64,000 bases of DNA from Diphasiastrum complanatum (lineage: Eukaryota > Streptophyta > Lycopodiopsida > Lycopodiales > Lycopodiaceae): the NCBI GenBank assembly GCA_029204225.1, contig CM055113.1, positions 27,186,995 to 27,250,994 on the forward strand. The letters run 5' to 3'. Under the pieces are notes generated by a model, which did not search any database, was not told where the DNA came from, and saw only the letters and a program-made list of their open reading frames with translations. A program made the position numbers and the translations under genes. This document shows, piece after piece, positions 1 to 64,000 of the stretch (within the stretch, counting starts at the first letter, position 1; every line of letters starts with the position of its first letter).

Positions 1-90
1 ACAAGCTACCACAACACAAGTCACAAGATGACAACACAAGTCACAAGTCACAAGATGACAACACAAGCTACCACAACTCGACAAGAGTAT
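1..90. repeat. Short tandem word repeat at window edge
   Basis: The words acaagctaccacaac, acaagtcacaag and atgacaacaca alternate for about 90 bases, so this is a small degenerate tandem array. It runs off the window start and its full length is unknown. Confidence 0.5.
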
Positions 91-243
91 TTGCCATAAT
101 GCCAAGTGCTCATATTTTCCTTTGTATTTTGGGGGCACCTCCACTCACACAATGTTCATGTGGATTTTACAACCAAAATTTTAGGTGATCATTCTTCTCA
201 TAATCAGCTAATCAAATGTTGAGACATAGCACATCAACTTTCT

Positions 244-363
244 GGTGGAATGTGCATGTGGACATCCAATGACAGGTTACCACATAGCACATGCACATTA
301 TGGTGAAATGTGGATGTCCTATGTGGCATCATGTCATTGGCTATCCACATGCACATTCCACCA
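244..363. repeat. Small fold-back (inverted repeat) element
   Basis: An arm at about 244-275 (ggtggaatgtgcatgtgga, then ccaatgaca) is repeated in inverted orientation at about 332-363. The intervening 56 bases are themselves partly self-complementary (ccacata near 281, tatgtgg near 321). The whole can fold into one hairpin of about 120 bases. No target duplication was identified, so it may be a MITE or a simple inverted duplication. Confidence 0.5.
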
Positions 364-622
364 AACGACAAAAATGTAAAAAAAATTGCTTTAGAAATGC
401 GAAAAAAAAATAGAATGTGAAAAAAAAATTGTTCGCACATATGCGGCCATATGTCCATATGACTGTACGAATATGTCCAAACAAAACAAACATTAATGTA
501 GCTGATAATCTTGGGGCATCCGAAAGTGTATAAGCACCCTTGATACATGCCCAATGCCCATGAGCGTAGTTCGGTTGTCCCCGAAGCCCTCAAATTCATT
601 CATAGGTGGCACAATAATACAA

Positions 623-626
<4 letters not shown>

Positions 627-670
<44 letters not shown>
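627..670. repeat. (GA)n microsatellite upstream of AUG3
   Basis: This is an uninterrupted GA dinucleotide run of about 22 units. It lies about 0.7 kb upstream of the AUG3 start codon, in a region that could be promoter or 5' leader. Open frames reading through it are low-complexity artefacts. Confidence 0.95.
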
Positions 671-674
<4 letters not shown>

Positions 675-965
675 CGTAACAAGGAGGCACGAGAGGCAAC
701 GAGAGGGAGGGAGGGAGATGTATCGATCGATCTCGCCCAAATGGGGAGAGCTGCAAGTTTTGGTATTGGGAAAAGCAGAGATGAATCGGTGAAGCTACAG
801 TATGTTTGGGGCCTGGGGAGCAAGAATTGCTAACCAGACTAATATCTCGTATCCCCATTTCATGAGAATGGAGAATGGAGCTTTGGGTATTATGCTGAGA
901 TTTGCTGTTGTGAGTGGTGAAATTGATGCGGAATCAGTTTTCATGATCCAATTTACGCCTGGCTG

Positions 966-1118
966 GTAAGCCTGTAGAATGTTTCTTTTTTATGGTTGCT
1001 GTCTTTTGAGTAGAGAAATACATGATCTAGCCTTCCACATTGTGTCCGATCCTAGTGTTGCCAATTTAGGGTTTCCTATGAGATGAACACAGGGTGGTCT
1101 AGATCAAGCTTTTTGCAG
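966..1118 (+). other. Possible 5'-UTR intron of AUG3
   Basis: A donor-like ctg|gtaagcc at 966 and an acceptor-like ctttttgcag ending at 1118 would remove 153 bases from the leader of the AUG3 transcript. This rests on splice-site appearance alone. The coding region that follows has no visible intron. Confidence 0.25.
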
Positions 1119-1355
1119 CATCTACAATCCAAGGAGTTGCTTTCGATTTATCCAATGCATGGTTCTTGCTAAGCGCATCTCACGATCCATGTCCCTTGCA
1201 TCAATTAACTCCATCTCTGTAGAATTTCAAGAGCGTAGGTTTTGCATTTAGGATATGCTTTGGGATTGGTAGTAGCGATGCTTCAAAGCTCGCAGTTGAT
1301 ACATAGGTTTTTTACATCTTGCATTTGAGGGTTCTGAGGAAGAAGTGATTAGTCA

Positions 1356-3206
1356 ATGAGTGGAGCGAGGCTGTGTGGCTTGCTTGCGGATTTGGGCTAC
1401 GAAGGATGGCAGCTTCTGGATCCTGATAGCTTTGAGTGGCCATTCCAGTATGATGACACTCAGCCTCTTCTGGACTGGCTCTGCACCAATTTGCGTGCCA
1501 CCAATGTGCTATCTGTCTCAGAGCTACTGCAGTATAAGGAGCTCCTTGCAGAAGGAAAAATTATGGAAGATGAGGATTTATATTTTGCTTTTGAAAGCAT
1601 CTTAGCTTTTGCAAGCAAGAGATCGAATCAAGAAACTGCCTTGGGGGCAGAGGAATCTCTGAAAGAGATTAAAGAGGCGACAATTGCTTACAGAGAAGAA
1701 GAGGCTGCTCTTCAAAAGCGCTTACATCTTTTGCAATCCCAGGTAGATTCACTAGCAGGACACAGCTCCTCTTTAATACAAGGAAGGAGGGCTAGAGTAG
1801 CTGCCGCATCGACGGCAAGTACAAACCTAATGGTTGCTGAAGAAAAACTCGCTAACAGAAACCTAGAGGTCAACACTGTGCTTGAGAAAATTTCTTGCTT
1901 GGCGAAAGAATTGGCGTCTTACCATTCCAGGCAAGTGGAGGGAATTTTCATTTCTTTTGCAGATTTACGCCCATACACAAGACAAGACCTTGCATGCACC
2001 AAAGAGCTAAATCAGTGGTATATTAAACAGTTCGATATAGGCCCTTCCCGACTAGTTGTGGAAGAAGGAAAATCGAAGTATTCATGGGTTAGTGCAGACA
2101 ATGCTCCTAATAGCCTTGCGGAAGGGGATCCTCAGCAGAGCCATCACCATAGATTGATGGAGCTGCAACGACTTCGCTCAGTCTTTGGAATAAGCGAAAG
2201 ACAATGGGTGGAGGCACAAGTAGAGAATGCTAAGCAACAGGCAGTGCTTGCAACTGCGAAGTTACAGGTATGTGCTGATCAAGCTCATGTTCGCAGTGAC
2301 CTTCATTCTCTTAGGCGGCGGCATGCCGACATTGGAACCGAGCTGGACCCACTTATTTTGAAAGAGGAAAAGATGCTTTCAGAGGTCATACCAAGCCTTT
2401 GCTGGGAACTCGCTCAGCTTCAAGACACATACGTTTTGCAGGGTGACTATGATCTTAAAGTTATGAGGCAAGAGTATTACATCTCACAACAGAAGAGGTT
2501 CATAAGCCATTTGGTGGATCAACTAGCAAGGCACCGTTTCTTACAAGTTGCCTGCCATTTAGAAAGGAAAACAATGAATGGATCATATGAACTGCTTAGA
2601 CTCATAGAAGCTGAATTGGATGTTTTTTTGAATGGTGCAATGAAGAGAATCAACCGATGCCTGGCTTTGTCTCAAGTTGAATCGGAAGTTCGGGAACAAG
2701 GAGCAATTGATGATCGTGATGTATTTCTGCATCGTGTGAGAGATTTGCTAAATATCTATAACTATGAGCAAGGGACAATGCCAATTTATGTTTCGGCACC
2801 AGGTCTTATTCAGCAATTGAACCACTTGCAATCTGATCTGCAATCTTTGCAAACTGAGCTGGACAAATCACTTGTTCAAGATAAAACAAAATGTATTGCT
2901 GAACTTTGTAGTATCATACAAAGAATGCAACAGCTACTTTTTGCCTCATCAACGACAGCACAACCAATCTTAACTCCATGGCCACTTATGAAAGAGCTCG
3001 GAGAAATGGAGAAATCCAATTCACAGCTTTCAGTGGCTATAGCAAATGTTACTCATGAACGCTCTGAAAAAACTGACATTATCAAACATCATCCTCATGA
3101 AGTAGGGCTAGAAAGACAAGTATTTGTGAACTTCTTCTGTGCTCCTGAACATCTGAGAAGCCAAGTCAGAGAATTAGTTGCAATGGTGAAGGCTATGCAA
3201 GTATAG
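1356..3206 (+). CDS. AUG3: AUGMIN subunit 3 (HAUS3-like)
   Basis: The 616-residue protein matches plant AUG3 along its whole length as I remember the family, which is about 617 residues in Arabidopsis. Conserved stretches include [20 protein letters not shown] near the start, [53 protein letters not shown] and [20 protein letters not shown]. The N-terminal about 90 residues form the globular HAUS3 N-terminal domain; the rest is mostly coiled coil. AUG3 is a core subunit of the eight-protein augmin complex, which recruits gamma-tubulin to existing microtubules for branching nucleation in spindle, phragmoplast and cortical arrays. The first ATG gives the family-typical MSGARLC start. The frame is uninterrupted and carries no intron. 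I see no poly-A tail or flanking duplication marking a retrocopy. A GA tract lies upstream. Confidence 0.95.
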
Positions 3207-5049
3207 CCCCCTAGTTTTGGGTCTGGAACTTCAAGTTATCTCTAGATTTACAGGAAGGCTAGAATGTCAGGACATCATCAGAATGCCCAGGCCGTTAAAT
3301 CTTCTATCCTGACTTATCCTGAGGCAGGAACCCATTAAATTTCTTTGGTAGCACAAGGGAGTGCCATGACATTACCATCGCTTTTTTATTGATTATGATT
3401 CTAATTGATTTGGCAAGAGAACTTAGTTATACTTGTTAGTGGTAGAGAAAGCTTAAATGGAAGTGGCTTCTGAAATTATTGGCCATACTATCAGCAAGTA
3501 GATTTGTTGCAGCTCACACCCTCAGGTTTGCAGGGACGTGATTTGCTTGAAAAGCAACAGTAAATTCTAGAAAAGTAACGTAGAACCTGGGAACATGTTC
3601 TTATCTTGTCCTGACAGTCTCTGCAAAGTGATTCTTCCCTCGTGAAATTTTTGGCGATGCCTGACAGTACAAAACTTCTGAAGAAAAAAGGATGTCTGTA
3701 AAAAAGGGACAGTTAGCAGCAGAATTTCATGTAGCCAATGTGGTTCAGAGGAGTTATCTAATGATTGCAGAAAAGGTACTCATGTCACCGACATTGTACC
3801 CACGGACACATTGAATGCCAATCAAAGTGCCAGCGCCAGTAAATGTGTAGAACCCATCAAGGACAGAATGCATCATATTCAGCCAGCCGTGGACTGCCAG
3901 TAAGTAGGAAGCCGACAAGGCACAAGGCAAGAGCAATTGAGACAATGGTTCTACCACTACAGACTGGTGGTCAAACTTCTGTCAATGTGTATGCTGAGTT
4001 GGGTTTAATGATTGGTGGAGTGATATTGAATGTTGGAGCCATATATATGTGCTCTCAATAAGGATGTCATTGAAAGATGTAGTGGGGGATTAAGAGGATG
4101 TAGGAGATATATCCTGAGGGTGAGAAATCTGGGATAAGGTGATGTTTGATGTTTTGTGCTGTGATATTGCAGGTGTTGGCAACATACTGTGAGATGATGA
4201 ATTGATGTCGTTGTGTAGATGTTGAGTGTGTGTGAAGAATGCATAGACAGCTTCAATATGTTGGTCATTGTTCCTGGTGTTCAGTGGTTTGCTAAGGAAT
4301 TCTCATTAAGAGAAATGCAGTATTGTGTGGCATGTGTCGATGCTGCAGCTTTTATTCAAAAGGTGTTGGTGGAATCAGTATAAATCAAATAGTTATTTCA
4401 GCATGATGTCGGTTTTGGTCAAGCAAATCTCAAAGCTAGTCATTATCTTGGGTTTCATAGAGGTTTTAGACATTTTTTAAATTGAAATGGTGTATTATTA
4501 CAGTAAACGGATCATTGCATGCAACGTGTGTGGACGCAGCAGTATGCTAGTAGCAGTTCGTTGATAAAGAAGCGTCTTCAAATGTTGGCTTGTTTGGCAG
4601 AGTTCTTTGGTTGAAGCATCATCATCACAAAGAATTGATCATCTTATGTAAAGTGTGAATGCAGTAACACTTTCAGTAGTAGTTTGTTAATAAGGTTGTG
4701 TAGTGTGCATTAGAATGTGAATAGATAGTTGGTATGACAGGATTTCAGTAGTAGAATGTTGATGAAGATTGTGTTGATGGCATTGAAATGCCGAGCATTG
4801 GTTTTGGTATCATAGCACTGTCCTGATGGGAGTACATTGGAGACAGCAGATCCTAGCTGTGTGGCAAGCTATTACCATGGATGGAAAACTGACTCTACTG
4901 AAGCAGCTTATTGGAAAATCAAGCATAGATCAATGGGTTAGGAGTAGGATGTGACTTTAGATCGACTATGCTTCATTTGGTAGTGAAACTCCTAGGCATA
5001 TTAGAAGGTTGCACCAATGTTGAGGCTACAAGTATTGTCAATGTATATC
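3207..5049. other. Intergenic, AUG3 3' flank
   Basis: This holds the presumed AUG3 3' UTR followed by ordinary AT-rich sequence. No open frame longer than about 90 codons shows protein-like composition, and no element boundary was found. Confidence 0.6.
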
Positions 5050-5283
5050 GTGCTAAACACAGTCCTCACCCATGGATAGTGGTGATTTGGCCATGGACAT
5101 TGCACATCTTGGGGATAATAACTGTACTATTATGCCTTTGAGGGTATATTGTTGTTGGCCAAATGTGAAAAGCCCTGTTACATCTCCCTTAGATTTCTGG
5201 TTGCCTTGACGGTTGTCTCTAATAAACTTATGGAAAAAACTTGTGAAGCCTAGAAAAGATTTAACTTTTGTAATGGTTTTCAA
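5050..5283 (-). mobile_element. Ty3/gypsy reverse transcriptase fragment
   Basis: The minus strand encodes TITKVKSFLGFTSFFHKFIRD. This matches the conserved end of gypsy reverse transcriptase, just before RNase H (consensus near VRSFLGLxxFYRRFI). Only this scrap of an old element remains. No LTR could be assigned to it. Confidence 0.6.
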
Positions 5284-5743
5284 GATAGGTCAGTCACGAA
5301 CTTAATCTACATATAAGCATACATACCAGCCCCTCCACTTGCACTTGTGATTCCGTCCATCACTATTGATTATTTGTTACAAGAAATTACTTCAATCAAT
5401 TGGCATATACATCTAGAAATCAATTGTGACCTTGGATTAAACAGAATAAAAAGCTAGTAAGGACATTTCACTATTTTAATTGATTTTGGAAGAAAAAAAA
5501 CAATCAATAATAACTAGATTAAAATCAAACAAGTTGATAAATCACATAACTCAAAATTCTGATTCCCGTTAGTAATTGAAAGGCAATAAAAGTTTCACCA
5601 CCATTCAATCCTAAATCGAGATTAACTTTGGCATGTTGGGCGTGCAAACATTGACATGCAGTCATTTCATTACGAACTTTTTAACATAATCAATCATTAC
5701 TTATGTAACTAGCAGTACTTCAGACTCCTATTAGTCCATTTAG
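5284..5743. other. AT-rich intergenic stretch
   Basis: I see no gene, repeat boundary or RNA signal here. Confidence 0.5.
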
Positions 5744-7800
5744 TGTTGGGGGCTAAATGGCAAGTTACCCTTGGATAAGGATTATCCTTAGGATTAAGGG
5801 TATGTGCCTTTGGATAAGGGCAGGCAAATGACTATACCTTGGTCAGAGGTATGGAGTCACGTGACCTTTGGTTAAGGGGTACCCTTAGGATTAAGGGTAT
5901 GTGCCTTAGATTAAGATACTAGTGTCCTTGGTTAAGGACAGGTAGGTGTCTATGCCTTGGATGGAAGTATGGAATCTAGAGAGGTGTTAGAAAGTCATTG
6001 GATGACTATTTTTCTAAACCTTGGGTCTCAACCTTGAACCATATCACTTCATTGGTCTAGGACCAAAGTATACTTGCACAACTTGGGCATTGGGACCTAG
6101 TAGGAGAGAGCCCTCCCAAAGAGTCCATTCAGTTCTCAACTCCCACAAGAAATACATTCAAAGAGTCATAGGTTATGGAAGGAGTCTCCTGACATTCCAT
6201 AAGCCTATGGAGGCTCTTGGAGATTCTTTAACTCCCCTAGGCTTCTCTCTCTCTCTCTCTCATTGGATGAGCATAGAGCTCCATAGTGCATTGGAGGGGT
6301 CCATGGGCCATCTATATGAGGGTAGTAGGGCGCCCATTGGGAGGGGGAAATCTCTCTTGTTTGTTTTGCTTATGCTCTAGTGTTGCTACTAGTGTGTAGA
6401 GTGCTTTCTTGTGGTAGAATGTTTAAGATTTGGATCTTGCTTATGGTATGGGACATAAGTAGGGTTTGGATCTTGATTATGCTATGGAGTGTTGTGGTAT
6501 GCTTGTGATTTGTTTAAGGTTAGCAAGGGGGAGCTAGATAGGTCTTGCTTGGAGCTTGGATCTAGCTATGGTTGGGTGGTGAATACTTGAGGCCAGCTTG
6601 TTATCTATCTTTGTGTTTAAAGAGTAGGGACACAGGTGGAGGAGAGATCCTTGGAGGCTTGCAGATCCTTACTTGCAGGGATGCATCCTAGCTTGGAGTT
6701 GGAGAGCATCTTGGAGCTTGCAGATTGCTTGGAGGACATTGGAGGCTCTACCTTGGATTTGGAGGACTTCCTCACCTCTACTTGTAAAAGTGGTATCAGA
6801 GCTAGACAAAGGATGGTAACCTTTCTAACCTTCTTCAAGTTCTATTAAGATCACCTACTAAATTTTTTTTGGGGAAGATTATTGGCTTTTCTAGTTGTAG
6901 GAAGCTTGTAGTTAAAATACCCAATGAATCTAGTTCTCTTTAGAAGAGAGTAGTGATGCTTATAGAATTGTTTAGGGGCTGATTTATTATCATGTTAGAG
7001 AAGTTTTATAGTGGGCTTTGGGTTTTTTAAAGTTCTGAAAAAATATTTGTGGGATGGTTAGAGGAAGTCTTCCTCTACATACACAAACTTTGTTTTGCAA
7101 AAAAATTGATTCTAGCTATGTGTTTTGATCAAAACTAGTGTTTTTTTTGCATAAATGAAGCGTTTGAAGTTTTGATTTTCATTTTGAAGTTCTGTTTTTC
7201 AGACCTGTAAATCTGAAAAGTGAAGTTTTCATCCAAACTTCATTAGTTACACCTTTCTATTTCCTAATTTCATGAAAATGGCAATGTAGGAAGGGAATGG
7301 TAGTGTAACTTTGTGCATAAAACAAGTTTTGAAGTTCTGTTTTTTGTCATTATGAAGTTTTGATTTTCAGATCTGTAAATTTGAAAATCAGATCTGAAAA
7401 TTGAAGTTTTCATAAAGCTTCATTAGTTATCAATTTCTAGACACTAGTTTCATGGATTTGGAGATCTAAAATAGTGAGAAATGTGAAAACTTTGGTTGTT
7501 TTTGAAATGACAAATGGAATTGGATTTGGAATGAAAACTTTATGTAAACATTAGCTTGGATTAGTTCATTAAAGTTTACATAAAGATTTGGTTTTCATTT
7601 TTGCTTTTGATTAAGGCAAATGTAGCTTCTTGTTGTTTTCCTCTTAAGCTTGGATGAGCTTACAAATAGTAAGCTTGGACTGAGCTTATAAACAATAAGA
7701 TTGAATGAGTAGAAGTAAATGCTTTTTATTTGCATTGGATGTAAGAATGAAAGCATTTCTATCATTCTAATTTGAGCACTTGTTGTTGTATTTGCATAAT
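5744..7800 (+). mobile_element. LTR plus primer site and leader of an old LTR element
   Basis: A candidate LTR runs from tgttggggg at 5744 to about 6789 and is followed directly by tggtatcagagct at 6791, the usual tRNA-iMet primer site. The first 220 bases of the LTR carry an array of related words (cccttggataagg, ccttaggattaaggg, ccttggttaagg). After the primer site comes about 1 kb of non-coding leader with two degenerate repeats around 7150-7440 (gaagttctgtttttc, cttcattagtta). No gag, pol or second LTR was found, so this is a broken element or a non-coding derivative. Confidence 0.55.
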
Positions 7801-8603
7801 AGAAAAACACACAAGCAACCCCAATGGATCATAGATAGCCACCCGTGAGTGTTTTTTTTTATGATGGTTCTACGCATACTTTTATTAATGCTAAGTTGGT
7901 GCAAAAGCTCCAGTTGGCAACCACACCAAGTGACCATAAGTATGTGGTTAGGATGGCAGCTGGTGGGGAGCAGTAGGTCTAGGATCACTTTGTCCCCCAC
8001 GTGTCATTGAGGATTCAAAACTATGTAGATAGTTTATCTTTTCATGTTTATTGATTAGTTTGTGTTTTTGGTGAAAGGTGTGGATTTCAATCCCACCTTC
8101 CTTAGAATAGCCAATAAGAAAAAGGGGCAAGGGCCTTTCCCATCTATAAAACGACACCATTTGTATCATATTTCCATGTTTAATGAAAAGGAGAAAACTC
8201 TACCATTTTGGAGAGAAGCATCCTCATTTGCTATTCCATACTTGTTAATGTCATTTTGTGTGTGTTTGCTTTTTTGCTTTCTAGCTTACATGCTTTTTGG
8301 TTTGAATTGTTAATGTTTCTCCATTAGTAAGCAAAATGAGCAAATGAGCTAACTTCCCCTCCCACCCTCTTTCTCCCTCTCTTGCTCTACTTCTCCTATC
8401 TATTCTTCTACCTCTCTCCTTGAATGACGCTAAATCTTGATGTGTGTGTGGTTAGTGTAGGAAGGGGTAGTGTTAAAAGGTGGTAGCGTTAGAGGAAAGA
8501 GTAGGAAACATCTAAAAGTAGCATCTTGACATAGTTAGGTACCTATCCAGTGAACTAACTCTCTTTGACAGGCGGAAGGGCTACTCACCGACTATATTTT
8601 ACA
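7801..8603 (+). mobile_element. Probable 5' LTR end of the outer gypsy element
   Basis: The sequence ends in attttaca immediately before a gypsy-type primer site at 8605, so its right-hand part should be a 5' LTR. I could not place the left end. There is no credible coding region. Confidence 0.4.
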
Positions 8604-8604
8604 G

Positions 8605-8620
8605 TGGCGTCGTTGCCGGG
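8605..8620 (+). promoter_or_regulatory. Gypsy primer-binding site
   Basis: tggcgtcgttgccggg differs by one base from the TGGCGCCGTTGCCGGG site shared by many plant Ty3/gypsy elements. It also resembles the site at 22123 in this window. It marks the start of the internal region of the element whose gag lies at 9829. Confidence 0.7.
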
Positions 8621-9828
8621 AATAGGTTTGTTTTGAGTAGAGTTAGCTCATTTTTTGTACTTTCTTGTGCTTGGACTATTCACAGCTAGCGGAGGAGGTG
8701 TGAGAGGGTAGAGGAGGTCCAAAAGGCTTGACATCCAGCCAAAAACCTTGGAAAACCCATAAAAATGTTCAAATTTGTATTTTGCAGGGAAACGAGGCAA
8801 AAATCCCATCAAATTCTGTTTTTTCCAAAACTAGTGGAAACCAACCTTTGCATGACTGACAACAACTCCAGGAAACTGTCCCAGACCTGCATAGAAGCCT
8901 ACGAGAGTTAGTTCCAAATAGATCTTGAAAAATCAGGAAAAAACCAATTTTTTTCAATAAAACCCCTTGTAAAAAATCAAAAAAATTCAAAACAATGAAC
9001 CAACCTTCGTAGAGCCCTCTAAAGATTCATCTTAGTAAGACAAGGACACAGAGAAGGCTGTGAAGGTTCATTTCCAGATAAAGTGCCCCTACGAAGGTTC
9101 CCAAGGAAAAAATGACAGGAAATGAGCTGAGAACCCTCGCAAACATCAGATTTTGGAGTTTTTTAGATAGGTAACCTTCGCAGATAATTCTGGAGTTCCA
9201 TCTCAGTGAAACAAGGACACAGAAGTTAGTTTGATTCCAATGAGCCAAAAAGTGGATCTAAGTGCTGAAAAATCAACAAAATCAGAAGATCCAGAAAATC
9301 TTTCCAAAACTAACCTTCGCAGACCATCCCATTCGCTTCAGAATGTCATTTTACATCAGTGATGAAGTCTGCAAAAGTTAGTACAAATTATTGGTGAAGA
9401 TCAAAGCAAAAAGGTGTTCTTGAACCCTCGCAGACAGTGAAATTTTTATTTTCTGCAAGAGTTAACCTTCACAGACTTTTCCAGAGCTAGATCCAAATTG
9501 GTTATAGCTCTTGAGAACCCTAAGAGAGTTACTTCCCAGTAAGTTTTGAAAAATCAAGTTTTTTTACTGTAAAACAGTGAAAGAACCTTTGCATAGCCAA
9601 CCCTTGCATGAGTAACCTTCGCAAACCAGATCAATAGTTAGATTTGCATTGGATCCAGCTACTATAAAAATCTCAGGCCAATCAAAACAAGGATCAAGTT
9701 ATCAAGGAAAAACCACCGTAAGAGACCTATAATCACACAATCGGCCAATCATATTAATCTGATCCCCTAAGATCCAAATTGAATCCACTATACCAGCAAG
9801 ATCCAACATCCCTGGACTCTATCGCCGA
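8621..9828 (+). other. Gypsy untranslated leader with repeated AACCTTCGCAGA word
   Basis: This 1.2-kb region between primer site and gag contains about a dozen variants of aaccttcgcaga (for example near 9001, 9135, 9173, 9313, 9424, 9463, 9587 and 9615). They are spaced tens to about 140 bases apart. It is non-coding. The words could be remnants of a tandem array or protein- or RNA-binding sites used by the element. Confidence 0.5.
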
Positions 9829-10726
9829 ATGAATTTGAGACCCGGACGATCAATCGCAAGAAGAACATTGAATCGGGCACCAAACCTTCCTAGAGCAGCA
9901 GCTGCACAAATTGAGATACAACCAGAACCAACACCAATGGATCCAATGGGTCAACCTGTACCTGCCGCACCATTGCAAGCAGTCCAAAGAACACCTATGG
10001 AAATACCTAAATATGATGGATCGTCAGATCCCATCAAATTCCTCCATATCTACGAGCAAGCATACAAAATTTACGGCAAGCGAACACCGGCAGAGAAGTT
10101 GATGTTGTTCCCAATGTCTCTGGTAGCAGTAGCACAATATTGGTTCTTCAATCTATCGGAAGAAAAAAAAAACCACATGGCAAGCGGTTAAAGTGGCACT
10201 CATCACGCACTTTAAACCCATAAAGTTCCTAGAAAATCCGTTTCTCCTGTTGAGCAAAGTGAAGATGGGAAAAAGAGAAAGGGTCAAGGACTATATAGAA
10301 TGGGTCAAACATTTAACATCTGAGTGCAACGCAGCCCTAACTCCCGATCATGCGGTTATTATGTGGTTCCTCACAGGGTTGCCACGTAGTATCAGAAGAG
10401 AATTTAAAAGACGAGAGCAGTACGCTACATTGTAGAAAGCAATGGAAGATTCCATCAAGGAGGAAGATGAGGATTTTGACGATGAATCTTACCTGACCAC
10501 CCATACTCCAACTCCGTTGGTAGCATCATCATTCAACACATCCAACATATCCACAGATTTGTTGATGGAGCAAATGACAAAGTTACACAAGCAGCAGATG
10601 GACCAACTGACGGTGCAGTTTGATCAGAAACTGAAAGCCTTGTAGGGAGCTGTAGCGCAAATTTCAAATCCACCAAAACAAAACCAGCTGTAGTATCCTC
10701 ATCAAGAAAATGTATGGTGCTCAGTT
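9829..10726 (+). mobile_element. Ty3/gypsy gag, left part (fossil)
   Basis: The plus strand encodes a retrotransposon gag: a basic N-terminus, then PKYDGSSDPIKFLHIYEQAY and a WFFNLSEE segment typical of plant gypsy capsids, then a glutamine-rich tail. The frame is broken in more than one place. The coding sequence is interrupted at 10726 by the copia insertion and its character resumes at 16091. Confidence 0.75.
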
Positions 10727-10989
10727 TGTCAAGAATTAGATATGCAACATCAAGCATTCATCATAAGCAATCACGACAAGAAGGCGGAAGAAGAACACGC
10801 ACTGTCACTCTATCACACTAACACATACAGAATGTAAAATGTACAAATAGACCCTGAACCCCTGATAGAGAGAGAAAACCTACGAGTAGACTAATAAACT
10901 AGCCTACGGCTAATGACAGCTGGTCACAACTGCCAACATTAATGTACCTCGTAAACAATAACAATGAAGTTTATCATTGATTTCTAACG
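10727..10989 (-). repeat. Copia LTR (3' side of minus-strand element)
   Basis: 263 bp, beginning tgtcaagaattag on the plus strand and ending tttctaac. It is about 97% identical to 15823-16085. A purine-rich stretch (gagggagag on the minus strand) lies just inside it and is a plausible polypurine tract. Confidence 0.93.
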
Positions 10990-13900
10990 CTCTCCCTCAA
11001 TGATAAAATTACATTCTTCGATTCCTTAATGACTTAGTAAAAATATCTGCCATTTGATCTTTAGATTTACAAACAACAAGATCAATGGCTCTATCAAGAA
11101 TTTTCTCTCGAACAAAATGGTAGTGTATTTCGATATGCTTGGTTCGAGCATGTAGAACTGGATTTTTGGCAAGGTGAATGCAACTTTGATTATCGCAAGA
11201 TATAGTAGTCGCATCCACCTATGGTTGACCTAAATCCACAAGCAATCTTCATAACCATACCGCTTCTTGTGTAGCATTGTTGAGTGCTTGATATTTAGCT
11301 TCCGTCGATGATAAGGCTACTGTAGATTGTTTTCTGCTGCTCCATGAAATTGCAGTTGTACCATAACTGAATGTATGACCATTGGTAGATCTTATGTCAT
11401 CAATATTACCTGCCCAATCAGCATCTGTATAACTTACCAACATGGGTGCTTCAGGTTGATCATACTTCAAACCAAAATTCAATGTCCCTCGAATGTATCT
11501 GAGAATACGTTTAGTAGACGTCCAGTGTTCTTGACTAGGATCTTGTATAAATTGACTAACAACACCAACAACATAACAAATGTCAGGTCGTGTCTGTGTC
11601 AAATAAATCAAACTACCCACCAATTTTCTATACAAATAAGCATCCACTTTCTCAGATTCATCATATGTAGTAAGCTTCATGTTGACATCCATAGGTGTAC
11701 TCAAAGGCTTACAATCCTGCATATTGAACTTATAAAGCAAATCTCGTGCATATTTGCTTTGTGTAAGAAAGACCGTGTCTTCCTTTTGCTATACTTCAAT
11801 GCCTAGACAATAGTGCATCAATTCTAGATCACTCATGTTAAAAACATTGGAAAGATCTGATTTTATTTCATCAATTAAGCTCTCATTACTTCCTGTAGTA
11901 ATCAAATCATCCACGTACAACACAATGAACACTATATCTGAGTCTTGGCTTAGAATGTAAAGATTAGGATCAGCATCACTCTTTACCATTCCCCTTTGCT
12001 TGAAGTGTTCATCAATGCAAGAATACCACGCCCGTTTGCTTCAATCCATAAATGGCTTTGTTGAGATTACAAACGAGATGCTCTCTCCCTGGCTCAACAA
12101 ATCCTTGAGGTTGTACTAAGTACACCTCTTCATCCAGCACTCCATTAAAAAAAACAAATTTTATGTCCATTTGCTAGATCTTCCAACCATAGCCTAACAG
12201 AAATAGCAATGATAGAACATATAGTTACCATCTTAGCTATGGGTGCAAAGTTTTCCTCAAAATAAATACCTTCCTGCTGCTCAAATCCTCTCGCAACCAA
12301 CCATGCTTTGTACTTGTTGAGTTGCCCATCAGCTCCATATTTGATCTTGTATATCCATTTGCAAGCGATAGGCGTCTTACCATCAGGTAGCTCAACCAAG
12401 TTCCACGTCCTATTTTTCGTTATAGCTTCCATTTCTGTTTCCATTGCTTCACGCCACTCCTTGTGCTCATTTGCTTTATCAAAAGTTTTTGGTTCTTGAG
12501 CCTTGAGCATAGAACCCATTAGGGCTAGATTCTTGTAGGAGGTTTTTGATTTCTACTTGATCTTCTAAGCTCTCCCTGCTCACTTGATTCAAGAGTATCT
12601 CCCTTATTAGCATCACTTGTTACTGACAACTACCACTTAGGCACTCTCCTAGGAATCTCATTATTGACCCTGTCTTTTTCCATTGGCTCTTCCATATCAA
12701 CACCAACTTCTTCCTTCACTTGCACTTTAGCTTTATCATCAAAGGGATCAATTGTCAATTTTATTTGGTCATTTTGACCCATCTCATCAAAAGTAGCATA
12801 TCTGGAAATCATGATCTTTTGTGCATCTATGTCATACATCCTGTATGCCTTGGCTCTTTCATCATCTCCAAAGAAAATACACTTAACAGCTTTGCATCCA
12901 GTTTCTTTCGTTTTTCATCAGGTACATGAGCGTAAGCGTCACAACCAAGTACTCGTAAATGAGAAACATTAGGTTTCTTTCCAGTAAAAGCTTCGTAAGG
13001 TGTCTTACCCTCCACGAACTTCGTAGGACACCGATTCAAGATATGAGTAGCTGTGTTGCATGGTTCTGCCCAAAAGTGTTTGGCAAACCTTTGCTTTTAA
13101 GCATTGCTCTAGCCATCTCCACAATGGATCTGTTTTTCCGTTCTGCAACTCTGTTTTGTTGTGGTGAATAGGGTGTGGTGGTTTGTCTCTTGATCTCATG
13201 ATCCTTGCAAAAGTTTATAAACTCTGTTGAAAAATACTCACCGCCACCATCTGATCTGAGGGTCTTAATATAGCAACCTGTTTGTTTTTCAACTAGAGAC
13301 TTGAACTCTCTAAACTTGGCAAAAGCATCAGATTTTTACGAAATAAATCCAGATATGTCTACTATAGTCATCAATGAATGTAATGAAATAGTAACAACCA
13401 CTAATGGACCTAGTTTGAATTGGTCCACACGGATCACTATGAACAAGATCAAGAATGCCATTGGCTCTTCTTGCTCCATCTTTGGAAAATCTTCTCTATG
13501 TTGTTTTCCCAAAATGCAACCCTCACAATTTTTTCCTTCAAAAGAGATATCAGGTAATCCAACAACTAGATTACCTCTTTTAAAGATTTGCAAACTTTGA
13601 GCACTGATATGGCCAAACCTTTGATGCCAAAGATCACTTCGACTATCAACAGTGCTTACCATAGCTTGAGTAAAAGATCTCGCATTCAATTTGTAGAGTC
13701 AATTCTCATTGACTCTAGCTCCTGTAGCAATCACTTTGTAGTGATTCTTGATGTCTTTGACAAGACATTTGTCACTGTCAAACTCAACATTGAGTTGTTG
13801 ATCAGCCATCGTCCCAACAGATTGTAGATTGCTAGCTAAGCCAGGTACATATTGCACATTTCTTATCTACTTTATCTTCTCGCTGGCTAACTTCACTGGT

Positions 13901-15139
13901 ACCACTCCAACTCCTTTAACAGATAGCAATTTGCCATCAGCTTGTCCAACTTCATCACCATTGTTAGTTTCCTTGAGTTCTGAAAACCACTCTTTCCTTG
14001 AAGTCATGTGCTTGGATGCACCACTATCAATGTACCATGTATCCTTGGCTTCATCACTTGTCATTAATGATGTAATGAACAATTTTGAACTCTCACCTGT
14101 ATCATCTTCATTTTGATCATCATCGTATTGATGTTGATCAGTATAATTGTCTTCATAATAATAGTCATCAAAATGATGTTGATCAGCATAATTTCCCGCT
14201 TGCCATTTGTCTTTTCTTTGTTCCATCTCCTTCTGTTTCTTGAAGCATTCACGCTCCCAGTGGCCAGGTTTGTTGCAGTACCTATAGTTTCCAAGTTTAT
14301 TTTGTCTTGAATAGTCCTGTCCTTGACCTCGGCCTTGATTCCAATTGCCTCAATTCGGACTATCATTGACTTGCTCATGAAATTGTTGAAATGATCCCCG
14401 GCTTGAGTTTCCTCCTCTCGATTGATACCTTCCATGGCCAAATCTTCCACCTCATCCTCTAACTGCAAGAACTTGATCATAGCTCCTATTATGATGATTC
14501 AAGTTCTCTTGACGTTGCTCTTCTTGCAAAAGCAATCCACCTAGTCCATAATAGGTTGGAAGATTTTCTCTTGTGGCTATACTCGTCACAAACATCTGAT
14601 GTGACTCACTCAGACTATTCAATGTCAATTGCACGATCTCACGATCTTGTACTCGCTCTCCAACTGCTGCTAATTGGTCACAGATCTCTTTGATCTTCAG
14701 TATGTGATCGGCAATAGTTGCACCATCTTTTATCCGCAATGTATGCAACTTCATCTTCAAACATAGTATTCGAGATGTATTTGTCGTTTCAAACAATGCC
14801 TTCAATGTATTCCACACTTCTTTTGGTCCTTCTGAATCTGAAATATAGGGAATAATTATATCTCTAACTAATAAGTTGATGACATTCTGGGCTTTCTGTC
14901 TTCTCCTATCAAATGTCTGCTGATCTTCTTCAATCACTGGCCTTGTCTCTTCACCTGTCACGATCTCCCACAGCGCCTTTTCCATCAAAATGTTCTTCAG
15001 TTTGAATTTCCAAACTGCATAGTTGCCGACATCTTCCAATTTGCTTGACTCATTAAGGACACCCTCGCTTAGAGTTGCCATTACTAGATAGATGAGTCTG
15101 GTTCACAAAATTTATCACACCACAGAACTGTAAATTTTT

Positions 15140-15390
15140 GGTTGGACACCTAATATCGGTACGACGCTTGGGTGCACGGCTGCTCGAGATTCTCTTTAGG
15201 CGTGGATCCGATATTGGTATAGATATGCGATATCGATATGACGCGCGGATGGATGACTGCTCTGGATTTTTTTGACCTATGGCACGTCACTCCAATATTG
15301 GTACTAATATGTGATATCAGTATGATGCGCGAATGTACGACTGCTATTGTTTTTCCTTACCTCTGGCACATCGATCCGATATTGGTATAG
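15140..15390. repeat. Degenerate tandem repeat in copia leader
   Basis: Three imperfect units of about 85-90 bases share ccgatattggta, gatatcgatatgacgcgc and gactgctct. They lie between gag and the primer site of the copia element, so they belong to its untranslated leader. Each unit carries its own palindromic gatatc-like core. Confidence 0.7.
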
Positions 15391-15822
15391 ACAAGATAAA
15401 AAGTAGAAAGAATACAAGAACTTTCAGAGGAAATATTCTAGATTCTCCACTTCGGCACAGCGGCTACGCCGCCTCCACTTTGCAAAGATTTCGAAATGTG
15501 TGATCGTTCAAAAGACAGAGATCAGTATTGTGAAAAGTATGAAGCTTCCTAACTCTGAATGATAGTACTACACACTGTCTAGTGTGATTTGTGGTACTCC
15601 AAACAGACAAATGAGAGATTTCTTGGCAAACCTCTCACACAAGTAGCACTTTCTACAACAACTAGGAATAATGTAAGAATCTCCCAACTCAATAGATTTT
15701 CAATCTGTTTGATGCTGCCCTGGCCTTTCTGATGCCTCCGGGACTGTGTCTTTGTTCTCCACTGATGATTCTGAGCTCCAAACCTGCAAAATACACCAAA
15801 GACTATTGCTGCTCTGATACCA

Positions 15823-16085
15823 TGTCAAGAATTAGATATGCAACATCAAGCATTCACCATAAGCAATCACCACAAGAAGGCGGAAGAAGAACACGCACTG
15901 TCACTCTATCACACTAACACATACAGAATGTAAAATGTACAAATAAACCCTGAACCCCTGATAGAGAGAGAAAACCTACGAGTAGACTAATAGACTAGCC
16001 TATGGCTAATGACAACTGGTCACAACTGTCAACATTAATGTACCTCGTAAACAGTAACAATGAAGTTTATCATTGATTTCTAACA
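15823..16085 (-). repeat. Copia LTR (5' side of minus-strand element)
   Basis: 263 bp, matching 10727-10989. Immediately inside it (left) is the tRNA-iMet primer site. Immediately outside it (right) is the second copy of the cagtt target duplication. Confidence 0.93.
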
Positions 16086-16090
16086 CAGTT

Positions 16091-16700
16091 TGCACTCAGA
16101 ACCATATAGCCAATGAGTGTCCAGTATTATAACAAAATCTCAGATTGACACAGATTTTGTCATCTGTGCAACACATCATCACACAAGATGACATTTTGCT
16201 CATTTAACCCTCGGATCATACAATAGAAGAGAAATCCCTATTAGACCTCTTATCCTTATCATCAAGGGGCACCAAATGCGGCACCGAGGTATGGCACGCC
16301 AAACAATCAACAGCGCATGGCCTTACCTGCACCACCAGGGCCAGCTAACAACCAAGTGGATCATGTAAATTTAGCAGTGCAGAACATGAAATACCAACAT
16401 CACTTCAACTTGAGCAGCAACAGTGGTACGGGTCGGATGAGATATTTGTAGATCCAGCCATTAACAAATATTATGCGACCTATGCGGCTCAGCCTCAACG
16501 TCAAGGTGGTAGAAATTACGATTGCTATGGATGCGGCGAAGGCCATCGAATTGTAGAATGTCCTTACAAGGAACAATACACATCCGTCTATAGAGAATGC
16601 GGATACGAACACTGCTACAAGAATTGTCCATTAAGACCTAGAACGAGTGCACCTTTGAATTTAATCTCAGTACACACTACAACAGTTCCATAAAGGATGC
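16091..16700 (+). mobile_element. Ty3/gypsy gag, right part with zinc knuckles (fossil)
   Basis: This continues the gypsy gag region interrupted by the copia insertion. Cysteine/histidine knuckles are visible around 16510-16640 (YDCYGCGEGHRIVECP and CGYEHCYKNCP). They are typical of the nucleocapsid end of gag. The region is broken. Confidence 0.65.
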
Positions 16701-16789
16701 CACCAGGAAAACAACACCTTCATGCCCCAGTGCTAGCAGTCACGCGAGCGCAAAAGTGGAAGGAAGTGGCACCCTCACCACCCCCGTGA

Positions 16790-17080
16790 AATGATTCATT
16801 GCTCACATTCATCTTAAAGAGGAAGGAAGTGAATCATTGCTCACATTCATCTTAAAGAGGTCATTGCTCACATTCATCTTAATACAATGTAAGGCCAATC
16901 TAGCCTTTTTATATCTTACTTGCTCTTGCCCACCAAGAGGTTCATCCTCCTCTTCTTGGACAATGCCATAGAGATCATGGATCACTAAAAGTGACTCCAT
17001 TCTCACATTTCATATGGCATAGTTTGTGGTTGTAAGCCTCTCATTGACTTCAAGTAGAAAATCACCCATATATGTCATTA
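16790..17080 (-). mobile_element. Copia gag fragment with triplicated segment
   Basis: The minus strand encodes RMESLLVIHDLYGIV and ALHCIKMNVSND. This resembles the start of gag in the copia element at 29187-33074 (MALHFIKMNVSNE). The phrase cattgctcacattcatctta occurs three times at about 16797-16881. It is an old fragment with no LTRs of its own. Confidence 0.6.
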
Positions 17081-17085
17081 TAAGG

Positions 17086-17690
17086 GGTTGGATTAGATCT
17101 ACATCGTTATGGGCTAGTCAATCATACAAACTTACAGACTAATAGGCTTAAAGCGACCCCTCAAGATAGACGAGACAAGACCAATGACAAAAGACCCCCA
17201 CAACACTCAATAAAAACACTCATCCCCGAGGGGACTAGGGCGAGAGTATAGGAGTGGATGGAAGGGTGTGATTGCCAGGTGAGTCTTGAAAATTCCACTA
17301 AGTCTGAGGAGCTGACATCGTTTGCATCTGTTGTTAATCCACATGACCAAATTGGACCTCTTAATGAGGACAATGCAAGTGACTCAAACTATGGAGGAGT
17401 ACATGAAATAGTAGAGGGTAATTAGCTCCTACTAATTACCCCCCTAAATCTAGATCCAGAGGCTTGTATGTAACGAATCAAGAAGATGAGAAAAGTCGTA
17501 TACTTGATGTAGTTGATCAGGAGTCATTTGATATCCAAGGCTTGTTTGAGGGACAAGGAAACCCAATGGATGACCACATGAGAGTAGATTCAAGTGACGA
17601 CACATTGCATAAATATTTCCAAGTGAGCAAGAGGGAGAGAGGCCCTGGGCTAGCAGTTGGGCACGACATGCTTGGCTGGAGGTGAGGGAT
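17086..17690 (+). mobile_element. Gypsy-associated segment, homologous to 40066-40620
   Basis: The segment (starting ggggttggattagatctac) is clearly related to 40066-40620. Shared coding-like phrases include QDRRDKTNDKR, STKSE and FASVVNPHDQ. In the second copy it lies downstream of a gypsy gag, so it is probably an accessory or inter-domain part of that family. Function is unknown. Both copies are broken. Confidence 0.55.
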
Positions 17691-18740
17691 AGAGAAAGGT
17701 TAGGGTAGCTGAGGGAGGGGTGAGATAAGGAGGGGGTATGGCCGTGACAAGGGGGCAGAGAGAGAGAGAGGAAAAGAGAGGGGGCAAGGGCTTAGGTTTA
17801 GGATTCTTTTTTAATAAGGTTAAAAATTAGGTTTAGAAAATTTGTACATCGTATTTCTCTCTTTTTTTGCACTTATTTTTTGTTTACCCTAAATGGCGAA
17901 TGTAGAGTTAGGGCAATTTCTTTTTTAAGGTGAAAATTGGCGAAACTTTAAAATGAAAGGCTGAAAAAAATTAACAAAGAAACAAAACTTCAAAATTGAA
18001 AAATTGTAGTGCTCTTCTCTCACTTGAAAAAAACAAAAGAAATTTCCAGAATTCTAGCAAAGCTGACCCTACTTCACTAATTTGTTCGTAACTCTCTCAA
18101 TATTGATCCAAATCACAAAAACTAAAATTTTTAAGAAAGCTAAAAATAGACTCTATTGGCCTATAGAAACATATCAATGATTGATGGTGATTCAATAGGC
18201 CAAATTTACAACAAAACAGGTTTGAAATTTTTGAAGGAAGAAAATTAGTAAAACTAGAGAGCTAGAAATCAAGATTTGTCATAACTTTTTGAGTACAAAT
18301 TCAAATGACTTGCCATATGGATAAGGTTAAAGCTAAAACAATGATTTAAAATCCTGTGTAAAGAAACTAGAATTAAAATCTCAAATCAAACCTGAAAATT
18401 TTAAAAAAATTGAAAGCCAAATTGTAAACACCTATTTTGATAGAGTTTGGAAAAATTGCAATAACTTTTGCATCTCGTACCCAAATTGCTTAAACATTGG
18501 TACAAATGAAAGCTTAAGCAAGCTGTAGAAGTCTATGAAATCAAATTAGAAATTAGAGACAAAATTGTATGCTAAAAATTGGTCTGAGCAGACCTGAAAA
18601 TTTAAAAGTTAGAAATTAGCAAAAAAAAAAAACAAAAGAACAAGAAACTCTTCAAATGAAATGAGAATCATGTTGAAATGACATGTTTTTTATTGGATCT
18701 TAGGCTCTCATACCAAGAATGTCATGTGCCAAATTTAAAC
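17691..18740. other. AT-rich stretch without recognisable gene
   Basis: There is purine-rich low complexity at 17700-17790, then AT-rich sequence. No protein-like frame is present. It lies between fossil gypsy pieces and is probably decayed element sequence. Confidence 0.4.
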
Positions 18741-19670
18741 TAAACGCCCCCAAAAATTCAACTTTATGCCTTTACACCTTGTCACTACTGATCAAGCCTT
18801 CCGAAAATGGGAAATTGATTATGTTGGTCCTATTAGTTTTGCTGCTAGGCACGCTCAAGCCATATATATTGTCGTGGCTACAGATTATTGTACTAAATGG
18901 ACTGAAGCTAGAGCCATTCGCAATGTTGATGCTCATTCTATTGCAAGATTTCTCTATGAACAGGTTATTGTTCATTTTGGATGTCCTTTAGAGCTTATAA
19001 GCGATAGGGGTACACATTTTCTTAATTCTGTCATAGCCAATCTACTTTCAAAATTTCTTGTTGTCCATCACAAAAGTTCCCTGTATTATCCACGATGCAA
19101 TGGCCAGGCAAAATCCACCAACAAAATCTTGTGTGGTGTTCTAACCAAGATCGTCGAGTCTAGCCGCACCGATTGGGAATTAAAACTCCATGCCGCTCTA
19201 TGGGCATATCGTACTACCCTGAAGAGGGCTACAGGTTTAACTCCTTTCTAGTTTGCATATGGCTAGGAAGCAGTCATGCTTGTTGAATTCCATATTCCGT
19301 CCCTACGAGTAGCATATAATCTGGAGCTAGATAATCAACAGCTTCTAGCTAATAGATTCTTCCATCTAGAAGAACTTTGTGATACAACATCCATACTCAA
19401 CAAGTCCACAAATGTCGACAAAAGACAAGGCATGATCGATCATTGAAACTCAAGGAGTTCCAGATCGGAGATAAGGTTCTCCTATACCAAGCCAACGCAC
19501 ATAAGGGTGAATTGAATTTTCCGGGACAAGGGCCATATGTAATTCAAAAGATATTTGTCTCTAGATATGTACAACTCCAAACCTTACAAGACGAACCTTT
19601 AGACATTGTGGTTAATGGAGGTAGACTTAGAAAATATTACAAACCCTATTTTTATCTTGATATGTACTAA
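18741..19670 (+). mobile_element. Ty3/gypsy integrase (fossil)
   Basis: The rve integrase core is readable: WEIDYVGPIS, ATDYCTKWTEA, FGCPLELISDRGTHF (second acidic residue context) and YYPRCNGQAKSTN. Then comes WELKLHAALWAYRTTLKRATGLTPF, followed by the C-terminal FQIGDKVLLYQ segment. No reverse transcriptase is recognised upstream, so the element is incomplete. It has a few breaks. Confidence 0.85.
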
Positions 19671-19834
19671 CTTGTTTAATTTCCTATTTATTGTTTTTCT
19701 ATTGTTACTTTTTGCTTATTGGATGCTTGTCATTTTGCAAATTTTGGTATGTTTCTTTGTTCAGACAATCAAGATATCATCAAGTTAGTAATTCACGCAA
19801 TCTTTTTCTATGCAAATGTCATGCCCACGACTAG

Positions 19835-20095
19835 TCTCAAGCAGCGTGTCCACACTAGGGATCAGTAGACCAACAACTCGAAAGTTCATTGTGACTATAA
19901 GGGAATTGGGGCCCTTATGTGTATAAGGTCATAATTAATGGTTGTAGGCCTAAACTCATGATGATGGATGTGTATGGATCTATCAGTGAGTCATTGAAGA
20001 ACCAGATGACGTGGCCCAGATCGGCTGTAGAGGTGTCCAGTGAGGTGTCACAATGCACTACTAGTGGTGTATGGGCCTTGGAGGGTATAAGTATA
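19835..20095 (+). repeat. Dispersed 260-bp module, copy 1
   Basis: The sequence from gtccacactagggatc to about ggtgtatgggccttgg reappears inverted at about 45105-45345, with roughly three-quarters to four-fifths identity by eye. Shared phrases include gactataagggaattgggg, gttgtaggcctaaa and gatgacgtggcccagat. Here it follows a gypsy integrase; there it sits beside an LTR fragment. The family is unknown. Confidence 0.6.
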
Positions 20096-20299
20096 CCTAT
20101 TGGGCTCTCACTAGTGCATCCTTGATTATGAGACTAGTAGCCGTATGTTCTTGGTGTGATGTCTCATTCGTCTTTGAGATGGATCCATAGCTTGGGGGCT
20201 AGATCCGTTCGATCTAGGATTGGTTGGGTCAGAACCATCAGTAGCCTTTGTGGTTGCTTGTATTGGCATGCATAGAATTGGATCCTTGGTTTAGGACTT

Positions 20300-22860
20300 T
20301 ATAGCAACCCCCAATTTCATTCTTTTTCTGAATTTTTGATAAAAAATAATACCAGACAGAATTCGCCTAGACCAATTTCACTGAGTATGATTCATCTATC
20401 ACCTTTGAGAATTCTAGTCCAGAGTCAGACACTCCAAAAATAGAAAAAAACAATTATTTCTCTTCAAATCCTCATTGACAGAATTCGCGGCTAATTCGTT
20501 AAGCCTCAAAACGTGAAGCATGATTTCTCTGTCACATTCACGAATTCTGATCACTTTCATTTTTGTACTATCAGATAATTCAACCCATTTTTACACAAAA
20601 ATAACTCTCAGGACCATCAGACCTCTGTCTCAGAATTCACGGACCTCACTGAGAAAGTGTGGGCACTGACGACGATTATTGGGTAAATTTGCGATTTCCT
20701 GTCAAAAAAAGTCTATATATAGGCCTCATCTATTCCTCCCATGAGTTCATTTGAGATTTCTGCTGGAGAAATTATGCTAAAATTTTTCAAAAACTTCAGA
20801 ACTTTTTAAAACTTTCACAATACTTTTTTGCACAATCTGTGATGCCACGAAATTGTTAAATATTGAATATCAACCTAAATATGGCACGATATACTCAAAA
20901 ATGAAGATATGAGCTGGATAAATATAAATCATGAAGAGGCCTAAGTCATTTTCGAGAATATATCTCCTAAAGACTTGCCTTGTATTTAAGCGCGAGACCT
21001 CTAAAAGAGAAACGTTGCCTTGGTTAAGCCTTTACTAGGTCATCTACGCGAAACGACTAAATATGAATCAACATATTAAACTAGAGTAATTTCAACTCTT
21101 AGTTAAATATACTTCTTATGGTATAATTGAACATACATTCAACCTAATTGTTAACTAGACCTTTTCACGAGAGCGACGCACCTGTAGTTTTAGAGGTGTG
21201 TTTGTTCGCTCCGTAGAACATATATTGATCACACGCTTTAGTCTCGATCATCGAGAAAGGAAGAGTTTATGTATTTGTGAGATGTTGAAGAAGTGAATAG
21301 ATTGTTGAGGATTGTTCTCTCTTATCTCTGTTCTCCACACTATTGAGTGTGAGTGATCATGAGTCTACTAGCAATCTCTACAGCATTACATGAATTACTC
21401 TCTGGTCAGACAGACTCTCTAGCGCTTTATAGTCGTTTGATGTATGTCCGTAAATATGCTCTAAGAAACTGTCTTAAAATCCTCTTATTCGTCTGTCGCG
21501 AACACTTTCTTTTCGGCACTCGAATAAAGTCTATATTTGGTATAGTCTAGCACAATCATTGATAGAACTATATGTATACATCTGAGATGTCAGTCTCTAT
21601 CTGAGAAATTGAGTCTTTGATCTGTGTTCTTGCTTGTAACTAAGATAAGTTTCTAACGTACTCTAAAACTCTTTGTGCTCTTTAACCATAACCTTGGACT
21701 TAAGTTGTTGAAGACTTTTGTCTAGAAATGAACAGTTTGCAAATACAATTAACTAATTGTTTGCACAAACACAAATACATCAAACATTTCTCGACTCTTT
21801 GTTGACACCTTAATCAGCCGGAGGTAGTACTATTGTACTACTCTGATAACATCTCACTTGTAGAATGTATTTCATTCGATTTGATAGAGGCAAGATTGTT
21901 GTTCTGGAATTATTAACACTACACACCCCCAACACAAGTAATACTGGCTATTTTCTAATGTTTGTTGACAACCAGAATAACTGTCGAATCACTTCACTTG
22001 AAATAAATCATAATTGTACCAAATACATAACTTTCAAACACTATCCTCTGAGGGTTCGACATTATTTACTACAAAATCTATATGAACCTTGTTGGTATAG
22101 TACGAAATATACCAATTTTTGGCGCCGTTGCCGGGGATAGCTTAGGAAAGTTATAAGAAAACTGACAATTCCATCTCCATTCCTAGTGTATGTCAGATAG
22201 AGAATCCCGATTACAACGATATCGTAAGCTTAGAGAGGAATTTCTACGAAGACAGAGTGAGAGTGCGAGTCGAAGAAATCTCGACGAGATCACTGCCCAG
22301 TTACTTGAACTCCTAATTAGCTTCAGTATGGAGGGTCCTGCTGCACGTTTCACTTCTATTTCAAAAATTAAGTATGATTATTTTAAAGGGACTACTTCAG
22401 ATGATGCAGATAGCTATGTCTCGCAATTTGAGTCAATTGCTAATGCAAATAACGAGAGGAACTGACGTAAACAAACTGCGAATCTTTCCTGGGTTGTTGA
22501 GAAAGCAGGCACGCATAGGTACAGTCAAGTCGAACCAGACCGTGTAGGAACTTGGTTACTACTGAAAGATGCATTTCTGAACCAGTTCAGAGAAATTGGT
22601 TATAAATCTAGAAATATTTTGAATGCTATGAGGATACTGACAAAGAAGAATTCTTCGATGCCTGCAACGTTGAAGCGGATGTTTTGGATAAAGAAATAAA
22701 GTTGTAGACACGAACTCTAAAGAGTCTCATGATGATTCAAGTGACAAATTTGACGAATCCGAACAAGAATTTGGTAATAAGAACCAGGCTGACGACAAGA
22801 ATATATCTATGGAGTCAACCGTGCGCTACTATATGCACAGGTGGTTCTAAGCCTTATATA
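20300..22860 (+). mobile_element. Second gypsy element, 5' end with LTR, primer site and gag
   Basis: The primer site tggcgccgttgccggg at 22123 matches the plant gypsy consensus exactly. It follows a long LTR-like region with a TATA-like tatatata near 20714. After it, 22190-22465 encodes a gag N-terminus (MSDRESRLQRYRKLREEFLRRQ, then YDYFKGTTSDDADSYVSQFE). The LTR start is uncertain (about 20300 or 20840). No downstream pol or 3' LTR was recognised, so the element is truncated and broken. Confidence 0.65.
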
Positions 22861-23793
22861 AGGAGGCCAAACTCGCCCTACTACACCATCATTTGATTGA
22901 TTCATTGCCAGGATCTCTCTCTACTCTCATGCTTCATATTCCTTGGCTTGGGGGTGAAGCTACTAGAGATTGATTGGTTGCTTCTACTTGGTTGGGAGGT
23001 TTCTCCAGCAGTATGTTCTCTATTGATTTGTCTTGTAAGTGGGATCTTGAGGAGGTGACTCTTACACTTGGACTATTACTAACCTTCTGAAGGTAAAAGA
23101 ATCAATGACAATAGATGGATTTTCAAGAAAAAAAATTCCATTTTGATGGAACTATTTCAAATGGAAAGCTAGAATGATGGCCATAGGTTTTTTGCAAATT
23201 CAAAGAGTACCCATCCACCACACGGGGAAGTGCAACAAATGTTGCGCCCCCTCTATTTGTTGTGGAAGCATGTGCAACCACATGCATCACCAAAACAATG
23301 CAGTAGTGTATCCAATAATAACAATTCGTGTTTTAATGACAAGAATTCTTTATAATTTCAAAATGACTTAGAACTTTATCTTCAATCTAATCATAGTCAA
23401 AATATCAAAGAGAGAAGAAAAGTGTATTTGGCACTCCTATTTATTGTTTACCTGTAAAGAATCAAGGCCCATTAGAGTTTCAGATTACAAACAAGTTCAC
23501 TATTTTAATGTGGTGTATAATTGGAATTGAATGCTAGTTTTCCAATGAGAAGTCTAGCTAGATCAACCATCCTCAACAATTGTCTATTAGAACGTTTCTA
23601 AGTTTAAATTAGAATCAATTTCAAAATATGATCCTATAGTTTCAATTTTAGTTAGAATACTTTAGTCTGAATTCAAGAGTTAGTACTATGTTCTACAAGA
23701 TGTTGAATTTCTATCCTCTCCATCCCCTATCTCATTACTAATCTAGATCCATTCATTTGTTGTATGTAAATACTTGTACAGTCGCGCATTTTG
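22861..23793. other. Intergenic, no recognisable gene
   Basis: A TATA-like ttatataagg at 22856 is followed by LTR-like sequence to about 23090, then AT-rich sequence. No frame looks coding. Confidence 0.4.
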
Positions 23794-24029
23794 CAGAAAT
23801 ACACTTGTTTCCTAATAGTCTATAGAAAATCATACACACATACTTACCAAGAATTGCAATACAAATATAGCAACATGTAAGGAGCTCGCACAAGTGATCC
23901 ATCTAGTAACTCAGAAATACACTTGTTTCCTAATAGTCTATAGAAAATCATACACACATACTTACCAAGAATTGCAATACAAAAATAGCAACATGTAAGG
24001 AGCTGGCACAAGTGATCCATCTAGTAACT
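23794..24029. repeat. 118-bp tandem duplication, two copies
   Basis: Two adjacent 118-bp units, each beginning cagaaatacacttg, differ at about two positions. The high identity implies a recent duplication by slippage or unequal exchange. Confidence 0.9.
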
Positions 24030-25078
24030 CAGAAGAGTCGATATATTGCCACTTCCTTTACAAGTATTTATCCTAGTCAGACTAATCTACGATTTAGTTA
24101 TTAAATCAGCAGCTACAGAGCTTGAATTGTTTAAAAATTATAAGTAATTTATGGGTGAGATGTCCAACAGAGGACATAATAGTTCTGACAAGTCCAATCA
24201 CTGGATAAAAGTATGAATATTTTCTAGAGGTAATGGGAATGAGATCGGGGTGAAGCATTGAATCAATGCTCCACTTGAGTCTAGACTCAAGTAACTGATG
24301 ACCTGAGCATTAAGGTTTGTTAAGAATAAGTTCTTAGGCTGACAACTCTGTGCAGGGTCAGATAACACCAGAGGCATCATGTCAACTGCTTGCTGTCTCT
24401 AGTCACTTGGCATAGCATTCCTGCTTTTCTGTAGCTGTAGTAAGATAGTTTGCTTTCTTGGATAGCTCTGTAAGAGATCTCTCTTTTAATATGTGTCACT
24501 TTCTTGGTACTCTTTTGCCTGCACGCCTGAGTGATGTATTAGCATCAACTTTTAACACCGAATGCCATCAAAATTAGTTCATGACTTAAGTGTAATCTCA
24601 TCACGTGGCTTAGAAATCTGTCGACTCTGGATGACATTTTTTAGAAGTGTGAGAGCAAAAACCGTTTCCAAATCTTGGGAGCTCCTTAAGACAGCCAAAT
24701 AGCTTCATTGATTTTTGGGGGTTTGTGAACATCTATTGGGAGATTTTTGGGTGTTTGTGAACTTCTATTGGGAGTTCCATATTTTGCTAGCAGGAGCTGC
24801 ATCTCACATTCTTGCTGTTTCTAACAGACACTGTCTGCAAAAGTTGACAATAAGAAAGAAAAGAGACTGAAATTATGATGTACTAATATCACAACCATAT
24901 GCATGCCATCTTATTCATAACTTCGAAGGCAAAACATTTTGAAGGATTACTATTAAAAGATGATACTGCAACCGTATGTATGCCATCAAATACATTACTT
25001 CCAAGTCAAGTAGTAACTTCGTGCTTCCAGGAATTTTAGCTCTGATGTAACGTGAACTCTAATTGAGGAACTAAAGAC
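24030..25078. other. Intergenic, 3' flank of minus-strand gene
   Basis: This holds no coding region. A short duplicated phrase (gtttgtgaacatctattggg, then a near copy) occurs at about 24720-24770. The right part may be the 3' UTR of the gene at 25079-27220. Confidence 0.5.
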
Positions 25079-27220
25079 TTAAATGAATGTATTGACTCTT
25101 CTTGAAGCAAAAACAGAACCAAGTATGTCATGACCAGTAACAAATTTTTCATGGGATGTGCTTTCAAAATATTCAGGGCAGAGCAGTTGATTACTTATAC
25201 CTGCTCTCCTAGTATATTCGGCCATGCTTAAATTCAGAAAATCTTGTGTGCCCACTGGAGCTTGCACTCCTGCTGGACTTGGTAAGCCAATAAAGGCCTG
25301 CATTCCACCAGAAGTATCTGGTGTGTGCAAATCCAAGGGAAACTGCATCCCCACACCTCTATTTGAACTATTGATAATTGAGGAGTTTAGAATCTCCAGG
25401 TTGCGCTCATAGCTTGAATGCATCCCTATATGTCCACCATTGCTGGTTTTGTTCGTTACTTCAGAGCTGTAGTTTAATAGTCCACGGTTGGATGCACGAG
25501 TGCCCCCCCCAACCGAATTGTGCATCACGCTGCACATCATACCCAGTGTCGAAGGATGGTGCATGCTGCAAGGAGGTCCCTGCAGCCCAGCGCCCTGGGC
25601 TAAATTGGTTTGACAATAAGATAATCCAGATGACCTCCCCAAGTCAAGATTATTTGCAGAATTTGATATGTCCGTAGTGAAGGAGCAGGCGCCTTGAAAA
25701 TCACTCCTATCACAGTCAGCAAGGTTCACTCCACATCCATCAGCTTGTCCTGTCAACCCAAATCCCAGAACCCCACTAGAACAATCTGGGTCTCCCAACT
25801 CATAAGCAGGATGTCTACGTTCCAACTTTTGCATCCCTTCTATTTGACCTGTAGATTGCACTCCCAGCTTCAAACCTCCATGCACCTCATTCTGAACTCC
25901 AAAATTGAGGCCCAAAATTCGGGATTCACTATCTTGTCCTCTAAATAGGACTCCTATATCATGAATTTCATCTCCAGCACTGCTCACACTTTCAGGCTTA
26001 CCACTATAATTCTGCCTTTCAGGATTGATGCATTTGCACTCACTGTCTTGCTCAGCAAATCGATTATTTCCTCTCATTCTAGCTTCAATATTCAAACTCT
26101 CAGCAGGATTTTCATGACCTCTAGTGCTTACACCTGCCCGTTCTGCGCGGTAGAGCGGACTCCCTGAGGCGGGGCTTTCCCCGTATACGAAGTTATGCAT
26201 TTCCTTCCTCATCCATGCCATAATGTGTTCTCTGTATGTGCTAATCTCTTCCATACAGGTCTGCATGCAGGAGCGTATGGATCTTCGGGTCAAATTTTGC
26301 TCATTACTACTGCACCCAAGCCCCACATTCGCGTCTTTCTCTGCTTGCCGACGTCTCTCCGAAGACTTTATTTGTTCTTCAAAAATGTGATCTCCTTGAA
26401 TTTTTGCTTGTGTAGTATTAGGTACTTCAAGGAATAGCCATTCACATTGGCATCTCTCCTTCTTTAGCGTGGGCAGAAATGCAATATCAGATTCACCCTC
26501 GTCAACGTGATTCAGGTTCCTTTCTTTCCTTTTAAGCCCTCCTCTCCGAACCTTCGAGCTGCGATCAAAGCTCTGAGACATATCTTGCAAGTGTTCCCCC
26601 AGAACAATCTTGACAAGGAAGCAACTTTTTTCAGTGTCTTGAAGAGAGCTTGCAGCACAGCACAAATTTGTTGCCAAGATGCCGTGGTCCAAGCTGTAAT
26701 AATGTGACGCTTTGAGGCCTGGGAAGTGAGAACTTCTAACAAGATTTCTCATCCACTATTCGCAACACAGCGAAATGAACTTTTGAGCTTACTATTACTG
26801 ATCTAGTTGTCCCTTTTGGTGAGTTTTAGATGCCTGAAACCAGGAGCGGTAAATTTTAGAAGTCATCTATGCTTTACAAGCAGTGAGCGCTATGCTGCTG
26901 TTTGACAGACTCATAATAGGCATGAATGCCCTATGCTAAGGCATAGCGCGCTACTTTAGCTAAAGCAGGAGAATAATGTCTGTCTGCACTGAAAATCAAA
27001 ATTAAACAAGTACATGCCGTGAAGAATTCAACGAATGAACCCACGGAAGCTCTGTAAAGAAACGCTACTTCTCATGGAAACAAAGCCTTAGAACTTAAAT
27101 AGGCAAGATACGATATGGGTACCTAGAGGTAGGCTCCGTATTGCTAGCAGCCATAGCTTCAGGTGCCGCCGTGACAGACTCCACCAAGTCGATGGCTATC
27201 TTTTTCCATTGCTTGCTCAT
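25079..27220 (-). CDS. Unrecognised two-exon host-like gene
   Basis: Exon 2 contributes one long open frame ending at 25079. Upstream, an ATG at 27220 opens MSKQWKKIAIDLVESVTAAP and reaches a donor (tag|gtaccc) after 98 bases. An acceptor (cttgttag) ending at 26736 joins it in frame to exon 2 (26735-25079). The result is about 584 residues. The N-terminal 90 residues look globular (HYYSLDHGILATNLCCAASS, FLVKIVLGEHLQ). I considered a degenerate PARP-like fold but cannot support it. A basic patch follows (KVRRGGLKRKER), then a cysteine-rich helix (CMQTCMEEISTYREHIMAW). The C-terminal half is Gly/Ser/Asn-rich and probably disordered. I do not recognise the family. The alternative start is the ATG at 26752 without exon 1. 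A CT-rich tract lies in the presumed leader. Confidence 0.6.
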
Positions 27221-27768
27221 CTATGCTCCGCAACTATTGCAAAGAAGTGATGCAGTGCAGCTCGAGCCTCATCCTGGGAAACGTTCCAGCTCCCACAGCA
27301 GCACATCACATTGTTTCATCATTGATCGTCGTTGTGGTTGTTGTTGCTGCTGCTGCTGCAGATGCTGTTGATGATCAGAAAAGTGAAAGGGCTGGTGAGG
27401 AGGACTTGCGAGGAGCTGGAGGGAGTGGGCAGTTGGTGGAATGATGGCAAGTGCAAAGAGGGCGGTGGTGGACAGTGGAGGGTGTAGTGGGGATGGGAGA
27501 TAATGCGCCATGCAGGATGAGTTGCAACCACAATTGCGAATCCTGTCTCTCATTAATTGCTGCAACAGTCAATTTGGCAACAAGGCCAGAAAGGGAAAGG
27601 CAAGAAGAAAGGATAGGGAAGCGACAGAGATTGATAGATCACGGCGAGAAAGAGATAAGGTGCCTCGTCGAGACAAACAGACAGACAGACGGATTGACAC
27701 ATAGAAGGCGTATTATATAATGATGCTGATGAGCACTCACGCAGCCAGCACAGCACAGCAGGAGCAAC
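27221..27768 (-). other. Presumed 5' leader/promoter of the 25-27 kb gene
   Basis: Low-complexity CAG/CAA repeats (minus strand, about 27340-27370) and pyrimidine-rich sequence lie upstream of the proposed ATG at 27220. Short frames reading poly-Gln or poly-Cys here are composition artefacts. Confidence 0.4.
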
Positions 27769-27816
27769 GAGAGAGAGAGAGAGAGATATTTGACTTGATT
27801 GAGATGAGAGACTGAA

Positions 27817-27877
<61 letters not shown>

Positions 27878-27893
27878 TATAGAGAGAGAGAGA
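27769..27893. repeat. Compound (GA)n microsatellite
   Basis: Three GA runs (about 27770-27786, 27820-27870 and 27880-27892) lie about 0.55 kb upstream of the minus-strand gene, where they read as CT. They could be promoter or leader sequence. Confidence 0.95.
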
Positions 27894-28041
27894 TTTGACT
27901 TGATTGGATTGAGAGAGAGAGACTGAACTATTTATTATTAAGTATTATTGGTGACATTAGTGGAGATGTTTTTGGATGTGGGAGAATATATGATTTATAA
28001 GTGTCACACATCTTGTGGGAACTAACCTACAACCATTGAAC

Positions 28042-28092
28042 CACCCTAAACCCTAAAACCCTACTAATCACCCTAAACCCTAAACGCTAAAC
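28042..28092. repeat. Interstitial telomere-like repeats
   Basis: Several CCCTAAA units and close variants (ccctaaaccctaaaaccct, then caccctaaaccctaaacgct) are clustered within 50 bases. This is the plant telomere motif in an internal location. Confidence 0.7.
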
Positions 28093-28163
28093 TTAGTCAT
28101 GAAAGGGTTGCTTTGCTAACCACATCTTGAGTGAATAAGTGTGCTAAACTCTTGAGTGCTAAT

Positions 28164-28715
28164 GAGTGCTGGTATTGATATTTTTAATATCAGTGTTGTC
28201 TTGGTATTATACTATTTAAAAAAATTTGATACCGGTCAGGTATTAATATCAACATGTTTTGTAAATTGGTGGTTGGTATCAACCAACCTGGGTCTTGTAG
28301 GGGTGATACCAGCCGAGTATAAACCTGGGTTTGAGTATATAAATTTTTTCTAGAATTTGCCATTTTATAAAGGGTAGTATGCATTTAATGAAAAACATTA
28401 CCTTTTTAAATGTAATATGCATATGATTTTAAAGGCCAATACTTTGTTGGTGCTCACCAATGTCTTTGGGACACCATGAATGATATTTATCACATATGTA
28501 AATTTTGGAAACTAACTAAAAATGGATACTATATGGATACCATGTTAAATTTGAATTTTTTACCCCTAATCCGGGTATTGATATGTGCATTGACTAGCTA
28601 AAACCAACCCACGTCGATATCGACCATAATATCACAAAATCATATACCGCGCGGGTATGAGTCTATGATACCATTGTTGATATCAGCCGGACACCTATAT
28701 ACCCGCCCAACACTG
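28164..28715. mobile_element. hAT-like MITE, word GATATC/GGTATCA
   Basis: This is a 552-bp non-coding element. The right end (cccaacactg) and left end (gagtgctgg) are inverted matches at 7 of 9 positions and resemble the classical hAT terminus CAGTGTTGG. The flanks are gtgctaat (28156-28163) and gtgctaac (28716-28723), a 7/8 match for an 8-bp target duplication. Both ends are packed with gatatc, ggtatca and ggtat words in both orientations. It has no transposase, so it depends on a partner. Confidence 0.65.
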
Positions 28716-28723
28716 GTGCTAAC

Positions 28724-29051
28724 CACATCTTGTTGGAACTAGCGTTCAGTTGAGTGAATGGGTAACCACAAGTACTTGAGTGAAAGGGTGGGTGTGCTAA
28801 CCACACTTGAGTGAATGAGTGTGCTAATAGCTTGGCTTATTTTAGTTTTTAGTCTCTTTCTATTTTGCTCTCTTTTCTTTTGTAGTCTTTTTTTGTTGCC
28901 CCCTTGTGGGTGGGTCTAGGAAGCAACGAATCCATGATGTTGCACGTGGTCACTGGCCTACATTTGGATGTGAATATAGGATGCCACATCATGTGGCCAA
29001 CCACCACCCCGGTGGTGGCCAGCGACCACCGGGAGGGGTGCAACACATTAT

Positions 29052-29082
<31 letters not shown>

Positions 29083-29186
29083 CAGCTTGTTGTTGACTCT
29101 ATACTGGCCACACGCAAGTTCTTTTTTTTTGGGGGGGGGGAGCTATCTAAAAAAGCCCAACTACCATCTAGCTGCCATGATTAGTT
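28724..29186. other. Intergenic with homopolymer runs
   Basis: No gene is visible. It holds a (C)30 run at 29054-29083 and a T9G10 run at 29122-29140. Proline- or glycine-rich frames through these are artefacts. Confidence 0.6.
29054..29083. repeat. Poly-C run of 30
   Basis: Thirty uninterrupted C residues. The complementary poly-G strand could form a quadruplex. Exact length is prone to sequencing error. Confidence 0.85.
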
Positions 29187-29854
29187 TGATAAAATTTTCA
29201 GAATTCACACGTGTGGGGAATGTCCACGAGTATGATTGATCTTGATTAAGCTTTGTGATTAGCACAGTAACCTGATTCTAGATTGTTTAGCAATATCTAG
29301 TTCAGAAGAAATGGCTTAACCACAATCTAGCATGCTAAGCATCAGATTATGATAGCAATGAATCAAAGAATGAACAAAAGTACAAGATTTTAGTGTATTA
29401 GCATTAGCTTCAACATGAGTTAGAGAGAGAAAGCTAGAGAGATAACAAGCAAAATAGTTTAGATCCAAAATGGCATGAGGTAGCTACAAAACTTTGGTTC
29501 TTCATCATTGATTGTGAGGAGAGCTACACATATTTATGGAGTTTGAGGTAGCTCGAGGTAGAACCACATCTATCCATTCCAAGATGACAACTTAAGTGAC
29601 ATCTAGAGTCTATGTGACATTTGTCACTTGCCATGCATGAAATTCTACCAACTTTTTACAAGTGTACTAGTTCTAACTAACAAAGTACAAATCATCATGC
29701 ATGTGTCCATTATACTTTGTGCATGCCTTGCATGTCACTATGGATCACTTACAGTTAATGCATGTGAATTGCCACGAGTTTCTACAAGCATGAATTTGTT
29801 AATTCTATGTCTACAAACTATATGCAAGTTGTATTCTTCAAACTAGACATTACA
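29187..29854 (-). repeat. Copia LTR (3' side)
   Basis: 668 bp with TG...CA ends, pairing with 32408-33074. Its inner edge is only about 80 bases from integrase-coding sequence, which shows how short the internal region is. Confidence 0.9.
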
Positions 29855-32407
29855 TAACCATGTAGCTCGAGTTCTATGTAGGCCAAACTTGGCATTTTGC
29901 TACATACTTGCAAGGTACAACATTAGTAGCAAGCCTAGAAATCAATATGATTTATTTTTCCAATTTTAACACTCCTAATAGAAAACTGTTTCTCAACATA
30001 AGCTTTGAAGATTAGGAAGTGATCAAAAACCATTGTCTTTGAAGAAAGTAGATACAACCAGGTATATCTAGTAAAGTCATCAATTAAGGTGACAAAATAT
30101 GTTGCACCACCAATACTTTTAGAAGAGGAAAAATGTACGTCTGAGTGTATAAGCTCCAAAGGATGAGTAGTCTTTATAAAAGACTTCTAATATGGCTTTT
30201 TGTGTGACTTTGCAATGGCACAAGGCTTGAAATCTTTAGAAAGAGATTTTGGAAGACCAATAGCCTTCATCTTCTTAACCATAGATGACATAGATTTAAA
30301 GTTAAGATGACCCAACCTTCTATGTCACAGCTCCTCCTTAGATAACAAAGCAACTTCACAAAGGTTTGCATTCTCATAAGAATTCAACTTAAAAATTCCA
30401 CCACATCTAGTTCCATCAGCAAGGATCTCATCTTTTCTCTTGATAAAACAAGTATTGGAGTTGAACTTTACATCACAACCATTATCAGACAACTTTCCCA
30501 CACTAATTAAGTTCTTTGTAAGTTTTGGAATGAAAAGAACAATAGAAAGTGCAAGAACTTTTGAAGAAGCAAGTTTCAATGGAATGTTGCCAATTCCTTC
30601 AATTGGGCACTCATGATCATTAGTTGTGTAGATAGATCTCTTGAGTACTTTGAAAGGTAAGATTGAGTCAAACGACTCCTTTGAATAGCACATATGTGAA
30701 GAGGCTCCACTGTCTATATACGAAGCTCCATCTTTCTTGAAAGGTGATGAAGAAAAACTGGACACCATAAGTGATCCTTCTCCATCACTTGCAACAGAAT
30801 CTTCTTCAATCTCTTTGGAGAGATTAGCTTGCTTGAGTTGGTTTTTCTTCTTGAAGCAATTAGAGGCATAGTGCCCCTTCTTGCCACAGAAGAAACACTT
30901 CACTTTCTTCTTCTTGGTCTTTGAGTTAGAAGGATGAGATGTATCATCCTCTTCACCATCTTTGTCTCAATATTTGGCTTTGTCTTTGTTGGATGCTTGA
31001 GTGAACTGATTCTTACTCCTTCCTTTCTGCTTGCCTTTGACAAAGAGGGCTTTGTCACTTCCACCATGCTTGAGTTTGTTCATCTTGGAGAGTTTATAGC
31101 TTTGTCTAGCTTCTTCAGAAATAAGAATTCCTTGGAGAGTTTCTAGATTAGGCAATTCCTCTTTAATAGCAAAAGACTGAACAAGATTATCATAATCATC
31201 TCTCAAGCCATTCAGTATGACTTGAACTAGCTCATCTTGGTTAATGGTAACACCAACACAGGAAAGCTCTCTATGTAAATCTTTAACTCTTAGAACATAG
31301 TTGGATGCACTCTCTTCACTTCTTTGGAAACTTTGGAAAATCTGATTCCTAAGAGTGAGTATTCTAGAAGTATTTTTTGCTTCATAGATAGTCTTTAGTG
31401 CATCCCAAGCTTCTTTGGTTGTAGTGCAAGATCCTATCTCTCTCAAAATTTCATTAGATACATTCATCTTAATGAAATGTAGAGCCATTCTAGCTCAGCC
31501 TGTGCTTGAGGCTCCTCCTCAACACCAAGCACAATATCCATAACATCCTAGAGTATCAAGATAGACTCCATTCTGAACTTCCAAACTGAGTAATTAGAAG
31601 TATTTAGTCTTTCACTGGCTTCTAGAAGATATCCTCCCTGAGATGCCATTTTAATGAAGACTTCTTAGTTATTGGACTGAGATATGTTTGAGCTTGTTCC
31701 AATTAGACTTAAATTTGCTGCTCTCTTTCACTATAGGTATTCAAGGATGTACTACCTTCCTATGTGAAACACTTGCAACTGTATATGAGATGACTCTCAA
31801 ATATTCCACAAAACAAGTTATCTAGATCAAACACACAAAGTGGATTGAGACACTTTGGCTAGTTTGAATCCTACTTTTGGAACGTGTGAAATGCTTCAAA
31901 AGAAAACACAATTGACTCTCAGAAGGCTCAAAAGGTGTTCATTACTTCAAACTTAGTCTTGATCTTCAGTTTCTTGTATAGGATGTTCAAAACAATGGAT
32001 TCAGAATAAAGCAAGATTGAATCAAATCAAAATGTTGTCACTCGGATTTTGGACCTATCCCTATTCTCTTTAAGAGCTTATAACTCTTGCTAGATACATC
32101 AGATTGATTTCGTTTTGAATTCTATGGAAAGTACAAATCATAAGCTTTCCATTAAGCTATAACACTGCTATCTTTGGATCTATAAGCAAGGAGAACAAAA
32201 GGACTGAAAAGTCTTTGATTTTCACGCGTGCGGAATTCCAAAATTCCTTACTACCACTTTTCAGGTCTGAAAATTTAGTTCCAATCCTATTTGGTCCAAA
32301 TAAACTTCAACGAAAAGTGAGAAAAAGTGCAAAACTATTTTTTTGCTTGATTTAGCTCTCAGTTTCTTGTACAATAGCATGTAAAGCTTAATTTGGCTCT
32401 GATACCA

Positions 32408-33074
32408 TGATAAAATTTTCAGAATTCACACGTGTGAGGAATGTCCACAAGTATGATTGATCTTGATTAAGCTTTGTGATTAGCACAGTAACCTGATTCT
32501 AGATTGTTTAGCAATATCTAGTTCAGGAGAAATGGCTTAACCACAATCTAGCATGCTAAGCATCAAATTATGATAGCAATGAATCAAAGAATGAACAAAA
32601 GTACAAGATTTTAGTGAATTAGCATTAGCTTCAACACGAGTTAGAGAGAGAAAGCTAGAGAGATAACAAGCAAAATAGTTTAGATCCAAAATGGCATGAG
32701 GTAGCTACAAAACTTTGGTTCTTCATCATTGATTGTGAGGAGAGCTACACATATTTATGGAGTTTGAGGTAGCTTGAGGTAGAACCACATCTATCCATTC
32801 CAAGATGACAACTAAAGTGACATCTAGAGTCCATGTGACATTTGTTACTTGCCATGCATGAAATTCTACCAACTTTTTACAAGTGTACTAGTTCTAACTA
32901 ACAAAGTACAAATCATCATGCATGTGTCCATTATACTTTGTGCATGCCTTGCGTGTCACTATGGATCACTTACAATCAATGCATGCGAATTGCCACGAGT
33001 TTCTACAAGCATGAATTTGCCAATTCTATGTCTACAAACTATATGCAAGTTGTATCTTCAAACTAGACATTACA
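32408..33074 (-). repeat. Copia LTR (5' side)
   Basis: 667 bp, adjacent to the tRNA-iMet primer site on its inner (left) side. Pairs with 29187-29854. Confidence 0.9.
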
Positions 33075-33190
33075 AGTCTGCCTACCAGGTGAAGGATCCA
33101 CCACTTTAGCCATTTACTTCAAGTTGCTAGGTTGTGGGTCTTCTACCCGTATAGGTACATGCTCTGGTTCTAGCTCTTCCTAGACAACAG

Positions 33191-33752
33191 GTAGTCGATC
33201 ATCACGTATGGATTGCTTCCTGGTAGCCACAGCCGCTTTCTGGGCTCTAGTCATCACCAAGCAAGTTGGATCTACTTCCGAATCAGCAAGGTTGATTAAG
33301 GTCACAGGACTATCTTTAGAAGAGTCGCCATGCTTTAGGATTCTAACCGGCTCTGCCGTGTCCTTAGAAGTGCCAGCAATTCTAGATTTTCAGGTCCAGG
33401 CTGGTTAGTTGCTTCCTTATCGGCTTTCAACTTCATCCAACTGGTACCTACCACCATACCACCACACAAAACCGCGTGGTGGGATGGTGGTAGGTACCAG
33501 TTGGATGAAGTTGAAAGCCGATAAGGAAGCAGCTAACTAGCTTGGACCTGAAAATCTAGAATCGCTGGCACTTCTAAAGACGCGGCAGAGCCGGTTAGAA
33601 TCCTAAAGCATGGCGACTCTTCTGAAGATAGTCCTGTGACCTTAATCAACCTTGCTGATTCGGAAGTAGATCCAACTTGCTTGGTGATGACTAGAGCCCC
33701 GAAAGCGGCTGTGGCTACCAGGAAGCAATCCATACCTGATGATCGACTATTA
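33191..33752. repeat. Long near-perfect inverted duplication
   Basis: Arms of about 275 bp (33191-33465 and 33476-33752) are inverted copies with roughly 95% identity and a 10-base spacer (acaaaaccgc). Each arm encodes the same gypsy-like segment when read away from the centre (DSEVDPTCLVMTRA). A transcript across it would fold into a hairpin of about 275 base pairs. It looks like an inverted duplication of part of an old retroelement. Confidence 0.9.
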
Positions 33753-33849
33753 GAGCTGTTGATTAACACAACAGAAAGCAGCAAAATGGCACCAAAGGCA
33801 CTTGCACAGACAAAGCAAAAGCTGGACTTCCTTTTTGTATTACCAACAG

Positions 33850-35460
33850 AGCGTGAAGATACATAACATGGCAAATCTACACACTCGCTCTCTCTCACTG
33901 ATACTAGATATGTAAAAAGAGGCTCGCACGCTCATATCAACATCCCTCACGTAGGAGGGAAAGGAGATACCAAAAGACTTATAGCTTAAGGAAATGACTC
34001 TCACTAGCAATGTGGCCCTACCCAGTCACTCGTTATCAGGAGTGGTCCTTAGGGTTTTTAACTCGAATGGGCATTTTTGTTAGTCAGCTTCGAAAGCTCA
34101 TAGGAGCCATGGCGGCATCTCAACCTCTCATCATCCAAGCGTTTGGTAAGTTCCTCTATTGAGGTTGTCTGCTGGTTGATTACTTTTGTTAGCCTGGGTA
34201 GCAACCGAAGTATACGCGGCCTGATAGTATGGGACTTCGCTCTCCAACTGGTAAGATTCAGTCTTAGCGGCCGCTAGGTGGCCCTCAACTCCTAACAGCC
34301 TCTCGCGCAGTCGAATGTTATCAACCTTCAACAATGTCAGCCTCGTCTCACTAGCAGCCAGGTTTTCCTTTCTAATCTCTTTTTCAGCAATCTCTGTGAT
34401 TTTACCAGTAAGAGTCTTCATCAATTGTGCCTTCAGTAATGGGATTCTCTCAATCCATGCATTAACCCATTCAATGTCGACACATTTAGCAGCAAGCCAC
34501 TGCTCAGCATCAACAGATGATATCATAACCGGCGTCTTTAATCGGATGTCCTATGACATAGTTTCACCAATACCATACCCATTGTGCATCGACAGGGGTA
34601 CTAGGAGTTGGTCGCTCCTTAGCAAAAGCACCTTTGTCAGTGTCAGTGAGTGAACTCCTTGGTTTCACCAGCGTGACGTCTTTAGTTGGATGTAACGCCT
34701 CTTTTGCTAGGATATGTAGCCCACCATAGATACTAACAAGTGTCTTCACAAACCCAGGTGGTCCAAGGCTTCCAGTTCCAACATTAGTCTATTCAGGCTC
34801 AGCAGTCCTTGGAGTAAAAGGCATTCTGGAGTCTCGGACACCTCCTTAGTCAAATCTGTAGAGATGTTCTCTAGTCCAAGGCTCACAGCCTCATCAGGGC
34901 TAGCATCACGGAGTCATTATCAGCCACATCATCCTCCACATTTACCACATTACCAAAGATATGCGCAAGGACTTCCTCGTCAGATAGGCCTCCAACCATA
35001 TTGACGTCATGAACAGGAGTGCTCACATCTGAGTACCTCTCAGGGTCATCTTCAACCACAGCTTCCAACTAAGTGATCTTTCGCTTAGCTCTTGTTCTTG
35101 GCTATGCTAACAACCCTTTTTTGGAATTGTCTTCATACGGGACTTCCGTGACAAACTATCATCTTGCAATTGAACAATATTGTGTCCTGACGAAATTCAT
35201 AATCAACAATGATGATGGAATCAGAGCCAATGACGTGGAACGCGTTTGATTCAACCAAACTACTATCATCTTATTGATAGGAAAGACAAACTCCAATTGC
35301 TTGCTCTTCCCAGCCACAAAACGGCTGATATCACGCTTAATCCATTCGAGGGTCCATTCTGTCCAATTCAAGACAGTGCCATTGTAGGCTTTGATAGCAG
35401 CTTGAACCAAGGCTCCGCTCAAAAACTTGTGATCTGCTCGTTGTTACTACAACTTTAATA
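33850..35460 (-). mobile_element. Fossil coding region, unrecognised, probably element accessory
   Basis: The minus strand holds consecutive protein-like pieces. The first is ALVQAAIKAYNGTVLNWTEW with WIKRDISRFVAGKSKQLEFV (35159-35422). Next is an acidic piece, MVGGLSDEEVLAHIFGNVVN (34883-35068). A helical piece follows with IRLRERLLGVEGHLAAAKTE, predicted coiled coil (34131-34526). Codon-like composition suggests one protein that is now broken in several places. I recognise no family. Its position beside gypsy fragments suggests an accessory ORF of a large gypsy-type element, but a host-derived pseudogene is possible. Confidence 0.4.
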
Positions 35461-35990
35461 TACATAATCGCTATTGTTCCATCTCTTTGCATTCTTGTTG
35501 AATGTTTATAAAGTATCACTCTTTCCTTGAAATAATATCATAACAGAGAAATGTATGGCTGTCTTTGACGCCTAATTGTACTTACATTTCTTTGTATCAG
35601 AATATCAATATCAGAGAATTGCATGGCTTTCACAGACACCTAATTGTTTTCGCAATTTCTCTTTATGGTAGTCCAAGACTCCTACATTGATAATTGTTCA
35701 CATCACACAATGATGTGTGCTGATCCCACAAATGAATTGTCAGGGGCATTCTTTGAGTTTATGACTGAATAGCACCTGTGTTAGATGAGCCATTACTATG
35801 AGAAATTGATAGCGAGGATAATAGATGTGGTATTGATTTAGAATGATTATGGTTGGCATCCTACGGGCCCAACAAATTTATAGGCAATAGCTCCTAACCA
35901 GATGAAGACCCTATGCCTTCGATCAATCGACTTCTTCACCTGGCTAGGGGTACCCTTACGTGGGTACCTATCTAGGCAAGGCTATTCAAT
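35461..35990. other. Intergenic with diverged tandem duplication
   Basis: Around 35545-35670 two related segments repeat the words agagaaatgtatggct, gacgcctaattgt and catttctttgta in diverged form. No gene is visible. Confidence 0.4.
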
Positions 35991-35999
35991 GAACCCTGG

Positions 36000-38900
36000 T
36001 GAAAAGGTTAAGATTGAGCGTCGTGAATTAGTGGAGATGGTCAAATAACATTTGGGAGATATGCATCCAACATTGTTAGCTTTGACTCTATATGTGAGAC
36101 GACTTTGGAATCAACAAGAGTTGATCAATCAACACTATGCCCATCAGTCCATACCATTGTGTCGGTATTGCCAAGAAGATCATGCCACTAATGATTGTTG
36201 GAATACAATATGTGGATACTGCAATAGGGTAGGCCATCTAAAAAGAACTTGTCGAATTCAGAAGAAAGATGAGAAGCATAGGGGGAAACTAGTCCAAAGA
36301 GTTCCGAAGCGATACCTACACAAATTGGTTTGCTAGAGCTTAAAATAGGATATGACTAGAAACAAGACATCTTGTTCGGCATTGTAGAGGATAGGGCAAT
36401 AATCAAAAGGCCACATATGCCAACCCCTGCATGTAGAAATAACTGCAATGGAGAGAATAGTGATGGAAATCTGGCACTCGTGGGCCATGAATCTAGAACG
36501 CCAGATTATGTTGGAAGAGAAAGATATTGACTACCCCCTTGAGCCATAACATATCTAATCCACTCCTTGATGGGATAGACCAATCCACTAGTTTGACTAG
36601 TGAGCCATCGACAAATGGGTGGAGTGAACTGTCTTTTGACCAACTAAGTACATCACTTGATGTTGACCGAATGTCCATGAATGATGGAGGCACAAGCCCA
36701 TATCAACCCATCAGCAATGATGAGAGCTTAGAATCTTTAGACAATATGAGTACCCACAGGAAGAGTCCCATGAAACTACCAGCTTGTATCTTACAGATCT
36801 TATGCACGATATTGAGATGCCTCCTCTAAAATTAGAGGAGCAGAAAATTCTCTATGATCACGATAGTTCGATAGAGACACCTGAAGTAATGACTGAAAAA
36901 GGACTTGCCAGTGCCATAGATGCATTCTTAGAGTCTCTTGAACAAGATTAGGGTGAAAGGAAAGACCATACACCATCAAAACTAGATGCCATCGAAGAAA
37001 AACATGTCATATTAGAGGACCTTTTGATCGAACCTCAGCTAGAGCCACATCTAGTTGAAGAACCACAACTAGATCTAGATGGATTCTCATTCGTCGAACT
37101 AGACTTGGCTTTACAAATTTCGATGCAAGAGGCCAGCCTATTGCCTAGAGAACCAAGTCTAGCCACAGATAGCAGGAGATCTACCTCCCCTGCTCCCAAA
37201 AGTCATTGAAACCCAAGAGCAGTCACCACAAGAACGCACAATGTCAAATCTTCTTGAGGATCAAGAAGATAGTACTGTCGATCTACAAATAGCAATAGCA
37301 CTCTCACTGCAAGAGTGGGAAACACCTTCAAATATCCACATAGATGACATCCAATTAGAAATAGAATTAGGAGAGTGCTCAACTCGATATGACAATGAAG
37401 GTGAGATATCTAATCCAGTTGAGAGTTATAGTGATGAATATGAGTGGGAGACCGTATCTGAAGATGGAATTGAACCAGAGCCCAATGAGGTGGCGGGTGA
37501 TGAAGCAAAAAGTGACGAAGACATGATGGATAATGACATACTATCAAAACAGGGACCAATGGTAGAAAGTAAAGTTGAGCCAAACATGGGCCTCAAGGAT
37601 CATACTTAATAGAACACGGAAGAAAATTTTTTAGCTAAAAATGACCATCAATCTCAAGCTCAACCGGCTGTGCAAACACCTAGCCCTCTATCTATCGCAC
37701 CATTGACACAAAGAGTCACTCAGCCAATACTTATTCCTGATGATATCAGAAGGGCACCAAGAATAGTAGGCTCCCTACCTCAGTTTCATGGAAGCACTGA
37801 TGAAGATGCCCATAGACATATCCAGGAATTTGACATGCTGATGTTCACCAACACTGTCATAAATCCAACGCATAGAACGATGTTGTTTTTCACAACTCTA
37901 GTACAGGAAGCTAGACGATGGTACTATAAATTACCCAAAGCTTCCATTATCACCTTGGAGAAACTGTTACAACTATTTATAGCAGAGTTTGGACTCAAAT
38001 AAAATGTTGATAGCTTGATGTTCACTTTGACCATGATACAACAAGAACCAAGAGAATCAGTACGCCTATATGTTAAATGACTCAAGGAGCTCGTTCGCCA
38101 ATTGAACACAGGGCTAGCAATTGAGGTATCATCTCAATTAGTACTCACCTTTTTCTTGAGAGGCCTATAACCAGCTATCTAGCTAGAAGTATGCCAATCT
38201 GGGGTTACATCATTCGAAGAAGCAGTGTCTAGAGCCAAAACCACAGAAGAGGCCTTTATTGCTATGAATGAATGCCAAACCATCTTAGCCATGATGAAAA
38301 CTGTAAATCATACAGTACCATTGAAAGGGGACACCAAGCCAATACAACGTGGTAAATCACCACTTAATAGTTCCTTTTGTAGGAGGTGCTGCACTTGCAC
38401 ATCCCAAGACCTTTTGCAGATATTGTAGGGAGTGTGGCCATTCAGAGGATGGATGTTCATCACAAGACTCATGGTTTGAATACTAGAAATCAAAGGCAAG
38501 AACAGATAGGCCATGGTGTCATGGATGACGAACTACTTAGAACCTACCAAACTTGGAGTCAACCACAGATAGATTGTAGAGTGATCTCTAAGGGTGACGT
38601 GACTAGAACAGAAAGAGAGAAGTCTTCGATAAACTTGGCAGAAACACTCATAGAGAAGAAACTGTTGAGGGTAACCCAAGATAGGGTATGGACAGACATC
38701 TCTAATGAAGAGTGTGAGGGAGCAAGTAAGCGGCTGATAGACTCCATGTTGAGAATCGAAGCGTGACTCGCTCTGATACCACTGATGAGAAAAATAAAAG
38801 TGATTGACTGATGAGAAATTCGTCGGATTCACGAAACTTTTGCGAAGGCGAATCAATCATGACTCTCTTTAGCTCAAATAGAGTTCAGATGCGGCCGTTG

Positions 38901-40980
38901 GACACTGCCAGTTGAGTCACTCCTACAATCTTCTAGAGTGTAGTCAGTCATTGTTGATAAATTTAATACAGCATTCGACTTAATTTCAACCAAATTGCGG
39001 AATTCAAGTGAACAAGAAAACTCAGACATATGAAATATCAACATAAGCATTCAACATTCAAGATCAAACACAACAAGAAAATAATCTATATTAATTTTCT
39101 CTGAATTTCTTCAAGCACTGCATGCGAATCCACGTAGTGCATTGGCATAAAAGAAACACGGTTCTCTCAGAGTAGTAGTCTCGCTTCACTAGCGGACAGT
39201 TGGATCTTCTGATTCTAGACAGAATTGTCTTCGCGCGCAGGTAGACATGTATTCTGTATATCGTCTTGATTGCTTACTAGCATCAGACTTCTTCACTCTG
39301 TTACACTCTTTGTATTCTGTTTTGATTTATATGTCAAGTATGATCCAGTAAGTACGGTCTCTCTGTGTAAATCAGATTAGAGTGATTAAGCATATACAAC
39401 TAACTAGAGAATTATAAGAGTGACAGATTAGCCACGACCTAGGGAGTATCTGATGACGTCATGCCATCAGATCAAATTACTGTACTTTTGGGTACTTGCG
39501 TGATCTTGGTGGTACTCCTTGGGATGTGAGCGCTAAACAGGTTTCGTTTACCTCGTCTACCTTCTTCCGTACTGGGCCGTGAAGGAATCCCGTTCGTGGA
39601 TCTTTCGTGTTCGCGAATCGTTCATCTTCGTCTCCGTTGACTTTCGTGTTCGCGAAACTCTTTGTGTTTCGTGTCTCCAGATGTTTGAGTTCACGAACAT
39701 CTTCGTCAGGCGAAGGGCTAAAATCTAGCAAGGCTTTGTAATCATAAACATTTTGTTTCTTCACTCCAGAAACACTGAACCTAGGGACGGATCATCCTCA
39801 ATAGCAGCTGTTGGAATAGAAGAACATATACCCTTGATTGGAAGCCGTATAGATGAAGAAACAACCTCCTTAGAAGTTAGTATGAGGCCATTTCCCTTGG
39901 AATCGAGACAAACCAGAGGGATTATACTTCGAAGGAAACCTGTCAAGACCCGATTATTCCTTAAGATTATACAGACTAGGTTTTGGGAATGCAATCATGC
40001 AAAGAAAGTAGCTTTGGGTGACAAGTCCAAATCTACAAGCATACAAAGCCATGGACATCAGATACAAGGGGTTGGATTAGATCTACAAGGTTAAGGGCTA
40101 GCCAATCATACAAACCTACAGACTAACGAGTTTAATGCAATTCCTCAGGATAGACGAGACAAGACTAATGACAAAAGATCCCTGCAACACTCAATAGGAA
40201 CACTCATTCTCGAGGGGACTAGAGCGAGAGTACTGACGATAACCCATAGCGAGTTAAGAACAGACCCACCTAGGAAAGAGTGGATGGAAGGGTGTGATCA
40301 GCATGTGAGTCTTGGAAAGTCCACTAAGTCTGAGAAGTTGATATCGTTTGCATCTGTTGTTAACCCACATGACCAAACTATACCTTCTGACAAGGACAGT
40401 AAAGGCAACTTAGACTATGCAGAAGTACAGGAGATAGTATGAATACCCCTTGTAGATTACTTCCCTAAAACTAGATCCATAGATTGCTGTGTAACGAAGC
40501 AAGAAAACGATAAGAATCATGAACTCCCACTTGATGCATTTGATCAGGAATCATTTAATATCCAACACTTATTCGAATATCAAGAAACAACAATAGATGA
40601 CTACATGGTGGTAAACTTTGATAATTTTATCCAGGATAGTACTGGAACACCATATGACCCGTTTCTTTGGGATAGAGAGCTACCCAACTACATCAGTAAT
40701 GAAGATTCTGAGCATGAAATAAACGTGGTGCTAGGATATTTCCTTGAACCAAATGATGACCTAGATCTTTTGGCCACCTATCATATACATGAACAGCCGA
40801 ATATGCCAAAGAGAAATAGGACAAGAAGCACTGAAGTGCAAGTTAAGGTTAAAGCACATGATGAATACCCAGACAACAAGGTGGATGTTGGATAGATGTG
40901 GTAAGGTGACAACAATACACCCTTATTTCTGATTTCACATGGGGGAGTCGAGGGGTGGTAAGTTTGACTTTACTTTGCTG
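36000..40980 (+). mobile_element. Non-autonomous gypsy-like fossil with UIM-like segments
   Basis: Recognised parts are as follows. Two zinc knuckles (CRYCQEDHATNDC and CGYCNRVGHLKRTC) lie at about 36160-36255. An acidic low-complexity stretch follows with two ubiquitin-interacting-motif-like helices (37100-37135 and 37280-37321). A gag capsid domain (37670-38002) contains LPQFHGSTDEDAHRHIQEFD. After an inserted LTR comes a segment homologous to 17086-17690 and a further acidic region (to about 40895). A purine-rich stretch near 40950 could be a polypurine tract. No reverse transcriptase or integrase was recognised. It has many breaks. The zinc knuckles before gag suggest rearrangement or two elements side by side. 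Confidence 0.6.
38783..39774 (-). mobile_element. LTR plus primer site inserted in gypsy-like fossil
   Basis: A segment running from tgatgagaaaaat to ttccagaaaca-like sequence is preceded on its left by ctctgataccac, the inverse of a tRNA-iMet primer site. This marks it as the 5' LTR of a minus-strand element with nearly all internal sequence gone. Its right third repeats the palindromic word ttcgcgaa and variants (about 39590-39670). Boundaries are approximate. Confidence 0.5.
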
Positions 40981-43460
40981 CTTTGGTTTTATTATATTTT
41001 CTTTATTTGTGGGTCAACATTCTATCTTGTTTTAAAATATCACTAGAAAAAAAAACAAAATTGTTTTAGTATGGGATTCGTTGTTACTACATGTGAGATT
41101 CACAGACACTGTAGACTGTGATATACAAATATCTCTGATGAGTCTACTCCAATCACACACGCTGCACTCGCATCATGTAGGCACAGTGTGTTTGGACATT
41201 TGATTGCAAGACCGTCTCATGCATCCATACCCCTGCATTCTGCATAAACTCTGAGCTGCATAGGGCATTACATATTTTCTCCTATGGGCATAAATGACTG
41301 TATAGACACATAGTTGAGGGGAGGGTAAGAGTGGAAAAAGTTGGAAACAAAAATAGTATAGTGGGGTGGGGAGTGACTCCATCACCCAATGGATAAAGCA
41401 AAAACATAAAAAGGAAAAGAAAAAAAAAAAACAGGAAAAGAGAGAGAAAAAAAGACAGAGAGAAAAGTAAAAGAAAAAACGAAAAAGAAAAAAATGACTT
41501 CAACCGTCTCTATCAGATCTCGAACCAATTTGTGAGGATGATTGACGCCTCGCACATCCATAAGAGGTAAGGACGATTTTTCTGATTGATTCCATAGACT
41601 AGCGGAAAACCAGTACTTCCTACCATCTTGTGTATTAAATCTTAGGACAATAAGTTGTCCTACATGGACTACTGTCAGAATATAGAGCTTGAGAGAAGAG
41701 TCAATACAGAGAGGAGAAATGATTATTCCCCATCGAATCGATTCTTAAAGAATATAAGTTGAATGTCTAAACAAAAAAAAGAGTTGATAATCACTAGTTT
41801 GGACCAGTTTCAGAGTTGGGACACCAAAGCCTCATTGCATATGCATTCACACACACATCAATGACATGGTGTTAGACACAATACTGATAACTTGCATCCA
41901 TATCATCCCATCTCTAATCCTAAGATTTGCATTTGCATATCCCTCCATGCATGGGTCTGAAAGTGGACATTGCCTTACGTCTGATGGGATTGGGAGCATT
42001 TGTCATTTAGGTCACAGGTGGGTTTTCGCAGGTATGAGGACACGATATTGTTGACCAATCCGGTTGCAGATGGATCCTAAGGGCTCAATCGATGGCCTTT
42101 GGGTAGGAAACTGTTGAAGCCATCCCACCAACTCATTGTGGTTAGCATCACCTAGCAAGGGTGCTGAGCCCACTAGACTTGATTCACCACCAGGAGCTGA
42201 TGTGAAACCAAAGACTCCGAGTCCGCCGTCGTATGGGGACCATACTTCCCAGTGGTAGTCGCCAATGTTAGCCGATATTTTTGCACAGAAAACCGGACTA
42301 ATATTGACGTTTAAGCTCGCAATAACTAAAAAATCGGCATGTAAAATCCGATTATTAAAGAAAAAGTGACACAAATTTGTCTTAGAATCCAGCCCGCCCC
42401 TAAAGTCGCTAGACACATTTTAAAAGTAAGAAATTGACTTTTCAAAAAAACTATTAAAAATATTTTTTGGTCAAGTTTTGTAAGACCAAGCCAAAAGTGC
42501 CGGTCCACCCTAGAATTCTGTCCCAGTCCGTCCTAAATGAGGCTAGAGCAAGTTTTGCAGCCTTAGAATTGGCCAGTAAATATTTTACGGCTTTTCAAAA
42601 AAATGGCCAGTTGTAAAAAAAATAGTCAATATGATCGTGCTAAAATCTCACCATGTTCTAAGTCCATTTTTTACTAATATATGATCACTCAGTGTATTTT
42701 TCAGGGAAATTGTGGTGTCGTGGGAGCCCTAGTCATAAATGCCGAAAAAGTCAACCACAGAAGAAAAAACTGAGAAAGAAAGGCTAAATTAGGACTGGGC
42801 AATATGGATTCAGTGTCAAGGAATCACAGAAACCCTAATGGCAAAGTTTGGACAATGTACGGGCAATCAACGAAATGTGCGGGGCAAGTTGCTACCCAAC
42901 AAGACCAAAAACTCGGACAAATGAGAAGTAGGCGCACGACCCTTGAAAAATCGAAGCAAGGCCAAAAACAAAGGTACCCAAAGAATAATGAAGGCCACCT
43001 ACTAAAAATAGGGGTTGAAAAAGGGCCTCACCCAAAATTTGGATAATAAATTCCAAAACACCTTGGAGGCTAAAAAAATTCGGAGGTACACCCACTAGCC
43101 ATTGACATTTTGGGATTCTAGGGTGTACAAAAGGAGAAACTTGAATGGCCTCCCTAGGCTTTGACAAAAATGGCAACTTGGCTAGTTTTGGAAGAGAGCC
43201 TGGTCTTACACACAAATGGTGCAACCCAGTGTTCGGGAAAGCCGACATCTCTTGAGAATGGAATCAACATCTTTCGTCAAAAACTGATTTCACGAAAAAC
43301 TTACAAGAAGTTGACTTTCAAAAAATCGATAACTTCTTTTATATGCAGGAAATTTTATGTTTGTTATTTTTATATGAAGGAAATTTGTGTATAGTGAAGT
43401 AACGAAATCCTTACAAACTTGGATTACACAGGTTTATTGAGTTAATAAAATAATTTATGA
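40981..43460. other. Intergenic, no recognisable gene
   Basis: There is purine-rich low complexity at 41400-41500, then ordinary AT-rich sequence. Several open frames of 60-130 codons have no protein-like features. The stretch 42040-42240 looks like decayed LTR sequence but could not be assigned. Confidence 0.4.
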
Positions 43461-43468
43461 ATGTAAAT

Positions 43469-43964
43469 CATAAAATCTGAGAACCGTGGACAGTTCGCCA
43501 CAGTTCTTAGAACCGTACAATGCACTGTATGGTTCTCAAAAATTTTAGAGGCGAACCGTGTAATAATTAATTAATTATCTATTTATTTTTAAAGTTTCCA
43601 CCCCCCCAAAAAATGCCAAAAAAAGCCAAAAAAAAAACCTAAAGAAAGTTGCATAATTGAAAAGCCTGCTGCATCTCTTGGATCCATAGAATTGAAAAGT
43701 TGCATAATTTTTGCACAAACCCAGAAATTAGATAGATTGCCCATCTTCATAAAAGTTGAGGTAATACAAGAGACATCAATTATTCAACCAATTTCAAATT
43801 TAACCATTCAAGCCAAAAAATTGTTTTGGGAGAAATAGGCAAAAAAAAATTTAACTAATTAAATAATCGTAGGAACCGTACAACCGTACCACTGTTCATG
43901 AATCTTGGTACGGTTCACCCCAAGGTTTCCAGGACCCACGGTTTTGGGAACCGTAGGTTCTATG
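43469..43964. mobile_element. hAT-like MITE, word AACCGT/ACGGTT, near PSMD9 promoter
   Basis: This 496-bp non-coding element is flanked by a perfect 8-bp duplication, atgtaaat (43461-43468 and 43965-43972). The right end read inward is catagaacctacgg; the left is cataaaatctgagaaccg. Both ends repeat aaccgt/acggtt words, with an A-rich centre. It ends about 210 bp upstream of the PSMD9 start codon, so it probably forms part of that promoter region. Confidence 0.8.
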
Positions 43965-44128
43965 ATGTAAATATGCATTATTCTATCGACAAAAAAATAT
44001 GAGATGAATGCAAAAACATTTTAAAAACCGATAAATTAAAAAAAAAGGATATTGCAGGGAAACCCGAAAGAGGTTTCGTGCTACCGTGTATACATAGTTG
44101 CGAAGACAAACCATAGATACTTCTATCA

Positions 44129-44131
<3 letters not shown>

Positions 44132-44171
<40 letters not shown>
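44132..44171. repeat. (GA)n microsatellite abutting PSMD9 start codon
   Basis: About 20 GA units end only six bases before the PSMD9 ATG, so they should lie in the transcribed leader. Confidence 0.95.
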
Positions 44172-44172
<1 letters not shown>

Positions 44173-44177
44173 GCGCG

Positions 44178-47100
44178 ATGGTGGGTGCCAACGTGAAAGC
44201 GGAGACGCTGTCCTTGATGGATAGCAGGAGTAGCATAGAGGAAGAAATGAATGCCATTATCGCGCGCCTTTGCGCGCCTGGTGGTCCTGGTCTCACCTCT
44301 AGTCTTGTCGATAAAGAGGTAACACAATCTCGATCACTAACTTTTCCGTATCAGCTTTCAACTGAACAGAAATTTAATCACTACTCATGGAGAAATAGAG
44401 GTTTGAAATCGTATATCTTCGTGATCCTGGACCTCCCGGACGCCCCTGGCTTTGCTGTGATCTCAACGCCTGGGATGTTTGGCTACTTAGTATTTTAGTG
44501 ACCTGTGAATTTTTAACTCCACACAAATGATATAATTTAGGTCAATCGTCCGGCTGATAAGGCATGCCATCTCCATTAGATTGTCAAAACGGCATATAAA
44601 AACTTCAGATTAATGTAATGTGGAGTACCCTAGATTTGGTAGAAGAAGTTATGCCTTAGTCGTTACAGGTAGTATATTCTTTCCTGGCATTTTGGATATT
44701 AGCCCAGAGAATTGATGGTTGAGATTTTCCATTGTCCTCTGAAATTCAGTGAATTTTAGTTGACCGTCAATATAGTTTTATACTGATTGTAACTTTGGTG
44801 TAATTTTCTATGCCATTTTCATGCTGTATTTTACTTTGTTCTTTTCAATCCCGGAAAGGACTCTATCCATGCACGGTTTTATGAGATTACCTATGCCCAC
44901 TCATCAAAAAATTTGGATTGGCGGTTGTTTTTCACGTAATTGATCTGCATTACGATGAATTTTCTGCACCTAGTTCAATAATATCGAATGTAACATTTTA
45001 CCAGCCATTCCTATGTTAGATTCTGTTATGTTGCTCAGATATATTTTTGGCTCGCTTTAGCAACAACGCAAAGACATCATTAAAATTTGTTTCATTTCCG
45101 GTAACTGTTCCAAGGCCCATGCACCACTAGTTGTGCATCGTGACACCTCACTACTGGACACCTCTGCAGCCTATCTGGGCCACGTCATCCAGTTCTTCAA
45201 TGACTCATTGATAGACCCATACAAATCCACCATCAAGTGTTTTAGGCCTACAACCATTAAATTATGACCATGTACACATAAGGGCCCCAATTCCCTTATA
45301 GTCACAATTAACTTACGGGTTATTGGTCTACCGGTCCCTAGCGTGGACATGCAAGTCGAAAAAAACAGGAAAAAAGCGGGCTGTTTGACGTCGAATTTCT
45401 TCCAAACGGAAAAAGCTTTTCACGAACCGTCAATTGGTAGGCCCAATCTGCACCCTTAATTGCAGAAACCGGAGAAAAATCGGAGAAGTTACGCCCAATC
45501 CAAAAATCTGACCTATGTTTTGCTTGAAAAGCGACTTTTTGGTGAAATAGAGGCAAATTTGCTCCAAAATCGACGTATGATGGCTCTATAGGATCGCTAT
45601 GGATGCTAGGAACATGCTCCCAAAATCTGATCAGGATCTGAGAAGGTTCCGGAGAGTTATGAGCGGAAAACCTTCAGGAAAAATGCGCTGGCCCTCCAAA
45701 ACTTTGAAATTTTCTGAAATCTCAGAATTTGCAGCGTGAATCCTTGCTGATCTACAACGACTGCCCACTGGAAGTGATCTGAGACAGATCTCCCTCAAAT
45801 ATGAGTTTTCTCACTTTCTCTCTCTAGAACAGACGTTTCTCTCTCTAGAACGAGGCTCTGATACTAATTGTCACAAGCCAGTCTCTCCAAGCTCGTGAAT
45901 CCTAGAAGCCGATGTGTGAAATGAACCTCCCAACCATAGCCACCCCCTCCTTGAGCCCTTCTACTTGCTATTCCCGTCAACTGGCACATGGGATCCACCT
46001 GTGGATGATCAGTGCACTTGGCATGCCTGGCCCCTGTGACCTATGAATACTGAGTGACTCATAGGGTACCACCCCCGTGTTTGACAAAGACCTGTGACAC
46101 TCTTGGTCACCCCGACTACTTGTCGGCTAGCCTCTCGTCACTGACGGCTAGGGTCCTGTCACTGACGGCTAGGGACGGTCAAGACACACCGCATCTCTGA
46201 CAGCTTGTCAGGCGGCCACACCGGGTCACTGCTCGTGACGCACCGGTCCCAACTTGGGACAGATGTCCTCCTCAGTCACTGGCCCTTGCCAATACTTGGC
46301 CTCAGGCCCTCTAGTGACCGGCCGTGCCGAGGTCATGATAGAGTCGTAACTGGACTCTAACATGTATCATTTGTTAGAGATACTTAACCTTTCCTAGAGG
46401 ATTATTTGAGGCATTATGCTTCTCCTACCGGTAAGAATTGGGAGTTAGGACCAACACCTATGTTTTGCAAAATATAGGTTCTTTTTGGAATCAGTAAACG
46501 TATCACCATTCTTTTGGCCAACATTACCTGTAGATATCCCAAAACAATTGCTGGCATTGTCGGTGACCACCTGCACCACATGATCAGCCCCCACCTCAAT
46601 GATTGTTGCACGTATATGCTCATAGATGAACTCTCCAGACTCAACAGCGCCGTCTCGAGAGGCATCCACACCCTTGAGAAATACTGTGACCAGCGGCATG
46701 TCGTATGGGGCTGAGCTCTCTCGTGATGCATGCATGCTCCTCTCTCAAATGGCGAGTACGAAGAGCCTCCCTCATCATGTCACGGAAGATAGTGGTGTCA
46801 GCGAAAGAAAATGCAAGGTAGCCACTATAAAGACATTGGTGTGTAAGCCTGATGCTGTGCCAATAGAACCCAACTGCCCACCAATCTGTACCCTGGGCCT
46901 AGTCGTTGTTGCTGCTTGCAGAAACTGCCATGCATGGGGCAATGCCCATGGTCCGTCCATCTGGCCTGGTCAAACCAAGCAAGTGTGCTCTGATCCTCAT
47001 TGTCGTGTTGCAAAAGGTGGCACCACAAAACAAGCAACGCCATCTGCGTGCACCTGAACCTGTAAAAATCACAGTATCCTCCTCCAAGAGATAAGACCTA

Positions 47101-50100
47101 CCCTAAATCCCTAAGCCCTAATCCCCCTAGGAAAAAAGGCAATGCAAAATGCCCACATGCACACCAACCACATGAATGCTCATAGTGACCACCTATGCAT
47201 AAAGAAGCTTGGGAACATGCAATCACTCTCTCCGTAGCAATTGTATGGCCAATCTTAGCAACAGGAATCACTCAAAATGATGCAATATAACCTTCAAACA
47301 AAGCAAGGAAAAAAAGGGTGAAAAAAAGCTCCAAGAAGTTGCTTTGCTTGCAAATCCCTACCTAATCATTGTTGCCCACTTTTGAGTGCTACATTCACCT
47401 GGCAATCATCAAAGCCTTTGCATTAAGTGCTCACACTACCCATTTGGCCACCTACTTCTATTGGACAGCGATCCGTTGTCCGGATCGCCAGAACGTGGTT
47501 GCAGCAGATTACGATTTGCTGCAACCATGTAGACTAAACATAAATTTGTCTTCCTCATTACAACTTTTTTTTCAATTTTGGAAACTATTTGAATGATCAG
47601 TTCATTATTTTTTTGTATTGATTGATGTGTAAGTACAACAAGCAATAAGTTGACATCTAAAGAGATATTGAATGGATTTTTTTCACAGGGATTTCCAAGG
47701 GCAGATATAGACGTTCATGCCGTTCTCACAGACCGACATCGCTTAGCAGGTATCTTAGATTTTATGAGCATACTAAGTGATAAAAATTATGTGTTAGCTT
47801 GAAAGTTGTCACCAATTGAGCTTAGGTTATTTTATGCATGAAGGTTGATCACTACTGAAGTAACTACTATGTGCACTTTTGCATTTTTTAGCTCTTCAGA
47901 TCTCTTCCCAATACCCCAAGTCACCTTGGAAAGTATTTGGACTAAAATGTTAGGAATTAATGGTTAATTAATTAATTGTAGAGGCCAGCCTACGTGCTAG
48001 AAGGCCTACTTCTATTTCTAGTATAGGTACTATCTATTTTTAGTATAGGTACCTAAGTTAGTACCAATTTTGCTAGAATAGTATAGAAATCTATTTTAAC
48101 TAAGATAGCATAATTTTATTGTTAAGACTTCATAATTAGCATTCTAATTGCTATTGTAGAAGGATAGCTCTTGCTTTTGAGTATGGGCGGTCTCTATAAG
48201 AGTAGATGGGCGCTGTCCTTCATTATTAATTCAATACAGATCAGTTCTGTTCATTGCTCTTGTGATTCATCTTCTTCCTCTTGTGTTTGGTGTTTTGTTG
48301 AGTACCAATAAGATTAGTCTACTCCTAGTTTTAGAATCACTCAGATTCTAACATGGTATCAGAGCCATCTCATTAAGATTGGCATCTACCGAAGAAAGGA
48401 TTGGAGAAGTTCATCGTAGTCGGGCAACTTCATTGAAGACGAAGGCAAAAGTGAAGTTGTGGGATGCTATGAGTTATTCTCAGCTTCAACATCAGAAAAC
48501 TCAAAAAACTGTTGGTATATTGATTTTGGAGCAACACAACATATGACACCACATCGTGAGTGGTTCACACAGTTTGATGACAGTGGTGTAAATTCACATG
48601 TCAAGCTTGGAGACAATTCTTCTTACGACATCAAAGGTAGAGGTATAGTGAGAGTACATTTACCTTCAGGGAATATAGGAGAAATTAAGAATGTTCTCTA
48701 TGTTCCAGGCCTAAAGAAGAAATTACTTTCAGTTTTTGCTATTGCTAAACAAAATATGAAAGTTGAGTTTGATGATCAGAAGTGTCTTATCAAAGACAAA
48801 AACAAAGGTTACAAAGTTGTGGTCAAAGGATCTTTGGAAGGAAGACTTTACAAACTTGATGCGTCTACATCGGATCATCAGGTTTAGGCAGCTTCTGATG
48901 GCATGGAGAGCAGGATGTGGCATGAAAGGTTTGCTGAACTATAAAAGCTTACAGGTTCTAAAAGACAATAATATGGTCATAGGATTACCTAATGTGAAGG
49001 ATGTGTTATGGGCAAGCATCATCGTATGCAGTTTCCTAAGGATGGAGCATATAGAGCCAAGGAGATCTTGGAGCTTGTTCATATAGACCTATGTGGTCCC
49101 ATGCAGACTGATAGGGGGAGCATCCTACTTCATGGTATTTGTGGATGATTTTTCCAGGAAAGTATGGATATACCTGCCTAAGTATAGGAGTCAAGCTTTT
49201 AAGTTCTTTACTCAGTTCAAATCACTTGTTGAGAAGCAAGCAAGAAAGCAAATCAAGATTCTACATTCAGATAAGGGAGGTGAGTTCATATCTACAGAGT
49301 CCCAGGAATGCTGCAAAGAACATGGAATCAAGAGACAATTTGCTTCAACTAATACACCACAACATAATGGAGTAGCCGAGAGAAAGAACAGGTCTATTGT
49401 GGAGAGTGCTCGAAGCATGCCATGAGGTAAGAACCTAAGTTTCTTGTCGTACTTGTCCAAAATTTTGTAGGCAAATTTTTTTATTTATTTAAAAAAACGT
49501 AAATATTACAAAGGGTCCGTTCCGACCCAGCTTTCAGCATATAATGGTTCAGCAGATACGGTGGAATATCTTCAGCTGGTCGGTATTCAAATGTCTCGCC
49601 ATCATGACCTCCCACAGTGATTCTGGAACGGCAACTATGCGTGTAACAGAGTTACAACCAATTTTAAATTATGCCGTAATTACTTATTTAAAAAAAATTT
49701 AAAAAAAAAAAAAACCGGACGCGACCGCGTCCGGACGCGCGTTCGCGTCAAGGTCCCACTTCCTTAGGTTCGAACTATTTTAGACTCTCTTTTAGTTTTA
49801 TTTTTGGTATTTCAGCTTTTGGTGTATTTAATAATAGAAAATTCGGAAAAGTGGGGAGCTAAGGAGCCTGCTTTTCTTTTAGTATTTTGTATTTTTTGTC
49901 TCAGCAACTGTGTCTACAAATTGTGGTCCTTGTTTTTTATTTTATTTCATTTTGGATTATTGTTATTGTTATGATTATTTTATTTCTTCTTGACTGTCAT
50001 TTGCTTTTATGTCAATCACGGGTCTACGCAAGAGAATTAAATTTTTTTCAAACAGTTAGCATCTTATGTTTGGGTCATAGGTCCCGCGGACCCCGGTAAC

Positions 50101-50676
50101 ACGGGACCATATATGGTACCGCGGTACCATATCGGTCGGCGGTACCAAAAAAAAAAAAAAAAAAATTTTGCGAAAATAACACGGGAATTTTTTTTTTTTT
50201 AATATTATGGTACCGCGGATCCCAGGGCGGTACCGTACCGGCGGTACCATAACAGCGGTACCAGGGGGGACACTATGGTTTGGGTACTGAAGAGACATAA
50301 GGAATGCTATTTGGCTAAGAGTCTTTGTTTATTGAATTTTATATTATTGTTTTGATATAAATACTTTGAGTTTTTTGGTTGCACGTAGCTACTGCGAGTC
50401 ACAGCTTAAACATGTCAGGCACTGACTTATGAACTAGGCATTGGCTTATAATATATAACTGACTTGTAATCTGGGTCAGTTCCTGACCCAATAAGGAACA
50501 TCCAAACTTATAGACTTGGAGCTTTTAACATATTACATAACGTAGAGATTACCTCTAACCTAGCCTTCATGTTCAAAGTGTTTTTAATGACATAACCCGC
50601 TCTTTAGTAGTAGAATATCTGTTTTATTATTATTATTCATCGTCAATGTGTAATTCTGGTGGATCAATCACTTTAC

Positions 50677-50735
<59 letters not shown>

Positions 50736-53700
50736 CACTCAACTGTCTGTTTTACATGAGCTAGAAGGATGAGATATAACTAATTTAAGGATGGATGGGC
50801 GGTTAACATGGCCTAGTTCGCTTGCCAACCATTGCATCCTTGTCTGGTGACATGTTGCTAAGTCTGTTTGATTCGGTTCTGCTTTGAAGCACTTCTGAGT
50901 GCCAATGAGGCGTTTTACACATTTTTATGATAAGTTTAATCAAATTTGTAAGGTTCATAATGTCTCAAGTTCACATTGCTACTTCTCTGAATTGTCATTG
51001 ATGACCAGTGTCCGCACATTAAGGGCTGATAAGAGATATATTGATGACGTGATAAGACTGTTATGGCGCATTTGATAGCATAAAATGTAAATTCAAGGAG
51101 CAACAGAGATGTGTGGATCAGAAGACAAACTGACCTTAGTGATATAAGCAAGTGAGCATGAAGGCGCAAATCTTCACGAAAGTTTCTTGAATATCTTTGG
51201 ACCTAAGGAAGCGGGGGCTGGACGCAGACGCATGTCCGGACGCGCGTCTGCGTCCGCGTCCGCGTCCGGACGCGGACGTCTCAGGGGTGCATCCACGTCC
51301 AGATGCGTCCCCCATTTCAAAATTGTTTTTTTTTCAAAGGAAAAAAAAAAATGGCACTTGCCCTTGCTGTCCCACATCCCCAAAGCGAAATAAAAACAAA
51401 TTATTAACTTTGCCCCCCCCCCCCCCGGAATTAATTATCAGAGGGTGTCTGGCACCCACCTGTCCCCTCCTGTTAAAAAATAGGAAAACGGTACCCAAAA
51501 AAATTTGCAACAAACCTAACCACTGCCCCCATGCCTCCCATGTCTGATATCTACCCGCGCGCCCTTTTTTTTTTTCTAAAAAAAAACTCGTCCGGGGCCC
51601 GGACGCGTCCAGAAAAAAATTTTAAATTTTCTTTTGGGACGCGTCTGACCCCACGTCTAGGGTCGGACGCGTCCGGGTCCGGGCGTCGGACGCAGACGCG
51701 AAAAGCCTGCGTCCGGCCGGGACCCTCATGTCTGCTTTGGACAAAAGTTCAAATGGATACAGTTTAAAATCTCAATAAGCTAGCAGACAATATTTTGGAG
51801 GAATAGCTTGGGGAGTATAACTTTTGTTCTTGATTGGAAATCTGCTACTTTTTGAGAGATGTACACATGTTTTTGAGGATGATCATGAATCATTGAGCCC
51901 TAAGTTGACCCTTTGTACATTTCAGAGTCAATTTGGAATACTAGGCAGCACTGAGTTGCAGAATCTGTTGTAACTTTTATATTAGACAATCTGGTTGTAA
52001 TTTAACTTTTTGTCAAATTAGCTTCTAACCTATATTTGAATTTTGAACATGTTGATAGTTGGCACAATTTCTTCCAGAACCTTTTAACGGCTGTTAATGT
52101 TGGCTACTTGATTGCAGTACTTCGTAATGATCACAAGGATATCACAGCCCAAATAGAAGAAAAGATTTATGTTTTGCATTCAGGAGGCTTCACAAGAGAT
52201 GGAACTCTTCCACAGAAAAGAACAGGTATACTACCAGGTCATCATTAATCATCAAACTTTGTTGTACTCGTAATCCGAAATTCATTCAACCTTAGAGATA
52301 CATCTATCAGGCATCTTATGAGTCTCTGGAAGACATATTAGTGTTGGCAGTTAAATGGAACTTTTGCTAGTTATAAGCCATTATATGATATTCATGGGTT
52401 TCCTTGCACACTTCATTGGACTAAGCTGATGGTGAGGAAGTAAGGCCTCAGAGGGTTCCATCTGCAACAAGGACAGTAGCTCAAGAGGCACCAGCTCATG
52501 CGACTGGAAGGACTGAAACTACTCCTATGGAGGAAGATCGATCCATCAGACCTTTTGCCACTTTTGATGAGGTTACCGAAGGGTCACCTGCAGCATTGGA
52601 TGGGATTGTATTGGGAGACCAGCTGATCAAGTTTGGTAGCATTGAGGGAGGTGAGGATCTGTTGCGCAGACTTGCCAGGGAGGGTCAAATGAATGAAGGC
52701 CGTACCATATCCGTAGTAGTTTTGAGACGCGGTTCACAAATTGAGTTGTCTGTTACTCCACGGCAGTGGTCTGGGCGTGGCCTTCTTGGGTATGTCTGCA
52801 CTCTGAACTCTTTTTCAACTGTGATTGAAGATTCCATTGTCTCACTCAAGCTCAATTGATTCTCCAACGTTTGAAACTTCTCTCCTATGTTCTGGTATTG
52901 AATAGTTCATTTCCTAGCGTCACTGCTGAACATCACTTTTGAGGAAGCACATCTTTTAATGTACATCATTTAGTGGAGTTTTCACCAAAATCAACCTGGA
53001 AGACCGAAATGGTTTCAGTAGGCTCATCTAGTTACTGCTGTGTTGAAGTTTAGTAGGTTTTGCTAGTCGTAGGTTTGAGTCTGAGAACAAAGTCTGTCTG
53101 CAGTATAGCATAGTGATGATTATTTAAGGCACTCTGATGATCCTTCAAATTGCTCGTGTGGATCATCTCGGTTGAAGACTGGCCTGCTGACAGTCAGTCT
53201 TGTTTGTTTTAACTCATGGAAGTGGTGGAGCTGCAATAGTTATCTTTTACATCATGCTATGTGCCAAGGGCAAAGTAAACTTCAAACTCCTCTACATTCT
53301 CTCTTGTAGAAAAGTTTTCACTTCAGCAGCAAGATAATGATCTTCCAAGGCCTCTAGACTTTGTCTTTGTGGTGCAGTCTGTCTAATTGACAAGGACATG
53401 AGTTCGTTATAATTATGTAAGTGGAACTGGGTGTTTTGAATGTGCACACCTTGCATATACATGATATTCCTAAGTCTCACATATCTGCATCTGAATTGAG
53501 TCTTAGGTAGTTCTCTTTTAGTTGAAGAATACTTTTTTCACATCTACTAGGTGACATGAAAATTTCATGAATACCATTTCTCATATGTAAGGTGTGCGCC
53601 AGAGCTGTTTTACGAAATATTACATGCTGGTTAATGGTCACCAATTAGGTCTGAAGTTCTAGGCACACATGGACATACAAGAATAAAAAACTTAGCAGAG

Positions 53701-53813
53701 CTAACACTAGTTTCAATAGTTTTGCTCTCTTAGATTTCTCGTGTTGAGCGTCATTTGAGATAATTTGCTTATCCTGTTGTGTTGGTTGCAGATGTCATAT
53801 TCAGGTGCTATGA
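44178..53813 (+). CDS. PSMD9: 26S proteasome assembly chaperone PSMD9 (Nas2/p27)
   Basis: Five exons join in frame: 44178-44318, 47689-47749, 52118-52225, 52426-52789 and 53792-53813. All have GT/AG borders. They encode 231 residues, close to plant homologues of about 225. The Nas2 N-terminal domain spans exons 1-3 (LMDSRSSIEEEMNAIIARL, then GFPRADIDVHAV, then VLRNDHKDI). A low-complexity linker precedes a PDZ domain in exon 4 (FATFDEVTEGSPAALDGIVL, LGDQLIKFG, then ISVVVLRRG). The gene ends GRGLLGCHIQVL, the family's usual C-terminus. PSMD9 is a chaperone that binds the Rpt5 tail and modulates assembly of the 19S base; it is not part of the mature proteasome. The start has a strong context and follows a GA tract. 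Introns 1 (3.4 kb) and 2 (4.4 kb) are swollen by mobile DNA; introns 3 and 4 are short (0.2 and 1.0 kb). Confidence 0.93.
45105..46362 (-). mobile_element. LTR, primer site and leader fragment in PSMD9 intron 1
   Basis: A candidate LTR (45869-46362, TG...CA) lies to the right. On its left is ctctgatactaat, a variant inverse primer site, so the element reads on the minus strand. Leader-like sequence follows leftward to about 45350. The dispersed 260-bp module shared with 19835-20095 comes next (45105-45345). Inside the LTR the phrase gtcactgacggctaggg is tandemly repeated (about 46135-46170). No coding parts remain. Confidence 0.55.
46414..47090 (-). mobile_element. hAT transposase remnant (BED finger and DUF659)
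   Basis: Read on the minus strand, 47087 to about 46970 gives a BED-type zinc finger (RWRCLFCGATFCNTTMRIRA with a following HL). Then comes a piece with AFSFADTTIFRDMMREAL, and 46735-46445 gives the DUF659 core (VFLKGVDASRDGAVESGEFI, then VVQVVTDNASN, where the aspartate is the RNase-H-like catalytic context). The C-terminal hAT dimerisation domain is absent and the frame is broken, so this is an inactive remnant. It lies in PSMD9 intron 1, within 5 kb of several hAT-like MITEs. Confidence 0.8.
47948..49434 (+). mobile_element. Ty1/copia 5' fragment in PSMD9 intron 2
   Basis: An LTR of 406 bp (47948-48353, tgttaggaatt to tctaaca) is followed directly by the primer site tggtatcagagcc. Internal parts recognised are protease (WYIDFGATQHMTPHREWF), GAG-pre-integrase remnants and the integrase core (FVDDFSRKVWIYL, ILHSDKGGEF, TPQHNGVAERKN). 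Most of gag is missing, and there is no reverse transcriptase, RNase H or 3' LTR. It is broken. It lies in the sense orientation inside PSMD9 and its integrase region abuts a MITE. Confidence 0.88.
49435..49767. mobile_element. Probable MITE, word GGACGCG/CGCGTCC
   Basis: The right end, read inward from 49767 (ctaaggaagtggg, then gacgcgaacgcgcgtccg), closely matches the left end of the element at 51203-51734. A ctaag occurs at 49435. The flanking 8-mers gtaagaac and gttcgaac agree at 6 of 8 positions. The right terminus is convincing by homology. The left terminus is less certain, because copia sequence does not clearly resume on the right. Confidence 0.45.
50076..50277. mobile_element. Short hAT-like MITE, word GGTACCGC
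   Basis: This 202-bp element has a perfect 8-bp target duplication, gtttgggt (50068-50075 and 50278-50285). Its inverted ends are cataggtcccgcgg and, from the right, catagtgtccccc. Both halves consist largely of ggtaccgc/gcggtacc words around an A/T-rich centre. It is non-coding and lies in PSMD9 intron 2. Confidence 0.85.
50680..50732. repeat. (GA)n microsatellite in PSMD9 intron 2
   Basis: About 26 GA units without interruption. Confidence 0.95.
51203..51734. mobile_element. hAT-like MITE, word GGACGCG/CGCGTCC
   Basis: This 532-bp element has a perfect 8-bp target duplication, ctttggac (51195-51202 and 51735-51742). The left end reads ctaaggaagcgggggctggacg; the right end read inward is cagacatgagggtcccggccgg, an imperfect inverted match. 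Both subterminal regions are dense arrays of gcgtccg/cggacgc. The centre holds A runs and a (C)12 run. It is non-coding, far more GC-rich at its ends than the surrounding intron, and lies in PSMD9 intron 2. Confidence 0.8.
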
Positions 53814-54530
53814 CTTGCAGCAATTGGTTCAGGATGATGAACTTTGTGGAAATTCTTAATGATATCACAACTTCAAAGCAGTGCTGGAGCAATAGGGAAT
53901 TAGGCTTGCTGTCAGGACTGTCCAGACAAACATTGACTGAGTATGGGGATGCATGAGTGTTTAGTTGGATTTCTGACAAAGTGTTATCTAGTTGCTTACT
54001 AAAACTTGCCATTGAAATATTTGCACTCTTCTGAATGGTGGGATTTATTTCACTAACATCAGTTGCTCTTGGTCGGGAAAGTTTCTAGTAGCAAATTTTT
54101 TGTGGTCAATCTTCTATGCCATTGACCATTTTCTCTAATTTTATACTTTCTAGGTTGACTTTCATCATAAGAGTCTGGGAAGTGACAATAACCTGCATTA
54201 TGTAAGACCTTATGAATACAATGTACAGTTAAAATCAGTGAGAAAGAAATTTTGGCTTGCAATGCTCAGAATGTACAGAAAAGATAGGAACAAACCATTT
54301 AAATAACCCATAGCAAGTATGTTGCAAATTGTATTTTTAACCCGAAAGTTATAATAGTAGTGTGTCAATAATGCTGTGTCGAGTTATAACTATAACATGT
54401 AGGTTGATCATGAACATTAAGTGATACCTGCAAGAGGCCCAACTGTGGAGTTTCTAAGATTTTGTTTTTGAAAAGTTGTGACTAGTGAGTATCAGTACAA
54501 TGAGATAGGACAATAAGCTTTGTTGCTTCT
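53814..54530. other. PSMD9 3' flank
   Basis: Presumed 3' UTR followed by AT-rich sequence. No gene is visible. Confidence 0.5.
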
Positions 54531-54812
54531 TAGAAACCCGTTCCGACCCTTTTGGGCCGGAACGTACTGCTCGTTCCGTACAGTACATTCCGGAATGTAC
54601 TGGGTCAGGACGTTTTTTTTTTAAATTAGAAAAGCAGGTATTATAGTGCCACTTGCAACTATTAGTAGCTCAGATATATAACGTGGCTTAGATAGCGATT
54701 CTAGTTCAGATAGCGATTCTAGCTCAGATAGCAATTCCGTACTTAAATCATTGCGATTCTAGCTCAGGTAGCGATTCCATATGGAATGGGCAACTATTTA
54801 ATTTTGGAGGCA
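54531..54812. mobile_element. Candidate MITE, word GTTCCG/CGGAAC
   Basis: The left part repeats gttccg, cggaac and gtacattccggaatgtac. The right part repeats gcgattctagctcag and ends ggaatgggcaactat. The ends ttagaaacccgttcc and, from the right, atagttgcccattcc are imperfect inverted matches. No 8-bp duplication was found. It resembles the neighbouring MITEs in design but has weaker support. Confidence 0.35.
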
Positions 54813-55176
54813 TGTTTCTGTTGCATCGAATAAAGCAAGCTTTAATCTAAATGACTGGTGAAAATACTGTATGGATTATTTCTCCTCACAGATGAAATAC
54901 ATATGCGTTGGAAACATGAAGGTATGAATCCAACAGGCAAACAATTATTTGCTAGAAGCTAGAAGCATCTTCCTTTAGTCGTTGAGTTTCCTACCAATCT
55001 CGTCTGCCTCTTCTACACCTGATCGTTAAGTTCACCTCTTCGATTGTCGGTGCATGAAATGATTAGTCTACTCATCGGCATTAAAGGATTGATTTTTTTT
55101 TTCCCGATCTTATGCTCTTTTTTTACAATCTAGTGTCTCATCTTATGGTCCGCTAGGTGAGTTGCAGACCTCCATT

Positions 55177-55300
55177 CCATAATTGCAGCGAATCGTGATT
55201 CGCTGTCAGAATTGTTGTAAAAAAAAAACCAGAATATACTGATTTTTGGGCCGCCTCCTTGCGGCCAGAATCGCGCTACTAGAGGAGGCAAATTTTTTTT
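55177..55300. mobile_element. Partial MITE related to 55647-56396
   Basis: ccataattgcagcgaatcg, followed by tgattcgc, matches the left end of the element at 55647. Then comes an A run and a short GC-rich inverted repeat (ggccgcc, ggcggcc-like). Only one terminus is recognised. Confidence 0.4.
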
Positions 55301-55646
55301 TTTGTGAGCTATAGGCTTCCGATCTTCGCATGTGGATAGTCGGCAGGCATCTACTCAGCGATACGGAGGTGGTGTGCACGGTGCCAGGGGGGTCTGAGCT
55401 TTGTGGAGAGCGAAACGATCAATTTTCGATATTTGGTAAGTGTAGGGTTGATTTTTTGCAAGTGTTGACATTCAGCTGTAGCAACCAAATCGAGCGTAGT
55501 TTGGCTCTAGACCACCTTTCTTCATGCCCACGGTGATTCCTACGGCGTCAGTTTCAGCCGTTACGGCATGCCTAGCAAGATTTGAACACCACATTTGCAA
55601 TTGATTATTGTTTCAATGTTGCCAGTTCTGGATTCGAATGCCTGTC

Positions 55647-56396
55647 CATAGTTGCAGCGAATCGCGATTCGCTGGGTCTGCGATGCGCGGGTTGCGAATC
55701 GCGAATCGCGATTCGCGACCCAGAATCGCAAAAAAAAAAAAAATAGCTTATTGCTGAAATTTTTTTAGGGGATCAATGGTCAAACCAGCGTTTTGCCTTT
55801 CAGAAGTGCAGTAGATGAGGCACAAACAGATCTTATTTTCAGTAGCTATCTGGTTGTCATTTGCTCTGGTTTTCAGTAAATGTTAATGCTACAGTTTGGA
55901 CTATCAACTGTATGGATGATGATCACTTTTGCAATTGGTTCACTGGAGATGTGAGTGCAATGTACGTACAATTGGGGGCATAAATATTGGGCCCTTCTCG
56001 GCGCACATTTGGACCCCATTTTTATTTACAGGGGGGTGGTGGCATTTCTATCTACAGTGTCTATACAGCAGGAAGCTCTAGGGGGTTCGGGGGGCAGTAG
56101 TCCCTCGGGAAATGGGGGGTTCGGGGGGCGGTAGCCCGCCGGTGGGGCGTTTGCAGCGGTAAGGCCTCTTCATGATTTGGCCTTTCACTTCCCCGAGTAA
56201 AAACACACTTTTTGGTGTTTCGCACCCGAAACAGTCGGCAAACTACACAATCATAATCCCCTCGATCAGAGCTTTCATCTGATACCCATATTGCCTAAAA
56301 AAAAATTTAAAAAAAAAAAAAATCGATTCTACACGATTTTGGGAAAATCCCGAATCGCGAATCGGAATCGCGATTCTGAATCGCGCTGCAACTATG
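55647..56396. mobile_element. hAT-like MITE, word GAATCGCGATTC
   Basis: This element is 750 bp with inverted ends catagttgcagcg at both sides. Both subterminal regions repeat gcgaatcgc, gaatcgcgattc and close variants, each beside an A-rich run. The centre has a duplicated ggggggttcggggggc phrase (about 56085-56140). It encodes nothing recognisable. No flanking 8-bp duplication was seen, so the insertion flanks may have diverged. Confidence 0.65.
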
Positions 56397-58098
56397 GTCC
56401 AAATGCCAGTCATTGTTGACTGATTTTGATGCTTGTATATGTATTAGTAAATTAGACTTGCTTGAATCATTGTGCATTAACGAACAAAATTCAGGATGTT
56501 ATTTTTCGATAGAAAACATATAAGATGTTGAGCAGCATGATGCATATCATCTCATTCAGTGAACAATATTCCATTTATGCACTTTTACCATGGGCAAAGA
56601 GATTGAGAACTTCATTTCACAGAGTTGCAATCAAAGTAGAGCATGGGTAAGGAGTTCTCTGCCACTTCTTTAAGAATAAAGAATACGAGATTACGTAATG
56701 TGGATAGTTTAGCCACCGTTCTTTCAATCTATAATTAACTTAGGGTGTTCTTGTGTGGCTCATCATTACTTCATGCTTCCCAACAAAAGCTTACTATGCT
56801 TAGTTCTTTCCTATTTATGGCCTACTATGCATCAACCTCTCACTCTAATGCATGCAAAATACTCATATATCATCATTCGCTTTTAGGCATGTGAAAACAT
56901 TTCCCATGAAATAGCAAACTTCCAAAATCATCAGTCTAACTTGTCAAAAGCTTATACCTTCCATATTCATGAAGCAAGGATTTCAGGCAAAATAGTCTCT
57001 CATAGAACCGAAACATGTCTTATAAGTTGGTCTTTTGGTCCATTATCCACATGCACGTCAATCTACTTGCACTGGCTATCAGTACATATAATCATTATAA
57101 CACTCTTACAAAACTAGCACAAAACACTATTCACTTATGTGAAGTAAAACATCATTCTGATGATGGATTATTACAAGGTTTTCAGGGCACCTACTTATTA
57201 CACAGGCACCTATTTTTACACATCTCACAAAAAAGCCATGCTCAAAAAGATTTGATAATCCAATGACATCCCAACAAGCAGCTCTTACCACTGATGGTTG
57301 TCTCATAACATTAGCAGAAAACTTTCACATGGTAGTATGTGGCAGGCAATACCAGCACTTCAGTTGTGCATTCAAAACAAGTTCTTATCACTAAAAGGCT
57401 AGAGCCCTCTGTGGCCCACATTCATATGTAGTTTGTAAGAAAGTTCTTGTTGGGGTGTGGTTGGATTTAGAGAATTCAACACTCTTTTACTGTTTGCACG
57501 GTTTCTCAGATTTTAGACTTACTTTCCTAGCACCTGGACTTCACACGCAATACTTATTAGAAGTAGCAAAACTCACTTTTGGCCACAAAGCTAGTTTGAC
57601 AGGTCAAACATTTGACCAATGCCAGAAGTCTAAATTTTATGTTTTCAGCTTGTGGCTTGATGTGGGGACTTCACGTTCCACAACGCCCATCCTTTTTGTG
57701 GCTCGTGGCTTGACTTTGCAGGTACTAGCCATATATATCATCAGCAAGGCAAGTTCCTTCTGCTGGTGGCAGCCTTATTTACATATCCTTATCAGAGGTA
57801 CAACTGATAGTGGACTCTTTCTACACAGCTTGGTCCATTTCTATGAGAGATGCATTTATAATCTTTGATCCCCATTTATGCTAATTTGATATTCTGCCTA
57901 ATCATGCAAGCCCTTTATCAAGCTCAACCTGTTTATGGAGGTATTGAGCTAGTTTTCAATCAACTATGGCTTTGTTTTGTTTTCTCTTCTATGTCCTCAT
58001 TTTGTGATAACTTATGACCTTAAGAAGATCAAAGAAAGTCCCAACTTGCCCACTACTTAAAGGCGGACACTTATGACCTTGTTTTATGAAAGCTATAC

Positions 58099-58149
<51 letters not shown>

Positions 58150-59624
58150 GAGCACAATTCATCTCACAGTGCAAGCTGTTCTATGTTTTTTTGAGTCTTC
58201 GACTCGATTCAACCCTTTGACCCAAGCCAAGGTTGATTTAGATAATGATCTTGGAATCTTGACTGTGCAAACTTACAAGCAGGTTCATTTCATCAAACAC
58301 ACTGTGCTTTCACAAGTACATATTGTTTCATCAAAGTTTGAAGGCTTTAAACATATGAAAAGTTCAAACTTCACTCCCTTGTCAAGGTACGAAACATGCT
58401 TCTCCTTCATTTTGCTCATACTCCCATGTCATGCTTCTCCTTCATTTTGCTCATACTCCCATGTAGGATGGATGTCTCTCTTGAATGTGCGAGCATGTAC
58501 ATCACACACACATGCACATGCACTTGCATGCATGCTCAAGTGGACACATGAGCTCACTCACTTACTCACTCTATCTCAACACGTCATTGTGCCATGGAGA
58601 CTTCTTCAAATGATGGGAGATAAGATGAGAAAGGCTTACAATTGATACTAAAAATATAGAGTTTACAAGCCTCCTTGGGCTTGAGTGTGTCCATGGCCTT
58701 CCTTTTTGCTTTTGACTTTTGATAATAATTAAACAACCGTATGAAAGAACATCCTATGTATTTGCTTTGAAAAACTCACTTATCTTTTTAAAGTCATTCA
58801 TGTCCTATACTAATACCAATGTCTTATCCATTGGGAAATGGAGTCAAATATTTTCTTCTCCCTTTACTTTCTATGGCTCTAATCAACAAGCTTGAACTTG
58901 CTCCCTAACTATATTAAGTCTCAACATTATTGATATTTGACCTTGTATCCATTCCTTCATCTTGAGTTGTCATCAACTTGACTCTATTTTTTTTGTAAAT
59001 GTTTGTGTGAAAAAGTTTATATGTCAAATTTTACAAAAAATCTCAACTCGCATCTCCTCAACTTGTAGTTTTTTCATCTTCGAATTGAGCACCCTTTTAG
59101 TCTTCTTTTCCTTGTCTTTGATTGAGCAACATGGGTTCTCACATCTATAGGCATTAAGTTTGGCAATAACATTGCCACACCAGTCATTTTTTCTTAGTGT
59201 TTAATCTTTTAAGCCTTGAGATGCCTTATACATTAAAACCTTATGTGCGTATTCCTATCATAAATCCAAGCACATTTCAAGCCTTGTATAGTATGGAAAC
59301 ATTGTAAAGAATCGAGATTTATGAAATGATAAGTAGGGCAGTCTAGCATGGTAAACCTAGATGAAGCTAGTTCAAGAAACAAATAATGAGTGAAAATCCA
59401 ACTTCACATAATATTGGAGCCTATTACCATGAATGGAGGAGGCCAAGCTAAATAAGGACTATTACTTTGATGCCTTTATGAACCATTAAGTGTAGTTTTA
59501 GGACTTTTTAATTTATAGCAAACACATCAATATACAAGAACCAACTTATGACAAAAAGATAGGAAATATATTTTGATATTCCTTGAGCATGCCATAATAA
59601 TATTGTTCATCAATTGATTTTTAG
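56397..59624. other. Intergenic with microsatellite and short duplication
   Basis: There is a (CT)n tract at 58099-58146 and a perfect 35-bp tandem duplication at 58395-58429/58430-58464 (catgcttctccttcattttg). No convincing exon was found, although upstream exons of the Ulp1-like gene must lie here if that gene was ever complete. Confidence 0.5.
58099..58146. repeat. (CT)n microsatellite
   Basis: About 23 CT units with one early interruption (ccctc). A serine/leucine-rich open frame through it is an artefact. Confidence 0.95.
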
Positions 59625-60354
59625 TTTCCTGAATGGCATTATATGTGCACAACACACAACCTTCATAGTCCAACTAAGGCAACGAAGTATCTTCTCCATA
59701 CAACCTCGGAGACCAAAGTCTTTATTATTCCATACTGCCAAAAGTAAGTGATTACATAGGATATATTCTAGTAATTAATAGGTATTGTGATTCCTTTAGT
59801 TTAACTAATTATCTCTTGTTTGCAGTAAGCATTGGAGTATGCATATAATCTCCCTTAAGGAAGATTCAGATGGGATCATTAATCCCATCTGTTTAAAGAT
59901 GAACTCCTTAAAGTCTACCCATGCCGAAATGGATGTGATGTACAACAGAATGTTGCCATTTTTGCCAAGGCCGGATGGGGCCACTGTAAATAGCCACCTG
60001 GAGATTGTTGATGCAGAAGTAAGTATTTCTCATCAAGTATTTGATAGGTAATATGATCTGTTTTTTTCAGAGTGCACAACTAACCTATTATATGTTTTGT
60101 GATTGAAGTCAACTCAGCAAGAGGATGGACATAGTTGTGGATGGTTCTCCATCCGCAATGTACAGGTTTTTTTTAGAGTGGTACATCATGCAATCCGGGG
60201 CTCCAGATATACGAAAGGTAAATAGACTAGTGAATGGCCTAACTAAGTTATTTTCGATTTGGTTTTTGATAAGTCAATTGACCCAATTCTTTTGGATTTG
60301 CAGTATAAATGTCGAGCATTTTCAATGAATGAGATATATGAGTTTTGTCAATAG
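59625..60354 (+). CDS. Ulp1-like (C48) cysteine protease, 3' exons
   Basis: Four short exons with good splice sites are visible: 59625-59743, 59826-60018, about 60118-60217 (or from 60109) and 60304-60354. They encode the catalytic half of a Ulp1/SENP fold: TKVFIIPYCQN, then KHWSMHIISL with the catalytic His-Trp, then ICLKMNSLKS. The family usually has Asp where this one has Asn. Then comes QEDGHSCGWFSIRN with the oxyanion Gln context and nucleophile Cys. The end reads YKCRAFSMNEIYEFCQ. Such proteases remove SUMO-like modifiers. The frame entering the last exon is reached only if the eight-T run at 60167-60174 is one base shorter, so there is a sequencing error or an inactivating slip. Upstream exons were not found. 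It could be a host gene, a decaying copy or a protease carried by a DNA transposon. Confidence 0.6.
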
Positions 60355-60665
60355 ATGTTGGTGAACTTATTATCTCATGCAACACCCAGTCTAGCTGCGG
60401 AAATGGGAGGCCAATCAAGTCCACAACTGACACTAGTGCAGGGTGGAGATAATCCATACTACTTTGAGCTGTAAATAATAGATTAAATAGAGATATACAT
60501 TTTTTATGTAATGCCCTGTGAATAATTATGGGCATATAGAAAGATAGAGACAATGAGAAAAAAACATCCATTGTTAATACAGGACACACATGTACATTCT
60601 CATAAAATGAGAAATATATTGATATTTATGAGAGCTTTTACAAATATTGTATCATGATTGCTCTA
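60355..60665. other. Gap between convergent genes
   Basis: This is the 3' flank shared by the Ulp1-like gene and the minus-strand decayed gene. No coding signal was seen. Confidence 0.5.
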
Positions 60666-62014
60666 TTATCTGAACAATTCTGCCCAAATCTTTGCATTTG
60701 ATTTTCTCTTCATGTCTTTTATGTATCTGCACAAACATACATTAATCAAATCACAGTTAGTGATCCGAATATTGACAAAAAGGATAATGAATATAAATTG
60801 ATATACAAATTCATGGATTTCACATATCAATTTTCCATCCAATATAAAGTTGAAATATTTGGGGATATCTTGCTGTAAAAGTGTCAGTTCCGTTCTAATG
60901 TAGAATAAGGTCCAGTCTTGCTCAACCTCAATAGTAGTAAGTAGATCCCCATTTGCCATGATATCAATGCCTATACGATCAGTGTGTCCAATGCTGTCTA
61001 GATCTTGATCTAATGGGTCCCAAGTACCATTGTGTTCTTTCCATCTCTAATAATGAAACACCATACTAAGCATTTGCTTTTCTATACTGTATCTAAATGA
61101 TATGGATGAATGTTTGATACTACAAGAAATATCTGCAGTGGATCTTATATCCCAACCTTTGTCCATGAATTTGAATAAAAAATCATCTGAAAGATTTTTG
61201 CAAACAAACAATGTGGGAGTTCGATGCACTTCCGTGTTTGAAAAAGAGTTGACAAACAATGACATTGGAACAAATCAGCTTAAGTGCACATTTCTTGATC
61301 CTGTACTAGTTTTGAGTGACTTTTTACATCATTATATAGCTTGCAACGAAAGCATTTTATTATATTGTCATTGACTGCAATCCACCACACGTTATCTTGA
61401 AAATTAGGTAGAGGTATATACTCTAGTTTTTCCATTCCTCCATTTGTGTCTGGAATATACATAGCATCATAAAAAATATTCCAGAATCTGCAAGTTCTTC
61501 TCCCGTTCATCCTCTGTATTGCAATTTGCCAATTTCTGAATGGATGACATCTATAATACCAGAAAGAGACGCCACAGGTTCCCATTCATGTATATTTGAA
61601 GGATATAGATCTGCAATACAAAATCATAATAAGCTCCAATTCATAAACACGATTACGTTTTAAAAATGACAAGCAATCCAAAAAATTAAGATACTTACAA
61701 TTACACTTTCGAAAATCATGTGGATTTACAGCCTCCACATTAAGTTCTGAATGCATATAAACATGTTGAATAAGCACCTCTGAAATGGTTTGTCCTCTTG
61801 GAGAAACTTTGAAATCAATAATCTGCCCTTTCTAATAAGATCTATATGTATACTTGGCCTTTTTCTTTTGGCTAAAAGCCCCTCTCGCCGATGGATGCAT
61901 CAATACCCAAGAAGCCTTATGATATTCATGAGCAATCCATGTGCCATCGTCTTCCCTCTCATTATAAAAAATTGCAGAGCGTATCAAGGATCTCGGTCTC
62001 CTTCTCATCGCCAT
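60666..62014 (-). pseudogene. Decayed multi-exon gene, family not recognised
   Basis: Exon 1 (62014-61699) encodes MAMRRRPRSLIRSAIFYNER, then GTWIAHEYHKASWVLMHPSA, and continues after one in-frame stop into KGQIIDFKVSPRGQTISEVL. A good donor (aatt|gtaagtatc) and an acceptor ending at 61611 lead in frame to YLYPSNIHEWEPVASLSGII. Further protein-like pieces follow in shifting frames: FYDAMYIPDTNGGMEKLEYI (about 61470), WDIRSTADISCSIKHSS (about 61150) and TIEVEQDWTLFYIRTELTLL with FNFILDGKL (about 60850-60920). The last piece resembles a ubiquitin-like beta-grasp in pattern, but this is only an impression. At least two lesions are present. It converges on the Ulp1-like gene. Confidence 0.45.
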
Positions 62015-64000
62015 AGCTTGAAGAGTTCACATTTGAACTCGTCAATATGAGAGTCCAGAGTATAATAGGCGCCAAACCTATTTGTGAGTCCCAAGATAAT
62101 TTTAACTTGAGGTTAACCCAAGTAGTTTAGTCAACCAGTCGTCGCGCACGCCAGCCAATAGTATGCTTCCAATCTACCGGACCGAAAATTCAAATTTGCC
62201 CAAATATGAACTGTGTTTTTCGGGTCAGCCGAGTTATGTTACATAGAAGCCACTATGTCAAGAACCGATTGGGCCACATGGACATAAACAGAGAGGGAAA
62301 AAAAAAAAACTCGTAACAAACGGCCCTTCTAAGTTTGAGAACTCCTGTAATGCCAAATCTGACTGTGGCAACTTGTCACAAAATTGCCAAACAGGGTCTT
62401 GAATCCCCAAGTGGTGTTTGGAGGCCTAAAAATAATCATGTTGACTCGCCCCCTTAACTGAAGATAATATAGACCTTGAACTAGCATCTATTAGAGGGGC
62501 GAGCCAAATCAGTAAAATTTGAAGATTTTACTAAGAAAAAATTCCCTGGACTTGTTTTGGATCCCCAGAGCTCCAAATATGCTCAGCTTGGCTTGCCTAG
62601 CTTAAATTAGTGAGACAATTACTTGATAAAGACTGTATCAAAAGGGAAAGCCAAGAGCTTGCACTATTTTTGAGATATCTAACCTCTAAGTTTTTGAGAA
62701 ACTTGTCTCTACAGCCTCAGTAAAAATCCATCTTGGCTCGCCTCCTTCAGCATTGATAGATCTCATTGAGACTAGTACACTACCCAAAGAACGAGCCAAG
62801 AGCCCAAGTACTCGTCATTCTACATTGGAAAGCGTGAAAATCCTGATTTTTGCACTTTCTGGGATTCCAAACAGCTTGCCAATTGGGATCGAGGACTGTA
62901 CAAATTCCAAAGTGTCATATCTCAATGCTCTCCCATGATCTTGGTTCGTTGGTTTGCAAGTGGCATTCCCTAGAAGCTAGATTGAGTCAAGAGATCCAGG
63001 ACACCCACATGAACAACCAAAAAGTTGAAAAACACCAGAATTACTATTTTTGATCCACAGGTTTCAAATTTTAACATCTTGGATTGCCACTTTCAGATAT
63101 GAGAGATCTAATACAAATCTTGACATCCTTAGGAGGGTGAGCCATTTCTCTCAAAGGATCCATAGATTTAAACTTTTTTCACTCCCATCTTCATACAATC
63201 CCAAAATCACCCTAAGACTCCAAAATTTGATATTTAGACTCCCCCCTTGGTTATAAGCTATATCCATACACCCTTTATCTCTGGCCAAAGAGGGGATCCA
63301 AAAATCTCAACCCATCTCCCACTGTCACACTTTTTGTTTCACCCAACTACATTCCTAGATTTGCCTTCACATTTTGGGATTCCAAATTTGAAAATCCCCA
63401 AAAAAATTCATCAAATCTCCATCCCCAATCCCCGATTTACAATCCCCACCTATACCATTGTTCTAATTCCATTTTGTTTTCCCACCATGTGTCTCCCATC
63501 CCTCTTCCATGATTTACATTCCCAAAATCCCAAAACCCAAGATCCCCAAAATCCTAAAATCCCCAATCCCACCTCCCCATATTTTGTCTAGATCCACATT
63601 CCCCAACCCTCTAGCACTCAGCAACGCATCCCTTGTTTTCGAGTTCGTTCATTTTTCAACTTATTAGTTCCCAATCACCTACATTCCCATATCCTACCAT
63701 CATAGTCCCAAAGTCTGATTCCCAGATCTAAGACATATTCCCACATTCTCCATTTATAATTCCCAATCCCCATCTTGTGAGTCCCCAGTTGAATCCCAAA
63801 TTCACGTTCCCAGATCTCACACTTCCAATCCCAGAGCTTAAATATTGGATCCCCAAATTGAAGAAGCCTTATTGCATCCCCAAACAGGATATGTTCCCAA
63901 AGCTACGGACTTAGATAAAATCTTTTGGGCGGAGAGGAAGAAAGTTCACTTGGAGATCAAGAACCATCAACTAGCCATCCCCAATCCTAGAATCTCCAAG
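62015..64000. other. Intergenic, pyrimidine/C-rich word repeats at right end
   Basis: 62100-63240 is ordinary sequence with recurring ctcgcc phrases (62449, 62736). 63240-64000 is C-rich, built from loose repeats of attccc, cccaatcccc and ccccaaatcc. No gene is visible. The proline-rich frame through it is a composition effect. Confidence 0.5.

Follow-up and report, generated by a model that had tools for sequence, protein, structure and literature searches.

The 64-kb stretch of apparently plant DNA analysed here (the window) contains five short non-coding elements of 202-750 bp, E1 to E5, together with further single ends of the same kind (Table 1), and this sample from a single window is the scope of all that follows. 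Of the 48 listed ORFs with 110 aa or more, none gave a hAT domain in Pfam (E up to 0.001 in one scan, 0.01 in the rest), and the ORF at 51191-51547, overlapping E4, had no Pfam match of any kind up to E 0.01. A regular-expression search with hAT transposase motifs returned three rows, all without hAT context.

Table 1. Positions of the elements and single ends in the window
Feature	Positions	Strand	Tips or ends	Word	Target duplication
E1, probable hAT-like MITE, 552 bp	28164..28715	.	GAGTGCTGG / CAGTGTTGG	GGTAT(C)/GATACC	GTGCTAAT/GTGCTAAC, 7/8
E2, hAT-like MITE, 496 bp	43469..43964	.	CATAA/CATAG	AACCGT/ACGGTT	ATGTAAAT, exact
E3, very short hAT-like MITE, 202 bp	50076..50277	.	CATAG	GGTACC(GC)	GTTTGGGT, exact
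E4, hAT-like MITE, 532 bp	51203..51734	.	CTAAGGAAG / CAGACATGAGGG	GGACGC(G)	CTTTGGAC, exact
E4b, second E4-family end, absent from the initial annotation	49716..49767	-	CTAAGGAAGTGGGACC	word array	
E5, hAT-like element, 750 bp	55647..56396	.	CATAGTTGCAGCG, 13-nt identical inverted tips	GAATCGCGATTC	
E5b, second E5-family end	55178..55205	+	CATAATTGCAGCGAATCGTGATTCGCTG		
Weak third E5-like tip	47502..47529	-	CATGGTTGCAGCAAATCG, within a 36-nt near-palindrome (by eye)		
Candidate further end, same architecture	54530..54620	.	22-nt palindrome CAGTACATTCCGGAATGTACTG, then T run	CGTTCC/GGAACG	

Target duplications, tips and further family members

Of the 8-bp target duplications that the initial annotation described, those of E2, E3 and E4 are exact, that of E1 is imperfect and insecure, and E5 has none at its tips. 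With the ends of E2-E4 as given in Table 1, a duplication of 8 bp is the only one that fits among lengths of 6 to 12, and perfect matches made up 0.00011 of 200000 draws of random 8-mer pairs at comparable distances. For E1, other one-mismatch placements exist, and the motif GTGCTAA occurs five times at 28141-28821, around the element, and eight times on the + strand of the window. Since this motif recurs in the flank, the E1 duplication may be local repetition, and E1 is the least secure of the five elements. E5 shows a displaced duplication (AATGCCTGTC/AATGCCAGTC, 9 of 10 positions, 5 bp off on the right) that was tested only after being noticed; 0.7% of 4000 random placements reach that match. 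Three of the four duplications fit the Hermes target pattern nTnnnnAn (P 0.003), or two of three when the insecure E1 is left out (P 0.024), that of E3 having no A at position 7. The same pattern is found at Ac-type targets, and nTnYnRAn is a stricter form of the motif, for which a text search of the literature gave 0 occurrences. The Buster-type target nnnTAnnn fits only the duplication of E2 among those found here.

The short inverted ends ascribed to the whole set are clear in E5 (13 of 16 bases), suggestive in E1, E2 and E3 (8, 9 and 8 of 16) and at chance level in E4 (5 of 16); random tip pairs reach the matches of E1 to E5 in 3.6%, 1.1%, 3.6%, 41% and 0% of 50000 draws over 16 bases. Three elements were also said to begin with CATAG, which does stand at both ends of E3 and E5, and in E2 at the right end only. 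By eye, one of the ten ends (the right end of E1) fully matches the published hAT tip consensus (T/C)A(A/G)NG, eight match it at four of five positions and the left end of E2 at three; CATAG itself departs from it at the third base. A de novo search of the window for exact 8-bp duplications with inverted tips gave four rows, with E2 as the sole member of this set. E3 fell to a filter against two-letter duplications, E1 was missed for its inexact duplication and a left tip starting with G, E4 for weak tips, and E5 because it has no duplication.

A similarity search of the window found further family members only as single extra ends of E4 and E5. E4b matches the left end of E4 at 81% over 54 nt (raw score 28), and for E5b the similarity to E5 is 93% over 28 nt with a raw score of 24, the best of 100 random windows scoring 14 in each case. 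Their other ends were not found, and duplication partners with at most one mismatch were absent from 48700-49760 for E4b and from 55190-56600 for E5b. A candidate partner of E4b, GTAAGAAC before CTAAG at 49435, agrees by eye at 6 of 8 positions with the E4b flank GTTCGAAC, and was rejected as the stretch reads as Copia integrase. The tip at 47502-47529 is weaker, with 79% over 28 nt and a raw score of 16, where the best random window scores 14; it shares three hexamers with the left and two with the right end of E5, which is background level, and its four one-mismatch duplication partners over four assumed ends are not convincing. No duplication was noticed by eye at the candidate end at 54530-54620. 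Exact patterns of the E5 tip had 0 matches in viral contigs, whether 26 nt or 18 nt long.

End words and base composition

The claim that each element carries a different word was borne out within the window, as the true left-right pairing of the ends is the best of 945 by shared hexamers. The left and right ends of E1 to E5 have 11, 11, 20, 23 and 22 hexamers in common, and the 40 cross pairs have a mean of 1.5 and a maximum of 6; the observed sum is reached by one of the 945 pairings, also with the first 20 bases omitted and with 120-bp ends. Against random 90-bp pairs from the window (99th percentile 10, 99.9th 13, maximum 53), E1 and E2 barely exceed the 99th percentile and E3-E5 exceed the 99.9th. 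The repetition of a single subterminal motif on either side is thus strong in E3-E5 and modest in E1 and E2. Of 19 window copies each, 14 of GGACGC lie within E4, 10 of AATCGC within E5, 8 of AACCGT within E2 and 7 of GGTACC within E3. In E1, GATATC, initially given as its word, has only two copies (0.18 expected), compared with 12 of the GGTAT class (0.86 expected). Moreover, in two families the specificity extends to a second copy, since E4b and E5b repeat both tip and word, E4b sharing 17 hexamers with the left and 15 with the right end of E4, and E5b 11 and 9 with those of E5.

The description of the words as palindromic is right for E3, E4 and E5, partly right for E1 and wrong for E2. Palindromes of at least 8 bp (with at least two G/C) are absent from the 90-bp left ends of E1 and E2, and the single one in the right end of E2 differs from the word; of the two sides of E2, only the right has exact AACCGT in both orientations. 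A literature search for the words as text gave only unrelated matches, as far as titles and the beginnings of abstracts tell.

Unrelated stretches of the window also hold hexamer clusters of 6-7 copies per 120 bp, the null maximum being 4-5 in 20 simulations, so that clustering of a hexamer is not by itself unique to these elements. The window also has CCCTTA repeats at 5795-5897 and clusters of CACAAG and CTCCAA. The GATATC-like repeats found at 15153-15391 were excluded, as they adjoin a Copia-type gag ORF and lie between two 262-nt direct repeats resembling its LTRs.

An A/T-rich centre is present in E1 (34% GC), E2 (28%) and the inner 64 bp of E3 (16%), and not in E4 and E5 (45% each), the window having 40%. 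Long A/T runs lie inside E2-E5. Considering runs of at least 9, 11 of 26 fall within 4% of the window (P 1.7e-9, tested after being noticed). CpG counts at the ends of E3-E5 are 7-16 per 90 bp, compared with an average of 1.5 over 6032 control windows; among GC-matched controls, 3.4% reach the count of the right end of E3, and just five are available for E4. The left end of E1 is ordinary, the right end of E1 and the left end of E2 stand at 5%, and the right end of E2 at 18% with GC matched, so that CpG richness is not general across the elements. Four of the five words, all except that of E1, contain CpG, compared with 8.8% of window hexamers.

Proposed transposase binding and alternative readings

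We consider it probable that E2-E4, E5 with its relatives and, with less security, E1 represent several families of non-autonomous hAT-like DNA transposons whose transposases are encoded elsewhere. Exact duplications at E2-E4 support their description as hAT-like MITEs, and word arrays at both ends without Pfam matches support it for the set; the tips are short, that of E4 is at chance, and these tip results together with the insecure E1 duplication lower our confidence. The elements would be cut and pasted by hAT transposases encoded elsewhere, with the subterminal arrays serving as putative binding sites, and head-to-head, palindromic words would allow two BED domains to bind next to each other. 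We infer a hAT transposase, binding through BED domains and one transposase per word. What is observed in the window is the duplications of E2-E4, the arrays at both ends, the specificity of the words and the recurrence of two of them in second copies.

The words could instead come mainly from local slippage or hairpin-driven expansion, with no binding role, both ends deriving from one inverted-repeat ancestor. This is compatible with transposition by hAT transposases, and we regard it as unlikely. Short tandem duplications do make up part of the arrays of E4 and E5: GCGTCC at 48, 54 and 60 in the left array of E4 forms a hexamer tandem, and the left end of E5 has 7-nt direct repeats. In E3, TRF detected 14-nt and 18-nt arrays, and in E5 13-nt and 14-nt ones. 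However, the ends of E1, E2 and E4 are without TRF arrays, spacing is irregular in E2 and E3, orientation is mixed in the right end of E2 and in E4, and words recur in second copies having the same tips. A precedent favours slippage: according to the available passages on Hermes, its binding site is AAGT and not the tip-proximal repeated word GTGGC, first taken as the site (PMC10368747), so that repetition of a word does not by itself mark it as a binding site.

The assignment to hAT is based on the duplications and the target pattern they follow, and the CATAG tips fit the hAT consensus incompletely, both of which leave some room for another superfamily. P, Merlin, KDZ/Zisupton and some MULEs make duplications of about 8 bp. 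Such an origin is nevertheless quite unlikely, as all three secure duplications have a length of exactly 8 bp rather than 9-11, and a Hermes-type target pattern is present in two of these three, or in three of four with E1.

A reading in which the words, most of them with CpG and most of them self-complementary, form a set of codes placed beside A/T runs, each hAT family having its own, with CpG methylation switching transposase docking family by family, seems to us improbable. That the palindromes work by forming cruciforms or hairpins, and not as protein sites in duplex DNA, is very unlikely: single-stranded folding of ten stretches (eight of the ten element ends, those on the right of E1 and E2 being left out, with E4b and the end at 54530-54620, z -3.6) gave z scores between -1.60 and -6.70, with nine of the ten no higher than -1.92, but any inverted word array folds well, which makes folding non-discriminating, the left end of E1 reaches only -1.6, and the hAT precedents, in the portions available, bind duplex DNA.

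Relation to known hAT systems

Family-specific end words in short non-coding elements agree with the known biology of the hAT superfamily. In maize Ac, the transposase binds subterminal AAACGG repeats present in several copies at both ends; short Ds1 derivatives retain the tips and a few of the hexamers, only 17 of 331 having three or more, and Ds1 elements lacking the hexamer are in some cases still mobile (available passages of PMC3260210). E1-E5 likewise repeat one hexamer at both ends, whereas AAACGG is non-palindromic and the tips differ. The accessible part of PMC10368747 describes Hermes BED domains cooperatively binding a quasi-palindromic subterminal repeat pair with an A/T-rich neighbour, nTnnnnAn as the Hermes target and, in Tol2, a perfect palindrome, AAGTACTT, adjoining the tip. 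Palindromic or quasi-palindromic subterminal words, the A/T-rich neighbour and the Hermes target are shared with elements of this set; unlike these, Hermes and Tol2 are long autonomous elements with short A/T-containing words that lack CpG. Mar, a Drosophila family of short, non-coding hAT MITEs with 8-bp duplications, resembles E2-E4 in these respects and differs in its Buster-type target nnnTAnnn, word arrays being unmentioned in the text available (PMC3517528).

A further precedent is Herves, where a subterminal motif printed CG/AATTCAT occurs at both ends and is sufficient for binding, and whose authors state that bound sequences vary between hAT elements, ensuring specificity (PMC3143072, in the sections available). 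Like E1-E5 it has a common motif at both ends; it differs in being an autonomous mosquito element, and palindromes go unmentioned in those sections. That each word here is the predicted binding site of a different transposase agrees with these statements and with those on Hermes, as far as the sources were available. Differing binding sites among hAT elements are thus already published, and the proposal that words vary while the architecture is kept comes near that conclusion. The initial observation is largely right, and what it describes is real and ordinary in kind.

If the CpG-code reading were true, MITE ends would be a record of extinct transposase specificities and methylation-gated switches. 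Should the pattern of family-specific words extend across the whole genome, the word carried by each MITE family could help to deduce the DNA specificity of hAT transposases, lost ones included, and to pair MITEs with the transposases that drive them.

Repeated words at the element ends

Each of the five hAT-like elements (E1 to E5, with L and R for their left and right ends) carries a different repeated word, in agreement with the initial annotation: among the 945 possible pairings of the ten ends, the true left-right pairing was the single best, and it remained so when the first 20 bases were dropped and when 120-bp ends were used. Compared with random window pairs (99th percentile 10, 99.9th 13, maximum 53), hexamer sharing was extreme in E3 to E5 and modest in E1 and E2. 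Equally dense hexamer clusters were found elsewhere in the window; since such clusters are not peculiar to the elements, the weight rests on the match between two separate ends. All results are drawn from one 64-kb window.

Features of the window. Agreement is that of left and right tips over 16 bases, with the share of random window pairs reaching it (50000 draws).
Feature	Position	Strand	Tips	Agreement	Word or observation
E1	28164-28715		GAGTG/CAGTG	8 (3.6%)	GGTAT(C)/GATACC
E2	43469-43964		CATAG at one end	9 (1.1%)	AACCGT/ACGGTT
E3	50076-50277		CATAG	8 (3.6%)	GGTACC(GC)
E4	51203-51734		CTAAG/CAGAC	5 (41%)	GGACGC(G)
E5	55647-56396		CATAG	13 (0%)	AATCGC class
E4-type end (E4b)	49716-49767	minus			raw score 28; best of 100 random windows 14
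E5-type end (E5b)	55178-55205				raw score 24; best of 100 random windows 14
Weaker E5-like tip, uncertain	47502-47529				score 16
Candidate further end, uncertain	54530-54620				own word
GTGCTAA, five copies	28141-28821				E1 region
A or T runs of at least 9 in elements	43628-56322				none in E1
Weak Nas2_N match	44040-44498				E 0.0076, below cut-off
20-aa piece resembling a middle exon	47689-47748				matched nothing
Exon-like ORF	52425-52859				p27 in two sequences of solved structures (best E 1.3e-10); Pfam match to PDZ_2, under the cut-off
Possible p27/PSMD9 gene	44040-52859
617-aa ORF	1353-3206				HAUS augmin-like complex subunit 3 (PF14932, E 6.4e-68)
Copia-type retrotransposon	10727-16084	minus			262-nt direct repeats, 97% identity
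84-bp tandem repeat	15206-15391				GATATC-like words; adjoins Copia-type gag ORF
Tandem duplication, 118 bp	23794-24034				two copies, 98%
Telomere-like CCCTAAA repeats	near 28045
Long near-perfect hairpin	33192-33749				274-nt arms, 96% complementary, 10 nt between

The description of the words as palindromic holds for the ends of E3, E4 and E5, in part for E1, and not for E2, whose AACCGT is not self-complementary. Palindromes of at least 8 bp with at least two G/C number 1-3 in every E3, E4 and E5 end, where 711 windows of 90 bp contain 0.32 on average; they also occur in E1R and once in E2R, where the palindrome is not the word, and none was found in E1L or E2L. Local duplication helped to build the left arrays of E4, since GCGTCC lies at positions 48, 54 and 60 (with GGACGC at 66), and of E5, which has 7-nt direct repeats. 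Of the A/T-rich centres ascribed to most elements, those of E1 and E2 are borne out, as is that of E3 for its inner part; E4 and E5 lack one.

Searching the window with the elements at low stringency revealed two additional ends. The 90-bp stretch at the E4-type end has 17 and 15 hexamers in common with its parent family, and that at the E5-type end 11 and 9, as opposed to at most 5 with other ends. The concern that words might not be conserved between copies is thereby weakened in two of the five families, by one end each.

Termini, target sites and superfamily

Flanks were scanned for 8-bp duplications up to 30 bp from the element ends, and lengths of 6-12 were tried at the ends themselves. 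The duplications proposed for E2, E3 and E4 are perfect, with no other length fitting, while that of E1 matches at 7/8 and is insecure because of the GTGCTAA copies nearby and of alternative one-mismatch placements. Among random 8-mer pairs at like distances (200000 draws), a perfect match has a chance of 0.00011 and a one-mismatch match of 0.0007. As already described, E5 has no duplication at its CATAG tips (lengths 6-12). A displaced near-duplication, AATGCCTGTC vs AATGCCAGTC, has its left copy flush and its right copy 5 bp off the tip; such a match, spotted post hoc, was reached by 0.7% of 4000 random placements, and may reflect insertion followed by a small rearrangement.

Inverted tips are clear in E5 and suggestive in E1 to E3, whereas E4, also credited with them, is at chance. 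Of three elements said to begin with CATAG, E3 and E5 do so, and E2 at one end only. This tip is one base off the published hAT consensus.

The pattern nTnnnnAn, given for Hermes targets (PMC10368747, PMC2803484), fits three of four duplications (P 0.003), or two of three without E1 (P 0.024). Together with duplications of exactly 8 bp it likens the elements to hAT of the Hermes kind; the Buster pattern nnnTAnnn is fitted only by the duplication of E2. Judged from these sequence features, the elements are likely hAT members. Pfam detected no hAT domain in any of the 48 ORFs listed with a length of 110 aa or more and lying wholly within the window.

Proposed mechanism and known systems

A transposase supplied from elsewhere would read the word arrays through its BED zinc finger, assemble on both ends, cleave at the tips and insert with an 8-bp stagger. 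According to PMC10368747, two BED domains cooperatively bind a quasi-palindromic repeat pair in Hermes and require an A/T-rich neighbour, and in Tol2 a perfect palindrome adjoins the tip. Runs of at least nine A or T are enriched in our elements: with 4% of the window, they hold 11 of its 26 such runs. By eye, those of E2 to E5 often lie at the inner edge of the word array, which may echo the Hermes requirement. It must be taken into account that the word GTGGC, repeated near the Hermes tips, was once held to be the binding site and that later binding data pointed to AAGT (PMC10368747). The arrays fold strongly as single strands (8 of 10 ends and two other stretches), which cannot separate protein binding from a hairpin model, because any inverted array is expected to fold strongly.

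Ends of E3, E4 and E5 have 7-16 CpG per 90 bp, compared with 1.5 in the window. By contrast, E1L does not stand out, and the values for E1R and E2 are borderline. CpG is likewise present in the motifs published for Ac and Herves and absent from those of Hermes and Tol2.

The initial annotation proposed that each family's word records the binding site of a different transposase. The Herves report states that bound sequences vary among hAT elements, thereby securing specificity (PMC3143072), and that on Ac describes binding to AAACGG repeats (PMC3260210); the proposal is thus a known rule applied to MITEs. Among the papers listed there was no account of these elements, nor a survey classifying transposase specificity by MITE words, a weak negative as most subscription papers and Repbase lay outside the search.

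Neighbouring features

The window also contains the HAUS-like ORF, the retrotransposon and the tandem repeats listed in the table. Its telomere-like repeats and its retroelements weakly suggest a plant. Its long hairpin may give rise to small RNAs, or it may represent an inverted duplication.

The exon-like ORF and the Nas2_N match delimit what may be the gene encoding p27/PSMD9, a chaperone of the 26S proteasome, as predicted from sequence similarity. If this assignment is right, the E2 end would lie 213 bp before the first ATG, and E4b, E3 and E4 would be intronic.
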